DNA from: Trichostrongylus colubriformis
Taxonomy: Eukaryota > Nematoda > Chromadorea > Rhabditida > Trichostrongylidae
Direction of reading: 5' to 3'
NCBI GenBank assembly: GCA_963978905.1
Contig: OZ022259.1
Span: 54,206,727-54,270,726 of the forward strand
DNA: 64,000 bases
How positions within the stretch are numbered: the stretch's first letter is position 1; every line of letters begins with the position of its first letter. The notes below the pieces were generated by a model. It was not told where the DNA came from and ran no database searches. It worked only from the letters and a program-made list of their open reading frames with translations. Shown here in pieces: positions 1 through 64,000 of the stretch. Both the position numbers and the translations under genes were made by a program.

Positions 1-1937
1 CGCTAGCGACGCCGCGCGCGACATGCGTATTGTAGGTGCGATCTCGCATCCGTTCCACGTGTATCGAGCTGGGAAAAATGGTGTAGGGGATGAACATAAG
101 CCTAGTTGGCTTGAAGTCATCATAACCGAAACTTGATCCGCGGAGCATGCTCGTGTTATTGCCTTTGACACGAAAGGAACCAATGCGACGTTGCGAACGC
201 AGCATGCACGCATTTTTATTGGCGAAAAAAATCGTAGGCGCGTTGCCGCATCGGTTACTCTGCTTCACTTCCTAATTCATTACTGACGACACTTTCGATT
301 TAATTCTGATGTATTATTATTTGTGTGCTCACAAGACTTATAATATACCACACAAAGAATTCATCTCTTTTTTGCACTTTTTAAAAAATATTTTTCAAAC
401 AGTATTTCGTGAGAAACACGCGCGGTAAAGCCGTCTTCATACTCTGCGGTGCCGGCGGCAGGGCATGGCTATGCCTTCAAAACTCGTCCACGCAAGGACA
501 GTGGGGATGAAGGGTCCTTCTTCTACCATGCTTCCGTACTACTTTGCACCGTTATTTTCATTTTCAGAGAGCGACCAAACTATCAATGCTGCTAGGTTGA
601 AAATGTCATTTTTCAAAGGAGCTTCGAGACGAGATTTTCGACGCAGTACGCATTAGGTGCATGAATCATTAGATATTCTGTGAGGTATACTGCATGAGCT
701 GTGTGTTATAACATTCAGTTTCATAGCCATAGTCCAGTCCAATCAAAATGATGCGAGCTATTCTGCGAAAATATAAGAAGTTTTAGAATTCGATTTGGAT
801 CCACATAATTGCTTCAGTGATTTCTATTCATTCTACCAACTCCTTGGCCTGGAAAGTTAATCACCAGAACCAGGTGTGGGCAGCGAGATGGGACAAAACT
901 CTAGTGGCTCTATAAGGTACCACTTCGATCGTCCTCAAACCTCAAATAAACTGTCCATATAATGGTGTCCGCAGCCAAGAAAAGTTTCTGCAAATCTTCA
1001 ATAGGAGTTCTTCGAGCACTTGCGCTACTTTCGCCCGACTAAACGCCGCCACATTGCTCACAATGTCCATAACTGGCAGGGCCGGTTTAGCGCGTCCCAA
1101 ATAACTAGTAGAGCGATGATTCAGGTAATTCAACGTTACATGCCCCCTTTTGTGAAGTATAGCTGGTGTAATGCCTAATTGCCTATGGACTTTTATTTTT
1201 ATGTATTTGTTCCTAACAAGATTTCTTCAAGATAAATTAGATATTATAACATCTCAAGCGACTACCATGCCAAGATTCATGGAAAGCCGAATTTGGACAC
1301 TTACTATGAAGAATGTGTCAGCCGAATATTTTCGATTTGTGAAGGAATCTCTTTCGTTACAAACTCTGAAAATTTTTATATTCTTGTCGAAATTCTGAAA
1401 TAAGTGCCACCTAGTAGGCTAGCTTGAATGGAAACTTCCCCCGTGATGCACGTAAATCAGCTCTCAACATTTCACTTAATCCTCATTTTGGAGCGATTCC
1501 ATTTCACAAAAATGCGCCCATTATAATGGTCCTTGATGCGGTGCTATCAAGAAACCAACCGCTTTGCGGATTCTCAGTTGGGCGCAATGTCCAAGTGTTG
1601 AACTTTTCTCAAATACATCTTTCAGCGGTTTTGACAGAGTTGCTTCGCTCGCCGTTGCTCCCGAGAACTAGAATTCGATCCGCTGAATAGTCTTCAACGC
1701 AGGGGGTGCGGTAATTTGGTCATTTTGCTGCTTTTTACCCCGCAGAACTTTGGCTTTGTAAGAAAAAATTTCCCTTGGAAAAAAAGCGGCACTGTCTGTG
1801 AAATAGCCCAATGTATTCGACAGCTCCTGATAATAATTGCAATTAATCCACTAAACTTCTAATAAAAAAGTAGTTATATAATTTGATAAAAATTCAATGG
1901 TGGCAGCTCAACGGTGACCGATGGGGACGGCACCACT
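1..1937. other. Intergenic, no gene seen
   Basis: No splice-bounded open frame with protein-like composition was found on either strand. The open frames present are short and lack splice context. The only recognisable item is a fragment of a dispersed repeat at 428-470, plus one copy of the AACTCGTCC motif at 481-489. Confidence 0.5.
428..470. repeat. Fragment of the TTCATACTCTGCG MITE family
   Basis: One arm only: the sequence matches the terminus and the first 40 bases of the elements at 5130-5252, 24155-24289 and 26877-27047, including the shared GGCAGGGCATGGC block. The opposite arm is missing or diverged, so this is an incomplete copy. Confidence 0.5.
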
Positions 1938-2370
1938 TTCAAGAAGTCGTGCACGGAAAAATGAGTTTTTCTGTTACCCATATATTTATGTAGTATTTGC
2001 TCAATAAAGGCCGCATGTAAAGTTTCACGAGAAAAAATGAGAATCTTAAAAAAATTAAATTATTGTACTTTGAAACTCCATTATATTTAATAATTAAAAA
2101 CTGAGATCTCAAACTTAATCACCCCCCCCCCGTCGTCCACCCTCGTCAGACGAAGACTGGGGCTGCTTCCGTTATTTTCTGTCTCCACCATGCGTCTCCG
2201 ACCGTGGCGAACTACGAGGCGGGCGTTCAGTTTAAGACCCCGACCTTTCGGCCACCACTTTGAGGAGCTCTATCTCGGCCGGATTCTCACCTTTTCGCGT
2301 GAAACTTTGTATCAAGCAAATACAACATAACATACGGGTATCGAAAAAACTCATTCTCCTGAACAGGTTC
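1938..2370. repeat. Foldback element, family with GTTCACGG-like ends
   Basis: The two ends are inverted and similar: the left arm carries TTTCTGTTACCCATATATTT and the right arm carries its diverged reverse complement near 2320-2350. The arms flank a GC-richer centre with CGTCTCCGACC. The same organisation recurs at 41308-41745 and, more diverged, at 15430-15690 and 63350-63600. No transposase frame is present, so this is a non-autonomous element. Confidence 0.6.
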
Positions 2371-2545
2371 CTCCAAATAATAATAATATACGAGCCTTGC
2401 GAATAAAGCTGGCACGGTGCAGATTGTGGGTTACATAATTGTAATCACGTGATCCATAGCTTATAACTATTCGAAGTTGCCTCATTCATATGCCCATTGC
2501 TCTCATTTAAGGTATGGATGATTCACTGAACGACCAAACGTTTTA

Positions 2546-2672
2546 GGCCGCCTTCAGACTTCGCGATTTTGCGATTCTGCGATTTGCGGTGTCACACCTT
2601 TGTACGCGACACTACGGTGTTAAGACTGTGCGCTAATTCACAAAATAGCAAAATCGCCAATTCTGACTGCAA
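2546..2672. repeat. GCGATTTTGCG MITE copy
   Basis: A short inverted-repeat element. The left end is GGCCGCCTTCAGACTTCGCG and the right end holds a diverged inverted copy ending in TTCTGACTGC. The interior repeats GCGATTTTGCG and GCGATTCTGCG. It belongs to an eight-copy family in this window (see 28312, 51505, 51671, 52175, 53439, 58200 and 59511). Confidence 0.65.
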
Positions 2673-4440
2673 GCTTGTGTAGTGATGTGTGACGTTCAAA
2701 AAGAAGTTCACCTTTCTGATACCGATCGTTGGGCAGACCGGAATGGGTAAAGAACGTGTTCTGGGAGACGAGATATAAATCTTATTCACACCCATTAGCC
2801 ACTGTAATGGTGACAAATGAAGATTATAAATTTTCTCGACTACCTGCTAATTGGACCTCGCTTTCTGCACTTTCGCATCTTGTTCCGATCATGTCTTCTC
2901 TGTCCTTTTGAACTTCACTGAGAATTTCTGCGAAAATTGGAATTACGACGGATTGTTGGGAGCTAGACGCCGTTTATTACCCATTGCTCGACTGTAAACG
3001 GCAATGAGTAGCGATTGGCGCCTGGGAATTCATGACAACTACTTTTGATCGTCCACCAGTAAACCGTCATATGATGGATTCAACGAAGAACCATGGAGTC
3101 GAGTTTAGAAGGTTTTTAATCCTGTAGACCGAGTTAAAGAGACCGGACACCACGGGAGAGTTGACTGGTTCTCATTTTCATTTTGAAATTTACTTGGTAC
3201 CTTGAATTTGGCTGGATCTCGCAGGATGCTGTACTAATGGAGGGGGGGGGGGACAAGTAGGTGAGTTTTAAACAGCAAGGTTACAGGATTATACATGCAC
3301 ATATGTAATATGTGCGGTTCTTTATAAATACGTCGGTCATGTAAAGCCATCATGCTTTTCCGGATTGGGCAAGTTGTCCCTCCCTCTAATGATGAAACGC
3401 CAGACTTTTCTTTTCTTTACAAAATGCCAATTTACGCCATCTTCGACATCAAGTTACACTTCATTATTATGATACCCCATTACTAAATCTTATTCATTCA
3501 AGTATCAGTTCAAAAAAGAAGTAGTATTCTTTGAAGAAATACCTGAGGACCATTGTTTCCTATAGAAACAATGGTAAGAACTCGTCCATAATACTAGAAA
3601 ACTCGTCCCCAGTCTTTTAGCTGGTTCACGATCCGGGTAGTTTCACATAGTATACGCAAATTAGCTGTCGGGTATAATTTAGCCAGTTTTGCAACAGGTT
3701 TGTCGTAGTGGTGGCACGAGATGGAGGGATTGGGTGAGTTTTGTCCGGACTCCAATTCAGTGGCAAGGAGGAGGTTTCTCGAAAATCGTTTTCGCCTTCG
3801 ATCCCGGTTATGGGTTATAGCGTTGTAATTACATAACCCATGACCCGACAAGGCTGCTCTGGTAATGATGCTGCTTGAGAATCACTTGTCAGGCAGGAGC
3901 TTTCCAGAAAAGGGCAAAATAGAATCAGCTCAGAAAACTCTCCCTGTACTCACCTTCTTAAAAATTGCCATACTGACTTAGTCTCATCTGGGAACAATTC
4001 TGAAATGTAACCGAGCTATGGGCGCTATTCCCTTGATCGTATTCAGTGGCAATGGTGATTATCACCAGCCGACTGTCTGTTCATTCACCTTGACCCATCC
4101 ACCCCAATCGGGCCATCACAGCGCTCCCCCAAATTCCTCGCGTGCGCGCCCCGTAGCCACGGATAGGCAAAACATGTCCTTATCACTCCATATATCACAT
4201 ATCCACCATCAGTCTTCACAACAACTACAATTTCTTCCTTCGTTCCTCAACCGCTCTTATCACTATGTATTGTGACTTACAATGAGATATGATATAGCAA
4301 TATTATCACGTTCTAAACTCCTGCCACCTGGACTAGGATTTAACACCGTAGCTGAATTCAAATCTTTCATTTTTCACCACTCGGCCATCTATTCCTAGTA
4401 GGCTTTCTGAGAAATTTTGAAGTTTTGAATTTTGACAGCA
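2673..4440. other. Intergenic, no gene seen
   Basis: Nothing protein-like is visible on either strand. An 11-bp perfect stem with a 5-nt loop lies at 3549-3575 (arm ACCATTGTTTC). Two AACTCGTCC motifs follow it at 3579 and 3600. A G homopolymer lies near 3241-3252. Confidence 0.45.
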
Positions 4441-4582
4441 GCTGACTTTCGCCGCAGCCCGCGATACGAAAGTTGTAACAAGTGTGCTGATTATGGGCGA
4501 AAACTTCGGTCCCGGACGGGACTCGAACCAGCACTCCATGCATTCCAGGCATAGGTGCTAATCCATTACACTGACTTTCCGT
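4441..4582 (-). repeat. tRNA-derived SINE, decayed copy
   Basis: Read on the minus strand, the head resembles a tRNA. It has an A-box-like AGTGTAATGGATTAGCAC and a perfect B-box GGTTCGAGTCC. The 5' acceptor strand no longer pairs with the 3' strand. Similarity to the copy at 58780-58919 continues past the tRNA 3' end (GGGACCGAAG versus GAGACCGAAG and about 35 more bases). That shared tail marks a tRNA-derived SINE rather than a plain tRNA pseudogene. Confidence 0.6.
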
Positions 4583-5129
4583 GAAATTATTTACTGATTG
4601 ATTAGTATGTCGAAGTTGCTAGAATTGCAGTTAATTTTTGTGCCCACTCCAGGTAAATGCGGTTGAAGCAGCAGCAAAAGGCACCATTAATCCGTACATA
4701 GTCCTATGCTCGGATCTCGGGGCCAGTTGCGCTTGTGCGATACCTAGCAAATGTCAGAACATCTTTTAGACGTGAAGCTGGCAGTCTACAATGGCTCTGG
4801 TCGTGGTGGGGACTTGGGCTATATCGTAGCAATTACATAACCCATAACCCAATGATACTATTCCAAGTATAGGCTATGCAGGGTTATTTATGAAGTATTT
4901 ATTCTCCTTTGGCTACTTGTATATGATTGTGCCTTTGGAGAGAAGAAGCATTGAAATGCTTCTATAATTATGCATGAAAGTCGGGTTCGTGGCGTACCCA
5001 AAAAGTTCAGCACCACGAGCCCGTTTCTTATACAGAACCACTATGCACCTTCTCTATCGTGCGGATGATGAGCTATTTGGGTCATCCTACTTCTTACCCA
5101 TTTTAGGAAGGCTCCCATATGAGCATGCA

Positions 5130-5252
5130 TCTATGCTCAGTACCGGCAGGGCGTGGCTGCGTCCACAGGTAGCGAGACAGAGTGGTATAGGTGGAGACGC
5201 AGGGATACGCAGCCAATCCCTGCCGCGGCGTCGCACAGTATGAACGTGGCCT
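5130..5252. repeat. TTCATACTCTGCG-family MITE
   Basis: The left arm carries CAGTACCGGCAGGGCGTGGC and the right arm carries the inverted partner CCCTGCCGCGGCG, ending CAGTATGAACGTGGCC. The interior has GGAGACGCAGGG. It matches the elements at 24155 and 26877 in order and content. No coding capacity. Confidence 0.6.
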
Positions 5253-6739
5253 AAGATTTTTGAGAGTTTTCGATAGAAATCAGTCGCCTCACACTTGTTG
5301 TTTTCTTCAACCTATGGTGCGCCTTGAGCGCACCATAAATAAATAAATAAATATTTGACTAGCTTCTGGATGCGTCGTTTACTCGACATCTTTCTGATAT
5401 TGGAGAATTACAACCTCTGGTGTTGTAGGGGACTCTGCAGTCAACTGCAGTACTCTTAACCTGCACACAGATCTGTTAAGTCTCCGGTGGCTTGCTTGGA
5501 GAGGTCCGGTATCTTTCGGGAAGCTCCACCAGGGTCACTTCCTCTACAGTCTCAACTAAAAGTCGAATTCATGGCCTATACTCGAAAACATTAATCAAAT
5601 TTAGATTCGTGTTGCTTTTTTTCTCTGATTACAACTTGTAATCTTTCCGTAACCGAGCTCTATAATCCTCTTAAACTCTCTCCGGATCTCATTGGCCCTC
5701 AATTCGTTCCCATTTCACCCACTTTCCTCTCGCATTTCCCTTTCAATGGTCGCCCTTGAGAGGTCATTAACAGCGCCTAAATTTCTCCACTCCAAATCTC
5801 ACAAGGCTCGAGAGTCAAGTGGGTACGATTTCTCAGATTGATTACTATCTGCTGAAAAATCTCTTTCATAAATTCGATGGTTATTCCGGCGAAATAGGTA
5901 ATAGATCTGTCCTAATTAGGACATCATCCATTTGTACGTCGACCTGTCACTATTAGGTCAGGCAATGTCCGATGAATCCATCACAGAATCTTCAAAGGAA
6001 TCGTCGGAGCGAAAATGTCTCATCCTGGAGGAAATAAAAGAAAAAAGAAAAAAACAAAAGAGTTGTAGAAATGTAAATGTTATACATTAAGACGTGGTCC
6101 GTTTCGCCTCCATTATCATACGAACCACTGTGTTCCCATCTACCCTCGAGGTTCATCGGTGAGTTCAAATGAAGGACTTGGCCAGAGAATAATGGCACAT
6201 TGCTCATATCCCACTTGAATCATGAATCATGAATCATGCCATGTGTAGGTTTGGAAAACACCAAAAAAGGGTTAAGTCATATGGTTGAGTAAAAAATTTT
6301 TCTAACATAAGTGGCTTATTCGCCTCCTTAAAGCCTGAGCCTTTGAATGAAGGTCAGAGAATTCAGATCCCGGCGCAGACAAGGAAATCAAATTAGTGAA
6401 AATGGACTGCATTCTCGGAAGGTTCAGTGATCGCTCGTCAGCCATTTTTCATCGGACATTTAGACCTCGTTGTTGTATCAAGACGTTCCAGTGAACAGCG
6501 TCAAACCAGCTTTGTCACCGTCTACACGCAAGGGCGTAATTGGTCGTGGATTTCAAGGTCATCCATGTCAACACTTAATACACGTGTTTTCCATCAGACC
6601 CCCTCCTTTTTCATCGCTCTTCCTTTTTCCTTTTTTCATGGGTTTTACATCACCTGACTCGAACTGCATTCTATCAACGGAGTTTTGTCCGAGGCCGTGA
6701 AACCTCGTTGGAAACCGAAAAATTTGGTAGTTGAAAACA
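5253..6739. other. Intergenic, no gene seen
   Basis: No coding exon or RNA gene is recognised. A small ATCATGAATC tandem repeat lies near 6218-6238. The open frames between 6427 and 6807 overlap each other on both strands and show no splice context. Confidence 0.4.
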
Positions 6740-7014
6740 GTAGGGCCATAAAAAGGATGAAACAATAAGGTTTCGGCGTCAGTCAATCTCTGTGGGATGC
6801 GCCGCACATCCTGGTTTCATTTAAGATCTGGTGACAGGTGAATGCGGTATAAGTCAGTGCATTCATCCTCCCAGACGAGTATGGTACCACCTTCACCTAC
6901 CCCGGAGGAATTCACCTACACAGGACGGCTTCGTTGGCCTTGAGCAACCCTGACGGGGGATTTGAACTGCGCAGCATGAGAAAGGGTGAGCCTGGCTGCA
7001 CCACCTCCGCCCTA
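6740..7014 (-). repeat. tRNA-headed SINE (family 1), minus copy
   Basis: Read on the minus strand it starts GGGCGGAGGTGGTGCAGCC and has a B-box-like GTTCAAATCCCC. It continues with the shared body GTGCGGCGCATCCCACA found at 21132-21150, and ends in a T-rich tail. The order of blocks is the same as in the intact copy at 20896-21195. Confidence 0.7.
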
Positions 7015-7216
7015 GTTTATCCTTTATCCAGTAGAGTCCTATCACAAATAAAACGCTTCATTGAAGCCGATTTCGAGATCTTTTCCAGATGGTGTAATAA
7101 ACGAAAATAACAAAAGGAAAATAATAAAATAAAAGCAAATAAAAATAAATAAAAAAAGCAAAAATAAATAAAATAACTTGCGTCAGAGTTATTAGGTGGT
7201 AACGGTAACAAAGATA

Positions 7217-8048
7217 TTAGGTTGAACCATAATTTCTGTCCCACAAGGGCAAAAAATTTCAAATTTATTTTTCTTTATTCGTGTCTAACTTCAGTCAACA
7301 AAGTATGTACCATTATAATCAACAATACATTGCCAGCGAATAGGGAGATAACAGATGCTTTGCTTGTAGAAGTCTGGGGATTTCTGGTTGAAGAGAGTCT
7401 GGAGGCCGATTTTGAGATCATCGTCATCTTTGAACTGCCGTCCATCGAGGAAGTGGCTCAGAGATCGGAATAGGTGGTAGTCAGTTGGGGCCATGTCCGG
7501 ATATTGCGGTGGATGGGGAAGCTTCGTCCAACCAAGGTCATGGATCCTTTGACACGCCAGCTTTGCCACATGTGGGCGAGCGTTGTCGTGGAGGAAGAAG
7601 TCTCGGGCCATTTTTCCGCTAAGTTTTGCGGCTAGGGTGTCATGCCTGCAGTGGAGATTGGCAATGACTGCCGTGTTAGATGGTAACAGTTCCTCTTTTA
7701 CTGAAAATCTTGAAAAAAAATTTCTCTTTGCAATTTTTTGAATTTTTTTCCGTTTCGATCGAGCCATCGGGTTGCGGCCATATGAGAGACAGTACCTGGG
7801 CTCATCGACTGATTGATTCGGTTAGTGGCCTAGCATGCTGGGGAACCGGAGCGGTGTTCGTGAATTTCGACCCTCTCGCGAAATTGTCATAGATTCACTG
7901 CTGGCTGAAGCCATAGAGAATATGAATGTGTTGATCAGTAGTCCTTTTCACTCGCTTTACATGTCCCCCACTACTAAATAGTCCAGGAGCTTTTACAGTT
8001 TTCCCCACGAAAAAAAAAAGTATGACAGAAATTATGGTTTCAACCTAA
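7217..8048 (-). mobile_element. Mariner-type transposon, internally deleted
   Basis: Inverted termini TTAGGTTGAACCATAATTTC (left) and its near-exact reverse complement (right, 8024-8048) are flanked on both sides by TA, the mariner target duplication. The element is 832 bp, whereas full mariners are about 1.3 kb. It contains only the C-terminal half of a transposase, on the minus strand. The termini differ by one base near the end, so it is fairly young, but it cannot encode a complete enzyme. Confidence 0.93.
7291..7767 (-). pseudogene. Mariner transposase, C-terminal remnant
   Basis: The 158-residue open frame carries the second and third catalytic aspartates of the mariner D,D34D triad: HDNARPHVA followed, with 34 residues between, by the Asp of APTDYHLF. 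It also has the family's C-terminal pattern (W-x6-NGTYFVD). The N-terminal DNA-binding half and the first catalytic Asp are absent. The frame becomes transposase-like around ELLPSNTAV, so the first ~25 residues are probably not original sequence. Inferred non-functional. Confidence 0.9.
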
Positions 8049-8051
8049 TAC

Positions 8052-11000
8052 TAACAACGGAAGGCAGCGACGCAGAACATCCTCTTCGTTTGCCTCCTTC
8101 TCTCGTTTTGCTCTCATTCTCTCTACCGTGACATGCGGGAGTATAAATCCCGTAACACCTCCTTCACCTAGATCAAAGGAATTGTTATCACTATGTAAAA
8201 CCATTAAAGAGATGATAACCTTGGCTGAAAAATCTCCACCAAAAAAATGAAATGACCTCCTTCATTAGTCCTATCACTACTTGTCCCCCCTTTTTTGAGC
8301 GTAGTTTTCTGGTTCCTTACACGCAGCTGTAGCATTTTAGCTGGTAACCGATCACAGATTAATCCTTGAGTTGACGAATCGCCTAGGCCATACCATAAAA
8401 CGCCGGTTTTTCCGCCTACTGGACCGAAAAGGGTCACAGTCACGGTTGAGGGATCAGCGGCATGGAAAAAACCGGACCTGATGAAGTGACTTTCAGAGGA
8501 TTAGCACTTTTCCACTGTCGGCTTTATTTTGACAACCGGTTGAGTTGTTGTTTATTTGTTAGATTTTCTTAGAAATATCGGCGATGTATTACCTTCGATT
8601 TTCAGATGCGTAAAATTTAACAATTGAGCGAGCGCAGGTGTGCATTCAGGCAAAGAGCTATTTTGTACATATCCAGTGGCGAAGTGTGAACCACATAATA
8701 CAGAAATGGGCATCACTATCGGTTTTAATGATAATACGTGAGGCTCGGGATTCGTCTAGAGTATTCTTATCCAAAGTATAATTACATGCTGGATACGACA
8801 ATTTTCCCTCGTGTTCTTTCTTTTGTAGTCTTTTGTTTCACCTGAGCAGAATTTGATCCATAAGCCATTCGTGTGCTGCGGCGCCTTTTGCCATTGCCTC
8901 ACGCCCACGTATGTAGCCTTCATCACGTAAAATACCTTCCTCTTCAGCGGACTCTCATCTTGGAATGTTGCTAAAGTAATAGGAGTAATTCGTTGGGATT
9001 TCAGATCGGCGGAGGCACGGGGGAAGGGATGGAAGTAGGTGGGCCCGCACGGACATCAGTGAGTGGGTGTGTGCGAGGATAGTGACGGCGCAATTTTCCG
9101 ATAAAAAGTATATACCAGTTTGTTCAGTCGCGTACGCGTTTAGTCGTTCAATCCGAATCATTTGGGCATTTTTGCCAGAACATGGTAATGTGACCAATGT
9201 TGAAAGAGCAAAACATTCCTCTAAATCGGATACGTAAATTCCGCATCAATTTCTGGCTTCCCCAGTCCATGACCAGCTTATTACATCAACATCACACTTC
9301 ATTAAACAAAGGACACTCACATCCATCTTTTCCATGTATCACAGATTTCCGAGGTCATCGAAGAGGGGTTTTTCATTCAGAATGGACTGGATCCAGCCTC
9401 GTGCCATCCTATATGGGTCACTTCACTCGTATGCTGCTGGACCGTATTATGGCAGGTTTGTAGGATAGGTGGACCCTGATAAGGTCTTTAAGGCCCAAAA
9501 AAGATATGCTTCAAAGGCTATCCTATCCTCCGTTTTGGTGCTCCAAACTCTTTTTTCATTTTTTGACCAATACAGACTATGCAGATGGGTAGATCAGTAA
9601 CAAAAAAGCGTAACAGATACCCATCAGACAAGTTGATAGTCTTAGCTGTGACGCATCCGAATGCAATCACCGACTCCGTTTCCGAGCGCTGTGCTTCAAT
9701 AGGCCGCATTTATACTTGGCGACGCCATCGTGATCGATGCGATGCGATCACATCACTACATCATGATCAATACCCCAGTGCTGGATGTGCTCCTTGTGGC
9801 GTACGCGCCAGCATCTATGTTCGTCGACTAATCAGTGCCGTGCGTTGCGGGTGCGCTGCGGTTTCGGCCGAGTATAAATACAACCTAGATGTGGAATTTC
9901 GTTCTTGTTCCTCAATTCTCCGAATCTCAGACCTAAGCCCGGGATCATTTCCGGTGCTGGGAATTCGATATGCGTTGGTTCTCTGTCCAACTCGTGGATG
10001 CGATTGAAGGGTACAGCTTTGACTACGATTAAAATTGAACCGTTTTTTACCGTGCGGGTGGTCGTGAATGAAGAGCTCTTGACACCGTCACACATATGCC
10101 GTTCGCGCCCCGTTTTGGGCTTCTCCTTGAAGCACGTACACCATGGTCAACACCACGGGACGAACAAAACCGGCTACATTACCGGCCAAAAAAAACCGCG
10201 AACTCGTCCAGATAGAGCAGCACTTGCGTGCGGCTTGTCTCCGTGGCCATAAGCGCAGCCCATCTGTACGATTTGATTTTCACTATACTGTTTTTGCTAC
10301 CGTATCCCTTCTTCAAAACTTTTGCTTGCTTCTTTTTTTTAGCATTATAAAAGATTTTCAAATTGGAGTATTTGTGAAAAGAAACTAATTTATACGATGG
10401 TTCAACGCTATATTTATGGATCACTGATGGACTAACTGCTGACCGACGGCTTTTATCGGTTTCCACGAATGAAAGCTTATAATATTGTATTTTAGCGATT
10501 AGGTTAACCAGCTTTGAAAAGCTCCATTGTAGGCCTACCGATTGAGCGCGATTTTTGGAAGCCGGGACTGAATTAGTAGTAGGAGTGCGTATCGTCTAGC
10601 CCACATTCGATAGTACCATTCATTTTCGAGTTCCGGTACCCATGAGTCCATTCATTATGTGTCGCATTTTATTGTGAAAGCCAAAGCATGACGCATTCAT
10701 GGAGGTTTTTTTTTATATAAGTAGGAGCATACAGACTACCGCAAAACTCTAAACCACTGGGTATTGCCTGCATGGTTTCAGATGTGATACGAGAGTGTTT
10801 CCATAGCCCTATTTAAACAGGTCAACTCGTCCGAAAGAGCGGGGACAATTACGAAACTCGTCCGACTTTATGTAGCTTTTAAATAACGGTAGCAAAGAGA
10901 TGGAATGATTATATATCATGAAATCACCATCGTAATTCTGCTTAGCAGCTAAAGACATGGCTCACCCTTAAGTGCTTTTTTCGGTGTCTAGGTTGTACTG

Positions 11001-12088
11001 AAAGTTGAAACAAAATGTCGAGATTTGTTGCCTTTTATTTCAGAACCGTCATTCCATAAAATTTATGCTTTCTCGAAACCTTCCTAGTTATCGCTTTCAT
11101 AATTCGCTGCAATCTCTGCAATATCGGCCGAACAATTAATCAATCAATGAAAACGATCAATAAAGCTGAGCCAGTTTTTATGGCCAAATCCTCTGGCCCT
11201 AGAGTGCTCAAGAGCAGTATGGTTTCGAGCCATACTACCCCTTACGAGTTTCATTTGTGGATCACAGTGACGTCATTGTCCAAAAGTCTCGCACCAATCA
11301 ATAACAAAGGTATATTTACTATAAGCCCCAGCCTAAGCGGTCTCAAACTAGTTTATAAGTTACTATAAATATAATAATACCCTCATCATGCTATTGTGTC
11401 ATTCATCTAACTGGCTACTTTATGACGTCCACTAGCAAAAGGCTGTGGACGAGTTTTCTGTTTTTCGAGGGACACATAGGGTGAATACCGCTGTGAGTGA
11501 ATGGTTTCGTGATAAATGATGCTTTCAGCATCGAGACCAAATGACAGGTTCCTTATCCTCGTGAAAGCTGTCCAGTTTCTTTTCGAGCTATCAACTTCTG
11601 ACTAATCTATCGCTTTCTTCGGAAAACTCAGATTTTTGGGTCGAAGAAATGCCTCGACATTTCTGCCCATAACAACTTTTTTATAAAATATGAGATTATG
11701 AGCTTGCGTACTGCAAAAATCAAAAGTGTTCGTTTAATTAGGTCACTCGAAGAAATGGTCTACTGCCTTACATGCGCGTATTACGGGACATTTCCTGACC
11801 TTGAATGAATTCCCGCATCGTTCCCTTTTCGGAGGGGCGATGCAACTCCACCCCCTCTGTGTGGTAACCATACAATGGAATAAATATTGTTGTATTGTAG
11901 CAAGGAATAGTTATTTCATTGTATAAAAGGAATTTGTGCAGTGTTATTCGACATTCACGAAACTGCCTTTATGATTCGATGATTTCAACTGGAGAAGTCA
12001 TCCTCATACACGTAAAACAACACAGCAACTCATCCCATTTCTTGTAGTCCCACCTTTTTAGTGTGATAACGGCACAACGGAATAATTG
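8052..12088. other. Intergenic, no gene seen
   Basis: No supported gene. There is a GC-richer patch at 9700-10100 with overlapping open frames on both strands and a TATAAATA-like string at 9872. I cannot connect it to exons. Four AACTCGTCC/GGACGAGTT motifs lie at 10201, 10824, 10855 and 11447. Confidence 0.4.
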
Positions 12089-12459
12089 CAAAATTTGGGG
12101 TGTGTAGCCTTATGTCGAGCGGCACGGCGACTTTCTTCGCGTGTGATTGCGTACATTGCCCACACTACCTCCGAAGTATTACGCCCGGATTAACTATTTC
12201 TTAATTAGGGTTGTTATCATGTCATGTTATTGTTCCTTTTACCTTTTATGTTACTATTTTATCTTGCCAGACTACAAAAGTTATTGTTCCCAGATAATGA
12301 TGAGATTAACAGCGATTTCATTAAAGGACCTCTATGTTACCAGCCCCTTGCGTCTTGAGTGTATTTCCAACCGACCGCGTCAAATCGTGCTGGTGGCACC
12401 GCAAGTGCGGCAACGCAAAGCGAAACTTCGACATAAGGCTACACACCCCAAAATTTGCT
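12089..12459. repeat. Inverted-repeat element, GTGTGTAGCCTTATGTC family
   Basis: Both ends carry GGGGTGTGTAGCCTTATGTC in inverted orientation, with the inversion extending about 8 bases further out. The ~370-bp body, including ATTAACTATTTCTTAATTAG and the block TCTTGAGTG..TTCCAACCGACCG, is shared with 56556-56909. A partial copy lies at 20683-20800. No coding capacity. Confidence 0.75.
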
Positions 12460-14310
12460 GTAGGAAGACGAAATTAGCAAATTTATGTGCTGCAATCTCT
12501 TTAAAGTTCGCAGGAATCTACAGTTAAAGCTCCCAGTGCTCCGTCTTCCTGACGATTCAGCTGGTCATCTTTACTAGATACCCTCCTCACGATTTACTGA
12601 ACACCGCAGTGTGTCCATGATGGTGTAACCAGATGATCGATCTGTGCTGGGGGTACTCCTCCATGGGATGTTCGCAACTCTCTCCAACAGGTCTTCGAGT
12701 GCTAGTAGTCAACGGCAATTATCAGATTCGATGACACCAGCTATGCACAAAAAATGGTGGCTGACGATGGCTGACGTTTCGATAGTAGTGCCATAATGAC
12801 AGGGTGGTTTTCACCGCTTCGACCGACACCACAGTAACCGGTTCCCGACGATTTTTCGGTCACGGTCTAAGTACGGACATCGAATCCACGACTTTTTTTT
12901 TCCAGCGAAAGCAAAGAATACCTCCAGGTCCGCTAGCCGCGACTACATCTTAGCCATATAAAGGGATGGTCTTCCCTGGAAAAATTTATCAATTCATAAA
13001 TTTATTAATTTTTTCAGAACACTGATCATTGTGGGCTAGGTGAAACTGGTCCTTTAGATGTCCCAAAGTTAAGGTCAGATCAATCGATCAAGAATAAGTC
13101 TAGAAAATTGGTAAAGCATGCTTGGAGTTGTGCAAGGCACCTCACCTACTTCTTCGAACGACTACACAGGGGGCGGAGCTATACAACACTGGACGAGTTT
13201 CACGGCCACCTCAGTTTCTTTCGGACGCGTTTTCGCGTTTGATTCTGAATTGGTTAGCCACACTAAACAACAATAGAAGTCAGAAGCTTCACAGCCGTCC
13301 ATATGACCAGGTGCACCGCGCATCTTCGAGTAGTCCAATGGCTATTTGAGCACCATTCCACCGAAATAACTCTTCCAAAAGAATATGCGAAACCATGAAA
13401 CTCGTAGCGTTCTGTGCGCTATTCTCTTGGAGGGTCTCTTTATCAAGATAAAGGGAAGCTTACACCCACAAAAGTTCTTGATTTTAGTGCCTTAGTTCTG
13501 GCTACGCGACCATCCTTGTGTTGTGACCTTACCTAGTTCCCCCCCCCCCCCTCCTTGAGTTTCCGTCCGTCCAATGAGACATATTTCTGTAGATGCGCTG
13601 TACTCACAATGCTTTATTCCTCACTTGATCGTAAAGTGGAACAAATGGACAAATAAGGAATTCTTTTCTCTTTAAAACGATCGTTATTGGCCCTATTGAG
13701 AAAACTCGTCTATATACGGTTGGAACAGGTTTTGAGTGTTCATCGGCCGGAAAATGAGAAAACGGCTTTTACGAGCAGTCATAGAAATCCTCAGTGAGGA
13801 TTGATTCATTTTATTAGTCGGCACTGAGCAGAGGAATTTCTAATACTTTCGTGTTCTATCATTGAACAATGGAGTTTTCCAGAGATTTTGACCCTTTAAA
13901 AAACCAAGCCGCTCCCACGTGGAATCCTCGAAGTGATTGGATGTGCCAAAAGTTGAAATTTCGGCTGCTTACATTAGAATCAACCTTACGAACCTCTTTT
14001 TTCGGAATACTTAATGTATAGGAAAGTCTTCTTTTGGGCTACGCCATGCATTGTGCTTTGTATCTATGCCATTCAGGACTGCAGTTGGACGCCATTACTG
14101 CTTATATAATGATTTCGTGTGGGTGGAGATTGGCACTAATGCCTGAGCCACTAATTTCACCCTCATGCTCCTTGATCAGGTGATAATTCACCCATCCCAA
14201 ATGGATGGAAAGCTTGCTTCGCCTGTTCGTAGTTGACCACCAGTCCATGCGAATGGGAATGGCGCCACTGGTCACTACGCTACCCCTGTTTCAAAGTGCA
14301 CATCATCTGT
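12460..14310. other. Intergenic, no gene seen
   Basis: No coding exon is supported. There is a C homopolymer at about 13538-13550 and a GGACGAGTT motif at 13191. Nothing else was recognised. Confidence 0.4.
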
Positions 14311-14475
14311 GATTTCTGGGTGAGAGTCGATGGGTCAAATTTTCGCTTCGCGGCGTCGCACACACGGCGCCGTCAGTACGAGCCGTTTGCAGTCCCGCTC
14401 AAGCCGCAGTGGGCTGGTACCGTAAGGACCTTTAAAGATTGCAGTTTGAAACTTTTAGGAGTTCGCCCATGTTGT
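14311..14475 (+). repeat. Half-copy of the GGCGCC foldback family
   Basis: This stretch matches the left arm of the palindrome at 55636-55931. It shares TTCGCTTCGCGGCGTCGCAC, GGCTGGTACCGT and GACCTTTAAAGATTGCA in the same order. The second arm is missing, so the copy is truncated at what would be the palindrome centre. Confidence 0.65.
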
Positions 14476-15429
14476 GGTTGTTTCCACACCGTTTTTGAAA
14501 CGCGGATGCGCATTTCACAAGTTGTTGTAGGTCCATGATTCTCTTCTGTTCAACCTTTATGACATTCGAGCTATATTCGGTCGCGAAAAAAAAACTCGCA
14601 CTCGCCCCGCCGTTCGCCGCGGGCGCCGCGCGAATATTCGACCAATCGACCCTTATCCGAGATTTCTAGTTAGAAAAAACGATGAGACAGCTTTTAAGAA
14701 GGCGGGAAAGGAGCCTGTGACAAAATAGGCTGCAAGGGTACTTTTCTCCCAGCGCTCTGAAAGTGCTCCGTACGTGACGGTGCCAAAGTAGCCACATTTG
14801 TTCGAGTATTAGACAGATTCTGAGGTGCTGTGAGCCTTTGCTCCTTCTAAGCCTCTTCTTATTATGGAGGATACGCCACCGAGCTAAATTCGTGGAAGTG
14901 ATGGAAAGTACCTCTGTAGAGGAACAATTTGGATTTTTTTGCTCGAATAGATTTTCTATTGAAATCTTTTTGACTGTTTGTAATTTGTATGGATATCGAT
15001 CGATGTTTCGCTCTAAGCCTCTTCTAAACTGTATATGCAGGCCACTGTTGACGCAACGGAGCAGCGCACCGTTATCGTCCGATTCACTTCTCAGCGGCGC
15101 TAATCGAGGTGGTGGCCGTTGACGGATGCGCGAAAAGCTGGTTTTGGGGATTTTTTTGTTCACCTTCATACAACAGAATCCTTGTGTGTGTGGTGGCGAA
15201 TGTTCGTCGCTCATCGCGATGACTTCTCAACGCGATCATCAACCGAATCGGTCTGCTGCACCGCCCCGTATGAAACCCGTACCCCTCCCGCCTGCTGTGC
15301 TATGCTGTCTCCTCGTATACCCTCAGCGTACAGTTTCACGTACACAAAACCCCGTCACCTACGGGGGGAAGATGCAAAGATCGTGTTTCGATTTTATGCG
15401 ATGGCCTCTTTCTGTTTTTCGACTTTTGC
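14476..15429. other. Overlapping open frames, not supported as a gene
   Basis: A 182-codon minus frame (14666-15214) overlaps several plus frames. It shows no family motif, and I saw no splice sites or start context. I treat it as repeat-derived or chance sequence. It is the longest unexplained single open frame in the first 24 kb. Confidence 0.35.
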
Positions 15430-15690
15430 TTCTTTTTTAATTTCTTTACACACGATATTTTATGCGGGACTTCACGTAAATTTTACATTTCACAAAAGTA
15501 CCCCTCAGAAGTCCAAACAACAAAAGCATATAAAGCGCGGCTTCTGTTCTCTTTATGCGTCTCCAACCGCAGTGGACAACGGGGCGTGCACTCTCGTTCG
15601 CACTTTTTCGCTTGAAATTTGCATACCACTCCCTTGTTAAGCAAATACAATATAAAAATGTGGGTAAAAGAGAAACCAGCGTTTCCATGC
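15430..15690. repeat. Diverged foldback element (same family as 41308-41745)
   Basis: It contains the family's central CGTCTCCAACCGCAG and the right-arm block AAGCAAATACAATATAAA. The left arm is degraded but recognisable. It overlaps chance open frames on both strands. Confidence 0.5.
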
Positions 15691-15814
15691 ATGACTCATT
15701 CAAAAGTTGTTCGCTACTCGTCAGAATCCATAAGTTAATCGGTGATGCATAACTTTATGATTTTAGAATTCTCCAGGTTCTCTGTTCTTGAAACCTCGGC
15801 ATGATGTTAACATT

Positions 15815-16183
15815 AATCGTGTAATGCTTTGCCGAACGAGGTTGTTAGGTGGATCAATTTATTTATGGCCTGACGTTTCGACCTTTTCGTCGTCTTCAGA
15901 GGTCTGAAAAGTGGCTCGAAGTTTGCTGACCTTTAAGTTTGCTGACCACTCTCGATGGATCACGGGTGAGTTCAATTTCTTTCTTTCGTCTATTCGACGT
16001 CTCCATGGATTGAGTAGGTGAGTCCGAAATGCTAGGGGTTGTTGGCGCTTCATCGGGTAGGTTAAAGGTCAGCAAACTTCGAGCCACTTTTCAGGCCTCT
16101 GAAGACGACGAAAAGGTCGAAACGTCAGGCCATAAATAAATAGATCCACCTAACAAGCTCGTTCGGCAAAGCATTACACGATT
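15815..16183. repeat. Foldback element with long near-identical arms
   Basis: Two arms of about 120 bp (from 15815 rightwards and from 16183 leftwards) are near-perfect inverted copies. They start AATCGTGTAATGCTTTGCCG and run through AGGTGGATC, a TTTATTTATGGCC block and GAAGTTTGCTGACC. Each arm contains CTGAAGACGACG followed by GTCGAAACGTC, which resembles a hammerhead ribozyme core. A smaller relative is at 17776-17880. There is no open frame of interest. Confidence 0.85.
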
Positions 16184-17410
16184 TATGATTTTAGTTTTAT
16201 GCGGTCTGTGCACATCACGAATGCACAACCTTGAAAGTTCTGTTTTCAATTTGGCTTGATCGATTCGGGAATGGTGATTGCTACACTCGCCTACCTTTAC
16301 TGCCCCAAAGTGAGAGATTCGCGCATGATCACTGCCTTTTGCTTCAAAAAACTTATTCAAAAATCATTAGACTGCTTAACAAGAATAAGTTGGAGGGGTC
16401 GTTTAGGTGCAAATATTATGTCCTTCGATCACTACTTTTTGCTTAACATTCACTAGTATTCCATGGCAAAGGCGGTTTATGACATTTTGCGGCTTTAGGG
16501 GACAATTGTTGATTTAATCCTTCTTTCTGTAAGGTGCTTTTGTCCTACTGGGACTTTCTGGACGTTTTCTCAACTGCACCCTTTCTGATTGGTCCTTCAG
16601 CACAATTTCGTTAAAATAATATTATGACTCCGCTTTTTTTCGTGCTGTTCTTCGTTTTTATTTGAAGTGCTAGAGCAAATGTGCAAAGATAGATATACTT
16701 TTAAGTCCTCTCATCTGATATTTGAACCGTAAAAGTAACCAAGGAATTTCTGGGAGGTGATCAGATGGTGAGCGATCCGAAAATTCAAAAAAAAGCATAA
16801 AAATTTCGAACATGAAAAAGTCTGTGTGGTTATGCACGAATCCGAAGTTGACTTGAATATTCTTAGGAATGCCTACCAGAAAATGTATGATCATCGTCTG
16901 GGAGGTTTCCAGAACACCAAGCGGTCTTATTCGTGGAATCCTGCACAACGCCATTCAACAACACTTTTGATGAATCCTTCGGGTTCTAGTACGCCCTGAT
17001 ATTTTAGTAGTTTGACAGTAATTGCGAGATAAATGTCGGCTTGCCGGAGTTTTTATCGCGGATGCATTACGCCTGAATGCGAGTTGTTGTAACTGCGATC
17101 ACCGCGTGCATTTCTGTGTCATACATTCGAAAAACTTGGAACACATATTGTATTGTGGCACGGTAAAACGTTTATGAAAGTACGGTCAAAGACGTTTTGG
17201 TCTGTGCATGATTGAGGTCACATTTCTGTCAGTTGTCGTTGTGATTCTAGGCACAAATCCACTGCATGGCGCATCCCGAAAATCAGTTGTATGAATGCAC
17301 ATTGCGACCTTTCAGCTAATTCTGTTATTTATTTATTTATTTGTTTATTATACGAGCAAATTACAATGAACCTAGACAATAAGTAATTCCAATATTCATG
17401 TTGTCTTAAA
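16184..17410. other. Intergenic, no gene seen
   Basis: No coding exon is supported. An ATTT-type simple repeat is present at 17325-17345, just before a SINE copy. Confidence 0.4.
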
Positions 17411-17630
17411 GCGCGGAGGTGGCGTGGCAGATGGCGCGCATTCCCACTCCACACGCCTGGGCCAATCAAGCTTTCATCCCTCCCGCGCGGTATGTCTCCA
17501 CAAGTCATGATATAGGCCAAATTGCATTTACCTGCCATCGCGATTCTGAATGGAGCTAGAATGCACGGCGTATTCCACTGAAGGGATTGATGAACGCCAA
17601 AACCATTATTAACCTTATAATCCTTATTAT
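17411..17630 (+). repeat. tRNA-headed SINE (family 1), plus copy
   Basis: It starts GCGCGGAGGTGGCGTGGCAG and shares the body CGATTCTGAATGGAGCTAGA and the end GGGATTGATGAACGCCAAAA with the copy at 20896-21195. The middle is shortened and the B-box region has decayed. Confidence 0.7.
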
Positions 17631-17775
17631 TTAGTCGCATGTCGATGCTTACTATATTGTTGATTAGCTTGCATTACTTGCTGAATTGTAAAATAAAATA
17701 GAAAAAATCTCAATCCTATCAAAACCATCCGATCAACCTAATACAAACAGGAGCCGCTAGCGAGGTCCCCTTTCT

Positions 17776-17880
17776 AGGTGGATCACGGGGCCTCTGAAGG
17801 CGACCAAAGGGTCAAAACGTCAGGTCGCTGGTAAAATTGATCCACCTGAAAACATCGTTCGGCAAAGCAGCACACGGATA
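17776..17880 (+). repeat. Short relative of the 15815-16183 foldback element
   Basis: Shared blocks are AGGTGGATC, CCTCTGAAGGCGACC, AAAACGTCAGG, GATCCACCTGAA and GTTCGGCAAAGCA. It again contains the CTGAAG..GACC..GGTC..AAAACGTC arrangement, with a 4-bp stem where the larger element has a 3-bp stem. Confidence 0.6.
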
Positions 17881-18439
17881 ATCTGAATGTCATGTCGAGG
17901 TTCTGAGAAGAGAGAACTTAGGGAATTATAAACATTGTTATGTTGGCGCTAGAGAGTTGGAGTCTGTTGGGCAACTGCCCGCAAACGTAGCGCCAAGCCA
18001 TTTTCCGTCCAAGGATAAGTCACCCTCTTCTACGGACCCATATTTCGCCATACTAAGCCTTTACTCTCGTCTACTGGTCGTGATCATGCACCGAATTTGT
18101 CAGGCATTCTTCCCACCGAAAGAATTGTGGTAGTAAAGCGGAACTGGTTCAGTTTACCCAGTGAGACCATTTCAAGCTATTATATTTCCAATGAGCACAC
18201 TCGTTTACCGTAATGTTTCTGTGGATGATTTCGATCAATAATCGAACCTTATCGTTAGTTGAGAATTTGTCTCATAAATAGCGCTTGAGTCGTATATATT
18301 TAGGGACCAGGGAATGCTTTTTTGCCATTTTTACCGCATGGTATCCTTTCATCACCTACCCTATTTTTCTGAGAAAATCTTGTCCTGCATTTCTTAAGGG
18401 CTCTCACCTGACTATATCTATGCTTACCAAAACTCAATC

Positions 18440-18950
18440 TGGCTAATAGAAATTCACCAAGGAACCTCATGAAAGGAAGGGGACAAAAATCACGCCGCAT
18501 AGGCAATTGGGGTGTGCGAGCTCCCCATTTCACTGGTTTTAGCTCCCGCTTCCAAACGGTGCGATGTGGACAGCCGTTTGTTGAAAGTGTGATTGATGGT
18601 AAGCGTAATTCCGAGAAAATGCTTCCGTCCACGGATCGACAAATCTCGGCTGACCCAAATCGTGGCGGCAAGCCGACCGACCGACCGCCAACCGTGCGGA
18701 ATCGTTCACGGGCGCGGCCAGCAGCCATCAGATCACCAGTTAGAAGGGGCGGACCGACTGCGACTGCGACTGGTGGCGACACCACTAACCGCTATTTCGA
18801 AGATTGAACACCACGATAGTCGAAGGACGTCGTCGTCGTGCGCTCGACCTGATTACCTTCCATGGCCATGTTTTTGACGACCCCCTGGCGTGACGAAGCG
18901 TCACCATCCCGCCGTGCAAAGCCGCTCCTGCTTACTGCACGACATGACTT
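18440..18950. other. GC-rich patch of unclear nature
   Basis: Base composition is clearly more GC-rich than the surroundings, and open frames of 112 codons (plus) and 161 codons (minus) overlap. A consensus-like donor (GATGGTAAGC) lies on the plus strand at about 18597-18606. I could not build a multi-exon gene from it. It could be a first exon or CpG-like promoter region of an unrecognised gene, or an old element. Confidence 0.3.
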
Positions 18951-19239
18951 TTACCGTCTTTCATCGTAGAACGTGATTTTGCAGGATATTGGACTCGTTG
19001 TCGTAATCCACTGTCTATTATTTCCATAATTTTTACTAATTAGACTAACTAGCTGACTGATTTTTGCTAACTAACTATTAATTAGAAGTCCAGAAGGCTT
19101 TGGTAAAAATATCTATACAGTTTTTTGTTATCCATATTCTCATAATTGCAAATTGACGTATATCTGTGAATTGACGTAATTTTGAAGTTATTACTAGAAA
19201 TTAATCCCCATTTATGGCATGTCTGGCACCATATATGTA

Positions 19240-19741
19240 CAGTAGCGCTCAAAAGTCTTCGGACAAAACTTTTTGCCATAACTTTTCTTCTATTTGACCA
19301 AATTTGACAAAATTTTAATATGTGTTGCCTGAACCTATTTCCAACATTTCCTTCTACTTGAGTGTCGCTTGACACTTTTCATGGTTTTTTACAAGAATTT
19401 ACTACAAGACCACCGAAAAAAAGTAAAAGGCTTAGTCAAGAAAACGGCTTTCTTCACAAAAACAAAACGAGCAAGCCTTAGAAAACATCAGTATTCTGTA
19501 GAAAGACCACGACTTTTGATGACAGCGGCACAGCGGGACGGCATAGCGATGGCACTCCAAAACAAAAAATTTCATATAACCACGCAACCTACACCGTTGA
19601 GCGCCATAATAGTAAATTTAGTATGCAGTGTCTCCAAGTACAACATACTAAAATTTCTCTTAAATCGGTGCAGTTGCAAAAAAGTTACAAGTGAAAAACC
19701 CAAGTGAAAGACCATTTCGCCGAAGACTTTTGGCGCTACTG
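19240..19741. mobile_element. Tc1-type non-autonomous element
   Basis: Termini CAGTAGCGCTCAAAAGTCTT (left) and the inverted CAGTAGCGCCAAAAGTCTTC (right) are flanked by TA on both sides (19238-19239, 19742-19743). The CAGT terminus plus TA duplication is typical of Tc1-like transposons. The 502-bp interior has no recognisable transposase motif. One plus open frame (19369-19707) resembles no transposase I know. Confidence 0.85.
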
Positions 19742-19744
19742 TAT

Positions 19745-20682
19745 GTATACTATGTATGTTGTTAGGTCGCTTGTTTTGCCGTCACCGTACCCTCCCACGC
19801 TGTTTAGAGCGAGCAGTACTGAGAAGGTCCAGAACTGTTTGGGTGCGAACCACTAAGACAGAAAATTTGCGTCGCAACAGCGACGTGGTGTGTACGAGCT
19901 TGGATCGCCTGATGTAGTTGGGTCCTCAGGCGAATACCGTATCCTATGCCTAAAATAGGGCGTAGGGCAGGGCATGGTAATCTTTCCAAGATCCAACTAC
20001 ATGCGGCTTCCCTGGCTTATGGGCACAGAAACGCGAATTTTATGGATCGGTTGCTTTTACTTGTGGTTTTTGAAAGCGTTGCTCTGAGTGGTATAACCTT
20101 TGCCCAAGGCTTGAAAGCTACCTTCTCTGATCAGATCTTTAGGGCTATGACCAATGCGGAACTTGTTTAGGCTACATAGAAGTTGTGCTTCTCATGAATT
20201 ATTACTTCATCAATTAGAATTCAATACTTCCAAAAATGAATTACAACACTTTATTTCTTTCATCATAGGATTTGTGTTTGTTCCATACGATAGGATGTCG
20301 TGCTGTAAGTAGATTATATATAGATTTCAACGGAACCTAAACTAATAAATGCTACCAAGCGCGTGGACCTTTTGCGCGAAGTATAGCTCCTTGTACAGCC
20401 AGATACGACAGTAAAATTCTACACGATCATCCTCTAGACTTCTTTAGCGCAAGCTCTGATGCGCTCCGTAGGCTTATAATCATATCTGTTCACAATCACG
20501 AAGTTCTTTCCCCTGCGATCTCGATGGTGGTGGATGAACAGCCACACCCATTCGACCAGCTTCGCTGACTAATTTAACACCAGGATGTGACAGATCAGAG
20601 GTCATCGTAGAAACTTGTAAAAGAGCTGGCATCACTCTTTATTACTCTATTTGCACTTTTGGCATCTTAGGTTACTCGGGGA
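19745..20682. other. Intergenic, no gene seen
   Basis: No supported exon, RNA gene or repeat was recognised on either strand in this stretch. Confidence 0.4.
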
Positions 20683-20800
20683 TAGCCTTATGTCGAATTT
20701 TCGCCTTGCGGCTTCCCACTCGCATCGCCATCAACACGACTTGTAGCGGTCTGTTGGAATTCCCCTCAGGATGCAAGGGGCTGTACCATGGGCTGTACTC
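20683..20800 (+). repeat. Partial copy of the TAGCCTTATGTC element
   Basis: It begins GATAGCCTTATGTCGAATTT and continues with the CACGACTTG..GGTC..TTGGAATTCC block seen near the end of the 12089 and 56556 elements. The interior is deleted and the right terminus is lost. Confidence 0.5.
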
Positions 20801-20895
20801 ATATCCGAAAACAATAACTTTTGTAGCCTAAAACAGCAAACTAGTAACATAAGAAGTAAAAGAAACAACAATATTACATGATAACAATCTTAATC

Positions 20896-21195
20896 GGGCG
20901 GAGGTGGTGTAGTGACAGGTGGCGCGCACCCCACTCTCATGGTGCGGGGATCAAATCCTGCATCAACTCCCGCCCAGGTCAAGCAAGCCTTCCATCCTCC
21001 GGGGTCGGTGAATTGGTACCAGACTCGTCTAGGAGGATAAAAGCACTGACTTGTACATCGGCTGGCCACCGCAAGTCATTGTATAGGCCACATCACATTC
21101 ACCAGTCATTACGATTCTGAATGGAACTAGAATGTGCGGCGCATCCCACAAAAGGGATTGATCAACGCTAAAAACTTTATCATTTTTATCTTTTT
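20896..21195 (+). mobile_element. tRNA-derived SINE (family 1) with intact target duplication
   Basis: A 300-bp body is flanked by an identical 14-bp direct repeat, TAACAATCTTAATC, at 20882-20895 and 21196-21209. The head starts GGGCGGAGGTGGTGTAGTGA (A-box-like) and has a B-box-like GGGATCAAATCCTG, as expected for a polymerase III promoter from a tRNA. The tail is T/A-rich. A long flanking duplication and a tRNA head are hallmarks of a SINE mobilised by LINE machinery. Two further copies lie at 6740-7014 and 17411-17630. Confidence 0.9.
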
Positions 21196-21209
21196 TAACA
21201 ATCTTAATC

Positions 21210-23402
21210 ATGAACTAATCAATTCGAGATAACGGTAACGTGACGCTTGTGGATTTCTTGCTCCGATAGACGAAGTTTTTCACCGATGCCCTCTTTGTCC
21301 ACTCCAATGGGTTATTTTTGAGATACATTACCAGTTAGGATGTACAGTATCCCTAATCTAGGTATGTATGCGATCTCCTTGCACAATTAGTGTAGTATCT
21401 GAAAGGCGTCCGCGTGCACTCTGTGGATTAGGACCTCCCCCCCCCAATCCCCGATACCGATCAGACCTTTCATCTCTTAAAGCTGGCTGCATGTAATCGC
21501 ATCTGGGAATATAAATATAATATGAACTTTCGCCCTTCCAACTTTGGGTTTTGCCGGGTATATATTCAAAGATGCCCACGATCCGTAGTGGGTGTCCAGT
21601 GCATGGCACATTCCGAAGATTCATTCGGTGTTCGTCCTTTTGTCTATTTTGTGCACATCGTATGGGCATGGCCGGAACCCGTACCCGTACGTTATTCTGA
21701 CAAAGAATATTATTTATTACCTATTTCATAAGTAGGCTTACCCTGGTAAATTTACCTGACTTAGGTCAAATCATTCATGCGGTATTTTCGGGACATTGCT
21801 CCGTTTTCACGGAGTTTCGCATTGGTTGAATTCTTGGCTGGGTTCATCAGTACGTCGCAGTCGCAGCAAAGCTTCTCCCAAAATCTGCAGGCACACAATT
21901 CAATTTTGTTCGCATGATTCCTTATGCACTTTTTGCCGGATTTGAGTTTTCTGATGGAAAATTTGAATTCTTTGCAAATATTATTCAAGTACTCGCCTCT
22001 GCTCCCTTGAGTCGAATCTCCTTGTTTGGGACACAGATTTCAAACGTCTAGGAAGTGAATTTCAATTTTTTTTGCTGCGATTGATATAGGCTTGAAACAC
22101 CACAGTTATGGAAGATCGTGGTACAAGTTAAGATCGTGGTACACATGAGAATGTGTCATCTACTCGAATAAAGTCCAAATCTGCAATTTTGAATACTATT
22201 TAGGAAGGCAAGCGCCGGAATCCTGCGCACGAGCTTGGTTTTTTGGCCACAAGCGTTTTTCTATTAGCGTTCAAAAACCATTTTTATATTTTTTCTGGTA
22301 CAGTGCTGTCGAAAGCAGGTATGCCATACTATGCAGAACCATAGACAATGCTATACCAGTGATAGAGGTGAGGGTAGGGGTAAATTTGTTGAATAGGGAC
22401 AGAAGTATGCGTTTACATGATTGGCGTGTCAATCAGCGCCGCTGTTAGGTGAATACACATGTATATTCTGTACAGCTATTGTGACTCTTCTCAAATCACA
22501 AGTCAAAACATGTAACTCTTCATCATTCAACAAAATGCCCCCCTCTCCCCTCTTCCCCGTTAGTTAGTAGAATATTTAGTAGAATAATAATAAGCGTTCA
22601 GTAGACTTTTGCTAAGCCTCATAACATTCTTTAATTTAGCCTTTCCAAATCGTTTACTCCGTAGCTCCGTATTTAGCATAATCGCAAAGCTCTATTATAC
22701 TAAAATTTGAATTGCGCCTCTCCCGCCATTAACTGTTCAGTCGTCCTCGGGGGAGTTCAAACGAGTTCCTAATATTAAATAAATAATGAGGCCAACCAAA
22801 ATTACTTCAATATGTGCTTCTTGCACGTGTTCGGAATCGCACGAATATCTGAATCGTGATTACTTTGTACAGTTTGTTGTACTTTTGTGTACGTCTGCAA
22901 TTATGTTCTTAGATTCTGCTATGAAATAGCCAACAAGAAAATTTTGGCTGGTCTGGATTGATTCAAACACCTGTCCTTTTATTCAGAATCTTCGTCAAAG
23001 CAAGCTCCCAAAACTAAATTAAATTTCATCCAGTTCTGCTGCAATCGATCCGATTTGTCATTTTCTCGATCACGATTGTAGTGCTGATGTGTTCAGGTGA
23101 AAGGATGGGGCTGAAAACCTTAAATTTCGATGCATCCTCGTCTTTCTAGACCCCTTTCCTTTATGTCGGTTCCTGACATTAGTGGGTTGAGCAGAAAATT
23201 CTAATCGTTACTGGTGTTGGTTACCACCGTTCTTGTGCCCTAAATGAATCGTCCTCAATACCGAGAATTCATTCAAGGGTGTGTTTTGAGGGGCGTAGAC
23301 GAGCGATGATAAAAAATTAGGTTGATAGCTTCAACAAATCCATCATTCAGTACTGAGCTATCCCGATGTGCCAATATATAAAATAAGATAAATTTTTAAT
23401 TT
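21210..23402. other. Upstream region of the large gene, no exon seen
   Basis: No coding exon was identified. An 18-bp near-direct duplication (AAGATCGTGGTACA twice) lies at about 22111-22145. Promoter elements for the downstream gene could be here or nearer the start, but none can be singled out. Confidence 0.4.
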
Positions 23403-23540
23403 CAGGCTTGAAAAAGGCGCTAGGTACCGAAAGCTTGCCAATAAGCCCAATTTTTGCGCAATATTTTGTGGATCTTTTGAGTCTTTTGACATAGAATTTT
23501 GGAGCCTCACACTGTTTTTTACACATTTAAATCCATCATT
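23403..23540 (+). repeat. Dispersed repeat with hammerhead-like core, copy 1
   Basis: It begins AGGCTTGAAAAAGGCGCTAG, continues CCGAAAGCTTGCC, and ends with a TTTTGAGTCTTTTG block followed by AGCCTCACACTG. The same two blocks at similar spacing occur at 25199-25345 and 27562-27680, all in the same orientation. In this copy the small stem (GGCGC/GGTACC) is partly disrupted. Confidence 0.6.
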
Positions 23541-23927
23541 GTTGTATTCATCGTGATCTTTCTCAGTGCTGTGTAATCTTTTTCAATACCACACCCCCCA
23601 AGAGTCATCGGGTTGTCGGGTTATTCACTCACGAATTGCCCGCGCTATCTGGGTTTCCCATCTCAACAAATCCTACCACTTCCTCTTCCCTTAATCCCCT
23701 GATGATCGCCGAAACCGATCCGTTAAATTACCTAATCGTACAGGTTCTTGCGGCTGAAAACCCTTTGTTGGATAGGGTAGAATAACATCTTCGCAACGAT
23801 TGCTCTATGTCATGTTTTACATAACTGTCCCAAAATACCGCTTGCGGGACTTTGGGGACAGTCGTCGACTGTATGAAAATTCGCAAAGAAATTGTCGTTC
23901 TTTTTCAAGATTTTTATGATGTAATCA

Positions 23928-23937
23928 TTTTATAGGC
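23928..23937 (+). promoter_or_regulatory. Probable trans-splice or first-intron acceptor
   Basis: CATTTTATAG ends two bases before the start ATG at 23938. In nematodes such an acceptor right before a first coding exon usually receives a spliced leader. A conventional 5' non-coding exon upstream is the alternative. Confidence 0.6.
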
Positions 23938-26432
23938 ATGCGCTTGCCTTGCGTTTTGCCTTTGGTGATTGGTGTGGTAGCCGGTGTGGCTACGGTACAT
24001 GCGGCTTGTCCACCCAATACATTCACATGCAAAGATGGCTCATGTATCCCGGAAGATTGGGTCGGTGATGGTGAAGCGGATTGTGATGACAGGTGAGTGA
24101 AATGACGGCCGATTGACGAATAGGCATTGTTATGAGCACTCCTGAACTGTGTTGAGCCGCTTTCATACTCTGCGGTGGTGCTGGCGAAAGGGCGTGGCTT
24201 CGTTCACATGCTGCAGCGAGGCAGAATGGCGGAGATGCAGAAATGAAACAGCCATTGTCGATGGCACAGCAGAGTATGAAGGCGACCTCATGTTGTTTAC
24301 AGTTTTTGGTTACCGTGGAGTTCAAAAACTCGTTAAAATAAGTTTTTCGAAAAATTGTGCCTGAAAATTCTTATCGGAGAAGTGGATTGGGTTGCCTTTT
24401 ATTTGTCAATATGCACTCGCCAACAGATCTTCATTTAGTAGGCTTTCTGGGAATTAATTTGTTTTTCCACGAGAATCCCGTTTCAGGGTCCCTATACATA
24501 TCTGACTATAAGCGGTCCGAAAGCGTTTTACTGATCGATAAATATTCTTCAAACCTTTTTGTGGATTCACTGTTTCTAAATTCTTCTCTCGCATCTCTAG
24601 AATTTTTTTATCAATGAATTCAATGGATTTGAGCTCATTGACCCGCTATCTCAGCGATAGAGTCATTCCGGCACTGTTTACTTGTTTTTACTTACTTATA
24701 TTCTAATCTTTTTAACTTGTGATTTGATCTGTTTGATATTTCTCATCAAAAACTGTTATCTATTTTATAATCAGTGTAAGGAGATAAATGTACATAAGCT
24801 ATTAGCTTCTACCTTGCAGATTACCCTCAAGTTGCATAACCGTTGTTAAAAGGAATATCAGGGGTTAGTGAGAAACATTTAAATATAAAGAAAAAAAAGT
24901 CGTTATAAAAGGCAATATGCACATTACTACGTTCGATTTTTGTGCGTTTATTGCCTGCTGAAGTACGTGATTGTATTAGATTTTGCAGTGTGAGTCAGAA
25001 ATATATGGGAGTTTAAATATCGAAAAAGAGCAGTTGTCGGGAGAATTCTTTAGAAGAGATCTGCATCGGTTACAAGGATTACTATCGGTTTTAAAATGTC
25101 ACAGCACAAGAAGAGCGGTGCTCTTCTGTTGGAGAGTCTACAAATACGACTGTAGACTCTCCAACAGAGTCTATAAATAAAATCTAATTTGTACATTTTC
25201 AGGCTTGATAAAGGCGCTAGGCGCCGAAAGCTTGCCTATAAGGCTAAAATATCTTTTGCAACCAATTTTTTGCAATCGGTTTTGTAAAAGCTGTTTTGAG
25301 TCTTTTGGAATAAATTTTGGAAGTCTCACATCGCCTTATACACATTCAGATCAACATGAGGCTTCGGGACAAGACAATGCTTAAAAAAACAATGCAATAA
25401 GCGATCCCTTCTACCCATGGTCAGTATCTGTCTTACTTCTGTAGAAGCCTTTCAGTTCTTTATATGGTTGTCGCTTTATTTCTGCGAGGATTTTTCCTTT
25501 AGCCCGAGGTCATTTAGGGCGACCGGACACTTTCTAATCCCCAGCCCCTGTCCCATCTTCGTTGATTTTTCCACCTCATCTGTCTGCTGGGAACATCCTG
25601 TTTTCCATATGAGTTGTCGTTGCCGCTTTAACGAGTTCAACAAAGAGTTCGGTCCTTTTTCAGGAGACGGGGCCCATTTCGAATCTGCGCACTTCTTCAG
25701 AGCTCCCGGACGCTGTCGCATATCCCGCTATTTTTTATCCCATCAAAGCATTAGTCTCTTGAGAGAGCTTAATTAACTTTTTAGATCCCCAAGTCAGTTT
25801 CGCGGATCCTAGAACGGGAAATGAACGAAAGTGAACCTGATGAGGCGGAAATGGGCAGGCAATCAGGAGTCGTCCGAAATTGGAAATTTGCTTGAAAACC
25901 TATGATTCATGATATATCCTTGAAAATTTTTACGTATGCTATTTATTCTCTATTTATCATTGCAATCCACTTCTGATTACTGTTTTTTCTAATCTTGTTT
26001 TTTTTAGTATCCATCGTAATATTTTTCATCTTCCTCCATTTCTGTCTGCATCAAGACCTATGGAGGAACTTTAAAACCTATGGAAAAGTTTAAAAAATCG
26101 CTTCCGTCCCTTATGGAGAAACTTTGCCGGATAAATTTGAAAACGATCACTTCTCTTCCAGTAAAGAGAAACTCTGACAGGAAAACTTTATTCCAAAAAA
26201 ATCGCGTTCCTTCCAAAAAAGTTCAATCACCTCGCAAAACCCTTTGATCTAATGCAGCCCATCTGGTCAATGGATCTCACCCATCACACGATTCTCGAAA
26301 ATTCGACAGAATTTAGATCCGATGAGACTGGGCACCCGGTTAGGAATCGAACAGCTAAAGAAGACGACCCATTCGATGAGATCGTCACATTGCCACCACA
26401 TTTGCGACATTCCAGCAAGGAACGTCATTCGA
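23938..26432 (+). CDS. Exons 1-2: signal peptide and LDL-receptor class A domain
   Basis: Residues 1-22 are a hydrophobic secretion signal ending VATVHA. Residues 24-55 form an LDLa domain: C24-x6-C31-x4-C36-I..W41..DGEADC49-DD-x-SDE. The acidic calcium-binding end (D48, D50, D51, then S-D-E across the exon junction) is kept. The fourth and sixth cysteines of the usual six are missing together; these normally bond to each other. Exon 2 (26317-26432) then gives a short charged linker. The SDE codons are restored exactly by joining 24092 to 26317, which supports this splice. Confidence 0.88.
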
Positions 26433-29400
26433 GTAAGTTTTGAAGAGCTTCTTAGTTGAACTTTCCGTCACGGTAATTTTCAACTAATTAACACTAAAAA
26501 GAATATTTTGCTATGCACGTATTCCTGAGCCACTTTGAGTAGACTCACGACCACGCCCATCGACAGAATACTACGCCCCACTGATGACGAGTTTGAACGC
26601 ATGGGCTTTGTTTTGTGGTCTTCGAGCGATTGCTGAAGTTCCCCAGATACCCAGAAGCTGCCAGTTCTCCCTTACGAGTAGACAAATTGTTATTGTTTGT
26701 CTTGGAATGAAACCGCGCTGCAACCGCACACACCTGGGTCCTATTTCGCATTTTAACCTACTAAACATGAATCGGTTTTTGCGCTGAGCTGTATTCAGCA
26801 GAAAGGCTGCTTCACATTCGACATCGATCTTCCTTGCTGCTCGTAGGCTTCAAACGATCTCGCTGTCTTTCGGTAAGTCCGCATTCACACTCAGCGTCGG
26901 CAGGGCGTAGCCGCGTTCACAGGCAGCGAGGCAGAGTGGCACGGGGAAGGTGCAGAGACGACGTGGGAGACAGCGTGGCATAGGCGGAGACGCAGAGTCA
27001 CGGAGCCACACCCTGCCACCGGCATCGCAGAGTATGAACACGGCCTTAGCACGGTGTAATGGCAAAAAGTAGTGTTGATTGACTTTTTCTGAGACAGTCG
27101 ATGTTTAGCCACAGATGCGCCTGAGGACGATTGCCCCTATGAGCATCAACTGAGAGTGGACGAGTGTGCGGAGCCGATCCTGCTTTTCCTTCGTGATGTG
27201 AACGCCATCTACTTTGAGAATTCGAGTCTTCTATCCGATAAGCACACGTGCGTTTTCAATCGAATTTTGATTAGATTCGAGTATTGATCCGAATCAAAGC
27301 CTTATGTCAATCTAAATATGTAAAAACAATGAGAACTCCAAATTTTATATCAAAAAACTCCCACAAATATAATGCAAGCAAAATTTCATCCTCCTGATGA
27401 GCTGTCGGCGCCTGGTCCCCTTCCTAAACCTGAAACTGAGCAATTTACATATCTAATGATAAAAACACTCACTATTCAGTAAATAGGTCAAATAAGTTAA
27501 TTCAAATCAAATAAATAATCAAAACCAAACAAATTCAGTAAATCGAGTAACTTGTTCCATATTAGGCTTAAGATGTGCTTGGCACTTATAGCTTGTTAGT
27601 AAGCTCAAGTTCCCTTTGCTACATTCTTGTGGAACCTTTTGAGTCTTTTGGAATAAATTACTAAGCTTCACATGGTTTTTATTTTCTTATTTGTTGATTG
27701 TTCACAGTATCGTTGGAGCGCAGCATAAGCACCAGTAAATGTTTTTTCTATGGATGAAAACTATAGACGAAAAATCAGAGAAAACACTCGCTGAACAATA
27801 TTTTTTTTCGGAACGGCTGGAAAACCTTGAAGAGTCACGCTAAAAAATAATTTCGCAATAGAATTTTGGCTAATTTTTACCATCCTATTTTTCTACGATA
27901 CATACATATATCCCGAAATGCGGATGAGCAAGTCATTCATTCATTATTCATGAGCCCATTCGATGAAATTCATCTCGATCGAGTTTTTCTAAAAATCTTT
28001 CGCTTTTGCGAAATTTTTCCCGTTTCAGTCAGGCGACCATTGGCAAAGGTTGCGAACTGATGCATGAGTATCAGATATGTACGCAAGGTGTTTCACAGTC
28101 CTGTAATCCTGATGAAGGAGTACAAGCATGGCGACAGGTGAGCTTATCGTTTGGTTATTGATTTATGGAAATCAGTTATAATTATGGCAGCTCTCATGAT
28201 CAGAATTCAACATTCGTAGCTTTGACGCCCCTGTGCATTTAGAATTAGTGAATTTTGCGGTTTTGTGGGAGAATGCACTTCAGAAAGGCGCCGTGCTTTT
28301 GACTCCCGTTTAGACCGCTGTCAGACTCTGCGATTTTGCGGTTCTGCGATTTTGCGTCATCGCTCTTTCGCACGCGGTACCACGACCTTGAGATTATGCA
28401 ATGCAACAGCTTCGCGTGCGGAAGTGCGATGCTGCAGAACCGCAGAATCGCAAAATCGCAGAGTCTGACGACGACCTCAGCTTCGTTTGGACGCTTGGTT
28501 GGCCCATACAGTCACGAACTGAGGTCGTACAATGTCCAGATTCGTAAATTGATGTCCCTTGAGGCCTAATAAACCAATGAGCCTTGAGGAAAGGCTTAGA
28601 TGGCCAGCACAGGATGAGCCATCCGTGTAATAGCAGCGCCATTACCGCATTACTCATACTAAGACTGATTTTTCAAGGTCGAAATATACGCTTGCCAATT
28701 GCTCATTCCAACCGTACGTGAGCATCATCAGTGTTTTGGTCGGCGACGAGATCCCAAGTGTGAAGTGAAGTGAGTTTAATGATTTTTTGGTAGCTAGAAG
28801 GGTCATGACGGGATACTTCAAAACAGGGTCTACGGTCTCCATATTTTTAGAGCTAGTTTTAGACTGCAATATCTTTTAATGGTTCTTCAATGAACCTAGC
28901 AGAATTCTAGAATGTTCGATGATGTAAGAAATTTTGTTCATCCACTCAGGTTCGATCCAATGGCATCACCATTTTGTCGTCTCGTCACCTCCGTCACTCA
29001 AGATGTCCATTGCACTCAGAAGTGAGGTGTTTGATAAAAATACATTCACTTTATAGCACTTCAAAATGTTTCCAAGCGTGAATAGGTTCGATATTCTGCT
29101 GCAAAATATTTGGAAGAACGTTGCTGCATTTATAGGTCAGCAAATCATCATGGCTATACAAAAACCTTCAGGAACATTGATTAAGGTCATTTACCATATG
29201 GTAGACAAGTTTCAAATAGGCCATCCGATTCCCTTTTCTAGAAATGGGGGAAAATAGTTCAAGCTTTCACAATTTCTTCCTCTTTCCAGAACTGGAAGCC
29301 GGTGTCATCTGGTTACAGAGACATGAAAAATGGATTGATAGGGTGACAAATGGAGCACTTGAAAGCAGTGATAGGGATAATTCGGATCGAATGTGAAGAG

Positions 29401-32400
29401 AATACTGAATATGAAAGCCGAGGCGTTCAGTAGTATGAATGTGAAGAAAAAACGGAATGATACAGTCAATAACCTTGAAAATCAGACGCTCTTCACGTTC
29501 TTCATTCTCAAAAGGGGCGTACGGGGCTGAAAAAAGGCGGGCTGGGATAAATTTGTCAGCAGCCGTCGAAAAATATGCTTCCTCCGAAGCTTAAAGGAGC
29601 TCCTCTCATAGGCCACATATGGTCCTCCCAGACTCGTAGATTTTACTCGGGTGATTTACACCGAGAGTTCTTATCAACTACGTTATCCCTATCACTGCCT
29701 CTAATAAAAAAGATGAAGCTAAGGACCACGCGTTTCATTTTTGTTCAAAATCGCCCAGTTGCTGCAACATTTGTAGGAGTTTAGCACTAAATCTTGATTT
29801 GCTGCACGAAAGTGCTCATCTGCCCAGGAAAGTCTAGTGCTGGCTATTTGATCCCGTGGTGGTATTAATTTCGAACTTTTCAATCACGAGCTATTTGTGC
29901 GGTAGCTGCACTATTCAGTATTGACCCATCTATACCCGCGCGACTTTTCAGTGACTATACTGAGAAAAAATCTAATAATTGTTTCATGGAAAAATCATAA
30001 ATAATGGTCGTCTATAGGTATAACAAGGACTGTTCGGAAGCTGCAGTCGAGATGCTCCAGCCAATCATCGACGAATCTGAGGAGATCACAGCATCTCTGA
30101 GATGTCGGCATCCAGCCGACATTACGCCACCCACAACGGTGATTACTCAATATCGTTTTATAATTTGTTATTACTGTATGCGCGAATCTGTGTGGTTACG
30201 TATTCTGCTCTTGAATGATCACAGCTCTTATAGGAAGCTCCAGAAGCAGCCGCGAATGAAGACGAAGAACCTGCCAGTGCTCCGTCGGCCAGAAGAATCA
30301 GTTCAGATGCGGTTGTCACCACCAGCAGTAGCACTGCTGTGACTCCAACAACCAGGCGGACCATAGGACCGGTGATTCAGATAACATCAATAGCACCGGA
30401 CCACGATTCCACCACGGCCATACCTATTGCGCCTGAAAACGCTGGCCGGGTACGGTTCGCAGACAGACCTGTTTTGATTTTTATCTCGAACCCTTTGAGG
30501 AAATTTCTAGAAGTTTTTGTGAATTACGGTAGGGATTCCGCAATACTTTTGGTAACACAAGGAGAAGTCTCTCGCATAGAATGACACTTGACCATCCACT
30601 GGGAAGCGCTAGGCGCATAACTGCCACTGACATACGATCCTCTGTGGATGTTGACGAGATCCGCCCCGGATTGCTCCGCCCACATCCAGAATCGTTTGGA
30701 ACTGTAGGTTTTTTCAGAAATAAGGCGCATGCATGCACAATTATTGTAGTTTTACATATGGGACGATTTTTGATTGGGAGAAGGGAGCTCTTCAAGAGGG
30801 GAAGGGGGGCTAGGGGGAACCGTTGTGAACTCTCTATGTGATATTTCCCATTATGGTGCCACCTTCAGAAAATATGTCTATTGATTTCCATCGATTAGCT
30901 CGGTACAATGAGTTCTTCCTTCATTCGACGACTCAAATAGCTCTTCAACATTGGGCCCGTTAGTATCATCTGTATCGATTCGAAAATCAATAATTTAGGA
31001 GCTGAAAATCAATATGAGTGATGCAGTGAACTCCCTGTACTACATCTATGATATCTGTTCATCGAACTACTCAAAGTCGCCGTACGCGACGGTTGCGGCA
31101 AAGATCTGCGCGCGACAGGACGAAATCGCGAAGCAGAGCGACTGTTACCAGAACGTACTTGAAAAGGAGAAATGCGCTATGAGAGTGAGTTTGTGTGAAA
31201 AAAGTAGACCAATATTTCCAATAATTCTAGCACCGATCGATTGACACTGACCGAAAACCACACTACAGTGGCTCGCTTAAATCGATAATTGATTAGTTGG
31301 CTTGGCGCTTTTTTATCGTTTTACACTGCATTATTTTTGAGACTCTTTGTTCAGTCGAGTCAAATAAATTCCCATTCCTGTATACAAGGATACCCACAAA
31401 CACTTTATCGATCCAAATTTATGCTAAATTTATGTGACAGCTAGAATTTTAGCGCTAAAAATGATGGATTACAGGATGCAAAGACCGAATGTGAAGCTTT
31501 GGAGGCATTTAATGCAAACCTCGATTGTGCCATTGTGACCATGAACGATCTGTGTGAAGTTGAAGCGCAAAACACGGTGAGTCAGAAGTCTGCTGCACAA
31601 GATTGTACGCGGTACAGCCCACTATACCACATCTGCAGTGATTTAGGCGTAAAATTATTTGTAATACTACTCAATTGCATCACTGCACTTTTTTACACAA
31701 CAGACCTTTTCGCCAGACATTTGGCTTGAGCCTATATCGTGGAGTGCGCAAAAAGTTCATAGAAAATTAGTAGAAGGTTAATGTAGGCGCGGTTCAGTGG
31801 TGCTGTACCACATATAATCGTGTCTGTTCTTGGATTAGAACATTTGCGTATGATTATTTATTAAAATATTATAATAAAATAATCACATATTTTGTCATCA
31901 TTTATATATGTAATTTGTTTTATTCATAAATCAATACAACAAGGAATGTGGTATATAACTATGGTTATTATTTACTGGTGACTGTTGTTAATTTCTGGCA
32001 ACTCAGAAAAATCAACATCACTTGACGGAACGCAAAAGGACATTCGGCTCGTTATACGAAATTGCAGGAAAAATTGCCAATCCCCGATTAATTATTGATT
32101 TTCCAGGTCATTGAGATTCAAGAGGGAATCAACGATATCATCATCGAGCGGAAATGCTTCGAAGCAAAAGAAAAAGCCGTTGCGACTATTGTAAAGAATG
32201 AGGATCCTGACGAGTTCCACTTGGACACTAAAATGCCCCACTGCACTGAAGATCAGGTTAATATCATCATAAAAATCGATAAATTGATCCTTTCAAAAAA
32301 ACGTGTACGAAGCTGGCGGTAAACAAGGAATAGGACCAACTACTTTTGCAAAAATCGATTTGAATTTCATTTTGTGAAAAAGTTTCACAGGTCCTTTTGC

Positions 32401-35400
32401 TGGGCGATGGGTAAATCGCTCACCCATCGTTATGTCCTTTGACCGCTTCGGTATCCTTTCGTCTCCTGCAACTGTGTGTGTTCTCTTCGGAAATTGTCTG
32501 TCCACAAGCGACGGACAATTATTAAAGGATGATCGACAGCGACCAATTATCGTCACGTTCAGAGGACATCATGGAGGGTGGGGGGTTATTCTTACTAAGC
32601 GGTCGGTCAGGATTGGGTAGAGTGCGAACAATGCACAAACCAATTGCGTCATTAAAAGACTCGGCTGCTCAGGTGTTAACCCAATGTGGGGGGGGCATCT
32701 CATTATGGACGCTATTTTTACCTAAGCCAAGATACTGAAAGGAGCCCCTTGCTTCCTCCTTAGAGACTAAGCAAAATATACGCTCACTTGAATGTGAACT
32801 GAATGAGATGCTCAAAAACTCGAGAAAAACGGCTCTCTTCCCGGCTGAAAACGGACGGGCTGGGTAAGAGAAGGGGTGGGCTATCATTAAAAAAAAATCG
32901 GCAGCCCTTGAAAAAGGTGCCTCATCCAAAGCTCAGAAACGCCCCTCTCACCTCGAATCTTGCCGCATATAGCCTTCCCAGAACCGTACATTTTATTCGG
33001 GTGGCTTGCATGAGGGGTTCTCATTAAAAATATTACCCCTTCACTGCCTTCAATTCAGCTGAAGCATCTCTAAAAGATCTCGTTCATAGGTGAGCATTCC
33101 AGGAAAACGGAGCCCTGGCATGTCTGGTGGAGCTGTTGGAGATTAACAAACAATTGGCACAGTTCCAAAATCTTAACTTCCTTTTGGAGGTTTGTTCTTG
33201 AGACTTCCTGAGGGAACAACCGGTAACTGTGGGTCGTGTTGAAATGAGATGATTCAGATTGCCACCGACAACTCGTCCGTGGTGGCTAATATCTGTGAAC
33301 TGTACGGGAAATACGAGAAATGTCTGAATGTGAGCGTGTTCAAGGATCAGAAACGTTGTGCATTTGCCAGTCCACTTAACACATTGGCCAGGTGAGTGAA
33401 CGAGTTATCACCGCGAGGTTGACACACTCTGTCAGTCATTGAGAGAAAACTCGTCCAACAAGTTCCTGCCGCGTACTGTTGTTTTTCTTTTGTGGGTCCT
33501 TAACTGGGAAAACAGGAAAACGTGGGAGGAAGCTGGAGGAGGACGAGTTTTTCATGTCTGTAGAGTGTTTACGTTGGGAAATGGATAGGGACTGGAGACG
33601 AGGGGGGTAACCTTAATTTCTTGAACTTTGTCATCGGCGCCAAATGTATCCCAGATATCGTGGTTGACTTTGCGAAATGTTATTAGCCTCAATTCGTCCC
33701 AAGGATCCGTTTTGCAGATGGGGCGAAATTTGATAAATACATAAAAAGTCCGATTATTGTGACCTTAACTAATTTATTGATTTTTATCCGGTGAACTCCT
33801 AAAAATACTAAAAAAACCGGCAGCCATAAGCAGGATGGCCATGGCCATTTTTTTAAAACGATTTCTCTCATGACCGAAAGGAAAAAGTGTCAGCAGTAAT
33901 TGGCAATGAGCCAAAGCCATTGCTAAAGCCATGATTACACAAAAATTTGCTGTTTCAGAATCGGCTTGGCACCGATTTGCTCCATCGACTCGCGACCACT
34001 TCTAGCCAGTCACAAGGAGTGTTTGATGAAATTGGCGGCACAAGCCAAAGACGACACCACCAACTGTCAAGCTGGTCTGTCTGGCATTGGAAACACTGTC
34101 GGAATGATGATGCAGGTAATTCAATCGGAAATACTGGATAATCTGATGAAATAATCCTCGAGACTTTCAATAGTTAGGCTTCCTTGGGTCTACCCCATTG
34201 CTTAGTAAATACAAAGTAATCTTGTGAGATTAAATTAGTTATCCACTGATTTATACCATACTTTATTTTCTGCAGTGATATTTTTCTTTTGAATGAATGA
34301 TATTAGTGATAAATGTAAAGTAAGAGGACACGTTCACAGTAATTTTTGAACAAAAATAAGCTATTGGGTCATTCCATAAGTGGTGTCGTTTTTTTCAAGC
34401 GAAAATTTTTGTCATAAAATCACAACTTTTTATATCATTCGGAAGGGAATTTTCTGCGCTACAAAAGGACCTATTCAGTTTTCGAGTATGGTAGAATAGC
34501 GGCGACATTTAGGCTGGCGAAGAGGTAGGTCCAGCAGTCAAAAATTGGACTAACAGGCAATCAATTAAAACACTATATTTTTCTTGAGGAAAACTAACCA
34601 ATCATGTGTGCCCTTTTTGGCCCCGACCTCTTCTGCAAGCTTCACCAGTCGGTTGCTTGAAAAATCACGACGCTCTTTTTTCACACTTAGTTTTTCCGCC
34701 ACAACTCGGTGATTTTAGGCAATTTCTACGAACCAAGGCAAGAAAAATTTCTCAACCAATCAACCGAAAGAGTGGTGAAATGTTAAGAACAGGTGGTGGG
34801 TAGGAACAGGGGAATACCACTGACCGGCTTTCTTAACTTGCTCATGGAAAAAAGTGAATTGTGAAAAATGTTATCTGGACTCCTATTACATGATATTAAA
34901 ACTCAATCCGAATCGCAGCCAAAATAAACTGGAAAGGTGTTTTCGATATAGCAGAAAAAGTTCTTTGAAGTGGTTCATAAAATAACTCTAAACAAGGAGT
35001 TTGAAAGAAAAAATTTCATTTTGAATAGGTTTGGGTGCTTCCGAAAAAGAGATTTCGGAAGAAGAACAACACGACTTCTTGATCAACTAAATATTGGGAA
35101 TCGTAGAAGAGGTCAGGACTGAGTACGCGCCACATGAATGGTTGATTTTCCCAGAGTGATCATGGTGTTTCAATTGATTGCCGGTTTGGCCAATTTTTGT
35201 CGGCTGGACCTAGTTCTTCGCCAGCCTAAATGTCGACCTCATTCTAACAAACTCAGAAACTCAACATGTCATTTTGTAGAGCAAGAAAACCTCTTCCTAA
35301 TGATATATGATATGCAGCAAAAACTTGTGATTTCATAGGAAAATTTTATGCTTGAAAAAAAACCGACATTACTTATGGAATAACCCAATAGATTCCTGCG

Positions 35401-38400
35401 CAGTGACGTGGTGCCCACTTCCGATACTCAGACTATATTTGAAATACTAGAGACTAATGCACATAACCTCTCCACCGCACGAATCCCGCCCACTCGCAAA
35501 TCACGCCCATTGATACATACGGAAGTGGTGAAATACTGGGTGCACATGCGGTAGTAATGTCATGAACAATGAGTTCATTAGTAGCACGCTAAACTTTCGG
35601 ATAAGTCCTCGAAAACTTGTTGAAATATTTGAAAAACAGCCCCAGAACCCCAGAAGGACTAGGGGGGACTCGTCCATTAACACGTATTAGGCGACAGAGA
35701 AGCGCTCACTTCCTTCGCATTTTTTATAAGTTAATCGGTGATTCTCTGTAGTAATGTCGTAATCGGCTACCTCAATTATCAGCTTTACAGCAGATATTGC
35801 CGTTACCGCTGTCGGATTGTTCCAAATAGGATGTCCATTTATCCTTGAAAACCATTGATGGATAAAGTGTCAAAATCGATTTTTACAGGGAATTCATGGT
35901 GAAGCACTCCTGTGCAAATCCTTCTATTTGATTCGAGACACATTCACATGCGGTGAGAAAGCTGTCCAACAACAATGCGATCCCGAAGCTCTGCGGGATC
36001 TGGGAATACTCAAAAGACAGGTACGCCAATTGAAGTGTATGCTTACTGGCCACATCGCGCCCTCACAACTGCACTCATATGGGCGACCTCGGTAACCTAG
36101 CATTTCAGATGAGCGAATTGGGTGAAGAAGAAGGCTGTCCTCGTGAGCAACCGGCCAATTTGGATGCTATCATTGCTAGACCCGTGAAACGACCAACACC
36201 ACCGCCTCGTCCCAGGTAACCATAGATTTTATGGAAATTGCCACTACAAATTTCCATCCGAGGCGAAGAACTTTGGCCTTTTTCCGGCTTTTGACTTTAT
36301 TTTGACTTCACGGCTTTCTCTTGAATTTCTAACGGAATACGACTGAAGGCAAGTGCCAGGCCGAGTATGTGGGTGCAGTAGTGACGGCTTCTCCCGTTGT
36401 CCATTGTTGGGAATGTCCGCCGTCACTCCACCCTCACGTTTAGCTTGCCCACTTCATTTGAAGGCAGTGTTAAGGGTAATTCGAGCCAATTCGGAAGATT
36501 CATCAAATATGTAGGTGGACGTGCTTCGTAGTGCGGAACTGAAGGAAAAATGGAAAGAAATGGTCAAAAACCAGAGAAAACCCTTGCTGCCGCCATTCAT
36601 TCTCAAAAGAGGCGGCTTGGCATTAAAAAGTGGAAGCTGTTGAAGAAGACGGCTCTTGTTCCAGGGGCACTCTTTCTCAGCAGAATTCGCCATATAGTCT
36701 TTTTAGATCCCAAACTCTCATTTGGTTTGCTCATCTCAGGAGTTCTTGTTACCCACATTACCCCTATCACTGTCTTCAAAATAAATTTGAGTGGTGAAAG
36801 AGTGGTTCCATTTTGAAAAAGGCACCAAATAAAGGAGAACAGGGTTGGTCAATGTGAGTCGTTCCTATCGAAAATGAGAGCAGCTTTCGCTTTGCGTCTG
36901 CGATCAAAATTCATGATTGTGACTTCCACGGTATCCATGTTTTCATCTTTGACGGCACGGTAGATTCCTCGTTTTTGTTAGGGCTGCCTTCAAAAAAAAC
37001 ATGGAATTTTGGGCCAGTTTCATAATAATTCAGATCCTTTTCAAGCTGACTCCATTGATTTCAGTCGACCCGCTGTGGCCCCGATGGCTCGCGCGCTGAA
37101 CACCGCCGCTCCTATCGAGACCAGCTCCCATATCCCTGCTGCTGACGAACGGTCATCCAACATAACTGCCGAGACTTCACCATCAATGGCACCTCCAATG
37201 GCTTCACCGTCACCTGCTCATCCACCCGCAGTCTGCACGCCGGAGCAGCAGAAGAAGTGCGTATCAATCGATATCGATTTTTATTTCTTGAGTTTTTTCC
37301 AATCAATAATTGACCAATGACTTTTTCGCAAGTACAAATGTATTTTACTGTTCTACACTTTTTTTTTTGGAAACACGAAAAGGTTAAAGCATTCCATAAT
37401 GGTAATCGGTCTGATCAATACAATCAATTATCGATTGTAGATTCGAAGAGTGTGTACGACCACTCACTGCATTTCAACCACATCCATTGTCAGTTATCAA
37501 AGCACCACGACAAATCGATGAAGCATGCGAGGAATTCACAAAGTTCCAGGTAATCAATATATCAATCGAATATTCACTTCAAAGAGAACTTATTAATGGA
37601 ATTCATATGATGAATGTCTTTAGAAAGATGAACGTCCGAAAAGATCGATAAAAGGATGTTATTGAAAACGTGGTTATCGATCGATGTGTCGATTTTATTT
37701 GTTCTTCTGTTTAGAGCTGCGTTGCTGAAGTCACTTGTCATCCATTATGGGCTAAAGGCATGACAGCAATGTTCTCCTATGCTTGTGGAGAAGGTAGTGA
37801 AGGTTACAAGAAGGTAAGATAGTTATTGATTTTCTCCTCCAAGCCGTTCATACTTTGCGTGCTAGTCACGCTCACGTGTATCCAGGAGCGGTGTGAGCGC
37901 TGATACCAAAACAATTTAAAATTCTCACTTGCAAGCCCATTCGTGCAAACTGTCCCCGATGTACTGGAATCGAATGTATTGTGCCACCCTCGTTCTGCTC
38001 GTATTATCCTGTCTCTGAAGTGTTTTTTATTCTTGACAAGCTCCCAAATAACTGGCAACACGTCCACTTAGAAGCCCCGTTCTAACTTATGGGGTCCAAC
38101 GGTGCCGACTAACGGTTGCGTCATCCGTAGGAGTGGGTCAGCGGCTGATTGCGATTTATGGCACGGTTAGACGGCTACTAGAGCTGAATGGTAATATTTC
38201 CCTAAAGGATTCATTTGCACAATATAGCAGAAATCATCAAACATGTCAGACACCACGCAATTCATCTCCCCCTCCCCCCTCACCCCTCATCCTCATCCCA
38301 GTCATGAAAGTTACAGCTCATTTCGATATACCCCCCTCCCCATCCCCCCTCAGGAAATTGACAGCGCATTTCGATGTATTGCCACTGACATACTACATGA

Positions 38401-41400
38401 CCGTTTTATTTGGACCGTTTTCCCAAACACGCGATTGGGTCGCGTATGTCACCGGCGATATTTGTTGGCGGACCGCGATACTCACAACGGTGTGTATGCC
38501 ATCCAGAGAAGATAAAGTTCAGAATCCTCTTCACCTTATAATTTTTGGATTTCAGGTCCGACAATGCCTTCGAAAGGTCGTAGGTGAGGATACCGTCAAA
38601 GAGTGCGTGATGACATTCTCACGAGGAGCCCCCACTCAAGCCTGCTTATCCGCCAACGCTCTGTTAACCTGTTCTATTGCTCCCATACAGGTAACATCTA
38701 CAATTCTTCAGGTCGTATGTCATCGGAGATGTCCTTTGGCGCGAAAATGTGTTTTCCTGAAGCTCCGAATCAATTCATTCCAGACAGAGTGCGGTGAAGA
38801 AACCTCAGAATGGGTGGTTAAGTACGTCACAAAATTCGCAACTGCAATTGATCCTCGCTGCAAACTGGCCAGTCAGTTGCCAAGTAAGTTTAAGAGTTTA
38901 ATTAATGCACTGTTCCGGAAGGCCTGTTTCTTCATGGGATCCGCCTTTCCAGTCGGCAAAGTGATCGGCGTTGGATGTTCGGCCGAAGAAGAAGCAATAA
39001 TCGAGCATTGCGCCGCTCCACTCAATGACATCGGTAGCCGGCTCGAGGAGCTTTTCCAAGGCGGCTTACAGGCGATGATCAAGAACGTTAACAGTTTGGC
39101 ACCGGTCTTCGCGGGCGGTTGTAACCTTACAGGTACTTCATCCAGTTTTTGACTTTTTAAAAATTTCTTGTCCATGTTGTCCACGGGGCTTGAGGGTATT
39201 TTTCAAATAATTACAAAACATGTTGTCTATCTATCAGGCAGAGATGTTACTTCGTAAAGTGCGCGCTTTGTCAGGAGTGGGCGTGGCTAAAGCCCGTTTA
39301 TTGAACGTCTGTTGGGACAGACTGTAAGGTCACGTATCTCTTGAACGTGACTACATAGATATATGGACAAAAGGGACTAGAAATGAGGAATCAGCACCTA
39401 CCACCCGCTAAAAAATTCTGTTTGTTTTATAGAATGTTATTTATTTGTTATCTTGTTTTATATATTGTTATTTATTTTTTGTAAGCTTATTTCTTGATTC
39501 AGATGAGTTCCGTCAATGTGCATCGTTCTTGTTCACTGGGCGTACGCCATGCGTCGTATCTTCCTGCCTTATCCACGCTGGTGAAGGAATCTGTGGTCAA
39601 CCGGACCCCACGAAAGCTATCGACGATAATCTCAGTTGCGTCTTTGCACAGGTGCTTGCATGATCACATTGACAACAATCTCACGTTACATTACTTCTGA
39701 GGATGCCACCCCCATTTCACCGTCTTGTTGAACGGGATCTGGGATTGCCCACCGGTTTTATGGTCCTGTTGGACGGAATCTGGGATTGCCACACCCATTT
39801 CGCCGTCATTTTGGGCGAGAACATTTACTGTTTCCAATAGGGGACACTGCGAACGAAAAATTCAGGATTAGGAGCGAATTCTCCGGCATATTGTGGAAAA
39901 CTACGCCCAACATAACACTTATCCCGTTTTGATTTTTTTCAGTGCTAAATTGTATGCTATTGCTCGCTAACTCTGCGGGAATCCACGTCCTCTGTGATAA
40001 TTTTCTAGAGGTGTGTGCTATCAGGATAGGAATCTCGCGTAGCCGCATTGTGGTGGGTGTATGTTAATAGCGGTGTGTCATTTGGTTCTATAACGACATG
40101 TCTGAATAAGAAACAGGCTTAAGGGACCAATTAGTATGGCGCCCTTAGCACGCACCGATGGCACCGCTCGTCGAATGCTGTGGCGCGAATTTTTGAGCCT
40201 AATGGCACACATCCCTCTGAAGAAGTATCAATATTTTTTATAGATGCAGTTGTATATCACGATCACACTATGAATGATATGAGTCACAGCCTAGCTGATT
40301 CACCGGGGAGCCATGCCCCTTCGGATTTCTAATGTTACAGAGGGCATCAAAGGCTGCTTCTGATCACGCAATAGTAAAGTACTGAAACATAAAAAAGTTA
40401 AATGCGTCTTCACGCTTCAAATGTAGCTAAGAGCATTCAGTCCAATGGACCAGCCCAGTTTGTTGGTTCACTGGACTTTTTTTCACGGTTCCCATTTTGC
40501 ATCTGAAGGACATAGTGGTCTTTCCCTCAACTCCCACACAGGATCAAGCACGGGTTGAAAAATCCTGAAAAAAAGGGGATTGTAATTTGGGTTTTGAACG
40601 GGAGTGGGCCGTATTTGAAGAACTCCGGTCGAGGAATCTTTCTCTAATTCTATAAAAAAAAGACATGTGTTATGGCGAGGAGTAAGATTTGTAACGCTAC
40701 GAATGACAGAATTTGAATTTCTCGCTGGAGCAGTTCCGACTTTCCATTCCTTTTGCACCGCTTCTGACAGAAACGATCATTCTCTGCCAGATCTGCAGTG
40801 TATAGCTTACTTAGGCCTGAATTTGCATAGCCCCTAAGTTTTGGCCGATCCCTCGGTACCATGATATCTCTGTTTTTCCGCACGCATTGAGTGGATAATC
40901 AATCTGATGGATGATCTACGCCGTCGAAATACCAAGGTCTTGCAGTGGGGTCTTTTAGTGACCGAAAGTCCCAGGCAGTCACGTTGGAATTTCATGACGC
41001 ACTCCTGCTGTATTATCCGTTGAAATTACCTCAGTTAATATAGTTGTTGAATTGCAAAAAATCAAAACATTAGCATGTCCCCATCGGGTGTGTGCAGATC
41101 ATCATCGATCCTCTAGAGATGTTTGGTGGTGGGGTGTGGTTGTTTCAGCAAAGGAATTCCTCCTCTTATCGATCCATTAGGCCGCTCTCCACTTTGCTGC
41201 ATAATCGTGTTTTTGATTGATATCGATAATCATATTTTGCACTTGGTACGTGTAGAAAACAGTACAAAATATGGTTATCGATCGATGACATTTTCGGACA
41301 TCACTTTTAGAGGAATCGTTCACGGAAAATGAATTTTTCTGCCACACATATATTTACGTTGAGTTTCCTAATAAGAGCCGCATGCAAAGTTTCACGCGAA

Positions 41401-44400
41401 AAAGTGAAAGCTCGACTGAGATACAGCTTCCCTAATTCTCGGCCGGGTGGTTGGGGCCTCCGAGTAAAAGCCCCGTCCTGTCGTCCGCCGCGGTTAGGGA
41501 CGGAGATTGGGACTGTCTACGTAACCTTCTGTTCCTACAATGCGTCTCCGACCGCGGCGGACGACAGGGTGGGCACTGGCTCGGAGGGCTCGCCCACCCG
41601 GCCGAGATTTGTTGCGCTGTATCACAGCGGGATTCACATTTTTTGCGTGGAACTTTGCATGCGGTCCACATTAGGCAAATACAACATAAATATATGAGGA
41701 CCAGAAAAACTTTTTTTTCTTTTTTTTTCCTTTAAGCAGCATACTTACAGCACATATAGTTTCGTCAGTAATCAATGAGATCAGTAGATTTGAAGATGGG
41801 GGTAGCATGTTTCGAAAATTCCATGAACGCAACGCTTGACCCTGTTCCCACCCATAATATTGCTCTATTGTGCAGGTTCTGCCACTCCGTTACCTTTGAT
41901 ACGAGTCATTGATATGCATATTCACAGAACCACTTGTGTCACTTGTGTATGTGCATACAGAATCACGCCCTATCAAACATTCGCTGTGTCTGGTCGGACG
42001 AGATTGCACGCTTCAGGTTCAAGAGCCATCATTCGCGAAATGTGTCCGATCTACACTGTCAACAGTCAAGCAATTCACACTGAGCTCTTTCCGGATCATT
42101 CTACCGAAATTTATCGACTGTACTGAACAGATCGTACTTGCCAAATGCGGAGAAACGCCCATTAAGGTACGTTTTCCCACGTGTCCAGATGATGAACACT
42201 AATGAATAAGAAAATATATTTTTAGATACTTCGCGCCATGTCCTCACCTGATATTTGCCCAGTTGGTCCAGCACCAATTGTTCCCGTTGATAAAGCTCAT
42301 GTACCGCAACGTGTGGAGCCTCAGGTACGGTACTAGTAAACCAATCGATCGATTATCGATTGAGTACAGTGCTGATGTTTATAGATTCCCACATGCACTC
42401 CTGAAAAGCAACAAGCATACGATCAGTGTACACGACCATTCTACACGCAATACCGTATGCTACCTATAACACTTATAAATGAGATGGAGAAAATGGATCA
42501 GGTATACTGTGGCGGATACTGTCGTTGTAGTCTGAGAGATTCATTGACCTATTTAAGGTCTGTTCCGATGTGTCGATTATGGACGGCTGTTCGATTGCGA
42601 CGAGGATTTGTGCCTCAGCCGAGCAAATGGCGCTGAAGAAAATGATCGAGCAGCTTTGTGCCAGCCGAGAAGCCTATGACCATTACAAGATTTGCCTGAA
42701 GTCCGTGGCCACCAGCCAAACGGTGAGAGGTTTTTCTGGACAATTCGAAACGATTGTGAGCTGAAATTGTAGAAGAGGAGCAGAAAGTAAAGCCAAAACT
42801 TCAAAAATGAAGCGGATAAGGGGGGGGGGGGGTACAATTCCTTACTTTCAACTCGAAAACTGAAAGTATGCCTGAAGCATAGATGATCCTTCCGTTACCG
42901 ATGGGGGTGGGGCGGAGCTCAGAATAAAGATCATGAGCTGGCCAGCACTTTCTGTTTTGATAGCCACTCCTGGGGTCTAGAGAAAGTGATAACTGAGAAG
43001 ATATGTTCTTTGAAAAAAAAGCATTCCACTTCAGAAGAGCTGGCAAAACTCGCATCGAAAAAGCGCGACTTGGGGTCTTATCACGATTCGGCAGCACAGC
43101 GTGTCGTGCTGCCGCTCATCCGCCGGCAGAGTTGCCGGCAATGGCGGGACCACGTCCACGGCAGGCTGACTTAGCCCCTCGTCCGTCTGCGATCCACCAC
43201 CGGCTAGAGACGCAGAGGGGCGCGAAAGAAAACGGGGTTTTCGACTTTCTATTTCTCGGGTTTTCAACGTTTTGCATATTTTGCAGTCAAAGTTTGGGCA
43301 ATTATGTTACAAGCTTTCTTTGGTAGTAGTATAACAGTTTTGGCCAGTTAGCTAAAGTGTATTCTAATTTCTTCAGGGAGCTTCGTGTATGTCCGAATTC
43401 ATGACATCAACGCCTGGTAGCCGATGCTCAGCCATTCAGAACGCCGGTACATGCATGGCTAAGCAGGTTTGTTTCCACTGCTTAGAAATTTTCAAATTCA
43501 CAGAAATAGGGGTTCTGGAGGGCATTCGGACCTTGCGACATGTTACTCCTACTCACAAGTAACGCCTGTCGAACAAGAACTACTGATCATCTATACATAT
43601 CATTGACAATTTTTTAAATAAAGTATCGATTATGAGTCTCCCCGTTGCCAGAATAAGTGCCAATTTCCAAACTGAGACCCCGATGTCCTAAGGGATTTCA
43701 GAAATCATTTGAATGCTCATCAACTTTACTTCCAGGTCCGCGATACTTGTGGAGATGATGCACTGACGTACTCTTTTGCTGCCATGAATGACTATGCCCG
43801 ACTGATGGATAACCGATGCAGGGTAAGCCAGTTATTCATTGTTTGGAGTTCGCGGCTCAGACGATCGCGCGATTCACGCAATTCACCTGATCGATATCTA
43901 TACTTGCCGCCTAAATCGCGCGAGTCGCGCAAATTACTTGATCGATATGTATCTTTCCTGTTCCGCCTAAATCGCGAACTCTGAACAGTACCTTAGTATT
44001 TATTGGCATGATCAAAGAAATCCAATCGATTGCAGGTCGACAAGCCCACGGTATCGATCGCCACGGGCTGTTCTGAACAAGACATGGTCGCGTATCTCGC
44101 CTGTGAAAGTTCAATTGATCCGTTCAGTTTCCGACCGATCTCAATCATTGGGTGAGTAGCTGTCCCATAAGCCTGTCCAATGAATGGTTCCTTATAAGAG
44201 ACATCACACATTTTCAGTGACGGCTCCAAATGGGATGATATGTGTGCGGCTTTCTCCACATCATATAAGCCTTGTGTTGAGAAGATGTCCTGTAGATTCG
44301 AGCCAGTCTCGTCTGCCAATCTAATGCTATTCGATGGCATTTGCAACAGGTAAACTTGACAGAATCCCCTGTTTATGTGGATTTCTGGGGTGTGTACACT

Positions 44401-46511
44401 TGTGACAAAAATCGCTTCGCGGTGTCGCACTCGCGGCGCCATCAGTACGAGTCGTTTGGATTCCACTCAAGCTATCGACTCGCACTCGCCGCGGACGGTC
44501 ACGCGATTTTTTGTCATAAATGTTCACACCCAGACTTCTGTAGTAAAATGGGCGGCGCTCCGCATTCACACAAGGTACCCACCATAAACGTCACAAAAAC
44601 GTCTGAAAAAATTACTTTTTTGATAAAATTTCTAAGGTTTTCAATCCGATAAAGACAGGATTTCCAAATCACATTTTAGGCCGGTTACCCTTCGCGATCA
44701 GAAGTCATACGGTCAGTGTTTGTCCGACTACACGAACAGTGCTGCTGGTCAGAAATGCATCGCTGCCATGGCTAGTGTTGATCCCATGTCATCTGATGCT
44801 CCTAGCAAAATGTGCCAAGTGTACGTTATTCTCGCATTTTTACTTGAAAATATTAAACCACACAAACAAAACAAGCAATTAATAACTGTAATTGATTAAC
44901 ATCGAAACTGATCCGTTACATATAACTTCACTCATCCTGTTGACCATTATTGGAATGGATTAAATATCTTACTTGTATTAACAAACAAAAACACCTTTAA
45001 ACAAAGCACCGCCTGACACACCTCGCAACACGCCTGTATTAACAAGCAAAAACCACCGCCGAATACACCCCGCCCACTCACTGGCCACGCCCCTCGGGCA
45101 AAAGCAACATAGCCTGCAGGCCTTTCAACTCGGTTTCGATATCAATACTTCCAGCCTGAACACTGTCCTTGTCTGTGCTGCCAACGACATCGAAAAAGAA
45201 TGCGGTTATGGTGCATTGCTTCACGTTTACGAGCAACACACCCAATGGGCACAAGCCTACAATAAGACTTGTGTAATTAATTCACCGGAACCAAAGGTAA
45301 GCATTTGAATAAGCCTTTATTTCACTCAAAAGAGGTTGCACCCACAAGAATAAGGGAGAGAGGCTTTATACGACGGAAAAAGAGAGAGGGATCAAGTCGA
45401 AGCAGAATTTACAGCCAATTTGTGCTTTCGCGTAGAATTCCCTAATACTTTAGGTTACATTTACGCCTGTCCGACATGTTGTCAGCTGCACGCATAAAAC
45501 ATACGTATCGATTGCTGAGAGCCACCCCACCCAGTTAAACTTGCAAATGGCACCAGTTGTCAAGCAGCCATCAGCGACGGCTTTGTAGAGTTGTGAACTC
45601 TCCTCCTGTTATGTCACTGTCCCTCCCAGGGTTTTGCACCAACGGCTTCTTCTTTTGAATGACTCCCAAACGGCAAGCAGTTTTTTCGTTCATTGCCTTG
45701 CGTTTATACTATTTACTTGACAGTCGGTACCAACCAATACTCTGGATCAATCCAAAGACGTGGAACCACAGCATGTGACCCGAGACGAATTACCGCCACC
45801 GTCCATTCAGCTTCAAAAGGACACCACACCGATCGTAATCGGCGAGGATGTCACATCTGAAACCACGACGCCATTCATGGAGACGACCACGTCATCAGAA
45901 TCAACGACTACCCATCCAAAAGACATAACTACCACTACCGTTAAAGGTACGTGTCCTTCAAAGGTTTTTAAGGTGACTCAAATTGTCTACGACGTCGAAT
46001 CAATTACCGCTACGCTCCACAATTCCATGTGTATGGAAGGCTCAGGAGACCATTACAACCTTTAACGGACTCATTTTTGCTACACATGAAAGACCACGCC
46101 TAAGTGCAAAGTGACCGCATTGCGCGACTGCTTGCTCGGCTGTTATGTACCAAATACACTTAATGCCGAAATGCAGCAGTAGGGATCCCGATTTTTGAAA
46201 ATGACTGAACAAATTTTGAGTGGCGTGACAGTAAGAAGAAAAAAAGAAATGAACTAGCAAGAATCTAAGGAATGGGACCAACATCACCCTTCTTTCGCCA
46301 CAAGCAAACGAGCTGTCGAAAGTCCCCATCATTGCCCTATCGATCAATGCCACGTGAATCTATGATGTGTGACGGTTATACGCGGTGACCACGTGATGCG
46401 CTGCAGGGAATACGTTGTAGTGATTGACGATCCACTCATCCAATTTCAGGTTCAACTACGTCCATGCTCAGTGTGTTACTGGTACTCGTCATCACCTTGC
46501 GAGTGTTCTAA
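23938..46511 (+). CDS. Large LDLa plus cysteine-rich repeat protein, secreted and probably GPI-anchored
   Basis: Thirty-six exons chosen from splice signals join in phase to 4,725 nt (1,574 aa plus stop). Exons: 23938-24092, 26317-26432, 27109-27247, 28029-28137, 28678-28769, 28950-29021, 30018-30138, 30234-30454, 30580-30703, 30999-31184, 31475-31576, 32107-32256, 33103-33189, 33258-33391, 33959-34115, 35889-36020, 36109-36215, 37065-37256, 37441-37549, 37715-37813, 38556-38690, 38784-38883, 38953-39132, 39503-39651, 42017-42166, 42226-42324, 42385-42501, 42558-42722, 43377-43466, 43736-43822, 44036-44151, 44218-44349, 44680-44818, 45120-45296, 45724-45946, 46450-46511. The protein has a signal peptide, one LDLa domain, four Cys-rich modules and a hydrophobic tail. 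The modules resemble nematode CPG4/T20D4.11-like (DUF19) domains in style only; that link is inference. Several N-glycosylation sequons fit extracellular exposure. The least certain junction is exon 8/9. Function unknown; a matrix or cell-surface role is likely. Confidence 0.88.
24155..24289. repeat. TTCATACTCTGCG-family MITE in intron 1
   Basis: The left end is CCGCTTTCATACTCTGCGG and the right end is the inverted CAGAGTATGAAGGCGACC. Internal blocks AAGGGCGTGGCTTCG and GGAGATGCAG match the copies at 5130 and 26877. It lies inside the first intron of the large gene. Confidence 0.7.
25124..25169. ncRNA. Candidate RNA hairpin, 17-bp perfect stem
   Basis: The arm CTGTTGGAGAGTCTACA (25126-25142) is exactly the reverse complement of 25151-25167 across an 8-nt loop. 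One further A-T pair and a wobble extend the stem. It sits in intron 1, 30 bp before a hammerhead-like repeat. It could be a small foldback fragment or a structured intronic RNA. No further evidence for transcription on its own. Confidence 0.4.
25199..25345 (+). repeat. Dispersed repeat with hammerhead-like core, copy 2
   Basis: The best-preserved of three copies: AGGCTTGATAAAGGCGCTAG followed by GCGCCGAAAGCTTGCC. A GGCGC/GCGCC stem with a TAG loop stands between TTGATAA-like and GAAA segments, the arrangement of hammerhead stem II with its conserved flanks. The TTTTGAGTCTTTTGGAATAA block follows about 90 bp downstream. Confidence 0.65.
26877..27047. repeat. TTCATACTCTGCG-family MITE in intron 2
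   Basis: The longest copy of the family. The left end is GTCCGCATTCACACTCAGCG and the right end is the inverted GGCCGTGTTCATACTCTGCG. The interior contains repeated GCGAGGCAGAGTGGCAC-like and GGCGGAGACGCAG motifs. It ends about 60 bp before exon 3. Confidence 0.7.
27109..30703 (+). CDS. Exons 3-9: cysteine-rich module I and Ser/Thr/Pro linker
   Basis: Residues ~91-268 form the first module, starting [17 protein letters not shown] and containing twelve cysteines spaced irregularly, with mostly alpha-helical-looking stretches between. Exon 5 (28678-28769) uses an unusual TTTTTCAAG acceptor, but it is the only exon I found that links exons 4 and 6 in phase. Exons 8-9 (residues ~269-383) are a low-complexity Ala/Ser/Thr/Pro/Glu linker without cysteine, a probable site of O-glycosylation. 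The exon 8 donor needed for phase (CG|GTTCGC, 30455) is poor; a better-looking GTACGG at 30450 would be out of phase. Confidence 0.82.
27562..27680 (+). repeat. Dispersed repeat with hammerhead-like core, copy 3
   Basis: Diverged copy in intron 3. The stem is now GTGC/GCAC around a TTG loop, preserving pairing while changing sequence relative to copy 2. The TTTTGAGTCTTTTGGAATAA block is intact at about 27638-27657. Confidence 0.55.
28312..28478. repeat. GCGATTTTGCG MITE in intron 4
   Basis: The left arm GACCGCTGTCAGACTCTGCG and the right arm (inverted, ending GCAGAGTCTGACGACGACC) pair closely. The interior carries GCGATTTTGCG motifs on both sides. It lies between exons 4 and 5 of the large gene. 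Confidence 0.75.
29500..29700 (+). repeat. Dispersed intronic repeat, copy 1 of 3
   Basis: Shared blocks in order: ATTCTCAAAAGG, GGCGGGCTGGG, TTTTACTCGGGTG, GTTCTTATCA and CCTATCACTGCCT. The same series occurs at 32815-33052 and 36592-36780 in the same orientation and similar spacing. All three copies lie within introns of the large gene (introns 6, 12 and 17). No terminal inverted repeats are seen. Confidence 0.65.
30999..36215 (+). CDS. Exons 10-17: cysteine-rich module II
   Basis: Residues ~384-735. Exons 10-13 are bounded by phase-0 introns, as is exon 16, so single exons could be gained or lost without shifting frame. Cysteines recur in patterns such as DIC..KIC..SDC..EKC and GYxxC-type spacings between helical segments. 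The module ends [12 protein letters not shown] followed by a proline-rich stretch (KRPTPPPRP) leading into the next linker. Introns 12, 15 and 17 host repeats, including a 1-kb mariner-like MITE. Confidence 0.88.
32815..33052 (+). repeat. Dispersed intronic repeat, copy 2 of 3
   Basis: Contains GACGGGCTGGG, CCGCATATAGCCTTCCCAG, ATTTTATTCGGGTG, GGGGTTCTCATTA and CCCTTCACTGCCTTC, aligning along its length with 29500-29700. Located in intron 12, about 50 bp before exon 13. Confidence 0.65.
34364..35388. mobile_element. Mariner-like non-autonomous element, ~1 kb, in intron 15
   Basis: The ends TTGGGTCATTCCATAAGTGG and the inverted TTGGGTTATTCCATAAGTAA are flanked by TA (34362-34363, 35389-35390). 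The inverted similarity continues inward for at least 220 bp, including GACATTTAGGCTGGCGAAGA on both arms. This gives very long terminal repeats. No transposase motif is found in the centre. Confidence 0.85.
36592..36780 (+). repeat. Dispersed intronic repeat, copy 3 of 3
   Basis: Contains CATTCTCAAAAGAGGCGGC, CGCCATATAGTC, GTTCTTGTTACC and CCCTATCACTGTCTTC in the same order as the copies at 29500 and 32815. Located in intron 17. Confidence 0.6.
37065..42324 (+). CDS. Exons 18-26: Pro-rich linker and cysteine-rich module III
   Basis: Exon 18 supplies an Ala/Ser/Pro/Met linker. The module then opens [17 protein letters not shown], closely echoed by module IV's [16 protein letters not shown], which shows internal duplication. 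It runs to [12 protein letters not shown] at about residue 1,120-1,130. Exons 21-23 (38556-39132) sit in one stop-free frame, because introns 21 (93 nt) and 22 (69 nt) are multiples of three without stops. Exon 25 starts at the CTTCAG at 42011-42016. An acceptor at 41875 would introduce an immediate stop and was not used. Confidence 0.87.
39704..39810 (+). repeat. Local imperfect tandem duplication in intron 24
   Basis: ATCTGGGATTGCC occurs twice about 41 bp apart, and ACCCCCATTTCACCGTC / ACACCCATTTCGCCGTC recur about 83 bp apart. A small local duplication with no other feature attached. Confidence 0.5.
41308..41745. repeat. Foldback element, GTTCACGG family, in intron 24
   Basis: Best copy of the family. 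The left arm AGGAATCGTTCACGGAAAAT through GCATGCAAAGTTTCACGCG is mirrored on the right by the inverted GCATGCAAAGTTCCACGC and AACATAAATATATGAGGACC. The centre holds a second-order inverted GC-rich stretch around CGGCCGGGTGG. It ends some 270 bp before exon 25. Confidence 0.75.
42385..45296 (+). CDS. Exons 27-34: cysteine-rich module IV
   Basis: Residues ~1,140-1,480. It opens [19 protein letters not shown] and contains more than twenty cysteines, for example [17 protein letters not shown] and CRFEP..GICNRP. It closes with [12 protein letters not shown]. Introns 27-30 and 34 are phase 0; introns 31 and 32 are phase 2. Exon 33 has two alternative in-frame donors (44819 and 44825), which would add or drop two residues (VY). 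Confidence 0.88.
43070..43250 (+). repeat. Dispersed GC-rich repeat in intron 28, paired with 55370-55625
   Basis: TTGGGGTCTTATCACGATTC, AGAGTTGCCGGC, GCCCGTCTGC-like and GACGCAGAGGGGCGCGAAAG align with the reverse complement of 55440-55625 across about 170 bp. Inverted copies on opposite sides of the minus-strand gene. No coding capacity recognised. Confidence 0.65.
43890..43990 (+). repeat. Tandem duplication in intron 30
   Basis: Two units contain TGATCGATAT(C/G)TAT and CCGCCTAAATCGCG about 50-55 bp apart, in an otherwise unremarkable short intron. Confidence 0.5.
44387..44533. repeat. GGCGCC foldback element in intron 32
   Basis: The left end is GGGTGTGTACACTTGTGACA and the right end is the inverted TTTGTCATAAATGTTCACAC. 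The interior has TCGCTTCGCGGTGTCGCACT and GGCGCCATCAGTACGAGTCG, as in the elements at 53001 and 55636. Confidence 0.7.
45724..46511 (+). CDS. Exons 35-36: Thr-rich stalk and GPI-signal-like tail
   Basis: Exon 35 (residues ~1,481-1,554) lacks cysteine and is rich in Thr, Ser, Pro and Glu, as in a mucin-like stalk. Exon 36 encodes [20 protein letters not shown] and a stop at 46509-46511. The small residues followed by a hydrophobic run to the C-terminus look like a GPI-attachment signal. If intron 35 is retained, the frame continues 40 codons ([12 protein letters not shown]...) to a stop at 46063-46065, giving a tail without a membrane anchor. Confidence 0.82.
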
Positions 46512-48634
46512 GTTCGACCCAGTGGTATTCGTTGAGATTAACTGTAGCTTAGAGTGTATGCATGCATGTGTGTAAGTCTATGTGATAAGAATCGTTCGAT
46601 AATGTCCAGGTCTATGGAGCTGGCTACTTCTACCACATTCCCTTTTCTTTGCACTTCTCTGATGATCTGATCTGTATTACTGTTACACTGCGTACGTTCC
46701 ATTCCTCACCAGACAGAGAACTATCAGGCGCCTTTTGTGCTCCTAAATCGACACCTTAGATTACTTGTTGTCAGATAGCGTGTAATGTCCGTGATCGCGG
46801 ACTGCGCACTTGAAACGCCGCTAAATTCTTGACTCCTGGATATTTTTAATGGCACTTCTCCACTAGGGCAAGCAATGCGATTTTTGAGCATTTAAGCCGG
46901 GTTTTCTGTCGGGTGACGTCATCAGCGAAATTATTTGGTGCCTTCCCCTTTCAAAAAACAAGATGGCCATTAGTTACAGTCCAGTTCCAGTGAATGACGT
47001 TGCTTCCTTTTTCATAATTTCTCCCCCCGCCCCTTTCAAATGTTTCCAAGTGACCTTGAGCTGTTTTCTGACGAAAACCGCACTCCGAAGTGTGGATCAG
47101 TTTTAGTCTGTCTTTTTCCAAGAGGTAATCGCACCATGTACAGTTCTTTGAGTATTGCCATGTGATTCATTAATAATATTCGATTCATATAATGTTATCC
47201 ATAAGCGGGATATTTCAAAAAATTTAATGAGAAATAAACATATTGTTATGGATTGGAGATTACTTTTCTGACAGTGCACAATAACTTGATTACCGCAAGG
47301 GCGTCATCCACTCATAAAAACCGATTCAATTCGTGGCAGTAACTGAATCGAGAGAGGGGAATCATACATGGAACTAACGGGGTGCATAGGTATGCCGCCC
47401 GATGACCGTAGATTCTGTAGTTGCACACAATGCGCATTATATCTCTCTGCTTATTACAAGACGCTTCAGTCAATAACTATGTTTCACGTGAGCAGCGCGA
47501 CACGTCCCTTGATCATAAACACCCACACGGCGACAGTTAACAAGGAAAGGTATTATAAAAGTTTGATAACCTACAGGGCACACCAGCTCAGCCATCCTAT
47601 TTCAACATTTTGCCTGAACTCCGCGGAAAACAGCACCCATAATTAAATGCCGTATTCCCGTGGAATCACTAAACTGAAACAATGCGCCTTGATAAAGCAA
47701 GTAGTTTCGGAGGGTCGATGTGAAGGAATGGGAGCAGCGCATACTATGACGCAATATCTGCATCGTTTTTCATTGCACCAGTTATGACTGAAAGCACGCA
47801 AAAAAAAAAACAACGCAACGGTCTCCTTCGGCATGTTGTAACGATGATTTCTTCATGTAAAGGGAAGGTAATGTCAAGTTTAACCTGGAACTGTAGAGGG
47901 GAATTGAGCTCCGCGGTAAGCGAAATAAACCTAATTTCTAAAAGGAGTGCTCAGCTGGGAGTGGGGGGGGGGGTTCACTCAACCGGGAGCCCCCACTCCC
48001 ATTCTAGGTTAAGGCTAAACTCCACCCACTCTGACCCTCAATGGCGGCTCTGTCACCTGAGAGATAAAACGACGTCCCGTTCGAAATACATGGAAATTCT
48101 CTTCTTCTGCAACAGAATATGCTCACCGCGCTGTTAGGCGTGAATGGTGCAATGGAAGGCAATACGCAATACTGCACGCACTGCACCCTCATTCTCACAA
48201 ACATGTTTCGGTTTTTATCCAATTGTATATTAGGAAAGGAATGCAGACAATAAAACCAAAAACTTTATCTATACTAACTTGTTCAAACTTCTTTGGTAAT
48301 AATCGTCGCCGCAACGCTACAAAGCATCGCAGCAACCCGCTCATGACCGAGATGGCAAGTCGACAGAGCGTAATAGACCATCAGAAAATTTGAGAAATAA
48401 AAAAGTGCAATGTAAAAGGTAATAAAAAAACTCTACATGTCCCTCAGCGGACGCTTTAACTACGCACTACAAAATGATAAAACAGTGAAAAATGAAAAAT
48501 GTGAGTATGATTAACTCCATGCTTGGAGTGAATAAGACATGATAGAAATGACACAAATTGAGATGTAGAAGAAGCTAAAACTATTAATATATGTACAAAA
48601 TCATACAAAAAGTTCACCAAGTGAAAATAATCCT
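46512..48634. other. Region between converging genes
   Basis: It holds the 3' untranslated region of the large plus gene and the downstream side of the minus gene. An open frame at 47368-47646 contains a few cysteines but has no splice context fitting the large gene, so I do not annotate it. Two G/C homopolymer runs at about 47960-48000 lie in a small foldback. Confidence 0.5.
47233..47238 (+). terminator. Candidate polyadenylation signal of the large gene
   Basis: This is the first canonical AATAAA downstream of the stop at 46511, about 720 nt away. A weaker nematode variant (AATGAA) at about 46244 lies before that stop and would instead serve an isoform ending at 46065. Confidence 0.4.
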
Positions 48635-51600
48635 TTAGGCGGTAATTCCACCTGTTAGTTCATTCAGCTGAACCGCGTTAGAGGTTTCACGCATTACACT
48701 GTCTCCACATAGTGGCATCGGCATGGGGTGGGAAGCTCCGCCCCTCGCATGGGAAGACTGCTGTTTTGGCGAAGGTCCGCCCACGGAGCGTGAACGCTGT
48801 TTGGGTGAAGCAGCTTTTTCTGGACGAGAACGTTGTTTGAATGGATTACCAGCTGCTGGTGGTTTTTGATTGTCATTCTTCTCCCTCATCATCCTTGCAG
48901 AAGCATCCAACGCTGCTAAGCGCCGGTTCAGAAGCAACATTTCAAGTTGGGCATTTTGTCGCCTCAACCGCCGATTACTTTCCTGTATTTCGGTCAACTG
49001 CAATAATCAAACTTTTCAATGAAAAATGATGGTTAGTTCTCAAACAGAAAACAATCACTCTGAATCAACAAAAAAAAACAGTCAAGAATGCTATATTTCA
49101 ACGGATGTACGGACCAGAGAGCCAAATCGCCGAAGTGTTCTGTGAATTGAGGAGCCTAACAGTGATTAGCTATATCACAACCGCCATGCGCTTATTCTGT
49201 GAGCATTTCTCGATTCTCAATTTAGTTTCAAAATTCGCTCAGTCTTCAACTGAACGCAGGTTCTACAAAGTCGCGGCGTGCATGCAGCGCTTGTTCGGAC
49301 GTGGGTTACCACATACTTTTGCAACAGTCAATTGGCGTGTAATCAGAAAGACAAAAGATTCTAAGAACCGGGATAAGCGTGATTCCACAACTGCAAACTA
49401 CTAAAAAACCTTTCGAAAATCGCACATTTCACACAATATCCTCACTATTCATCACGTGGAATGAAGATAGAAAAGAAAGGACATGAATGGGATACATGAT
49501 CGTCAAGTTCAAACGAGGTCACGATCATCTTTTGGGTTGGAGGTCAAATGTTTTCTCGATAATTACGCATCGATCAGTAGCAAGCAAAAAGTTTCTACAT
49601 CCGTCTGTCACATCACCTTCGATCCTTTTTCATTTTTCTAGCCGAATTTCTACTCACCTTTACGAGCTCAACCAGACAAATTCATCTGTAAAACGGTGCT
49701 GACGGTTCAGTACCAAATTTCTTACACTGCTTCAATATCTTCATGCAAACCTCAACTTTCAGCTTCTTAGAAACTGATCATACCTAAGATTTACCGCCAC
49801 CATTTCTTGTGATTTTGCAGCTCGCTAAACTTTATTGATTTGTTCATCGAGATGGATTGGTTTTCGCGTAAACGCTTAGACACAGTCCACAGGTGAAACA
49901 AAAACCGTTCTAGGAGAGCCTTTTACATTCTCAAGCACAGAAATAATTCATCAACGATTCATGAGGATTGGATGCAGAAACATTGCCACGCTTCGTATCT
50001 CCCGTATCTACTATGGCTTTTCAAAGATAATGTTCATCAAAACGGTGGGTATTGATTTCCTATTGCTGATCACCGGAAATGTCATTAAAAAAATTGTTTT
50101 CCGTTTAAGGAGTTTTAATTCACATGAGTGTGTATAAAAAGAGCCAGTTGCTGCGAAAACAGCAGTAACATCAGTAAGAATTAACCAATCAACTTACTAA
50201 ACCAACCAACTTATTAAATCAATTTGCCTCATATCATCACTAGCCAGCTAGATTATGTATAAGCGCTATGCAGGAGAACGGGGTCAATAAAAGTAGGGAG
50301 TAGGGGGGGGGAGACGCAACCTCTCACCGACGTCGAAGCTCCTCCCCTCCTTAGGCCTAGGGTGGAATTCATATCTCCTCCTCCTACATGAAAAAGCATG
50401 TCTCATCTGCTTTGGCCTAAGCCTAGGGAGGGAAAGGAGCTTTAACGTCGGTGGAAATAATTTTGTGTCCCCCCCCCCCCTTCCGACTTTAATTGACCTG
50501 GGTAATGTGGCGGTTCAGTGGTTTTTATGTAACGAATGCGAGGCGTAAGAAAGAGGGAATAATCAAAGAGTCAACGTCTTGTTGCGACGTCGAAATCGAA
50601 GAGTGCGGACCATTTTTTCTGTGGGTCCGCTTGACCCCGCCATCACTTGAGTAGGGGACGCCGTTATAGAACGTCGTCTCAGACAGTGGGACGACGAGGG
50701 ATCGTCGTCGACGACGATAGGTAACGTCTCGAACCTATTCACATGAATCTCGTTCCAGTACAATCAAAACGATCCTTCAAATACATGTGGATGTATTTGA
50801 AGGATCGTTTTGATTGTACTGTGACGAGATCATGTGAAGTAGAGGATTGTGGCTAGAAGAGATATGGACTTTATCTGAACCTGGGATGGAAGGAGCTTCG
50901 AAATGGATGAAATACATACATACAGCGCATTAGTTTATAATGCTACATCGGAGATTCATGTGCGGAATTGCAACAAAGCATGTGATGACAAAATGTGACA
51001 TCGCGCTTTTTGTCCACAGATGATAGCTGGGCACAGGGGCTTCAGTACGCAGCGGAGCAAGAGGATTTTTCATGATCTCTTTCGTGTCGTAACAGCTTAT
51101 GCCCAAGTTAAAATTGAACCATTCCTTACTTGCGTGATCCTACGTAAATTAAAAAACGGGGGTAACTTTTTTTTGAAAAGCACAACCCTAAAAAATGGTT
51201 ATAAGGTCAACCACACAGCGGCACAAAAATCACAAAGGACTAAGGTGAAGAAATAATCAGGTTTCTCTAGTTCCCGATGTGCACTTACAACTCTCGAAAA
51301 TAGCTGACCATTTGTCGTCGTACATAAAAATGCGAAAATGTGTTTCCAATGAATCAAGCGAGAAACGCAACTAATTGCAAAACCGTACATACCTTCTTAT
51401 GCATATCTTCAATCGCCCTCAGCATCGCACGGTTGACGACATTTCCACTCCACAAATTGCGGTTCTGCAATCCACTCCTACGCATTTGTCGTCTATTGCC
51501 AATTTATGAATTTGCGGTGTCGTGACTCCCATGCGAAGTTACGGCATTGCACAGTTTCAAGGCCGTAGTGTCACATGCGAAAGTGCAAGCCGCAAAATCG

Positions 51601-52634
51601 CGCAATCGCAAAATCGCAGGATCACAAGGTCGCAAAAAATGACGAAGTCTGACGGCAGCCATACGCGTTTGCCGCCATCAGACTTCGCGATTTTGCGGGG
51701 CTGCACTTTCGCACGCTGTACTGCGACTTGAGAAAGATTTTGCATTGCTGCAACTTCGCGTGGGAAACCACGAGATCGCAAAATCGCGAAGTCGGACGGG
51801 GCCATGGCCTGTTACGTAGCCTATTTAGCGGTACACAAACCTCGATGAGGAACTTAAGCACATTTGCAGGACGTTTGTTTTCTGGCAGTCCAACAATTTT
51901 CTTAATCCATCCAGTGAGGTAGTCCATTGTTAGGGTATTCTCCATATGAATACGAAACAACTGAAAAAGGTACCGTTGTAGCCCCTATTGCAATTAATTA
52001 ATTAATTAATATTTCTGGGTAATCAAGCGATCAATCAAACAGCGCTATGATAGCTGGTTTTCATAGACCCTAAGGAAAATCTGCGGCTTCTAACCTACCG
52101 AGCACAGTGGAGCGTTCCCTGCCCACAACTAATCATCACACAGCTCTTCTGTACCACGAATCCGGGAAAATTTTGCTGTCAGACTTGCGACTCTGCGATT
52201 TCGCGGTGTGGCGGCTACGCACGCGAAGCGTAGAATTACAAGGTCGCAGGATCATGTACAAAACTGCGGCACGCGAAATCGCAGGATGGCGAACTCTGAC
52301 GGTGGCCTACGGCCCCGATACCGTTTTATGAGCAAAGTTTGAACACTGAAATGTTTATTTTTTACGTAAGCCTTACTTGAGGCGGGGATAGGAGCATTCC
52401 CCAAAAATAAGGCTTAGGCTAAAAGCCTGGGCAAAAATAGTGGCGGAGCACGGTACAGCGACACCACACAACTACATTAGCACCCAAACTTGCAACAGAG
52501 TTTTTTTTTGGCTACTCGCGCTATCTAAAGTAATATCTAAGGAATGGTGCCTAAAAAATTACTGGAGAAAACCGCACACATACCTCAGTCTTTTTCTCAG
52601 CGCGTACTTCTTTCGGACGGTGGACGGATGACAT
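48635..52634 (-). CDS. Four-exon gene, 201-aa helical/zipper-like protein of unknown function
   Basis: Minus-strand exons 52584-52634, 51841-51960, 51393-51464 and 48635-48997 join with all introns in phase 0 (17 + 40 + 24 + 120 codons plus stop). Donors are GTATGT, GTTTGT and GTATGT; acceptors are TTTTTCAG, GATTGCAG and TATTGCAG. Residues 18-57 form a compact helical region (MDYLTGWIKKIVGLPENKRP). Residues ~65-112 look like a coiled coil with leucines or isoleucine at heptad spacing (I85, L92, L99). The rest is basic and low-complexity, with KQRSRP and PKQRSRS-type repeats, then a C-terminal AVQLNELTGGITA. The start is the first ATG after the trans-splice-like acceptor. I do not recognise the family. 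A nuclear or cytoskeletal adaptor is possible but unproven. Confidence 0.83.
50282..50498. repeat. G-run foldback element in the last intron of the minus gene
   Basis: The ends GGTCAATAAAAG and the inverted GGTCAATTAAAG each lead into a G homopolymer and a GACGTCGAAG/GACGTTAAAG block. The centre holds CTCCTCCTACATG and AAGCATGTCTCATC. A second copy with the same organisation is at 54319-54538. Confidence 0.75.
50757..50820. ncRNA. 30-bp perfect hairpin in an intron
   Basis: The arm at 50757-50786 is exactly the reverse complement of 50791-50820, separated by a 4-nt loop (GTGG). With a few mismatches the pairing extends on each side (CACATGAATCTCGT / ACGAGATCATGTG) to about 50740-50836. A stem this long and perfect suggests a recent foldback insertion or a source of small RNA. 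It lies between exons 3 and 4 of the minus gene. Confidence 0.5.
51505..51659. repeat. GCGATTTTGCG MITE, first of a tandem pair
   Basis: The right end GCAAAATCGCAGGATCAC... to GAAGTCTGACGGCAGCC is well preserved. The left end (TGCGGTGTCGTGACTCCC) is diverged. It sits directly beside the copy at 51671-51803 in intron 2 of the minus gene. Confidence 0.6.
51671..51803. repeat. GCGATTTTGCG MITE, second of a tandem pair
   Basis: GCCGCCATCAGACTTCGCGA (left) and the inverted TCGCGAAGTCGGACGGGGCC (right) pair almost perfectly, with a GCGATTTTGCG on each arm. It ends 37 bp from exon 2 of the minus gene, so it approaches that exon's donor side. Confidence 0.75.
52175..52307. repeat. GCGATTTTGCG MITE in intron 1 of the minus gene
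   Basis: The left end CTGTCAGACTTGCGACTCTG and the right end (inverted, GGCGAACTCTGACGGTGGCC) are complementary, with GCGATTTCGCGG and CGCGAAATCGCAGG inside. Confidence 0.7.
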
Positions 52635-52666
52635 ACCGGGAAATCGAAGAGGTTTACACAGTGGAG

Positions 52667-52674
52667 CTGAAAAA
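52667..52674 (-). promoter_or_regulatory. Probable trans-splice acceptor of the minus gene
   Basis: On the minus strand TTTTTCAG ends 32 nt before the ATG at 52634, with no upstream in-frame start. This is a canonical nematode acceptor placed where a spliced leader would join. Confidence 0.6.
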
Positions 52675-53000
52675 GCTCTTTTCATATACGGCGCTCATAT
52701 GGTGCTACCGTAGACGTCACTAGAGGTAGAATGCCATAAATGCAGAAGGCTCAACTGATAGAAAATATTAGTTCGCAACCGGATTGTTCAGAAAGGAAAG
52801 GGAAGAAAAGTGATGAAGAAAGAAATTGGGATAGTTTTGACAATTTGCAAGATTAGATCCCATTCACGAATAATTGCCGTTTCACGGGGAGCTCAAAAAC
52901 GTCTATTTTAGAAACGTTGAGACCGCTCATTCCTGGGCTATCGCGCGATGTGTTGTCACATTTCAAGATGAAATCACAACTATACTTGGCCAATCAGAAA

Positions 53001-53283
53001 CCGGGGGTGTGGGCAGATATGACAGCGAATCGCGTGGCCGCCCGCGGCGAGCGGCGCTGCGAGTGCGAGTACCAGTGGCAGGGCATGGCAGCCTTCAAGC
53101 GAGGCAGTGTGGCACGGGTGGAGGAGGCAAGGTGTGGCATGGCTGGAGGAGGCAGTGTGGCATGGGTGGAGTGCAGAAGTGACGCTGCCACGCTCTGCCA
53201 GGCTCCCAAGGAAAATCGATTCGGCAAGTCGTGCTGATGGCGCCGCGAAGCGACTCGCTGTCATATCTGAGCACACCCAGAAA
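53001..53283. repeat. GGCGCC foldback element with internal tandem repeat
   Basis: The left end GGGGGTGTGGGCAGATATGA and the inverted right end (TCATATCTGAGCACACCC) flank a GC-rich body with CGCGAAGCGACTCGCTGTC. Inside, at 53097-53172, a ~25-bp unit GAGGCAGTGTGGCATGG-like is repeated three times. Open frames on both strands arise from this palindromic structure and are not taken as genes. Confidence 0.75.
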
Positions 53284-53438
53284 CCGGCTGCCGCTAGTTG
53301 CCAAGTATAAACGTAGCCTAAACTAACAGCTAAACCCACCTTCGGCGCGCGTGCTGACAACGCGAAGGAAAAGATGTTCAAGTATCATTATAAAGGATAG
53401 CAACAACTGCTGGCTCGAATTCCAGAAGCAACCACTGA

Positions 53439-53550
53439 TGGCCCCATTTCCGCACGCGATACTACGACCTTCACATTGTGCAATGCCGTAACTTCGCTTG
53501 CGGAGCCGCGATTTCGTAAATATGCAGAATCGTGCAGTTTAACGGCGACC
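53439..53550. repeat. Diverged GCGATTTTGCG MITE
   Basis: It retains the central block CGCACGCGATACTACGACC, TTGTGCAATGCCG and AACTTCGCTTGCGGAGCCG, closely matching the centre of 58200-58353. The termini are eroded to GATGGCCCC and GGCGACC. Confidence 0.6.
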
Positions 53551-54036
53551 CAATGTAGATGGGGGGGGGGGGTGGGGGTAGGGAAGGGACACTCTAATGT
53601 GCTCGATGTTCGGCGCTATTTTGCCTAGTGCTTTCAGTCTAAACCTTAGCTTGAGGAGAAGCCGCGTGGTGCTACTGGAGTTACGGAGGGCCACCCCACA
53701 AAAGCATAACTCGCGCCCAATTCCTACTTATGGACACTCTCAAGCTTACTTTATGCCTAGATACAGCTAACTAGCCAAGAAAAGATTAAATTATTCTTCC
53801 ATTAGTATATTACGAGAAATTCGCTTCAACTAGACTGAACAACCGCCTACGCGTATTCTCAAGCCTATGGAAAGGGAACCTCCCATCTCAAGGCTTAGGC
53901 CAACATAGAGAGAAAAAACACGAATTTGTTCCGTCACTAATGCTTCTATGCGGAATTCGAACCGGATTCGGCTAGCGCTAGACTTCTGTGCGCTCTAGCA
54001 ATAGCGTTAGGGACGCAGAGCATAGTGCACTGAGTC
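53551..54036. other. Intergenic, no gene seen
   Basis: A G homopolymer at 53562-53574 opens the stretch. Nothing else was recognised apart from CTTAAGCCTATG-like motifs that recur near the G-run foldbacks. Confidence 0.4.
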
Positions 54037-54280
54037 GGGTGTGTACACTTATGTCAGGACTGTCGCACCGCAGCATGTCGCAAGCGAAGCAAGGCGGACG
54101 ATCTGAAGGCGCCATGTTGTTGGGTCCTGGAGCGATTACAAGTCGATTGCGCATCGCGCTTCTAACACTAGCGTGCAATCGTTCTAAGACCTAACAACCG
54201 CGACGCGCATAGCTCGCACACACTGCGTCGCATGCCGCTCGTCGTTGTGCGACAATACTGACATAAGGGCACACACCCCA
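54037..54280. repeat. Inverted-repeat element with GGGTGTGTACACTTATGTC ends
   Basis: The left end GGTGTGTACACTTATGTCAG and the inverted right end (CTGACATAAGGGCACACACC) flank a body with CGCACCGCAGCATGTCGC and GCGACGC. It links by its ends to both the 12089/56556 family and the GGCGCC foldback family. Confidence 0.65.
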
Positions 54281-54318
54281 CTGTCCACGGACTTCAGTAG
54301 CACCGAAATATGCACTTG

Positions 54319-54538
54319 GGATCAACTAAAGTTTGGGGGGGGGGGGGGTGAGACGCAACTTCGCGAAAACGTCGAAGTTCCCTCCCCTTCCTAGGTTTAG
54401 GCTAAAATTGATATCCCCTCCTCCTACGTGGGGAAGCATCCGTCTCATCCGCTGTGGCCCAAGCCTATGGAGGGAAAAGAACTTCGACGTCGTTGAAAAT
54501 CCCGCGTCCCCCCCCCCCTCCCCGACTTTATTTGACCC
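54319..54538. repeat. G-run foldback element, second copy
   Basis: The left GGATCAACTAAAG, a 14-G run and GACGTCGAAGTTCC are mirrored by GAACTTCGACGTCG, a C run and CTTTATTTGACC. Shared centre CCTCCTCCTACGTG..AAGCAT..GTCTCATC with 50282-50498. Confidence 0.75.
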
Positions 54539-54539
54539 T

Positions 54540-55369
54540 ACACTTGATTGGTTTCGAGTGAGGGAGACCGCGACAATGACTGCCCCCCACCCCAAATCAC
54601 ATTAACACCAACAACTGGAAGCGGTTGTTTCAGCTACAGAACGCCGGAGGAAGTGAAAGTTTCCATGTACGACTGCTGAACAGCGGAGCACAGGCAAAAG
54701 ACAGGAACAAGAGCAAGGGTGTTAAAGTACAAGACCGCAAAGGTCATCCGCTCCCAAGGGCACACGTGGGAAAGTACAGAAGTGTTCAGGCGCGCGCGAG
54801 AGAGCCCAGACAAAACAGGCGCCACGTAGCAGGAGAAGACATGGGAAAGCTTTGAGAAGAAGGACCCAACTTCCCCCAACTTCCGGGAATGGGCATCAGA
54901 TCCCGAGAGGGTTTAGAAGTGGGAGTCACAAGCTTCTAAGTAAGTACTCGTGGGGTATTACAAGTGCATGGGGCCAAGAACGGTGCTTTGCTTCGAAGTC
55001 GAGCAAGGGTAGTGAGGAATCCCAAAAGGAGCCGAGTCAAAAGCAGTGTTTCGTACTCGGGAACTGGTCGGTTTTTACGTTTTTAGATAACGATAAAACT
55101 TTAGTAAACCGCAAATCGCATAAGTCAATCGTGAAGGGGATCGTATGTCTTGAGAGACCTCCTTGAAGCGAAAAAATGTTCGACTCTTTCCTCAACTTAT
55201 AGGTGGCTCACAGCAAGTTCCTGTACAGCAAAAAAGCGGAGGTCAAGTGTGGGTCCAGGGATACCCAGCGAAAGCGGTACTAAACAGAAGGGACAGGGGT
55301 GTTTTTTTTTTGTGGTAGACCTGAATCCGATACGTTATCACCACACAGAAAACGCATCCTAACGTATCC
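54540..55369. other. Intergenic, no gene seen
   Basis: Plus-strand open frames (54625-54855, 54852-55166) are short, basic and without splice sites or a recognisable domain. No repeat family is recognised. Confidence 0.4.
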
Positions 55370-55625
55370 TAATTAGTAGTGGTGCCCAGCAGTGTAGCAG
55401 TAGACAAAGAACGAGAAGAACGGCGAGAAGAGAAACAGGAACTCGAAAAAACCTCTTCTCTTTCGCACCCCTCTGCGTCACTGGTCGGGGCAGACTGCAG
55501 ACGGGCGGAGAGGCTAAACCAGCCGACCGCAAAAGTTGTCCCGCTTTCGCCGGCAACTCGCCCGGCTGCAGGATTGCAGGACGACCCGCCGTGCTGCGGG
55601 ACCGTGATAAGATCCCAAAGCGTTT
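55370..55625 (-). repeat. Dispersed GC-rich repeat, inverted relative to 43070-43250
   Basis: On the minus strand: TTGGGATCTTATCACGGTCC, GAGTTGCCGGC, CGCCCGTCTGC and GACGCAGAGGGGTGCGAAAG, in the same order as at 43074-43235. This copy is longer on its outer side. Confidence 0.6.
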
Positions 55626-55635
55626 ATTCAGTGCG

Positions 55636-55931
55636 ATTTCGGGGGGGGGGGGTGTGCAGATATGACAGCGAATCGCTTCGCGGCGTCTCGCTCGCGGCGC
55701 CATCACTACAAGTCGTTGGGAATTCCGCTCAAGACGCAATGGGCTGGTACCGTGAGGGACCTTCAAAGATTGCAAGTTGAATGCTTCGGGAGTTCGCTTA
55801 CCTTCAAGGGGCCCTCACGGTACCAGCTCATTGCGTCTTGAGCGGAATTCCAAACGACTCGTACTTGCTGCGCTGCGGCCGCGGGCGGTCGCGCGATTCG
55901 CTGTCATTTCTGCACACGCCCCCGATTTCGG
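55636..55931. repeat. 296-bp near-perfect palindrome (GGCGCC foldback)
   Basis: The left half (from a G run, GTGTGCAGATATGACAGCGA through CGCTCAAGACGCAATGGGCT) and the right half (AGCTCATTGCGTCTTGAGCG through TCGCTGTCATTTCTGCACAC) mirror each other almost completely around about position 55790. There is a short unpaired centre. No coding potential is inferred. Confidence 0.85.
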
Positions 55932-56555
55932 CCATAGATGACCTCTTCTGAAGAAGGTTTTATCAGAGAACATATCTTCGCCGTTCTCAGTTTTCCTTCA
56001 CCCCTTCCGGTGCCTTTAAATAGTGGGCAGTAACATCAGTAACATGTGTTTGAATGTATGTTAAATAGTAACATTACTTATGTGTACTTATGTGATTTCT
56101 ATGCTGTGAATACGGTGTGATGGGCGGCCAATTTTCGTGGTGGTGTTGTTGCAGAACGCCCGATAGAACACGACGGCCGTTGATTCACATGGAATCGGCA
56201 TGTTCCATTGTGATTTCAGTGCATGAGCCGCGTCTGACAAGCTGTTTCGTTCTATTGTGCTGAAATTCGTCCGACCACAGAAGTACAAAACGACGGGAAT
56301 TCGAGAACATTACTCACGTACTCGACGCCAGCCAGGCGACTGCCTTCTAGCGACCGATCGTCGGACGGCGGCTTCTGCTCTCTTGCCTCCTTACAAGGCG
56401 TTTCCTTTTGTTTTCAACCTCAAGCTTCTTCAAGAGGCTGTGTATCGTTAGGGCAGGATCTTGCAACCGTTAAAAATACGCGAAACTCTACTGCAATGTT
56501 GGAGAAATGCGCAATTCTACAGTGATGCACCTATGTTAGCACAGTCACCTCGGCT
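55932..56555. other. Intergenic, no gene confirmed
   Basis: A minus open frame at 56088-56288 has protein-like composition (RIHSIEI end). One reading frame also gives WSDEF, faintly like a Tc1 catalytic motif. Neither can be extended. Left unannotated. Confidence 0.3.
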
Positions 56556-56909
56556 GCGTGTGTAGCCTTATGTCAAATTTTCGCGCGGCGGATCTCTTCG
56601 CGTTGATTGCGTGCATTGCGTACACTCCCTCAAAAGTCTCACGCCCGTAATTAGCTATTTCTTGACTAGGATTGTTAACATGTTATGTTGTTGCTTCTTT
56701 CACTTTTCATGCACATATTTTATCATTTCATGGTACAAAAGTCAAGTTTTCAGATAATGGTGAGATAAGAAGCTATTTCTGCAAAGGACCTCCGTGGTAC
56801 TAGTCCCTTGCCTCTTGAGTGGAATTCCAAACGACCGCGGCAAGTCGTGCTGATGGCGCCGCGAGTGCGGTGCCGCATAGTGAAAAGTTGACATAAGGCT
56901 ACACACCCA
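56556..56909. repeat. Inverted-repeat element, GTGTGTAGCCTTATGTC family, second full copy
   Basis: The ends GTGTGTAGCCTTATGTC and inverted GACATAAGGCTACACAC are intact. The body aligns with 12089-12459 for its whole length (AGCTATTTCTTGACTAGGAT, TTGAGTGGAATTCCAAACGA). The two copies are clearly from the same source element. Confidence 0.8.
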
Positions 56910-58199
56910 GTTCGATTTAGTCTGAAGTAGCGTTTATACTCCGTTGCTGCTGTCGCTGTTTATTGTGATACAGTGTTGAAATGGGGCGAACGAGTAGCGC
57001 TAGGTAAAAAAGGCATCGGTGTGCGACGAATGGCGTACGAATTGGCAGTTTCGTTTCAAATCTTCGCAGTTGCCGATCCATGCAGAAACCATCACGGGCC
57101 GCAAACCGCGACGCAGTTTTTTGGCCTAACGTCGAACATCCGTAAGGAATGAAACACTGCTCGCAGCCATGTGTCCACGGTTAAGCTAGGTAATGTGGTA
57201 CTTCCTTGACAGCCATAGTTGCTCAAGGATTCGGACGTAGTAATGTGTCCCATTGCGAAAGGGTGTGCAAAGACAAACGATTGCAGAGCACTGAGGTCCC
57301 GTTCATACTCTGCGATCCTTATTAATGCAACGCATCCGCTTCGCATGGCCGCTACCAATACGTTGATGTTGAGGTGCATTGCTGGTCGGGATGCCTCCGC
57401 TATGGAATTTTCCCTACTGTGACTATCAAAGGGGTCTAATCAATTGCGATTGCTTCACTTTGCGACCAGATGTGTAATCTCTTTGCGTTCTACAAAACCG
57501 TGTGACTTGTTTGCATCTTTATCATCTTGCAACTGTATTCATTTCGGCCCTACGGAACTGGAAAACTGCTCGATTCTGGAGAATCTGCTCTGAAGTATTA
57601 TTATTATCAGTATTTTATAATTCAGGTAAACTCAATCTGCCACATTTAGCAATCCGTGCAAAAGGGCAGTCAAGGCTTCACATGTGGCAGTACTTCTGAT
57701 CGACGACGTTTCACCGTCATATGAGGTGTGTTTCGTGAGATTACGTCTTTTTTGCCGAGTCACGGCCCCGCACGCGCAGGCATGAAAGCTGACCTACACA
57801 GGGAGAGTGTGTGTGTGTGTGCAATTTCACTTTCTGCGCGGTTTAGCACGTCCGATGTCGAGATGGCTGCAAAAAAGCGGCCGTCGCATGCGAATTCCGC
57901 GCAAACGAAAACGGGGCCAGCCGTAAACGGTGCTGGGATTTTGTGTTTTATGGAACGGAGAAGGAGACTGGTGACCAGCATGATGGATAAGTAATTGGCG
58001 TTTTTCTCAGTAATTTTTAAGTGACCCTGAATGGGAAAAAAGAAACGCATTGAACCTTTTTAAAGCATGCCCAATCAATGCCTGCCATATTAGTGGTTCT
58101 TCACACTTCAGAAGAGAAAAGCAATAGTCTGACGGAGATTTTATTTCTTTTTTCAAGCAGAAGGTTCATGGGGAAGGCGCTCAATGTCATTCCTTTTGA
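56910..58199. other. Intergenic, no gene confirmed
   Basis: No splice-consistent gene was built. A half-copy of the TTCATACTCTGCG element lies at about 57297-57320. A short GT dinucleotide run is at 57808-57820. The ATG at 57863 opens a 43-codon basic frame with no recognised domain. Confidence 0.35.
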
Positions 58200-58353
58200 G
58201 CCGCCGTCGGACTTTGTGTTTTTGCGATTTTGCGACGTAGCACTTTCGCACGCGATACTGCGACCTTGACATTGTGCAATGCCGCAACTTCGCCTGCGGA
58301 GCCGCGACACCGCAAAATCGCAAGATCGCAATCGCGAAGTTTGAACACGGCCT
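58200..58353. repeat. GCGATTTTGCG MITE, full copy
   Basis: The left end CCGCCGTCGGACTTTGTG and the right end (inverted, GCGAAGTTTGAACACGGCC) frame the centre CGCACGCGATACTGCGACC..TTGTGCAATGCCGCAACTTCG. The right terminus GGCCGTGTTCAAACTTCGCG is intermediate between this family and the TTCATACTCTGCG family. Confidence 0.75.
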
Positions 58354-58779
58354 TATCCATCCTGACAAGTTCGTTGCTCAGTAGGACTAGTGAAGGATGG
58401 AAAGCGCCCTGATGTGGGTTAATTCGCTTCCTCCAATGTGCTCCGGAACTCCCCGCCACCCCCTTCTGCCCCTGACACGCTCATTATTAGAAAAACTAAA
58501 AAAAAATGCAAAACCAAGCCCAATCCTTTGAATTATGCATGTACATAATTTCTATGCCAAGGCAACAAACGAAAAGCAGAAAGGGTTAAGGGAAGTGTGG
58601 GCATGGCCTAAATGCCCCCGGACATAACGTGTTGGGACCTTCAGGCATAATGGCTGTATGTGACGTGAATACCTCGTTTCTGCACCTCCCTCGCTTGAAA
58701 TAATACCGTCCACAATACGTACTTCAGCTCCACTAATGAGAAACAAAAGATAATAAAAGAAATATAAATAAATAAAATA

Positions 58780-58919
58780 ATAAAAATACAACAAAAAAGT
58801 AATAATGTAAGTTGCTGCTAGTACGCTGAGTTATCGGCAAGCTTCGGTCTCGGACGGGACTCGAACCCGAGATGTATGCTTTTCGGGCATATGTGCTAAT
58901 CCATTACACTACCAAGACC
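58780..58919 (-). repeat. tRNA-derived SINE (family 2), with near-complete tRNA head
   Basis: On the minus strand, 58919 to 58846 folds as a tRNA. It has an 8-bp acceptor stem (GGTCTTGG/CCGAGACC with one wobble), a 5-bp anticodon stem TATGC/GCATA with loop CCGAAAA, and a T arm with GGTTCGAGTCC. The would-be anticodon is GAA, but position 33 is C instead of the invariant U. The acceptor is one pair too long. The flank after the tRNA shares sequence with 4441-4500. I read it as a tRNA-derived SINE head rather than a working tRNA. A T-rich tail follows. Confidence 0.65.
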
Positions 58920-59510
58920 CTTCTCACCTTAACTCAGCCTCTGGATGGCAGATTTACCATAGCTTATAAATATATAAATAATAAAAATAATAAATAACTG
59001 ATAAAAAATTGAACAGATGATGATGTTTTGTCGCTTGGTCGATTCTTCCCCTCTGCCGTCACTATCGTGAAGTACCTACGTTTGGATGCTTGCCATAGAT
59101 GGCAGTATGAAAGTACGCAGATCTGTAAATCCCTCGAGTGTGGCAAATATAAATAAATAAATAAGTAAATAATAAGACAAGGAACTGTGTAGGAACAGGT
59201 TTCGATGGCGATTTTCCCTCATGTCTCTGACGGCTGTCGTCGTTTTCTCTTGTCAAATAATCGTGAGGAGGTCGATGCCGCCAAAGTAGGACACGGAAGC
59301 AGCACAACATCGTTTCGCTCCATATTTTCACTTACTGCTACTGCGGCTGCTACTCGCTTCCGCGCAAACCCTCGTCACTGTGTCCGGTGGTCTGTGAAGC
59401 CTTTGAGTCTGTCATGGCAGGACGGCTCGTGGTGGCCAGGCGTTTCGTCGCCAATTATCTGCTGAGAAACTTTTCGATCACGTACGTTCTTCCCGCCTAC
59501 AGTCACCTTC

Positions 59511-59670
59511 GACCCGTCGGCACTGTTACGCTTCGCGATTTTGCGACTCTGCGGTTTTGCGATGTCGCACGTTCGCAAGCAAAGCTGTGCTGCAGTGCAA
59601 AATTTCAAGGCAGCAAATCGCGTGCAAAAGTACGACACAGCAAAATTGCAAAACTGTGGAGTCTGGCGCT
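59511..59670. repeat. GCGATTTTGCG MITE, diverged copy
   Basis: It opens GACCCGTCGGCACTGTTACG and TTCGCGATTTTGCGACTCTG and closes with GCAAAATTGCAAAACTGTGG and AGTCTGGCG. The arms pair with several mismatches. Confidence 0.65.
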
Positions 59671-59799
59671 CTTTCAATTTTATCTAATTTATTCTTTGCG
59701 ACTTTGATCTGTCCTTTGTATGAGGGCATGACGGTCATTCGGAGCTTTCGGTCATTTGTTGGATATTCGAGAAGTAGAATCATAGGTACGGTATCTGGA

Positions 59800-60022
59800 G
59801 GGTGACGGTTGGGACACACGAATCTAGGTCGTGACCCTGTGACAGCCTGTTGCCTTTGCCCTGTGACATGAATAATTCAGACAATTTGACTATACAACGG
59901 AACAGACTTGCAAGGAGGACACGATTTACATGAACAAATTGTCTGAATTATTTAAGGCTTAGGTCAAAGGCCACAGGCTTTACAGGGTCATGGCCTAGAT
60001 TCGTGTGTCCCAACCTACACCC
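59800..60022. mobile_element. Foldback MITE with 9-bp target duplication
   Basis: Flanked on both sides by GTATCTGGA (59791-59799 and 60023-60031). The terminal repeats GGGTGACGGTTGGGACACAC and GGGTGTAGGTTGGGACACAC match at 27 of 29 positions counting the following GAATCTAGG. Inner arms also pair (TGAATAATTCAGACAATTTG versus AAATTGTCTGAATTATTTAA). A 9-bp duplication suggests Mutator-like transposition; no transposase is present. Confidence 0.88.
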
Positions 60023-60269
60023 GTATCTGGATTGACTATCCTCCGTAGCAATGATACAGCATTTCTAAGGCTACAGTATGTAGACGCCGTATTGCTTCCA
60101 CACTCATTGAAAGGAGATGGCGAAGGGATGAGGGTGGAGCTTTTGAAGGAGTACTCCTAGCCACGGTACACCGGGAGTCAAGGATCCCTCGACAGGGGGG
60201 TTGTATTTCCCGGGACAGGAGGCGCTGGCATCTGCAGAGGTCAGCCAAGCACTAGAATCTAAATTTCTA

Positions 60270-61842
60270 CAGTGCGTTTCATAATTACAATATAAGGTCA
60301 CCCCCAAATTTTCGGTTTTAAGGAGGGACAGCTGACCGAAAATTTTTTAAGTATTTTTTATAGATTCCTCACCACAGGAAACCTTCCTATACTAGTTTTG
60401 ATAACATTACCTTTCATCCCGACATTTTTATGAATATTTTCTGATTTTTGTGCCGTTTCATAATTATAAGGTCACCCCGACTAAACAGAAAATTTGCCAG
60501 AGTTAACAGTGCATGCGAAGGAGCTTATAAGCTATGGCCCTCTCCTGTTTAAGAACGACCTTAACAAGAAGATTCGGTGAAGTATAAACGAAATTTTGGG
60601 GAACCTCACCACAGATATTGTTCCAGTCTCCAACGATTGCCTTTTTCAGCAGTTTTGCTTCCCAGAATTGGCGATTATCGGGGTAAATATTTGAGGCGAT
60701 ATCTTCTAGATCCCCCTAATAGAGCTGAGACCAAGACTACATGTTATCCATGGCTGGACATCCGTATTTCGGAGCTTCAACCGCAATTCTGTTGGATGAC
60801 CTATGGAACAACAGCACTGCCATACTTTGAGACGCACGTGTGAAGAGCCGGCCGGCTCCAAAAGGCGAATGATTTCTTCGTAAGATCTTTTAGCAGTCTC
60901 CGCAGTCCATTCTGCAGGTTTCGAAGGCAAAATTCAATGCAACCTCATTGCCGAAAACATAGGCCATCACCCTTCTCCTACAAAAATTGCCAACGCTCCC
61001 GTAGATTGGCGCACTTCTCAGACCAAGCTAGTACTACCTCTACACGTCAGCAACCTACAAAAAGAATATTTTTAGACTCAAAAATACAATTCAGATGGTA
61101 TTACTCGAATGCAGGGTGCAACTGCTATGCAAATTCAAATTCGTTCAATCCGTGCCCAAGAACAACTTTATGAATTGAAGTCGTGCCGCCTTATGGTGAG
61201 CTGTAGGCCTCGGAAACTGCTTCATTATTTCTTTGGTGATGTTTCTGCTCTTCTTCATTACTGTACGCGCTGTGGTCCCAGACAGGGAATGGTTCAACTC
61301 CAAATACATAAATCTGCTCCATGGAGGAGGTGCTGTAAAAGTGATCCCTGAAATCCCTTTTCTCGTTAATGACAATGATCTCACGTGGGAATCCAGAGCA
61401 TGAAAAATATGTGAAGACACCGACTGACTCGAATGTTACCTAACTGAGCACAGGAATCTTCTGATTTTTTAGGAATTGCTCCCAAACTGGGCCTAGCACC
61501 ACGAGAATCCCAAATCTGGGCTTCTCTCTCGGAACATAGCAGCTAGCCACAAGATAATTGAGCATGTATCCGAAGATGTATTTGGAATACATATCCACCT
61601 TCACAGACTTGCTGGAGCCTCAACTTTTTTCTTTTTTCAAGGGTGACCTTATATTTATGAAACGGTGCAAAAAACGAAAAATACTCTAAAAAACATAAGG
61701 TAAACGAAGCTACAACCAAAAATCGGATACGGGGGTTATTTCAGGTGAGGAATCCCTCTATGAGACTGAAAAGATTCTTTAATGGGGTGTTGTTGAGAAA
61801 ACCTGAAATTCAGGGGTGACCTTATAATTATGAAACGCACTG
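60270..61842 (-). mobile_element. Tc1-like transposon with IR/DR-type ends
   Basis: The outer termini CAGTGCGTTTCATAATTA (left) and inverted CAGTGCGTTTCATAATTATA (right) are flanked by TA (60268-60269, 61843-61844). About 180 bp further in, each side has a second related repeat: GTGCCGTTTCATAATTATAA at 60450 and its inverted partner at 61641-61668. Two repeats per end is the IR/DR layout of some Tc1-like elements. The 1,573-bp length fits an autonomous Tc1-type element. The minus-strand coding region is broken. Confidence 0.88.
60503..60960 (-). pseudogene. Tc1-like transposase remnant, C-terminal part
   Basis: On the minus strand, QPWITCSLGLSSIRGI corresponds in position and pattern to the family's proline-rich motif around the last catalytic residue. 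The Asp is replaced by Gly. Downstream, in another frame, LLKKAIVGDWNNI matches the usual C-terminal helix region before a stop at 60503-60505. At least one frameshift and one or two stops interrupt it. The N-terminal DNA-binding part could not be recognised in 60960-61640. Confidence 0.65.
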
Positions 61843-61845
61843 TAT

Positions 61846-63349
61846 AAGGCAGATGAGAAGCATAGAATATTTTGTAGCGAACCCGTGCGAGGAAATGTGA
61901 AATAATATCTTTTTACTTCGGGTTAGAATACGTGTATGTACATAGAGTGTGTACATGTGCAACTACACAATCCAGCAATAGTTATTGGTATGAAAGGGGT
62001 TAAAAAAGAAGGACGTATTTGGTGCTTGTGTAGGGTAGGGGATCGTACCGGAGCGGCTAATTTCCTCGACACCTGGGAGTGCCTTGCACTCAGTTACCAG
62101 CCATATGGAGATGCTGCGTTGACCTCTACTTCATAGGCAAGCCGCCTGAGATTGAGCTCGACCGCTGTGACCAAACCCTGAGGCCCAAATACTCAGAGAT
62201 AAAGTTCAGGGGTTGATATGAGGGAAGCTACCGTGAAGAATACTTATGCGCGAATCAGCATAGGAGGCTGTGAAGGTTTAACTTGACAAACACAGAAAGT
62301 AAAGAAATTAGAATGAATAACTGAATAGGTCAGAAATCCGAGTGATGGAGTCCTATTCACCCGTTAACTACAGCCAGGGATTATTGATTGATATGCAAAA
62401 CTGAGGGCATCCAGTAGCCGACATTCGTGTAGGAAGTGTTCGCATTTATGGGCTCTTGAAAGTAAGTTGGCGTCGAATAAATATTTACATCTGAGCGCAT
62501 AGTAAATATCGCTAACTGTTGAATAGTACTGCAAATATTATCCAGGAAGAGTAGTGCGAGAGTATCGTATGATGTAACTCTTCGGGTAATGTCATTCTGA
62601 AGATGAAGGTCACTGAACATGCATGCAGTTTTGCTCACGGGTCGATAGCCTGCGGTCAGAGAGTGGTCACTGGGGTAATCCCAGGTGTCGAGGAGGATAG
62701 CCGCTTCAGCAGACCCCCACCTCCTCTACGGCGACCAAATACGACCCCCTCCCCTTTTTGACCTCTACAGTGCCATTAACTGTTGCCGGATTGCATAGTT
62801 ATAATGTGTTTTATTGCTTGTATCCCTTCCTGAAGTCAAAAGATATTTATTTCACATCTTGTCACACGGATTCGCGGTGACATGCCCTTTGATTCTCCTC
62901 TTCTTATTGAAATCTAGATTTTAGTGCTTATCGCTGACTTCTGATGGTCTTACCCCCCACCCCTCTCCGGACAAATACGACCCACTGTCGAGGAATCCTC
63001 ACTCTCGGTGTACCCTGGTGGACATCGATGGGATACGCGTAAAATCAATGACGTATCCTGTAGTACCCATGCAATTGTTGCGCTATGGAACTCGGAACAA
63101 TAGACGTGGAATTAACGTTAAGTCCTAGAGATACTCATGAAGGTACATGCATGAATGAACCATTTTAATTAGATGCAATACCTCATATAATATAAAATCA
63201 ATATGAAATACGTGATTTCGAGCGGCATTCATTTTTGCTCAAAATCTCAAATGAATTCCAGTGGTGAAGCGTCAGAGTTTCACTCTTTCATAAAGCAAAA
63301 TAAAAAAATGAAGTAAAGCAGATAGTTTGAATTCCCGCCTAATTTCCCG
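61846..63349. other. Intergenic with a diverged inverted-repeat pair
   Basis: About 80 bp at 62022-62110 recurs inverted at 62640-62725 (shared CCCAGGTGTCGAGGA and TAGCCGCT). This could be two copies of one dispersed element. No gene was recognised in the rest. Confidence 0.45.
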
Positions 63350-63600
63350 ATGCTGCATTCGAATAGCCGGGAGCCGCTAAGGCTGCATCCCTGATCAGGC
63401 GAGTGTCATTTCTCTGCTCCTCAGCTCTCTGGCGTTGAAATCCACTCAAGCGCCCTACCCCGTCGGCTCACCCTTTGAGGAGCTCTATTTCAACTGGTGA
63501 TATATGTGATTGAAACTCTTCATGCGACCCTTAGTAAGTGCATATAACATAAACATGTGGGTAGCAAGAGTTTAAATTCCCGTGAACGATTCCTTTAAGT
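63350..63600. repeat. Partial foldback element, GTTCACGG family
   Basis: The right arm is clear: TGAAACTCTTCATGCGACC, CATATAACATAAACATGTGGG and GTGAACGATTCCTTT, the inverted counterpart of the left end at 41308. The centre GAGGAGCTCTATTTC also matches 2250-2275. The left arm is not preserved. Confidence 0.55.
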
Positions 63601-64000
63601 GATGGTGAGCATCTTAGCGTGGACCAGATTCGATCCACCGACTGCGCGCAAGCGATACTGACGCCTCTTAGCATTACGTCATCTTCCCCGAAACTGGGTA
63701 GGAGGGTAGGGATGCTCTTTTTTTCGGGTAAGAGAGTCCATGTGTGAAACAGTCAAATGGATCGTATTTCGAGAATCGCGCTTCTGCAAAACATCCATCC
63801 ACTGATCTGCTCTGTCCTACTGGCTTACTGCAGAATATACTCCATATATTTGAAGAAAAAATAGCCCTAGTACAACTTCGCTGTATTAACTCACTTTCAC
63901 TTTGCATTTTTTTTTTGAACAAAAGATTTCTGAACCAGGGTAAACTGCTTGGTAATCGCGCCAACTGTAGCAGATAATTCTCCTCCAACATTTGAGGACG
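63601..64000. other. Window end, no gene seen
   Basis: Overlapping open frames on opposite strands (63674-63991 and 63744-63977) have no recognisable domain or splice context. Confidence 0.4.

What the first reader, a model, noticed from the sequence alone, without database searches (positions are those of the whole stretch)
23938..46511. A 36-exon, ~1,574-aa surface protein: LDLa head, four Cys-rich modules, GPI-like tail
The exons were chosen from splice signals and all but one junction fit both consensus and phase, ending in a complete frame. The combination of a single N-terminal LDLa domain, tandem cysteine-rich modules with Pro/Thr linkers and a GPI-type tail is an uncommon architecture that I cannot match to a named protein. 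Modules III and IV share opening motifs (CTPEQQKKFEEC / CTPEKQQAYDQC), showing internal duplication. In a parasite this would be an exposed antigen or matrix receptor candidate.
Basis: partly seen in the sequence, partly recalled or inferred. Interest (0 to 1): 0.75.

Follow-up and report, generated by a model that had tools for sequence, protein, structure and literature searches.

The report
Conserved nematode multi-DUF19 surface protein (F44E2.4)
This is a real, complete gene for a large cysteine-rich protein, probably tethered to the outside of cells, that free-living, plant-parasitic and animal-parasitic roundworms share; it is known only as an uncharacterised protein and is not specific to parasites.

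Summary
The gene is real. Homology-guided modelling gives 35 exons (not 36) at 23938-46511, + strand: 1,520 aa, one open frame, 34 GT..AG introns. It matches a Haemonchus contortus protein at 86% identity over its whole length. One search lists 54 orthologous clusters, from Strongylida, Caenorhabditis, Pristionchus, Strongyloides, plant parasites, filariae, an ascarid and Plectus, so it is not a parasite novelty. A Dirofilaria member is named "Protein F44E2.4" by its source, which points to C. elegans F44E2.4.

The "four modules" are seven DUF19-type units with 12, 8, 12, 12, 12, 12 and 12 cysteines. The LDLa head is a 4-Cys variant. The tail fits a GPI signal. Constraint peaks in units IIb-IIIb (100 of 131 near-invariant non-Cys columns). 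Exons 26-29 encode exactly unit IVa between phase-0 introns; 8 of 9 named Caenorhabditis proteins lack it.

Function is unproven. The best lead is that F44E2.4 clusters with cuticle/moulting genes (PMC5659845), so I favour a GPI-anchored epithelial protein acting in apical extracellular matrix. CPG4 membership failed its cut-off. Structure prediction was not accepted, and the own-genome protein search did not complete.

The parts
23938..46511 (+). Whole coding span: 35 exons, 1,520 aa. Exons 23938-24092, 26317-26432, 27109-27247, 28029-28137, 28678-28769, 28950-29021, 30018-30138, 30234-30449, 30999-31184, 31475-31576, 32107-32256, 33103-33189, 33258-33391, 33959-34115, 35889-36020, 36109-36215, 37065-37256, 37441-37549, 37715-37813, 38556-38690, 38784-38883, 38953-39132, 39503-39651, 42017-42166, 42226-42324, 42385-42501, 42558-42722, 43377-43466, 43736-43822, 44036-44151, 44218-44349, 44680-44820, 45155-45296, 45724-45946, 46450-46511
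   Evidence: tblastn support; boundaries checked
23926..23937 (+). Acceptor-like site ATTTTATAG ending 2 nt before the ATG: possible trans-splice or 5'-UTR acceptor
   Evidence: score 3.98; 219 + strand sites in the window score as high, so weak evidence
23938..24003 (+). Signal-peptide-like hydrophobic N-terminus, residues 1-22
   Evidence: hydropathy above 1.6 at residues 1-25; no signal-peptide predictor available
24004..26332 (+). LDLa head, residues 23-57, exons 1-2; four Cys (24, 31, 36, 49)
27126..30120 (+). Unit I, residues 97-262, 12 Cys, exons 3-7
30234..30449 (+). Thr/Pro-rich linker between units I and IIa, one phase-0/0 exon (exon 8)
   Evidence: poorly conserved
31011..32178 (+). 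Unit IIa, residues 345-460, 8 Cys: matches the core unit from C5 onward
32230..36156 (+). Unit IIb, residues 478-672, 12 Cys
   Evidence: strongly conserved
37228..38879 (+). Unit IIIa, residues 747-902, 12 Cys, DUF19
38961..42270 (+). Unit IIIb, residues 907-1078, 12 Cys, longer C2-C3 loop; highest mean identity of all segments except the LDLa
   Evidence: Cys-order test alone not significant
42385..43822 (+). Unit IVa, residues 1097-1249, 12 Cys, DUF19; encoded exactly by exons 26-29 between phase-0 introns; missing in 8 of 9 named Caenorhabditis proteins
44063..45284 (+). Unit IVb, residues 1259-1422, 12 Cys, DUF19
45724..45946 (+). Thr-rich juxtamembrane stalk, exon 34 (residues 1427-1500)
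46450..46511 (+). Hydrophobic C-terminal GPI-type signal and stop (exon 35)
   Evidence: hydrophobic end in 37 of 54 orthologue clusters

Best explanation
Shown: the gene is the trichostrongyloid orthologue of a family present across chromadorean nematodes and labelled F44E2.4 after C. elegans. It encodes a secreted chain: signal peptide, a 4-Cys LDLa, seven DUF19-type disulfide units in blocks I, IIa-IIb, IIIa-IIIb and IVa-IVb, flexible Thr/Pro linkers, a Thr stalk and a hydrophobic tail. Inferred: the tail is replaced by a GPI anchor, leaving a long chain of cystine-locked units on the apical face of epithelia. The near-invariant centre (IIb-IIIb) is the binding surface; the LDLa, held by calcium, and the outer units are secondary contacts or spacers. 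Most likely role: organising or docking apical extracellular matrix (precuticle or cuticle) during each moult.
For: Identity and architecture: (tree: window sister to Haemonchus, support 1.000). Seven units: Cys-order permutation 0 of 100,000 for six units together, 13 of 200,000 for I, 46 of 200,000 for IIb; core-profile comparison P 93.3 (I), 89.9 (IIa), 91.2 (IIb), 86.9 (IIIb), against at most 6.9 for the reversed profile; 13 of 13 submitted IIIa/IVa/IVb sequences hit PF01579. Conservation: 80 of 84 Cys columns at 90% or more over 45 proteins; 100 of 131 near-invariant non-Cys positions in IIb-IIIb. Tail: 37 of 54 clusters end in a hydrophobic segment; in the window protein only the two termini exceed the hydropathy threshold. 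Function: F44E2.4 rises 2.48 on average in daf-21 RNAi worms and falls in coexpression cluster Daf-21up_2 with bli-1, sqt-1, lpr-3, mlt-11, ptr-4 and acn-1, a cluster the authors call moulting-cycle and cuticle genes (PMC5659845, section 16 part 1 read).
Against: The functional step rests on one coexpression cluster, which the authors ascribe to slowed development and which they say also includes pharynx and intestine development. No C. elegans protein appears; the F44E2.4 link is one source's name for a Dirofilaria protein (P0072) plus my recall. Of 54 clusters, 17 lack the hydrophobic end: three (Heterodera P0071, Globodera P0073 and P0077) have a hydrophobic stretch followed by 11-14 residues with basic residues; I take the rest to be truncated models. 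No GPI or signal-peptide predictor, structure or expression data were available. IIIb alone fails the simple Cys-order test (12,735 of 200,000).
Confidence: 0.5

Rival explanations
1. A GPI-anchored co-receptor for a secreted signal, working like GFR-alpha or RGM proteins: helical cystine-rich units bind a ligand and present it to a transmembrane partner.
For: GPI-type end, tandem Cys-rich units, a near-invariant centre; weak RGM_N matches to DUF19 units (E 0.36 in Brugia; E 0.022 in one unit; 2 of 28 proteins).
Against: All RGM_N matches whose scores I saw are far below cut-off (11.6 bits versus 24.2); no solved structure resembles the units by sequence (best E 0.28, unrelated); no fold prediction could be run.
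Confidence: 0.15
2. A lipoprotein or nutrient uptake receptor that uses its LDLa module like LDL-receptor proteins.
For: LDLa above Pfam cut-off and 71% mean identity to the window over 34 of 44 orthologues; the acidic calcium-site residues D44, D48, D54 and E55 (site assignment recalled from LDLR) are kept in most.
Against: Only one LDLa, lacking C4 and C6 in the forms seen; no EGF or YWTD-type domain (Pfam); no internal transmembrane-like segment in the window protein, so no endocytic tail of its own.
Confidence: 0.1
3. A parasite-specific exposed antigen or host-matrix receptor.
For: The window species groups with Haemonchus; a cell-surface location is plausible.
Against: Free-living and plant-parasitic nematodes share the whole architecture at 46-59% identity; the protein is conserved rather than diversified at the host interface.
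Confidence: 0.04
4. A chondroitin proteoglycan of the CPG4 type (eggshell or embryo matrix).
For: CPG4 profile touches unit IIIa (27.8-30.2 bits).
Against: Below the 32.7-bit cut-off; only one Ser-Gly in 1,520 residues and not in an acidic setting.
Confidence: 0.03
5. A gene-model artefact that joins several genes.
For: No RNA evidence is available; the locus is repeat-rich with introns up to 2,365 bp.
Against: Separately annotated orthologues are single proteins of about 1,280-1,620 aa carrying the same modules in the same order.
Confidence: 0.02

Closest known systems
C. elegans F44E2.4 family (Haemonchus V3C99_000648, Cylicocyclus, Brugia, Dirofilaria 'Protein F44E2.4' and others)
   Same: Same module order, length class, Cys framework and C-terminal type; 86% identity to Haemonchus, 46-59% to free-living relatives
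   Different: 8 of 9 named Caenorhabditis proteins lack unit IVa. The C. elegans sequence itself was not compared; none was in the search lists
Small secreted DUF19 (T20D4.11-like) proteins of C. elegans
   Same: Same 12-Cys DUF19 unit (PF01579 above cut-off in IIIa and block IV)
   Different: Those listed for C. elegans are 140-220 aa (PMC3534327 Table 2 passage: 51 genes; PMC8410859 passage, says more than 80 paralogues); this has seven units, an LDLa and a GPI-type tail
CPG4 (PF15481)
   Same: Partial profile match over the first half of unit IIIa
   Different: Below cut-off; no glycosaminoglycan-type Ser-Gly sites
LDL-receptor family
   Same: One LDLa module
   Different: No ligand-binding array, no EGF or propeller domains, 4-Cys LDLa, no transmembrane segment apart from the C-terminal signal

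Membership tests
F44E2.4 orthologue group | Full-length colinear homology with the same module order | tested here: met
F44E2.4 orthologue group | One copy per genome | tested here: inconclusive
   Each named species gave one cluster except Globodera pallida (two); searches are limited by protein length. The own-genome protein search did not complete (first asked, last); the one answered family search also failed in all 14 controls
DUF19 (PF01579) | Profile score above 23.2 bits | tested here: met
   43.5 (block III) and 36.8 (block IV) bits; 13 of 13 IIIa/IVa/IVb sequences match
DUF19 (PF01579) | Units I, IIa, IIb, IIIb are DUF19 by Pfam itself | tested here: not met
   No Pfam hit for pieces covering I and II; support comes from profile comparison, P 87-93
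LDLa (PF00057) | Profile score above 24.1 bits | tested here: met
   37.0 bits; 22 of 28 members match
LDLa (PF00057) | Six cysteines in three disulfides (recalled) | tested here: not met
   Four Cys in 33 of 33 matches of a pattern written for this form; 34 of 35, one has three
CPG4 (PF15481) | Profile score above 32.7 bits | tested here: not met
   27.8 bits; 30.1 for P0024, which holds the best E-value among 28 members; 30.2
GPI-anchored protein | C-terminal hydrophobic segment without cytoplasmic tail | tested here: met
   Window protein and 37 of 54 clusters; 17 of 54 without, at least three of them possibly real exceptions
GPI-anchored protein | Omega-site prediction or biochemical release | not testable with these tools
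   No predictor available
LDL-receptor family | EGF and beta-propeller domains and an endocytic cytoplasmic tail | tested here: not met
   Pfam; hydropathy
RGM | RGM_N profile above 24.2 bits | tested here: not met
   11.6 bits; single weak unit match E 0.022

The most novel reading that the evidence does not exclude
The F44E2.4 family is an ancient chromadorean, GPI-anchored scaffold of seven DUF19 units that docks or patterns apical extracellular matrix at each moult, which would give the large DUF19 family its first molecular role: a disulfide-locked matrix-binding unit whose IIb-IIIb array is the conserved ligand surface.
Probability: 0.3. Interest if true: 0.6.

Novelty: new member of a known kind. 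Interest (0 to 1): 0.35.

Why it matters
DUF19 is a large family in C. elegans (51 genes in one survey, more than 80 paralogues in another paper) with no known molecular role. This multi-unit protein has one colinear relative in almost every species listed and is far more conserved than a redundant family member would suggest, so a null in a laboratory nematode could give DUF19 a function. It also shows that a gene that looked like a parasite antigen is a shared nematode protein.

Tried and rejected
Unguided gene finding over-predicted (124, 104 and 69 exons at low exon penalties; 39 and 32 at higher ones) and gave a different 3' end; a first hint-weighted run kept wrong exons (for example 38250-38690 and 24820-24863). 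The final boundaries were set by hand and checked against orthologues, so they are not an automatic prediction.

CPG4, LDL-receptor, RGM and parasite-antigen readings were considered and ranked low for the reasons given. Sequence searches of solved structures found LDLa matches in the 60 rows shown of 99 and nothing credible for the units (three rows, best E 0.28). Unit-by-unit single-group comparison was strong only for IIIa, IVa and IVb (P 98.0-98.7); I-IIIb reached 79.7 and the others with I 0.2-58; linker controls were at most 0.3. Only after pooling the core did I, IIa, IIb and IIIb rise to 87-93; IIIb-IIa (0.4), IIIb-IIb (7.7) and IIa-IIb (18.3) compared directly stay weak.

IIIb fails the plain Cys-order test; reading it as having lost C9 and gained Cys 985 is post hoc. 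The 5' acceptor-like site is weak evidence (219 equal or better on the + strand). Nearest AATAAA after the stop is 722 bp away. ORFs in the window outside the gene and in both flanks gave no recognisable neighbour, so synteny was not used; only ten window ORFs went to Pfam and the flank ORFs were only read by eye. Paper searches for DUF19 do not match the spelling DUF-19 that at least one paper uses (against 88), so literature coverage is incomplete; F44E2.4 itself is in two papers of the held library. Passages seen in PMC8021180 and PMC6055854 concern DUF1943 and are irrelevant. The H. contortus paper PMC9952990 lists CPG4-domain and LDLa genes, but none could be tied to this gene.

Full report
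Gene model. The window lies at 54.21-54.27 Mb of contig C6 in a 331-Mb, 52-contig genome. tblastn of the Haemonchus contortus hit P0001 placed exon after exon along 23938-46508. With boundaries set from those alignments and splice sites, the model has 35 exons, 34 GT..AG introns in consistent phase, 1,520 residues and one stop. Mean donor and acceptor scores are 5.38 and 4.55, against 0.25 and -0.65 for all GT and AG in the span; the weights are home-made from recalled nematode consensus. Identity is 85.8% to P0001 over the full length, 78% Nippostrongylus (from residue 62), 75% Cylicocyclus, 66% Dictyocaulus, 57% Auanema and 46-47% Pristionchus mayeri and P. entomophagus.

Range. A profile of 15 members reached Steinernema, Strongyloides and Rhabditophanes; the other 26 of its 53 hits are LDLa-only proteins matching 2-4% of the query. 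A search from the Steinernema core lists 54 clusters at E <= 1.2e-120, which include all 28 found before and add Ditylenchus, Aphelenchoides, Bursaphelenchus, Heterodera, Globodera, Meloidogyne, filariae, Thelazia, Syphacia, Parascaris and Plectus. One of the 54 (P0025) has no source name. No enoplean nematode is listed, but the searches need shared 5-letter words and a similar length, so absence is not shown. P0072 (Dirofilaria immitis) is called 'Protein F44E2.4' by its source; no C. elegans protein is in any list, so the link to C. elegans rests on that name and on my recall. A FastTree tree of 45 proteins (44 of 54 clusters plus the window; 1,287 columns) puts the window with Haemonchus (support 1.000), then Nippostrongylus (0.992), and recovers filariae, Caenorhabditis, Pristionchus and Strongyloides groups; several deep nodes are weak (0.288, 0.399) and Heterodera, Globodera and Meloidogyne fall apart from the other plant parasites.

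Units. The window protein has 85 Cys: one in the signal peptide, four in the LDLa and 80 in seven units: I 12, IIa 8, IIb 12, IIIa 12, IIIb 12, IVa 12, IVb 12. IIIa, IVa and IVb are DUF19: all 13 sequences submitted from six species keep the 12 Cys and all 13 match PF01579. The order of Cys gaps is shared among the six 12-Cys units (0 of 100,000 permutations), and separately for I (13 of 200,000) and IIb (46 of 200,000), but not for IIIb (12,735 of 200,000). Against a pooled core profile of 123 rows, I gives P 93.3 (E 2.7e-7), IIa 89.9 (E 1.7e-6, aligned from C5 onward), IIb 91.2 (E 1e-6), IIIb 86.9 (E 4.2e-6); the reversed core gives P 0.6-6.9. IIa thus looks like a unit that lost its first four Cys. 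Over 45 proteins, 80 of 84 Cys columns are at least 90% Cys; the others are residue 99 (31 of 35) and 1137, 1146 and 1153 (36 of 44 each). Losses by substitution rather than gap are few and mostly in unit I of Heterodera, Globodera, Meloidogyne, Cylicocyclus and Pristionchus mayeri.

LDLa. The module has C1, C2, C3 and C5 but not C4 or C6, a pair that forms one disulfide in ordinary LDLa modules (recalled). The acidic calcium-site residues are kept in most members; Strongyloides is more diverged.

Tail. The C-terminus is a Thr-rich stalk followed by a hydrophobic end; 37 of 54 clusters show such an end, 17 do not. Of those 17, three (Heterodera P0071, Globodera P0073 and P0077) continue 11-14 residues beyond the hydrophobic stretch; I read the rest as truncated models. 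Apart from the two termini, no segment of the window protein passes the hydropathy threshold. There are ten N-glycosylation sequons and one Ser-Gly.

Evolution inside the protein. Units IIb, IIIa and IIIb hold 100 of 131 near-invariant non-Cys columns; linkers and stalk are poorly conserved (mean identity 22-42%). Unit IVa is bounded by phase-0 introns at residues 1096.0 and 1249.0, so it is a removable cassette. It is missing in 8 of 9 named Caenorhabditis proteins and kept in C. auriculariae, Pristionchus, Auanema and, in the tree alignment, in clade III and IV members. The unnamed P0025 also lacks it. Haemonchus placei P0006 and Angiostrongylus costaricensis P0008 show the same gap, probably from incomplete models, which is a caution for the loss claim.

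Function. F44E2.4 is mentioned in two papers of the held library. In PMC5659845 (section 16, part 1 read) it rises on average 2.48 (SD 2.22) in daf-21 RNAi worms and is placed in cluster Daf-21up_2, which the authors attribute to slowed development and describe as moulting-cycle and cuticle genes, with pharynx and intestine development too. In PMC2907687 (abstract and one passage) it is only in a list of genes tested by RT-PCR. PMC8410859 (passages) says C. elegans has more than 80 DUF-19 paralogues without RNAi phenotypes and that one T20D4.11 overexpression line was shorter and growth-retarded. PMC3534327 (passage) lists 51 DUF19 genes, 140-220 aa. From this I infer an apical-matrix role; it is not shown.

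Not done. Structure prediction was not accepted, the own-genome protein search did not complete (listed under Tried and rejected), and the family search that was answered found nothing in its controls either. Confidence 0.5 is for the whole statement; the identity and architecture part alone I hold at about 0.95, the matrix role at about 0.35.

Noticed in passing
window 58845-58919, - strand: tRNA-Phe (GAA), found by ARAGORN and by Rfam (52.1 bits at 58846-58918).
   Followed up: no
window 34431-34576 / 35162-35307; 28320-28376 / 28413-28469; 41364-41403 / 41639-41678: Inverted-repeat (MITE-like) elements inside introns of the gene, arms 146, 57 and 40 nt.
   Followed up: no
window 7291-7821, - strand: ORF with motifs that I recall from mariner-type transposases (HDNARPH; YPDMAPTDYHLF), apparently decayed; Pfam gave no match above cut-off.
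   Followed up: partly
window 48635-49006, - strand: ORF rich in Leu/Arg/Glu that looks like a coiled coil with a basic Ser/Pro tail, possibly an exon of another gene; no Pfam match above cut-off.
   Followed up: partly
window 42385-43822: Four exons encoding exactly one DUF19 unit (IVa) between phase-0 introns; the same unit is missing in most Caenorhabditis proteins, an apparent clean cassette loss.
   Followed up: partly
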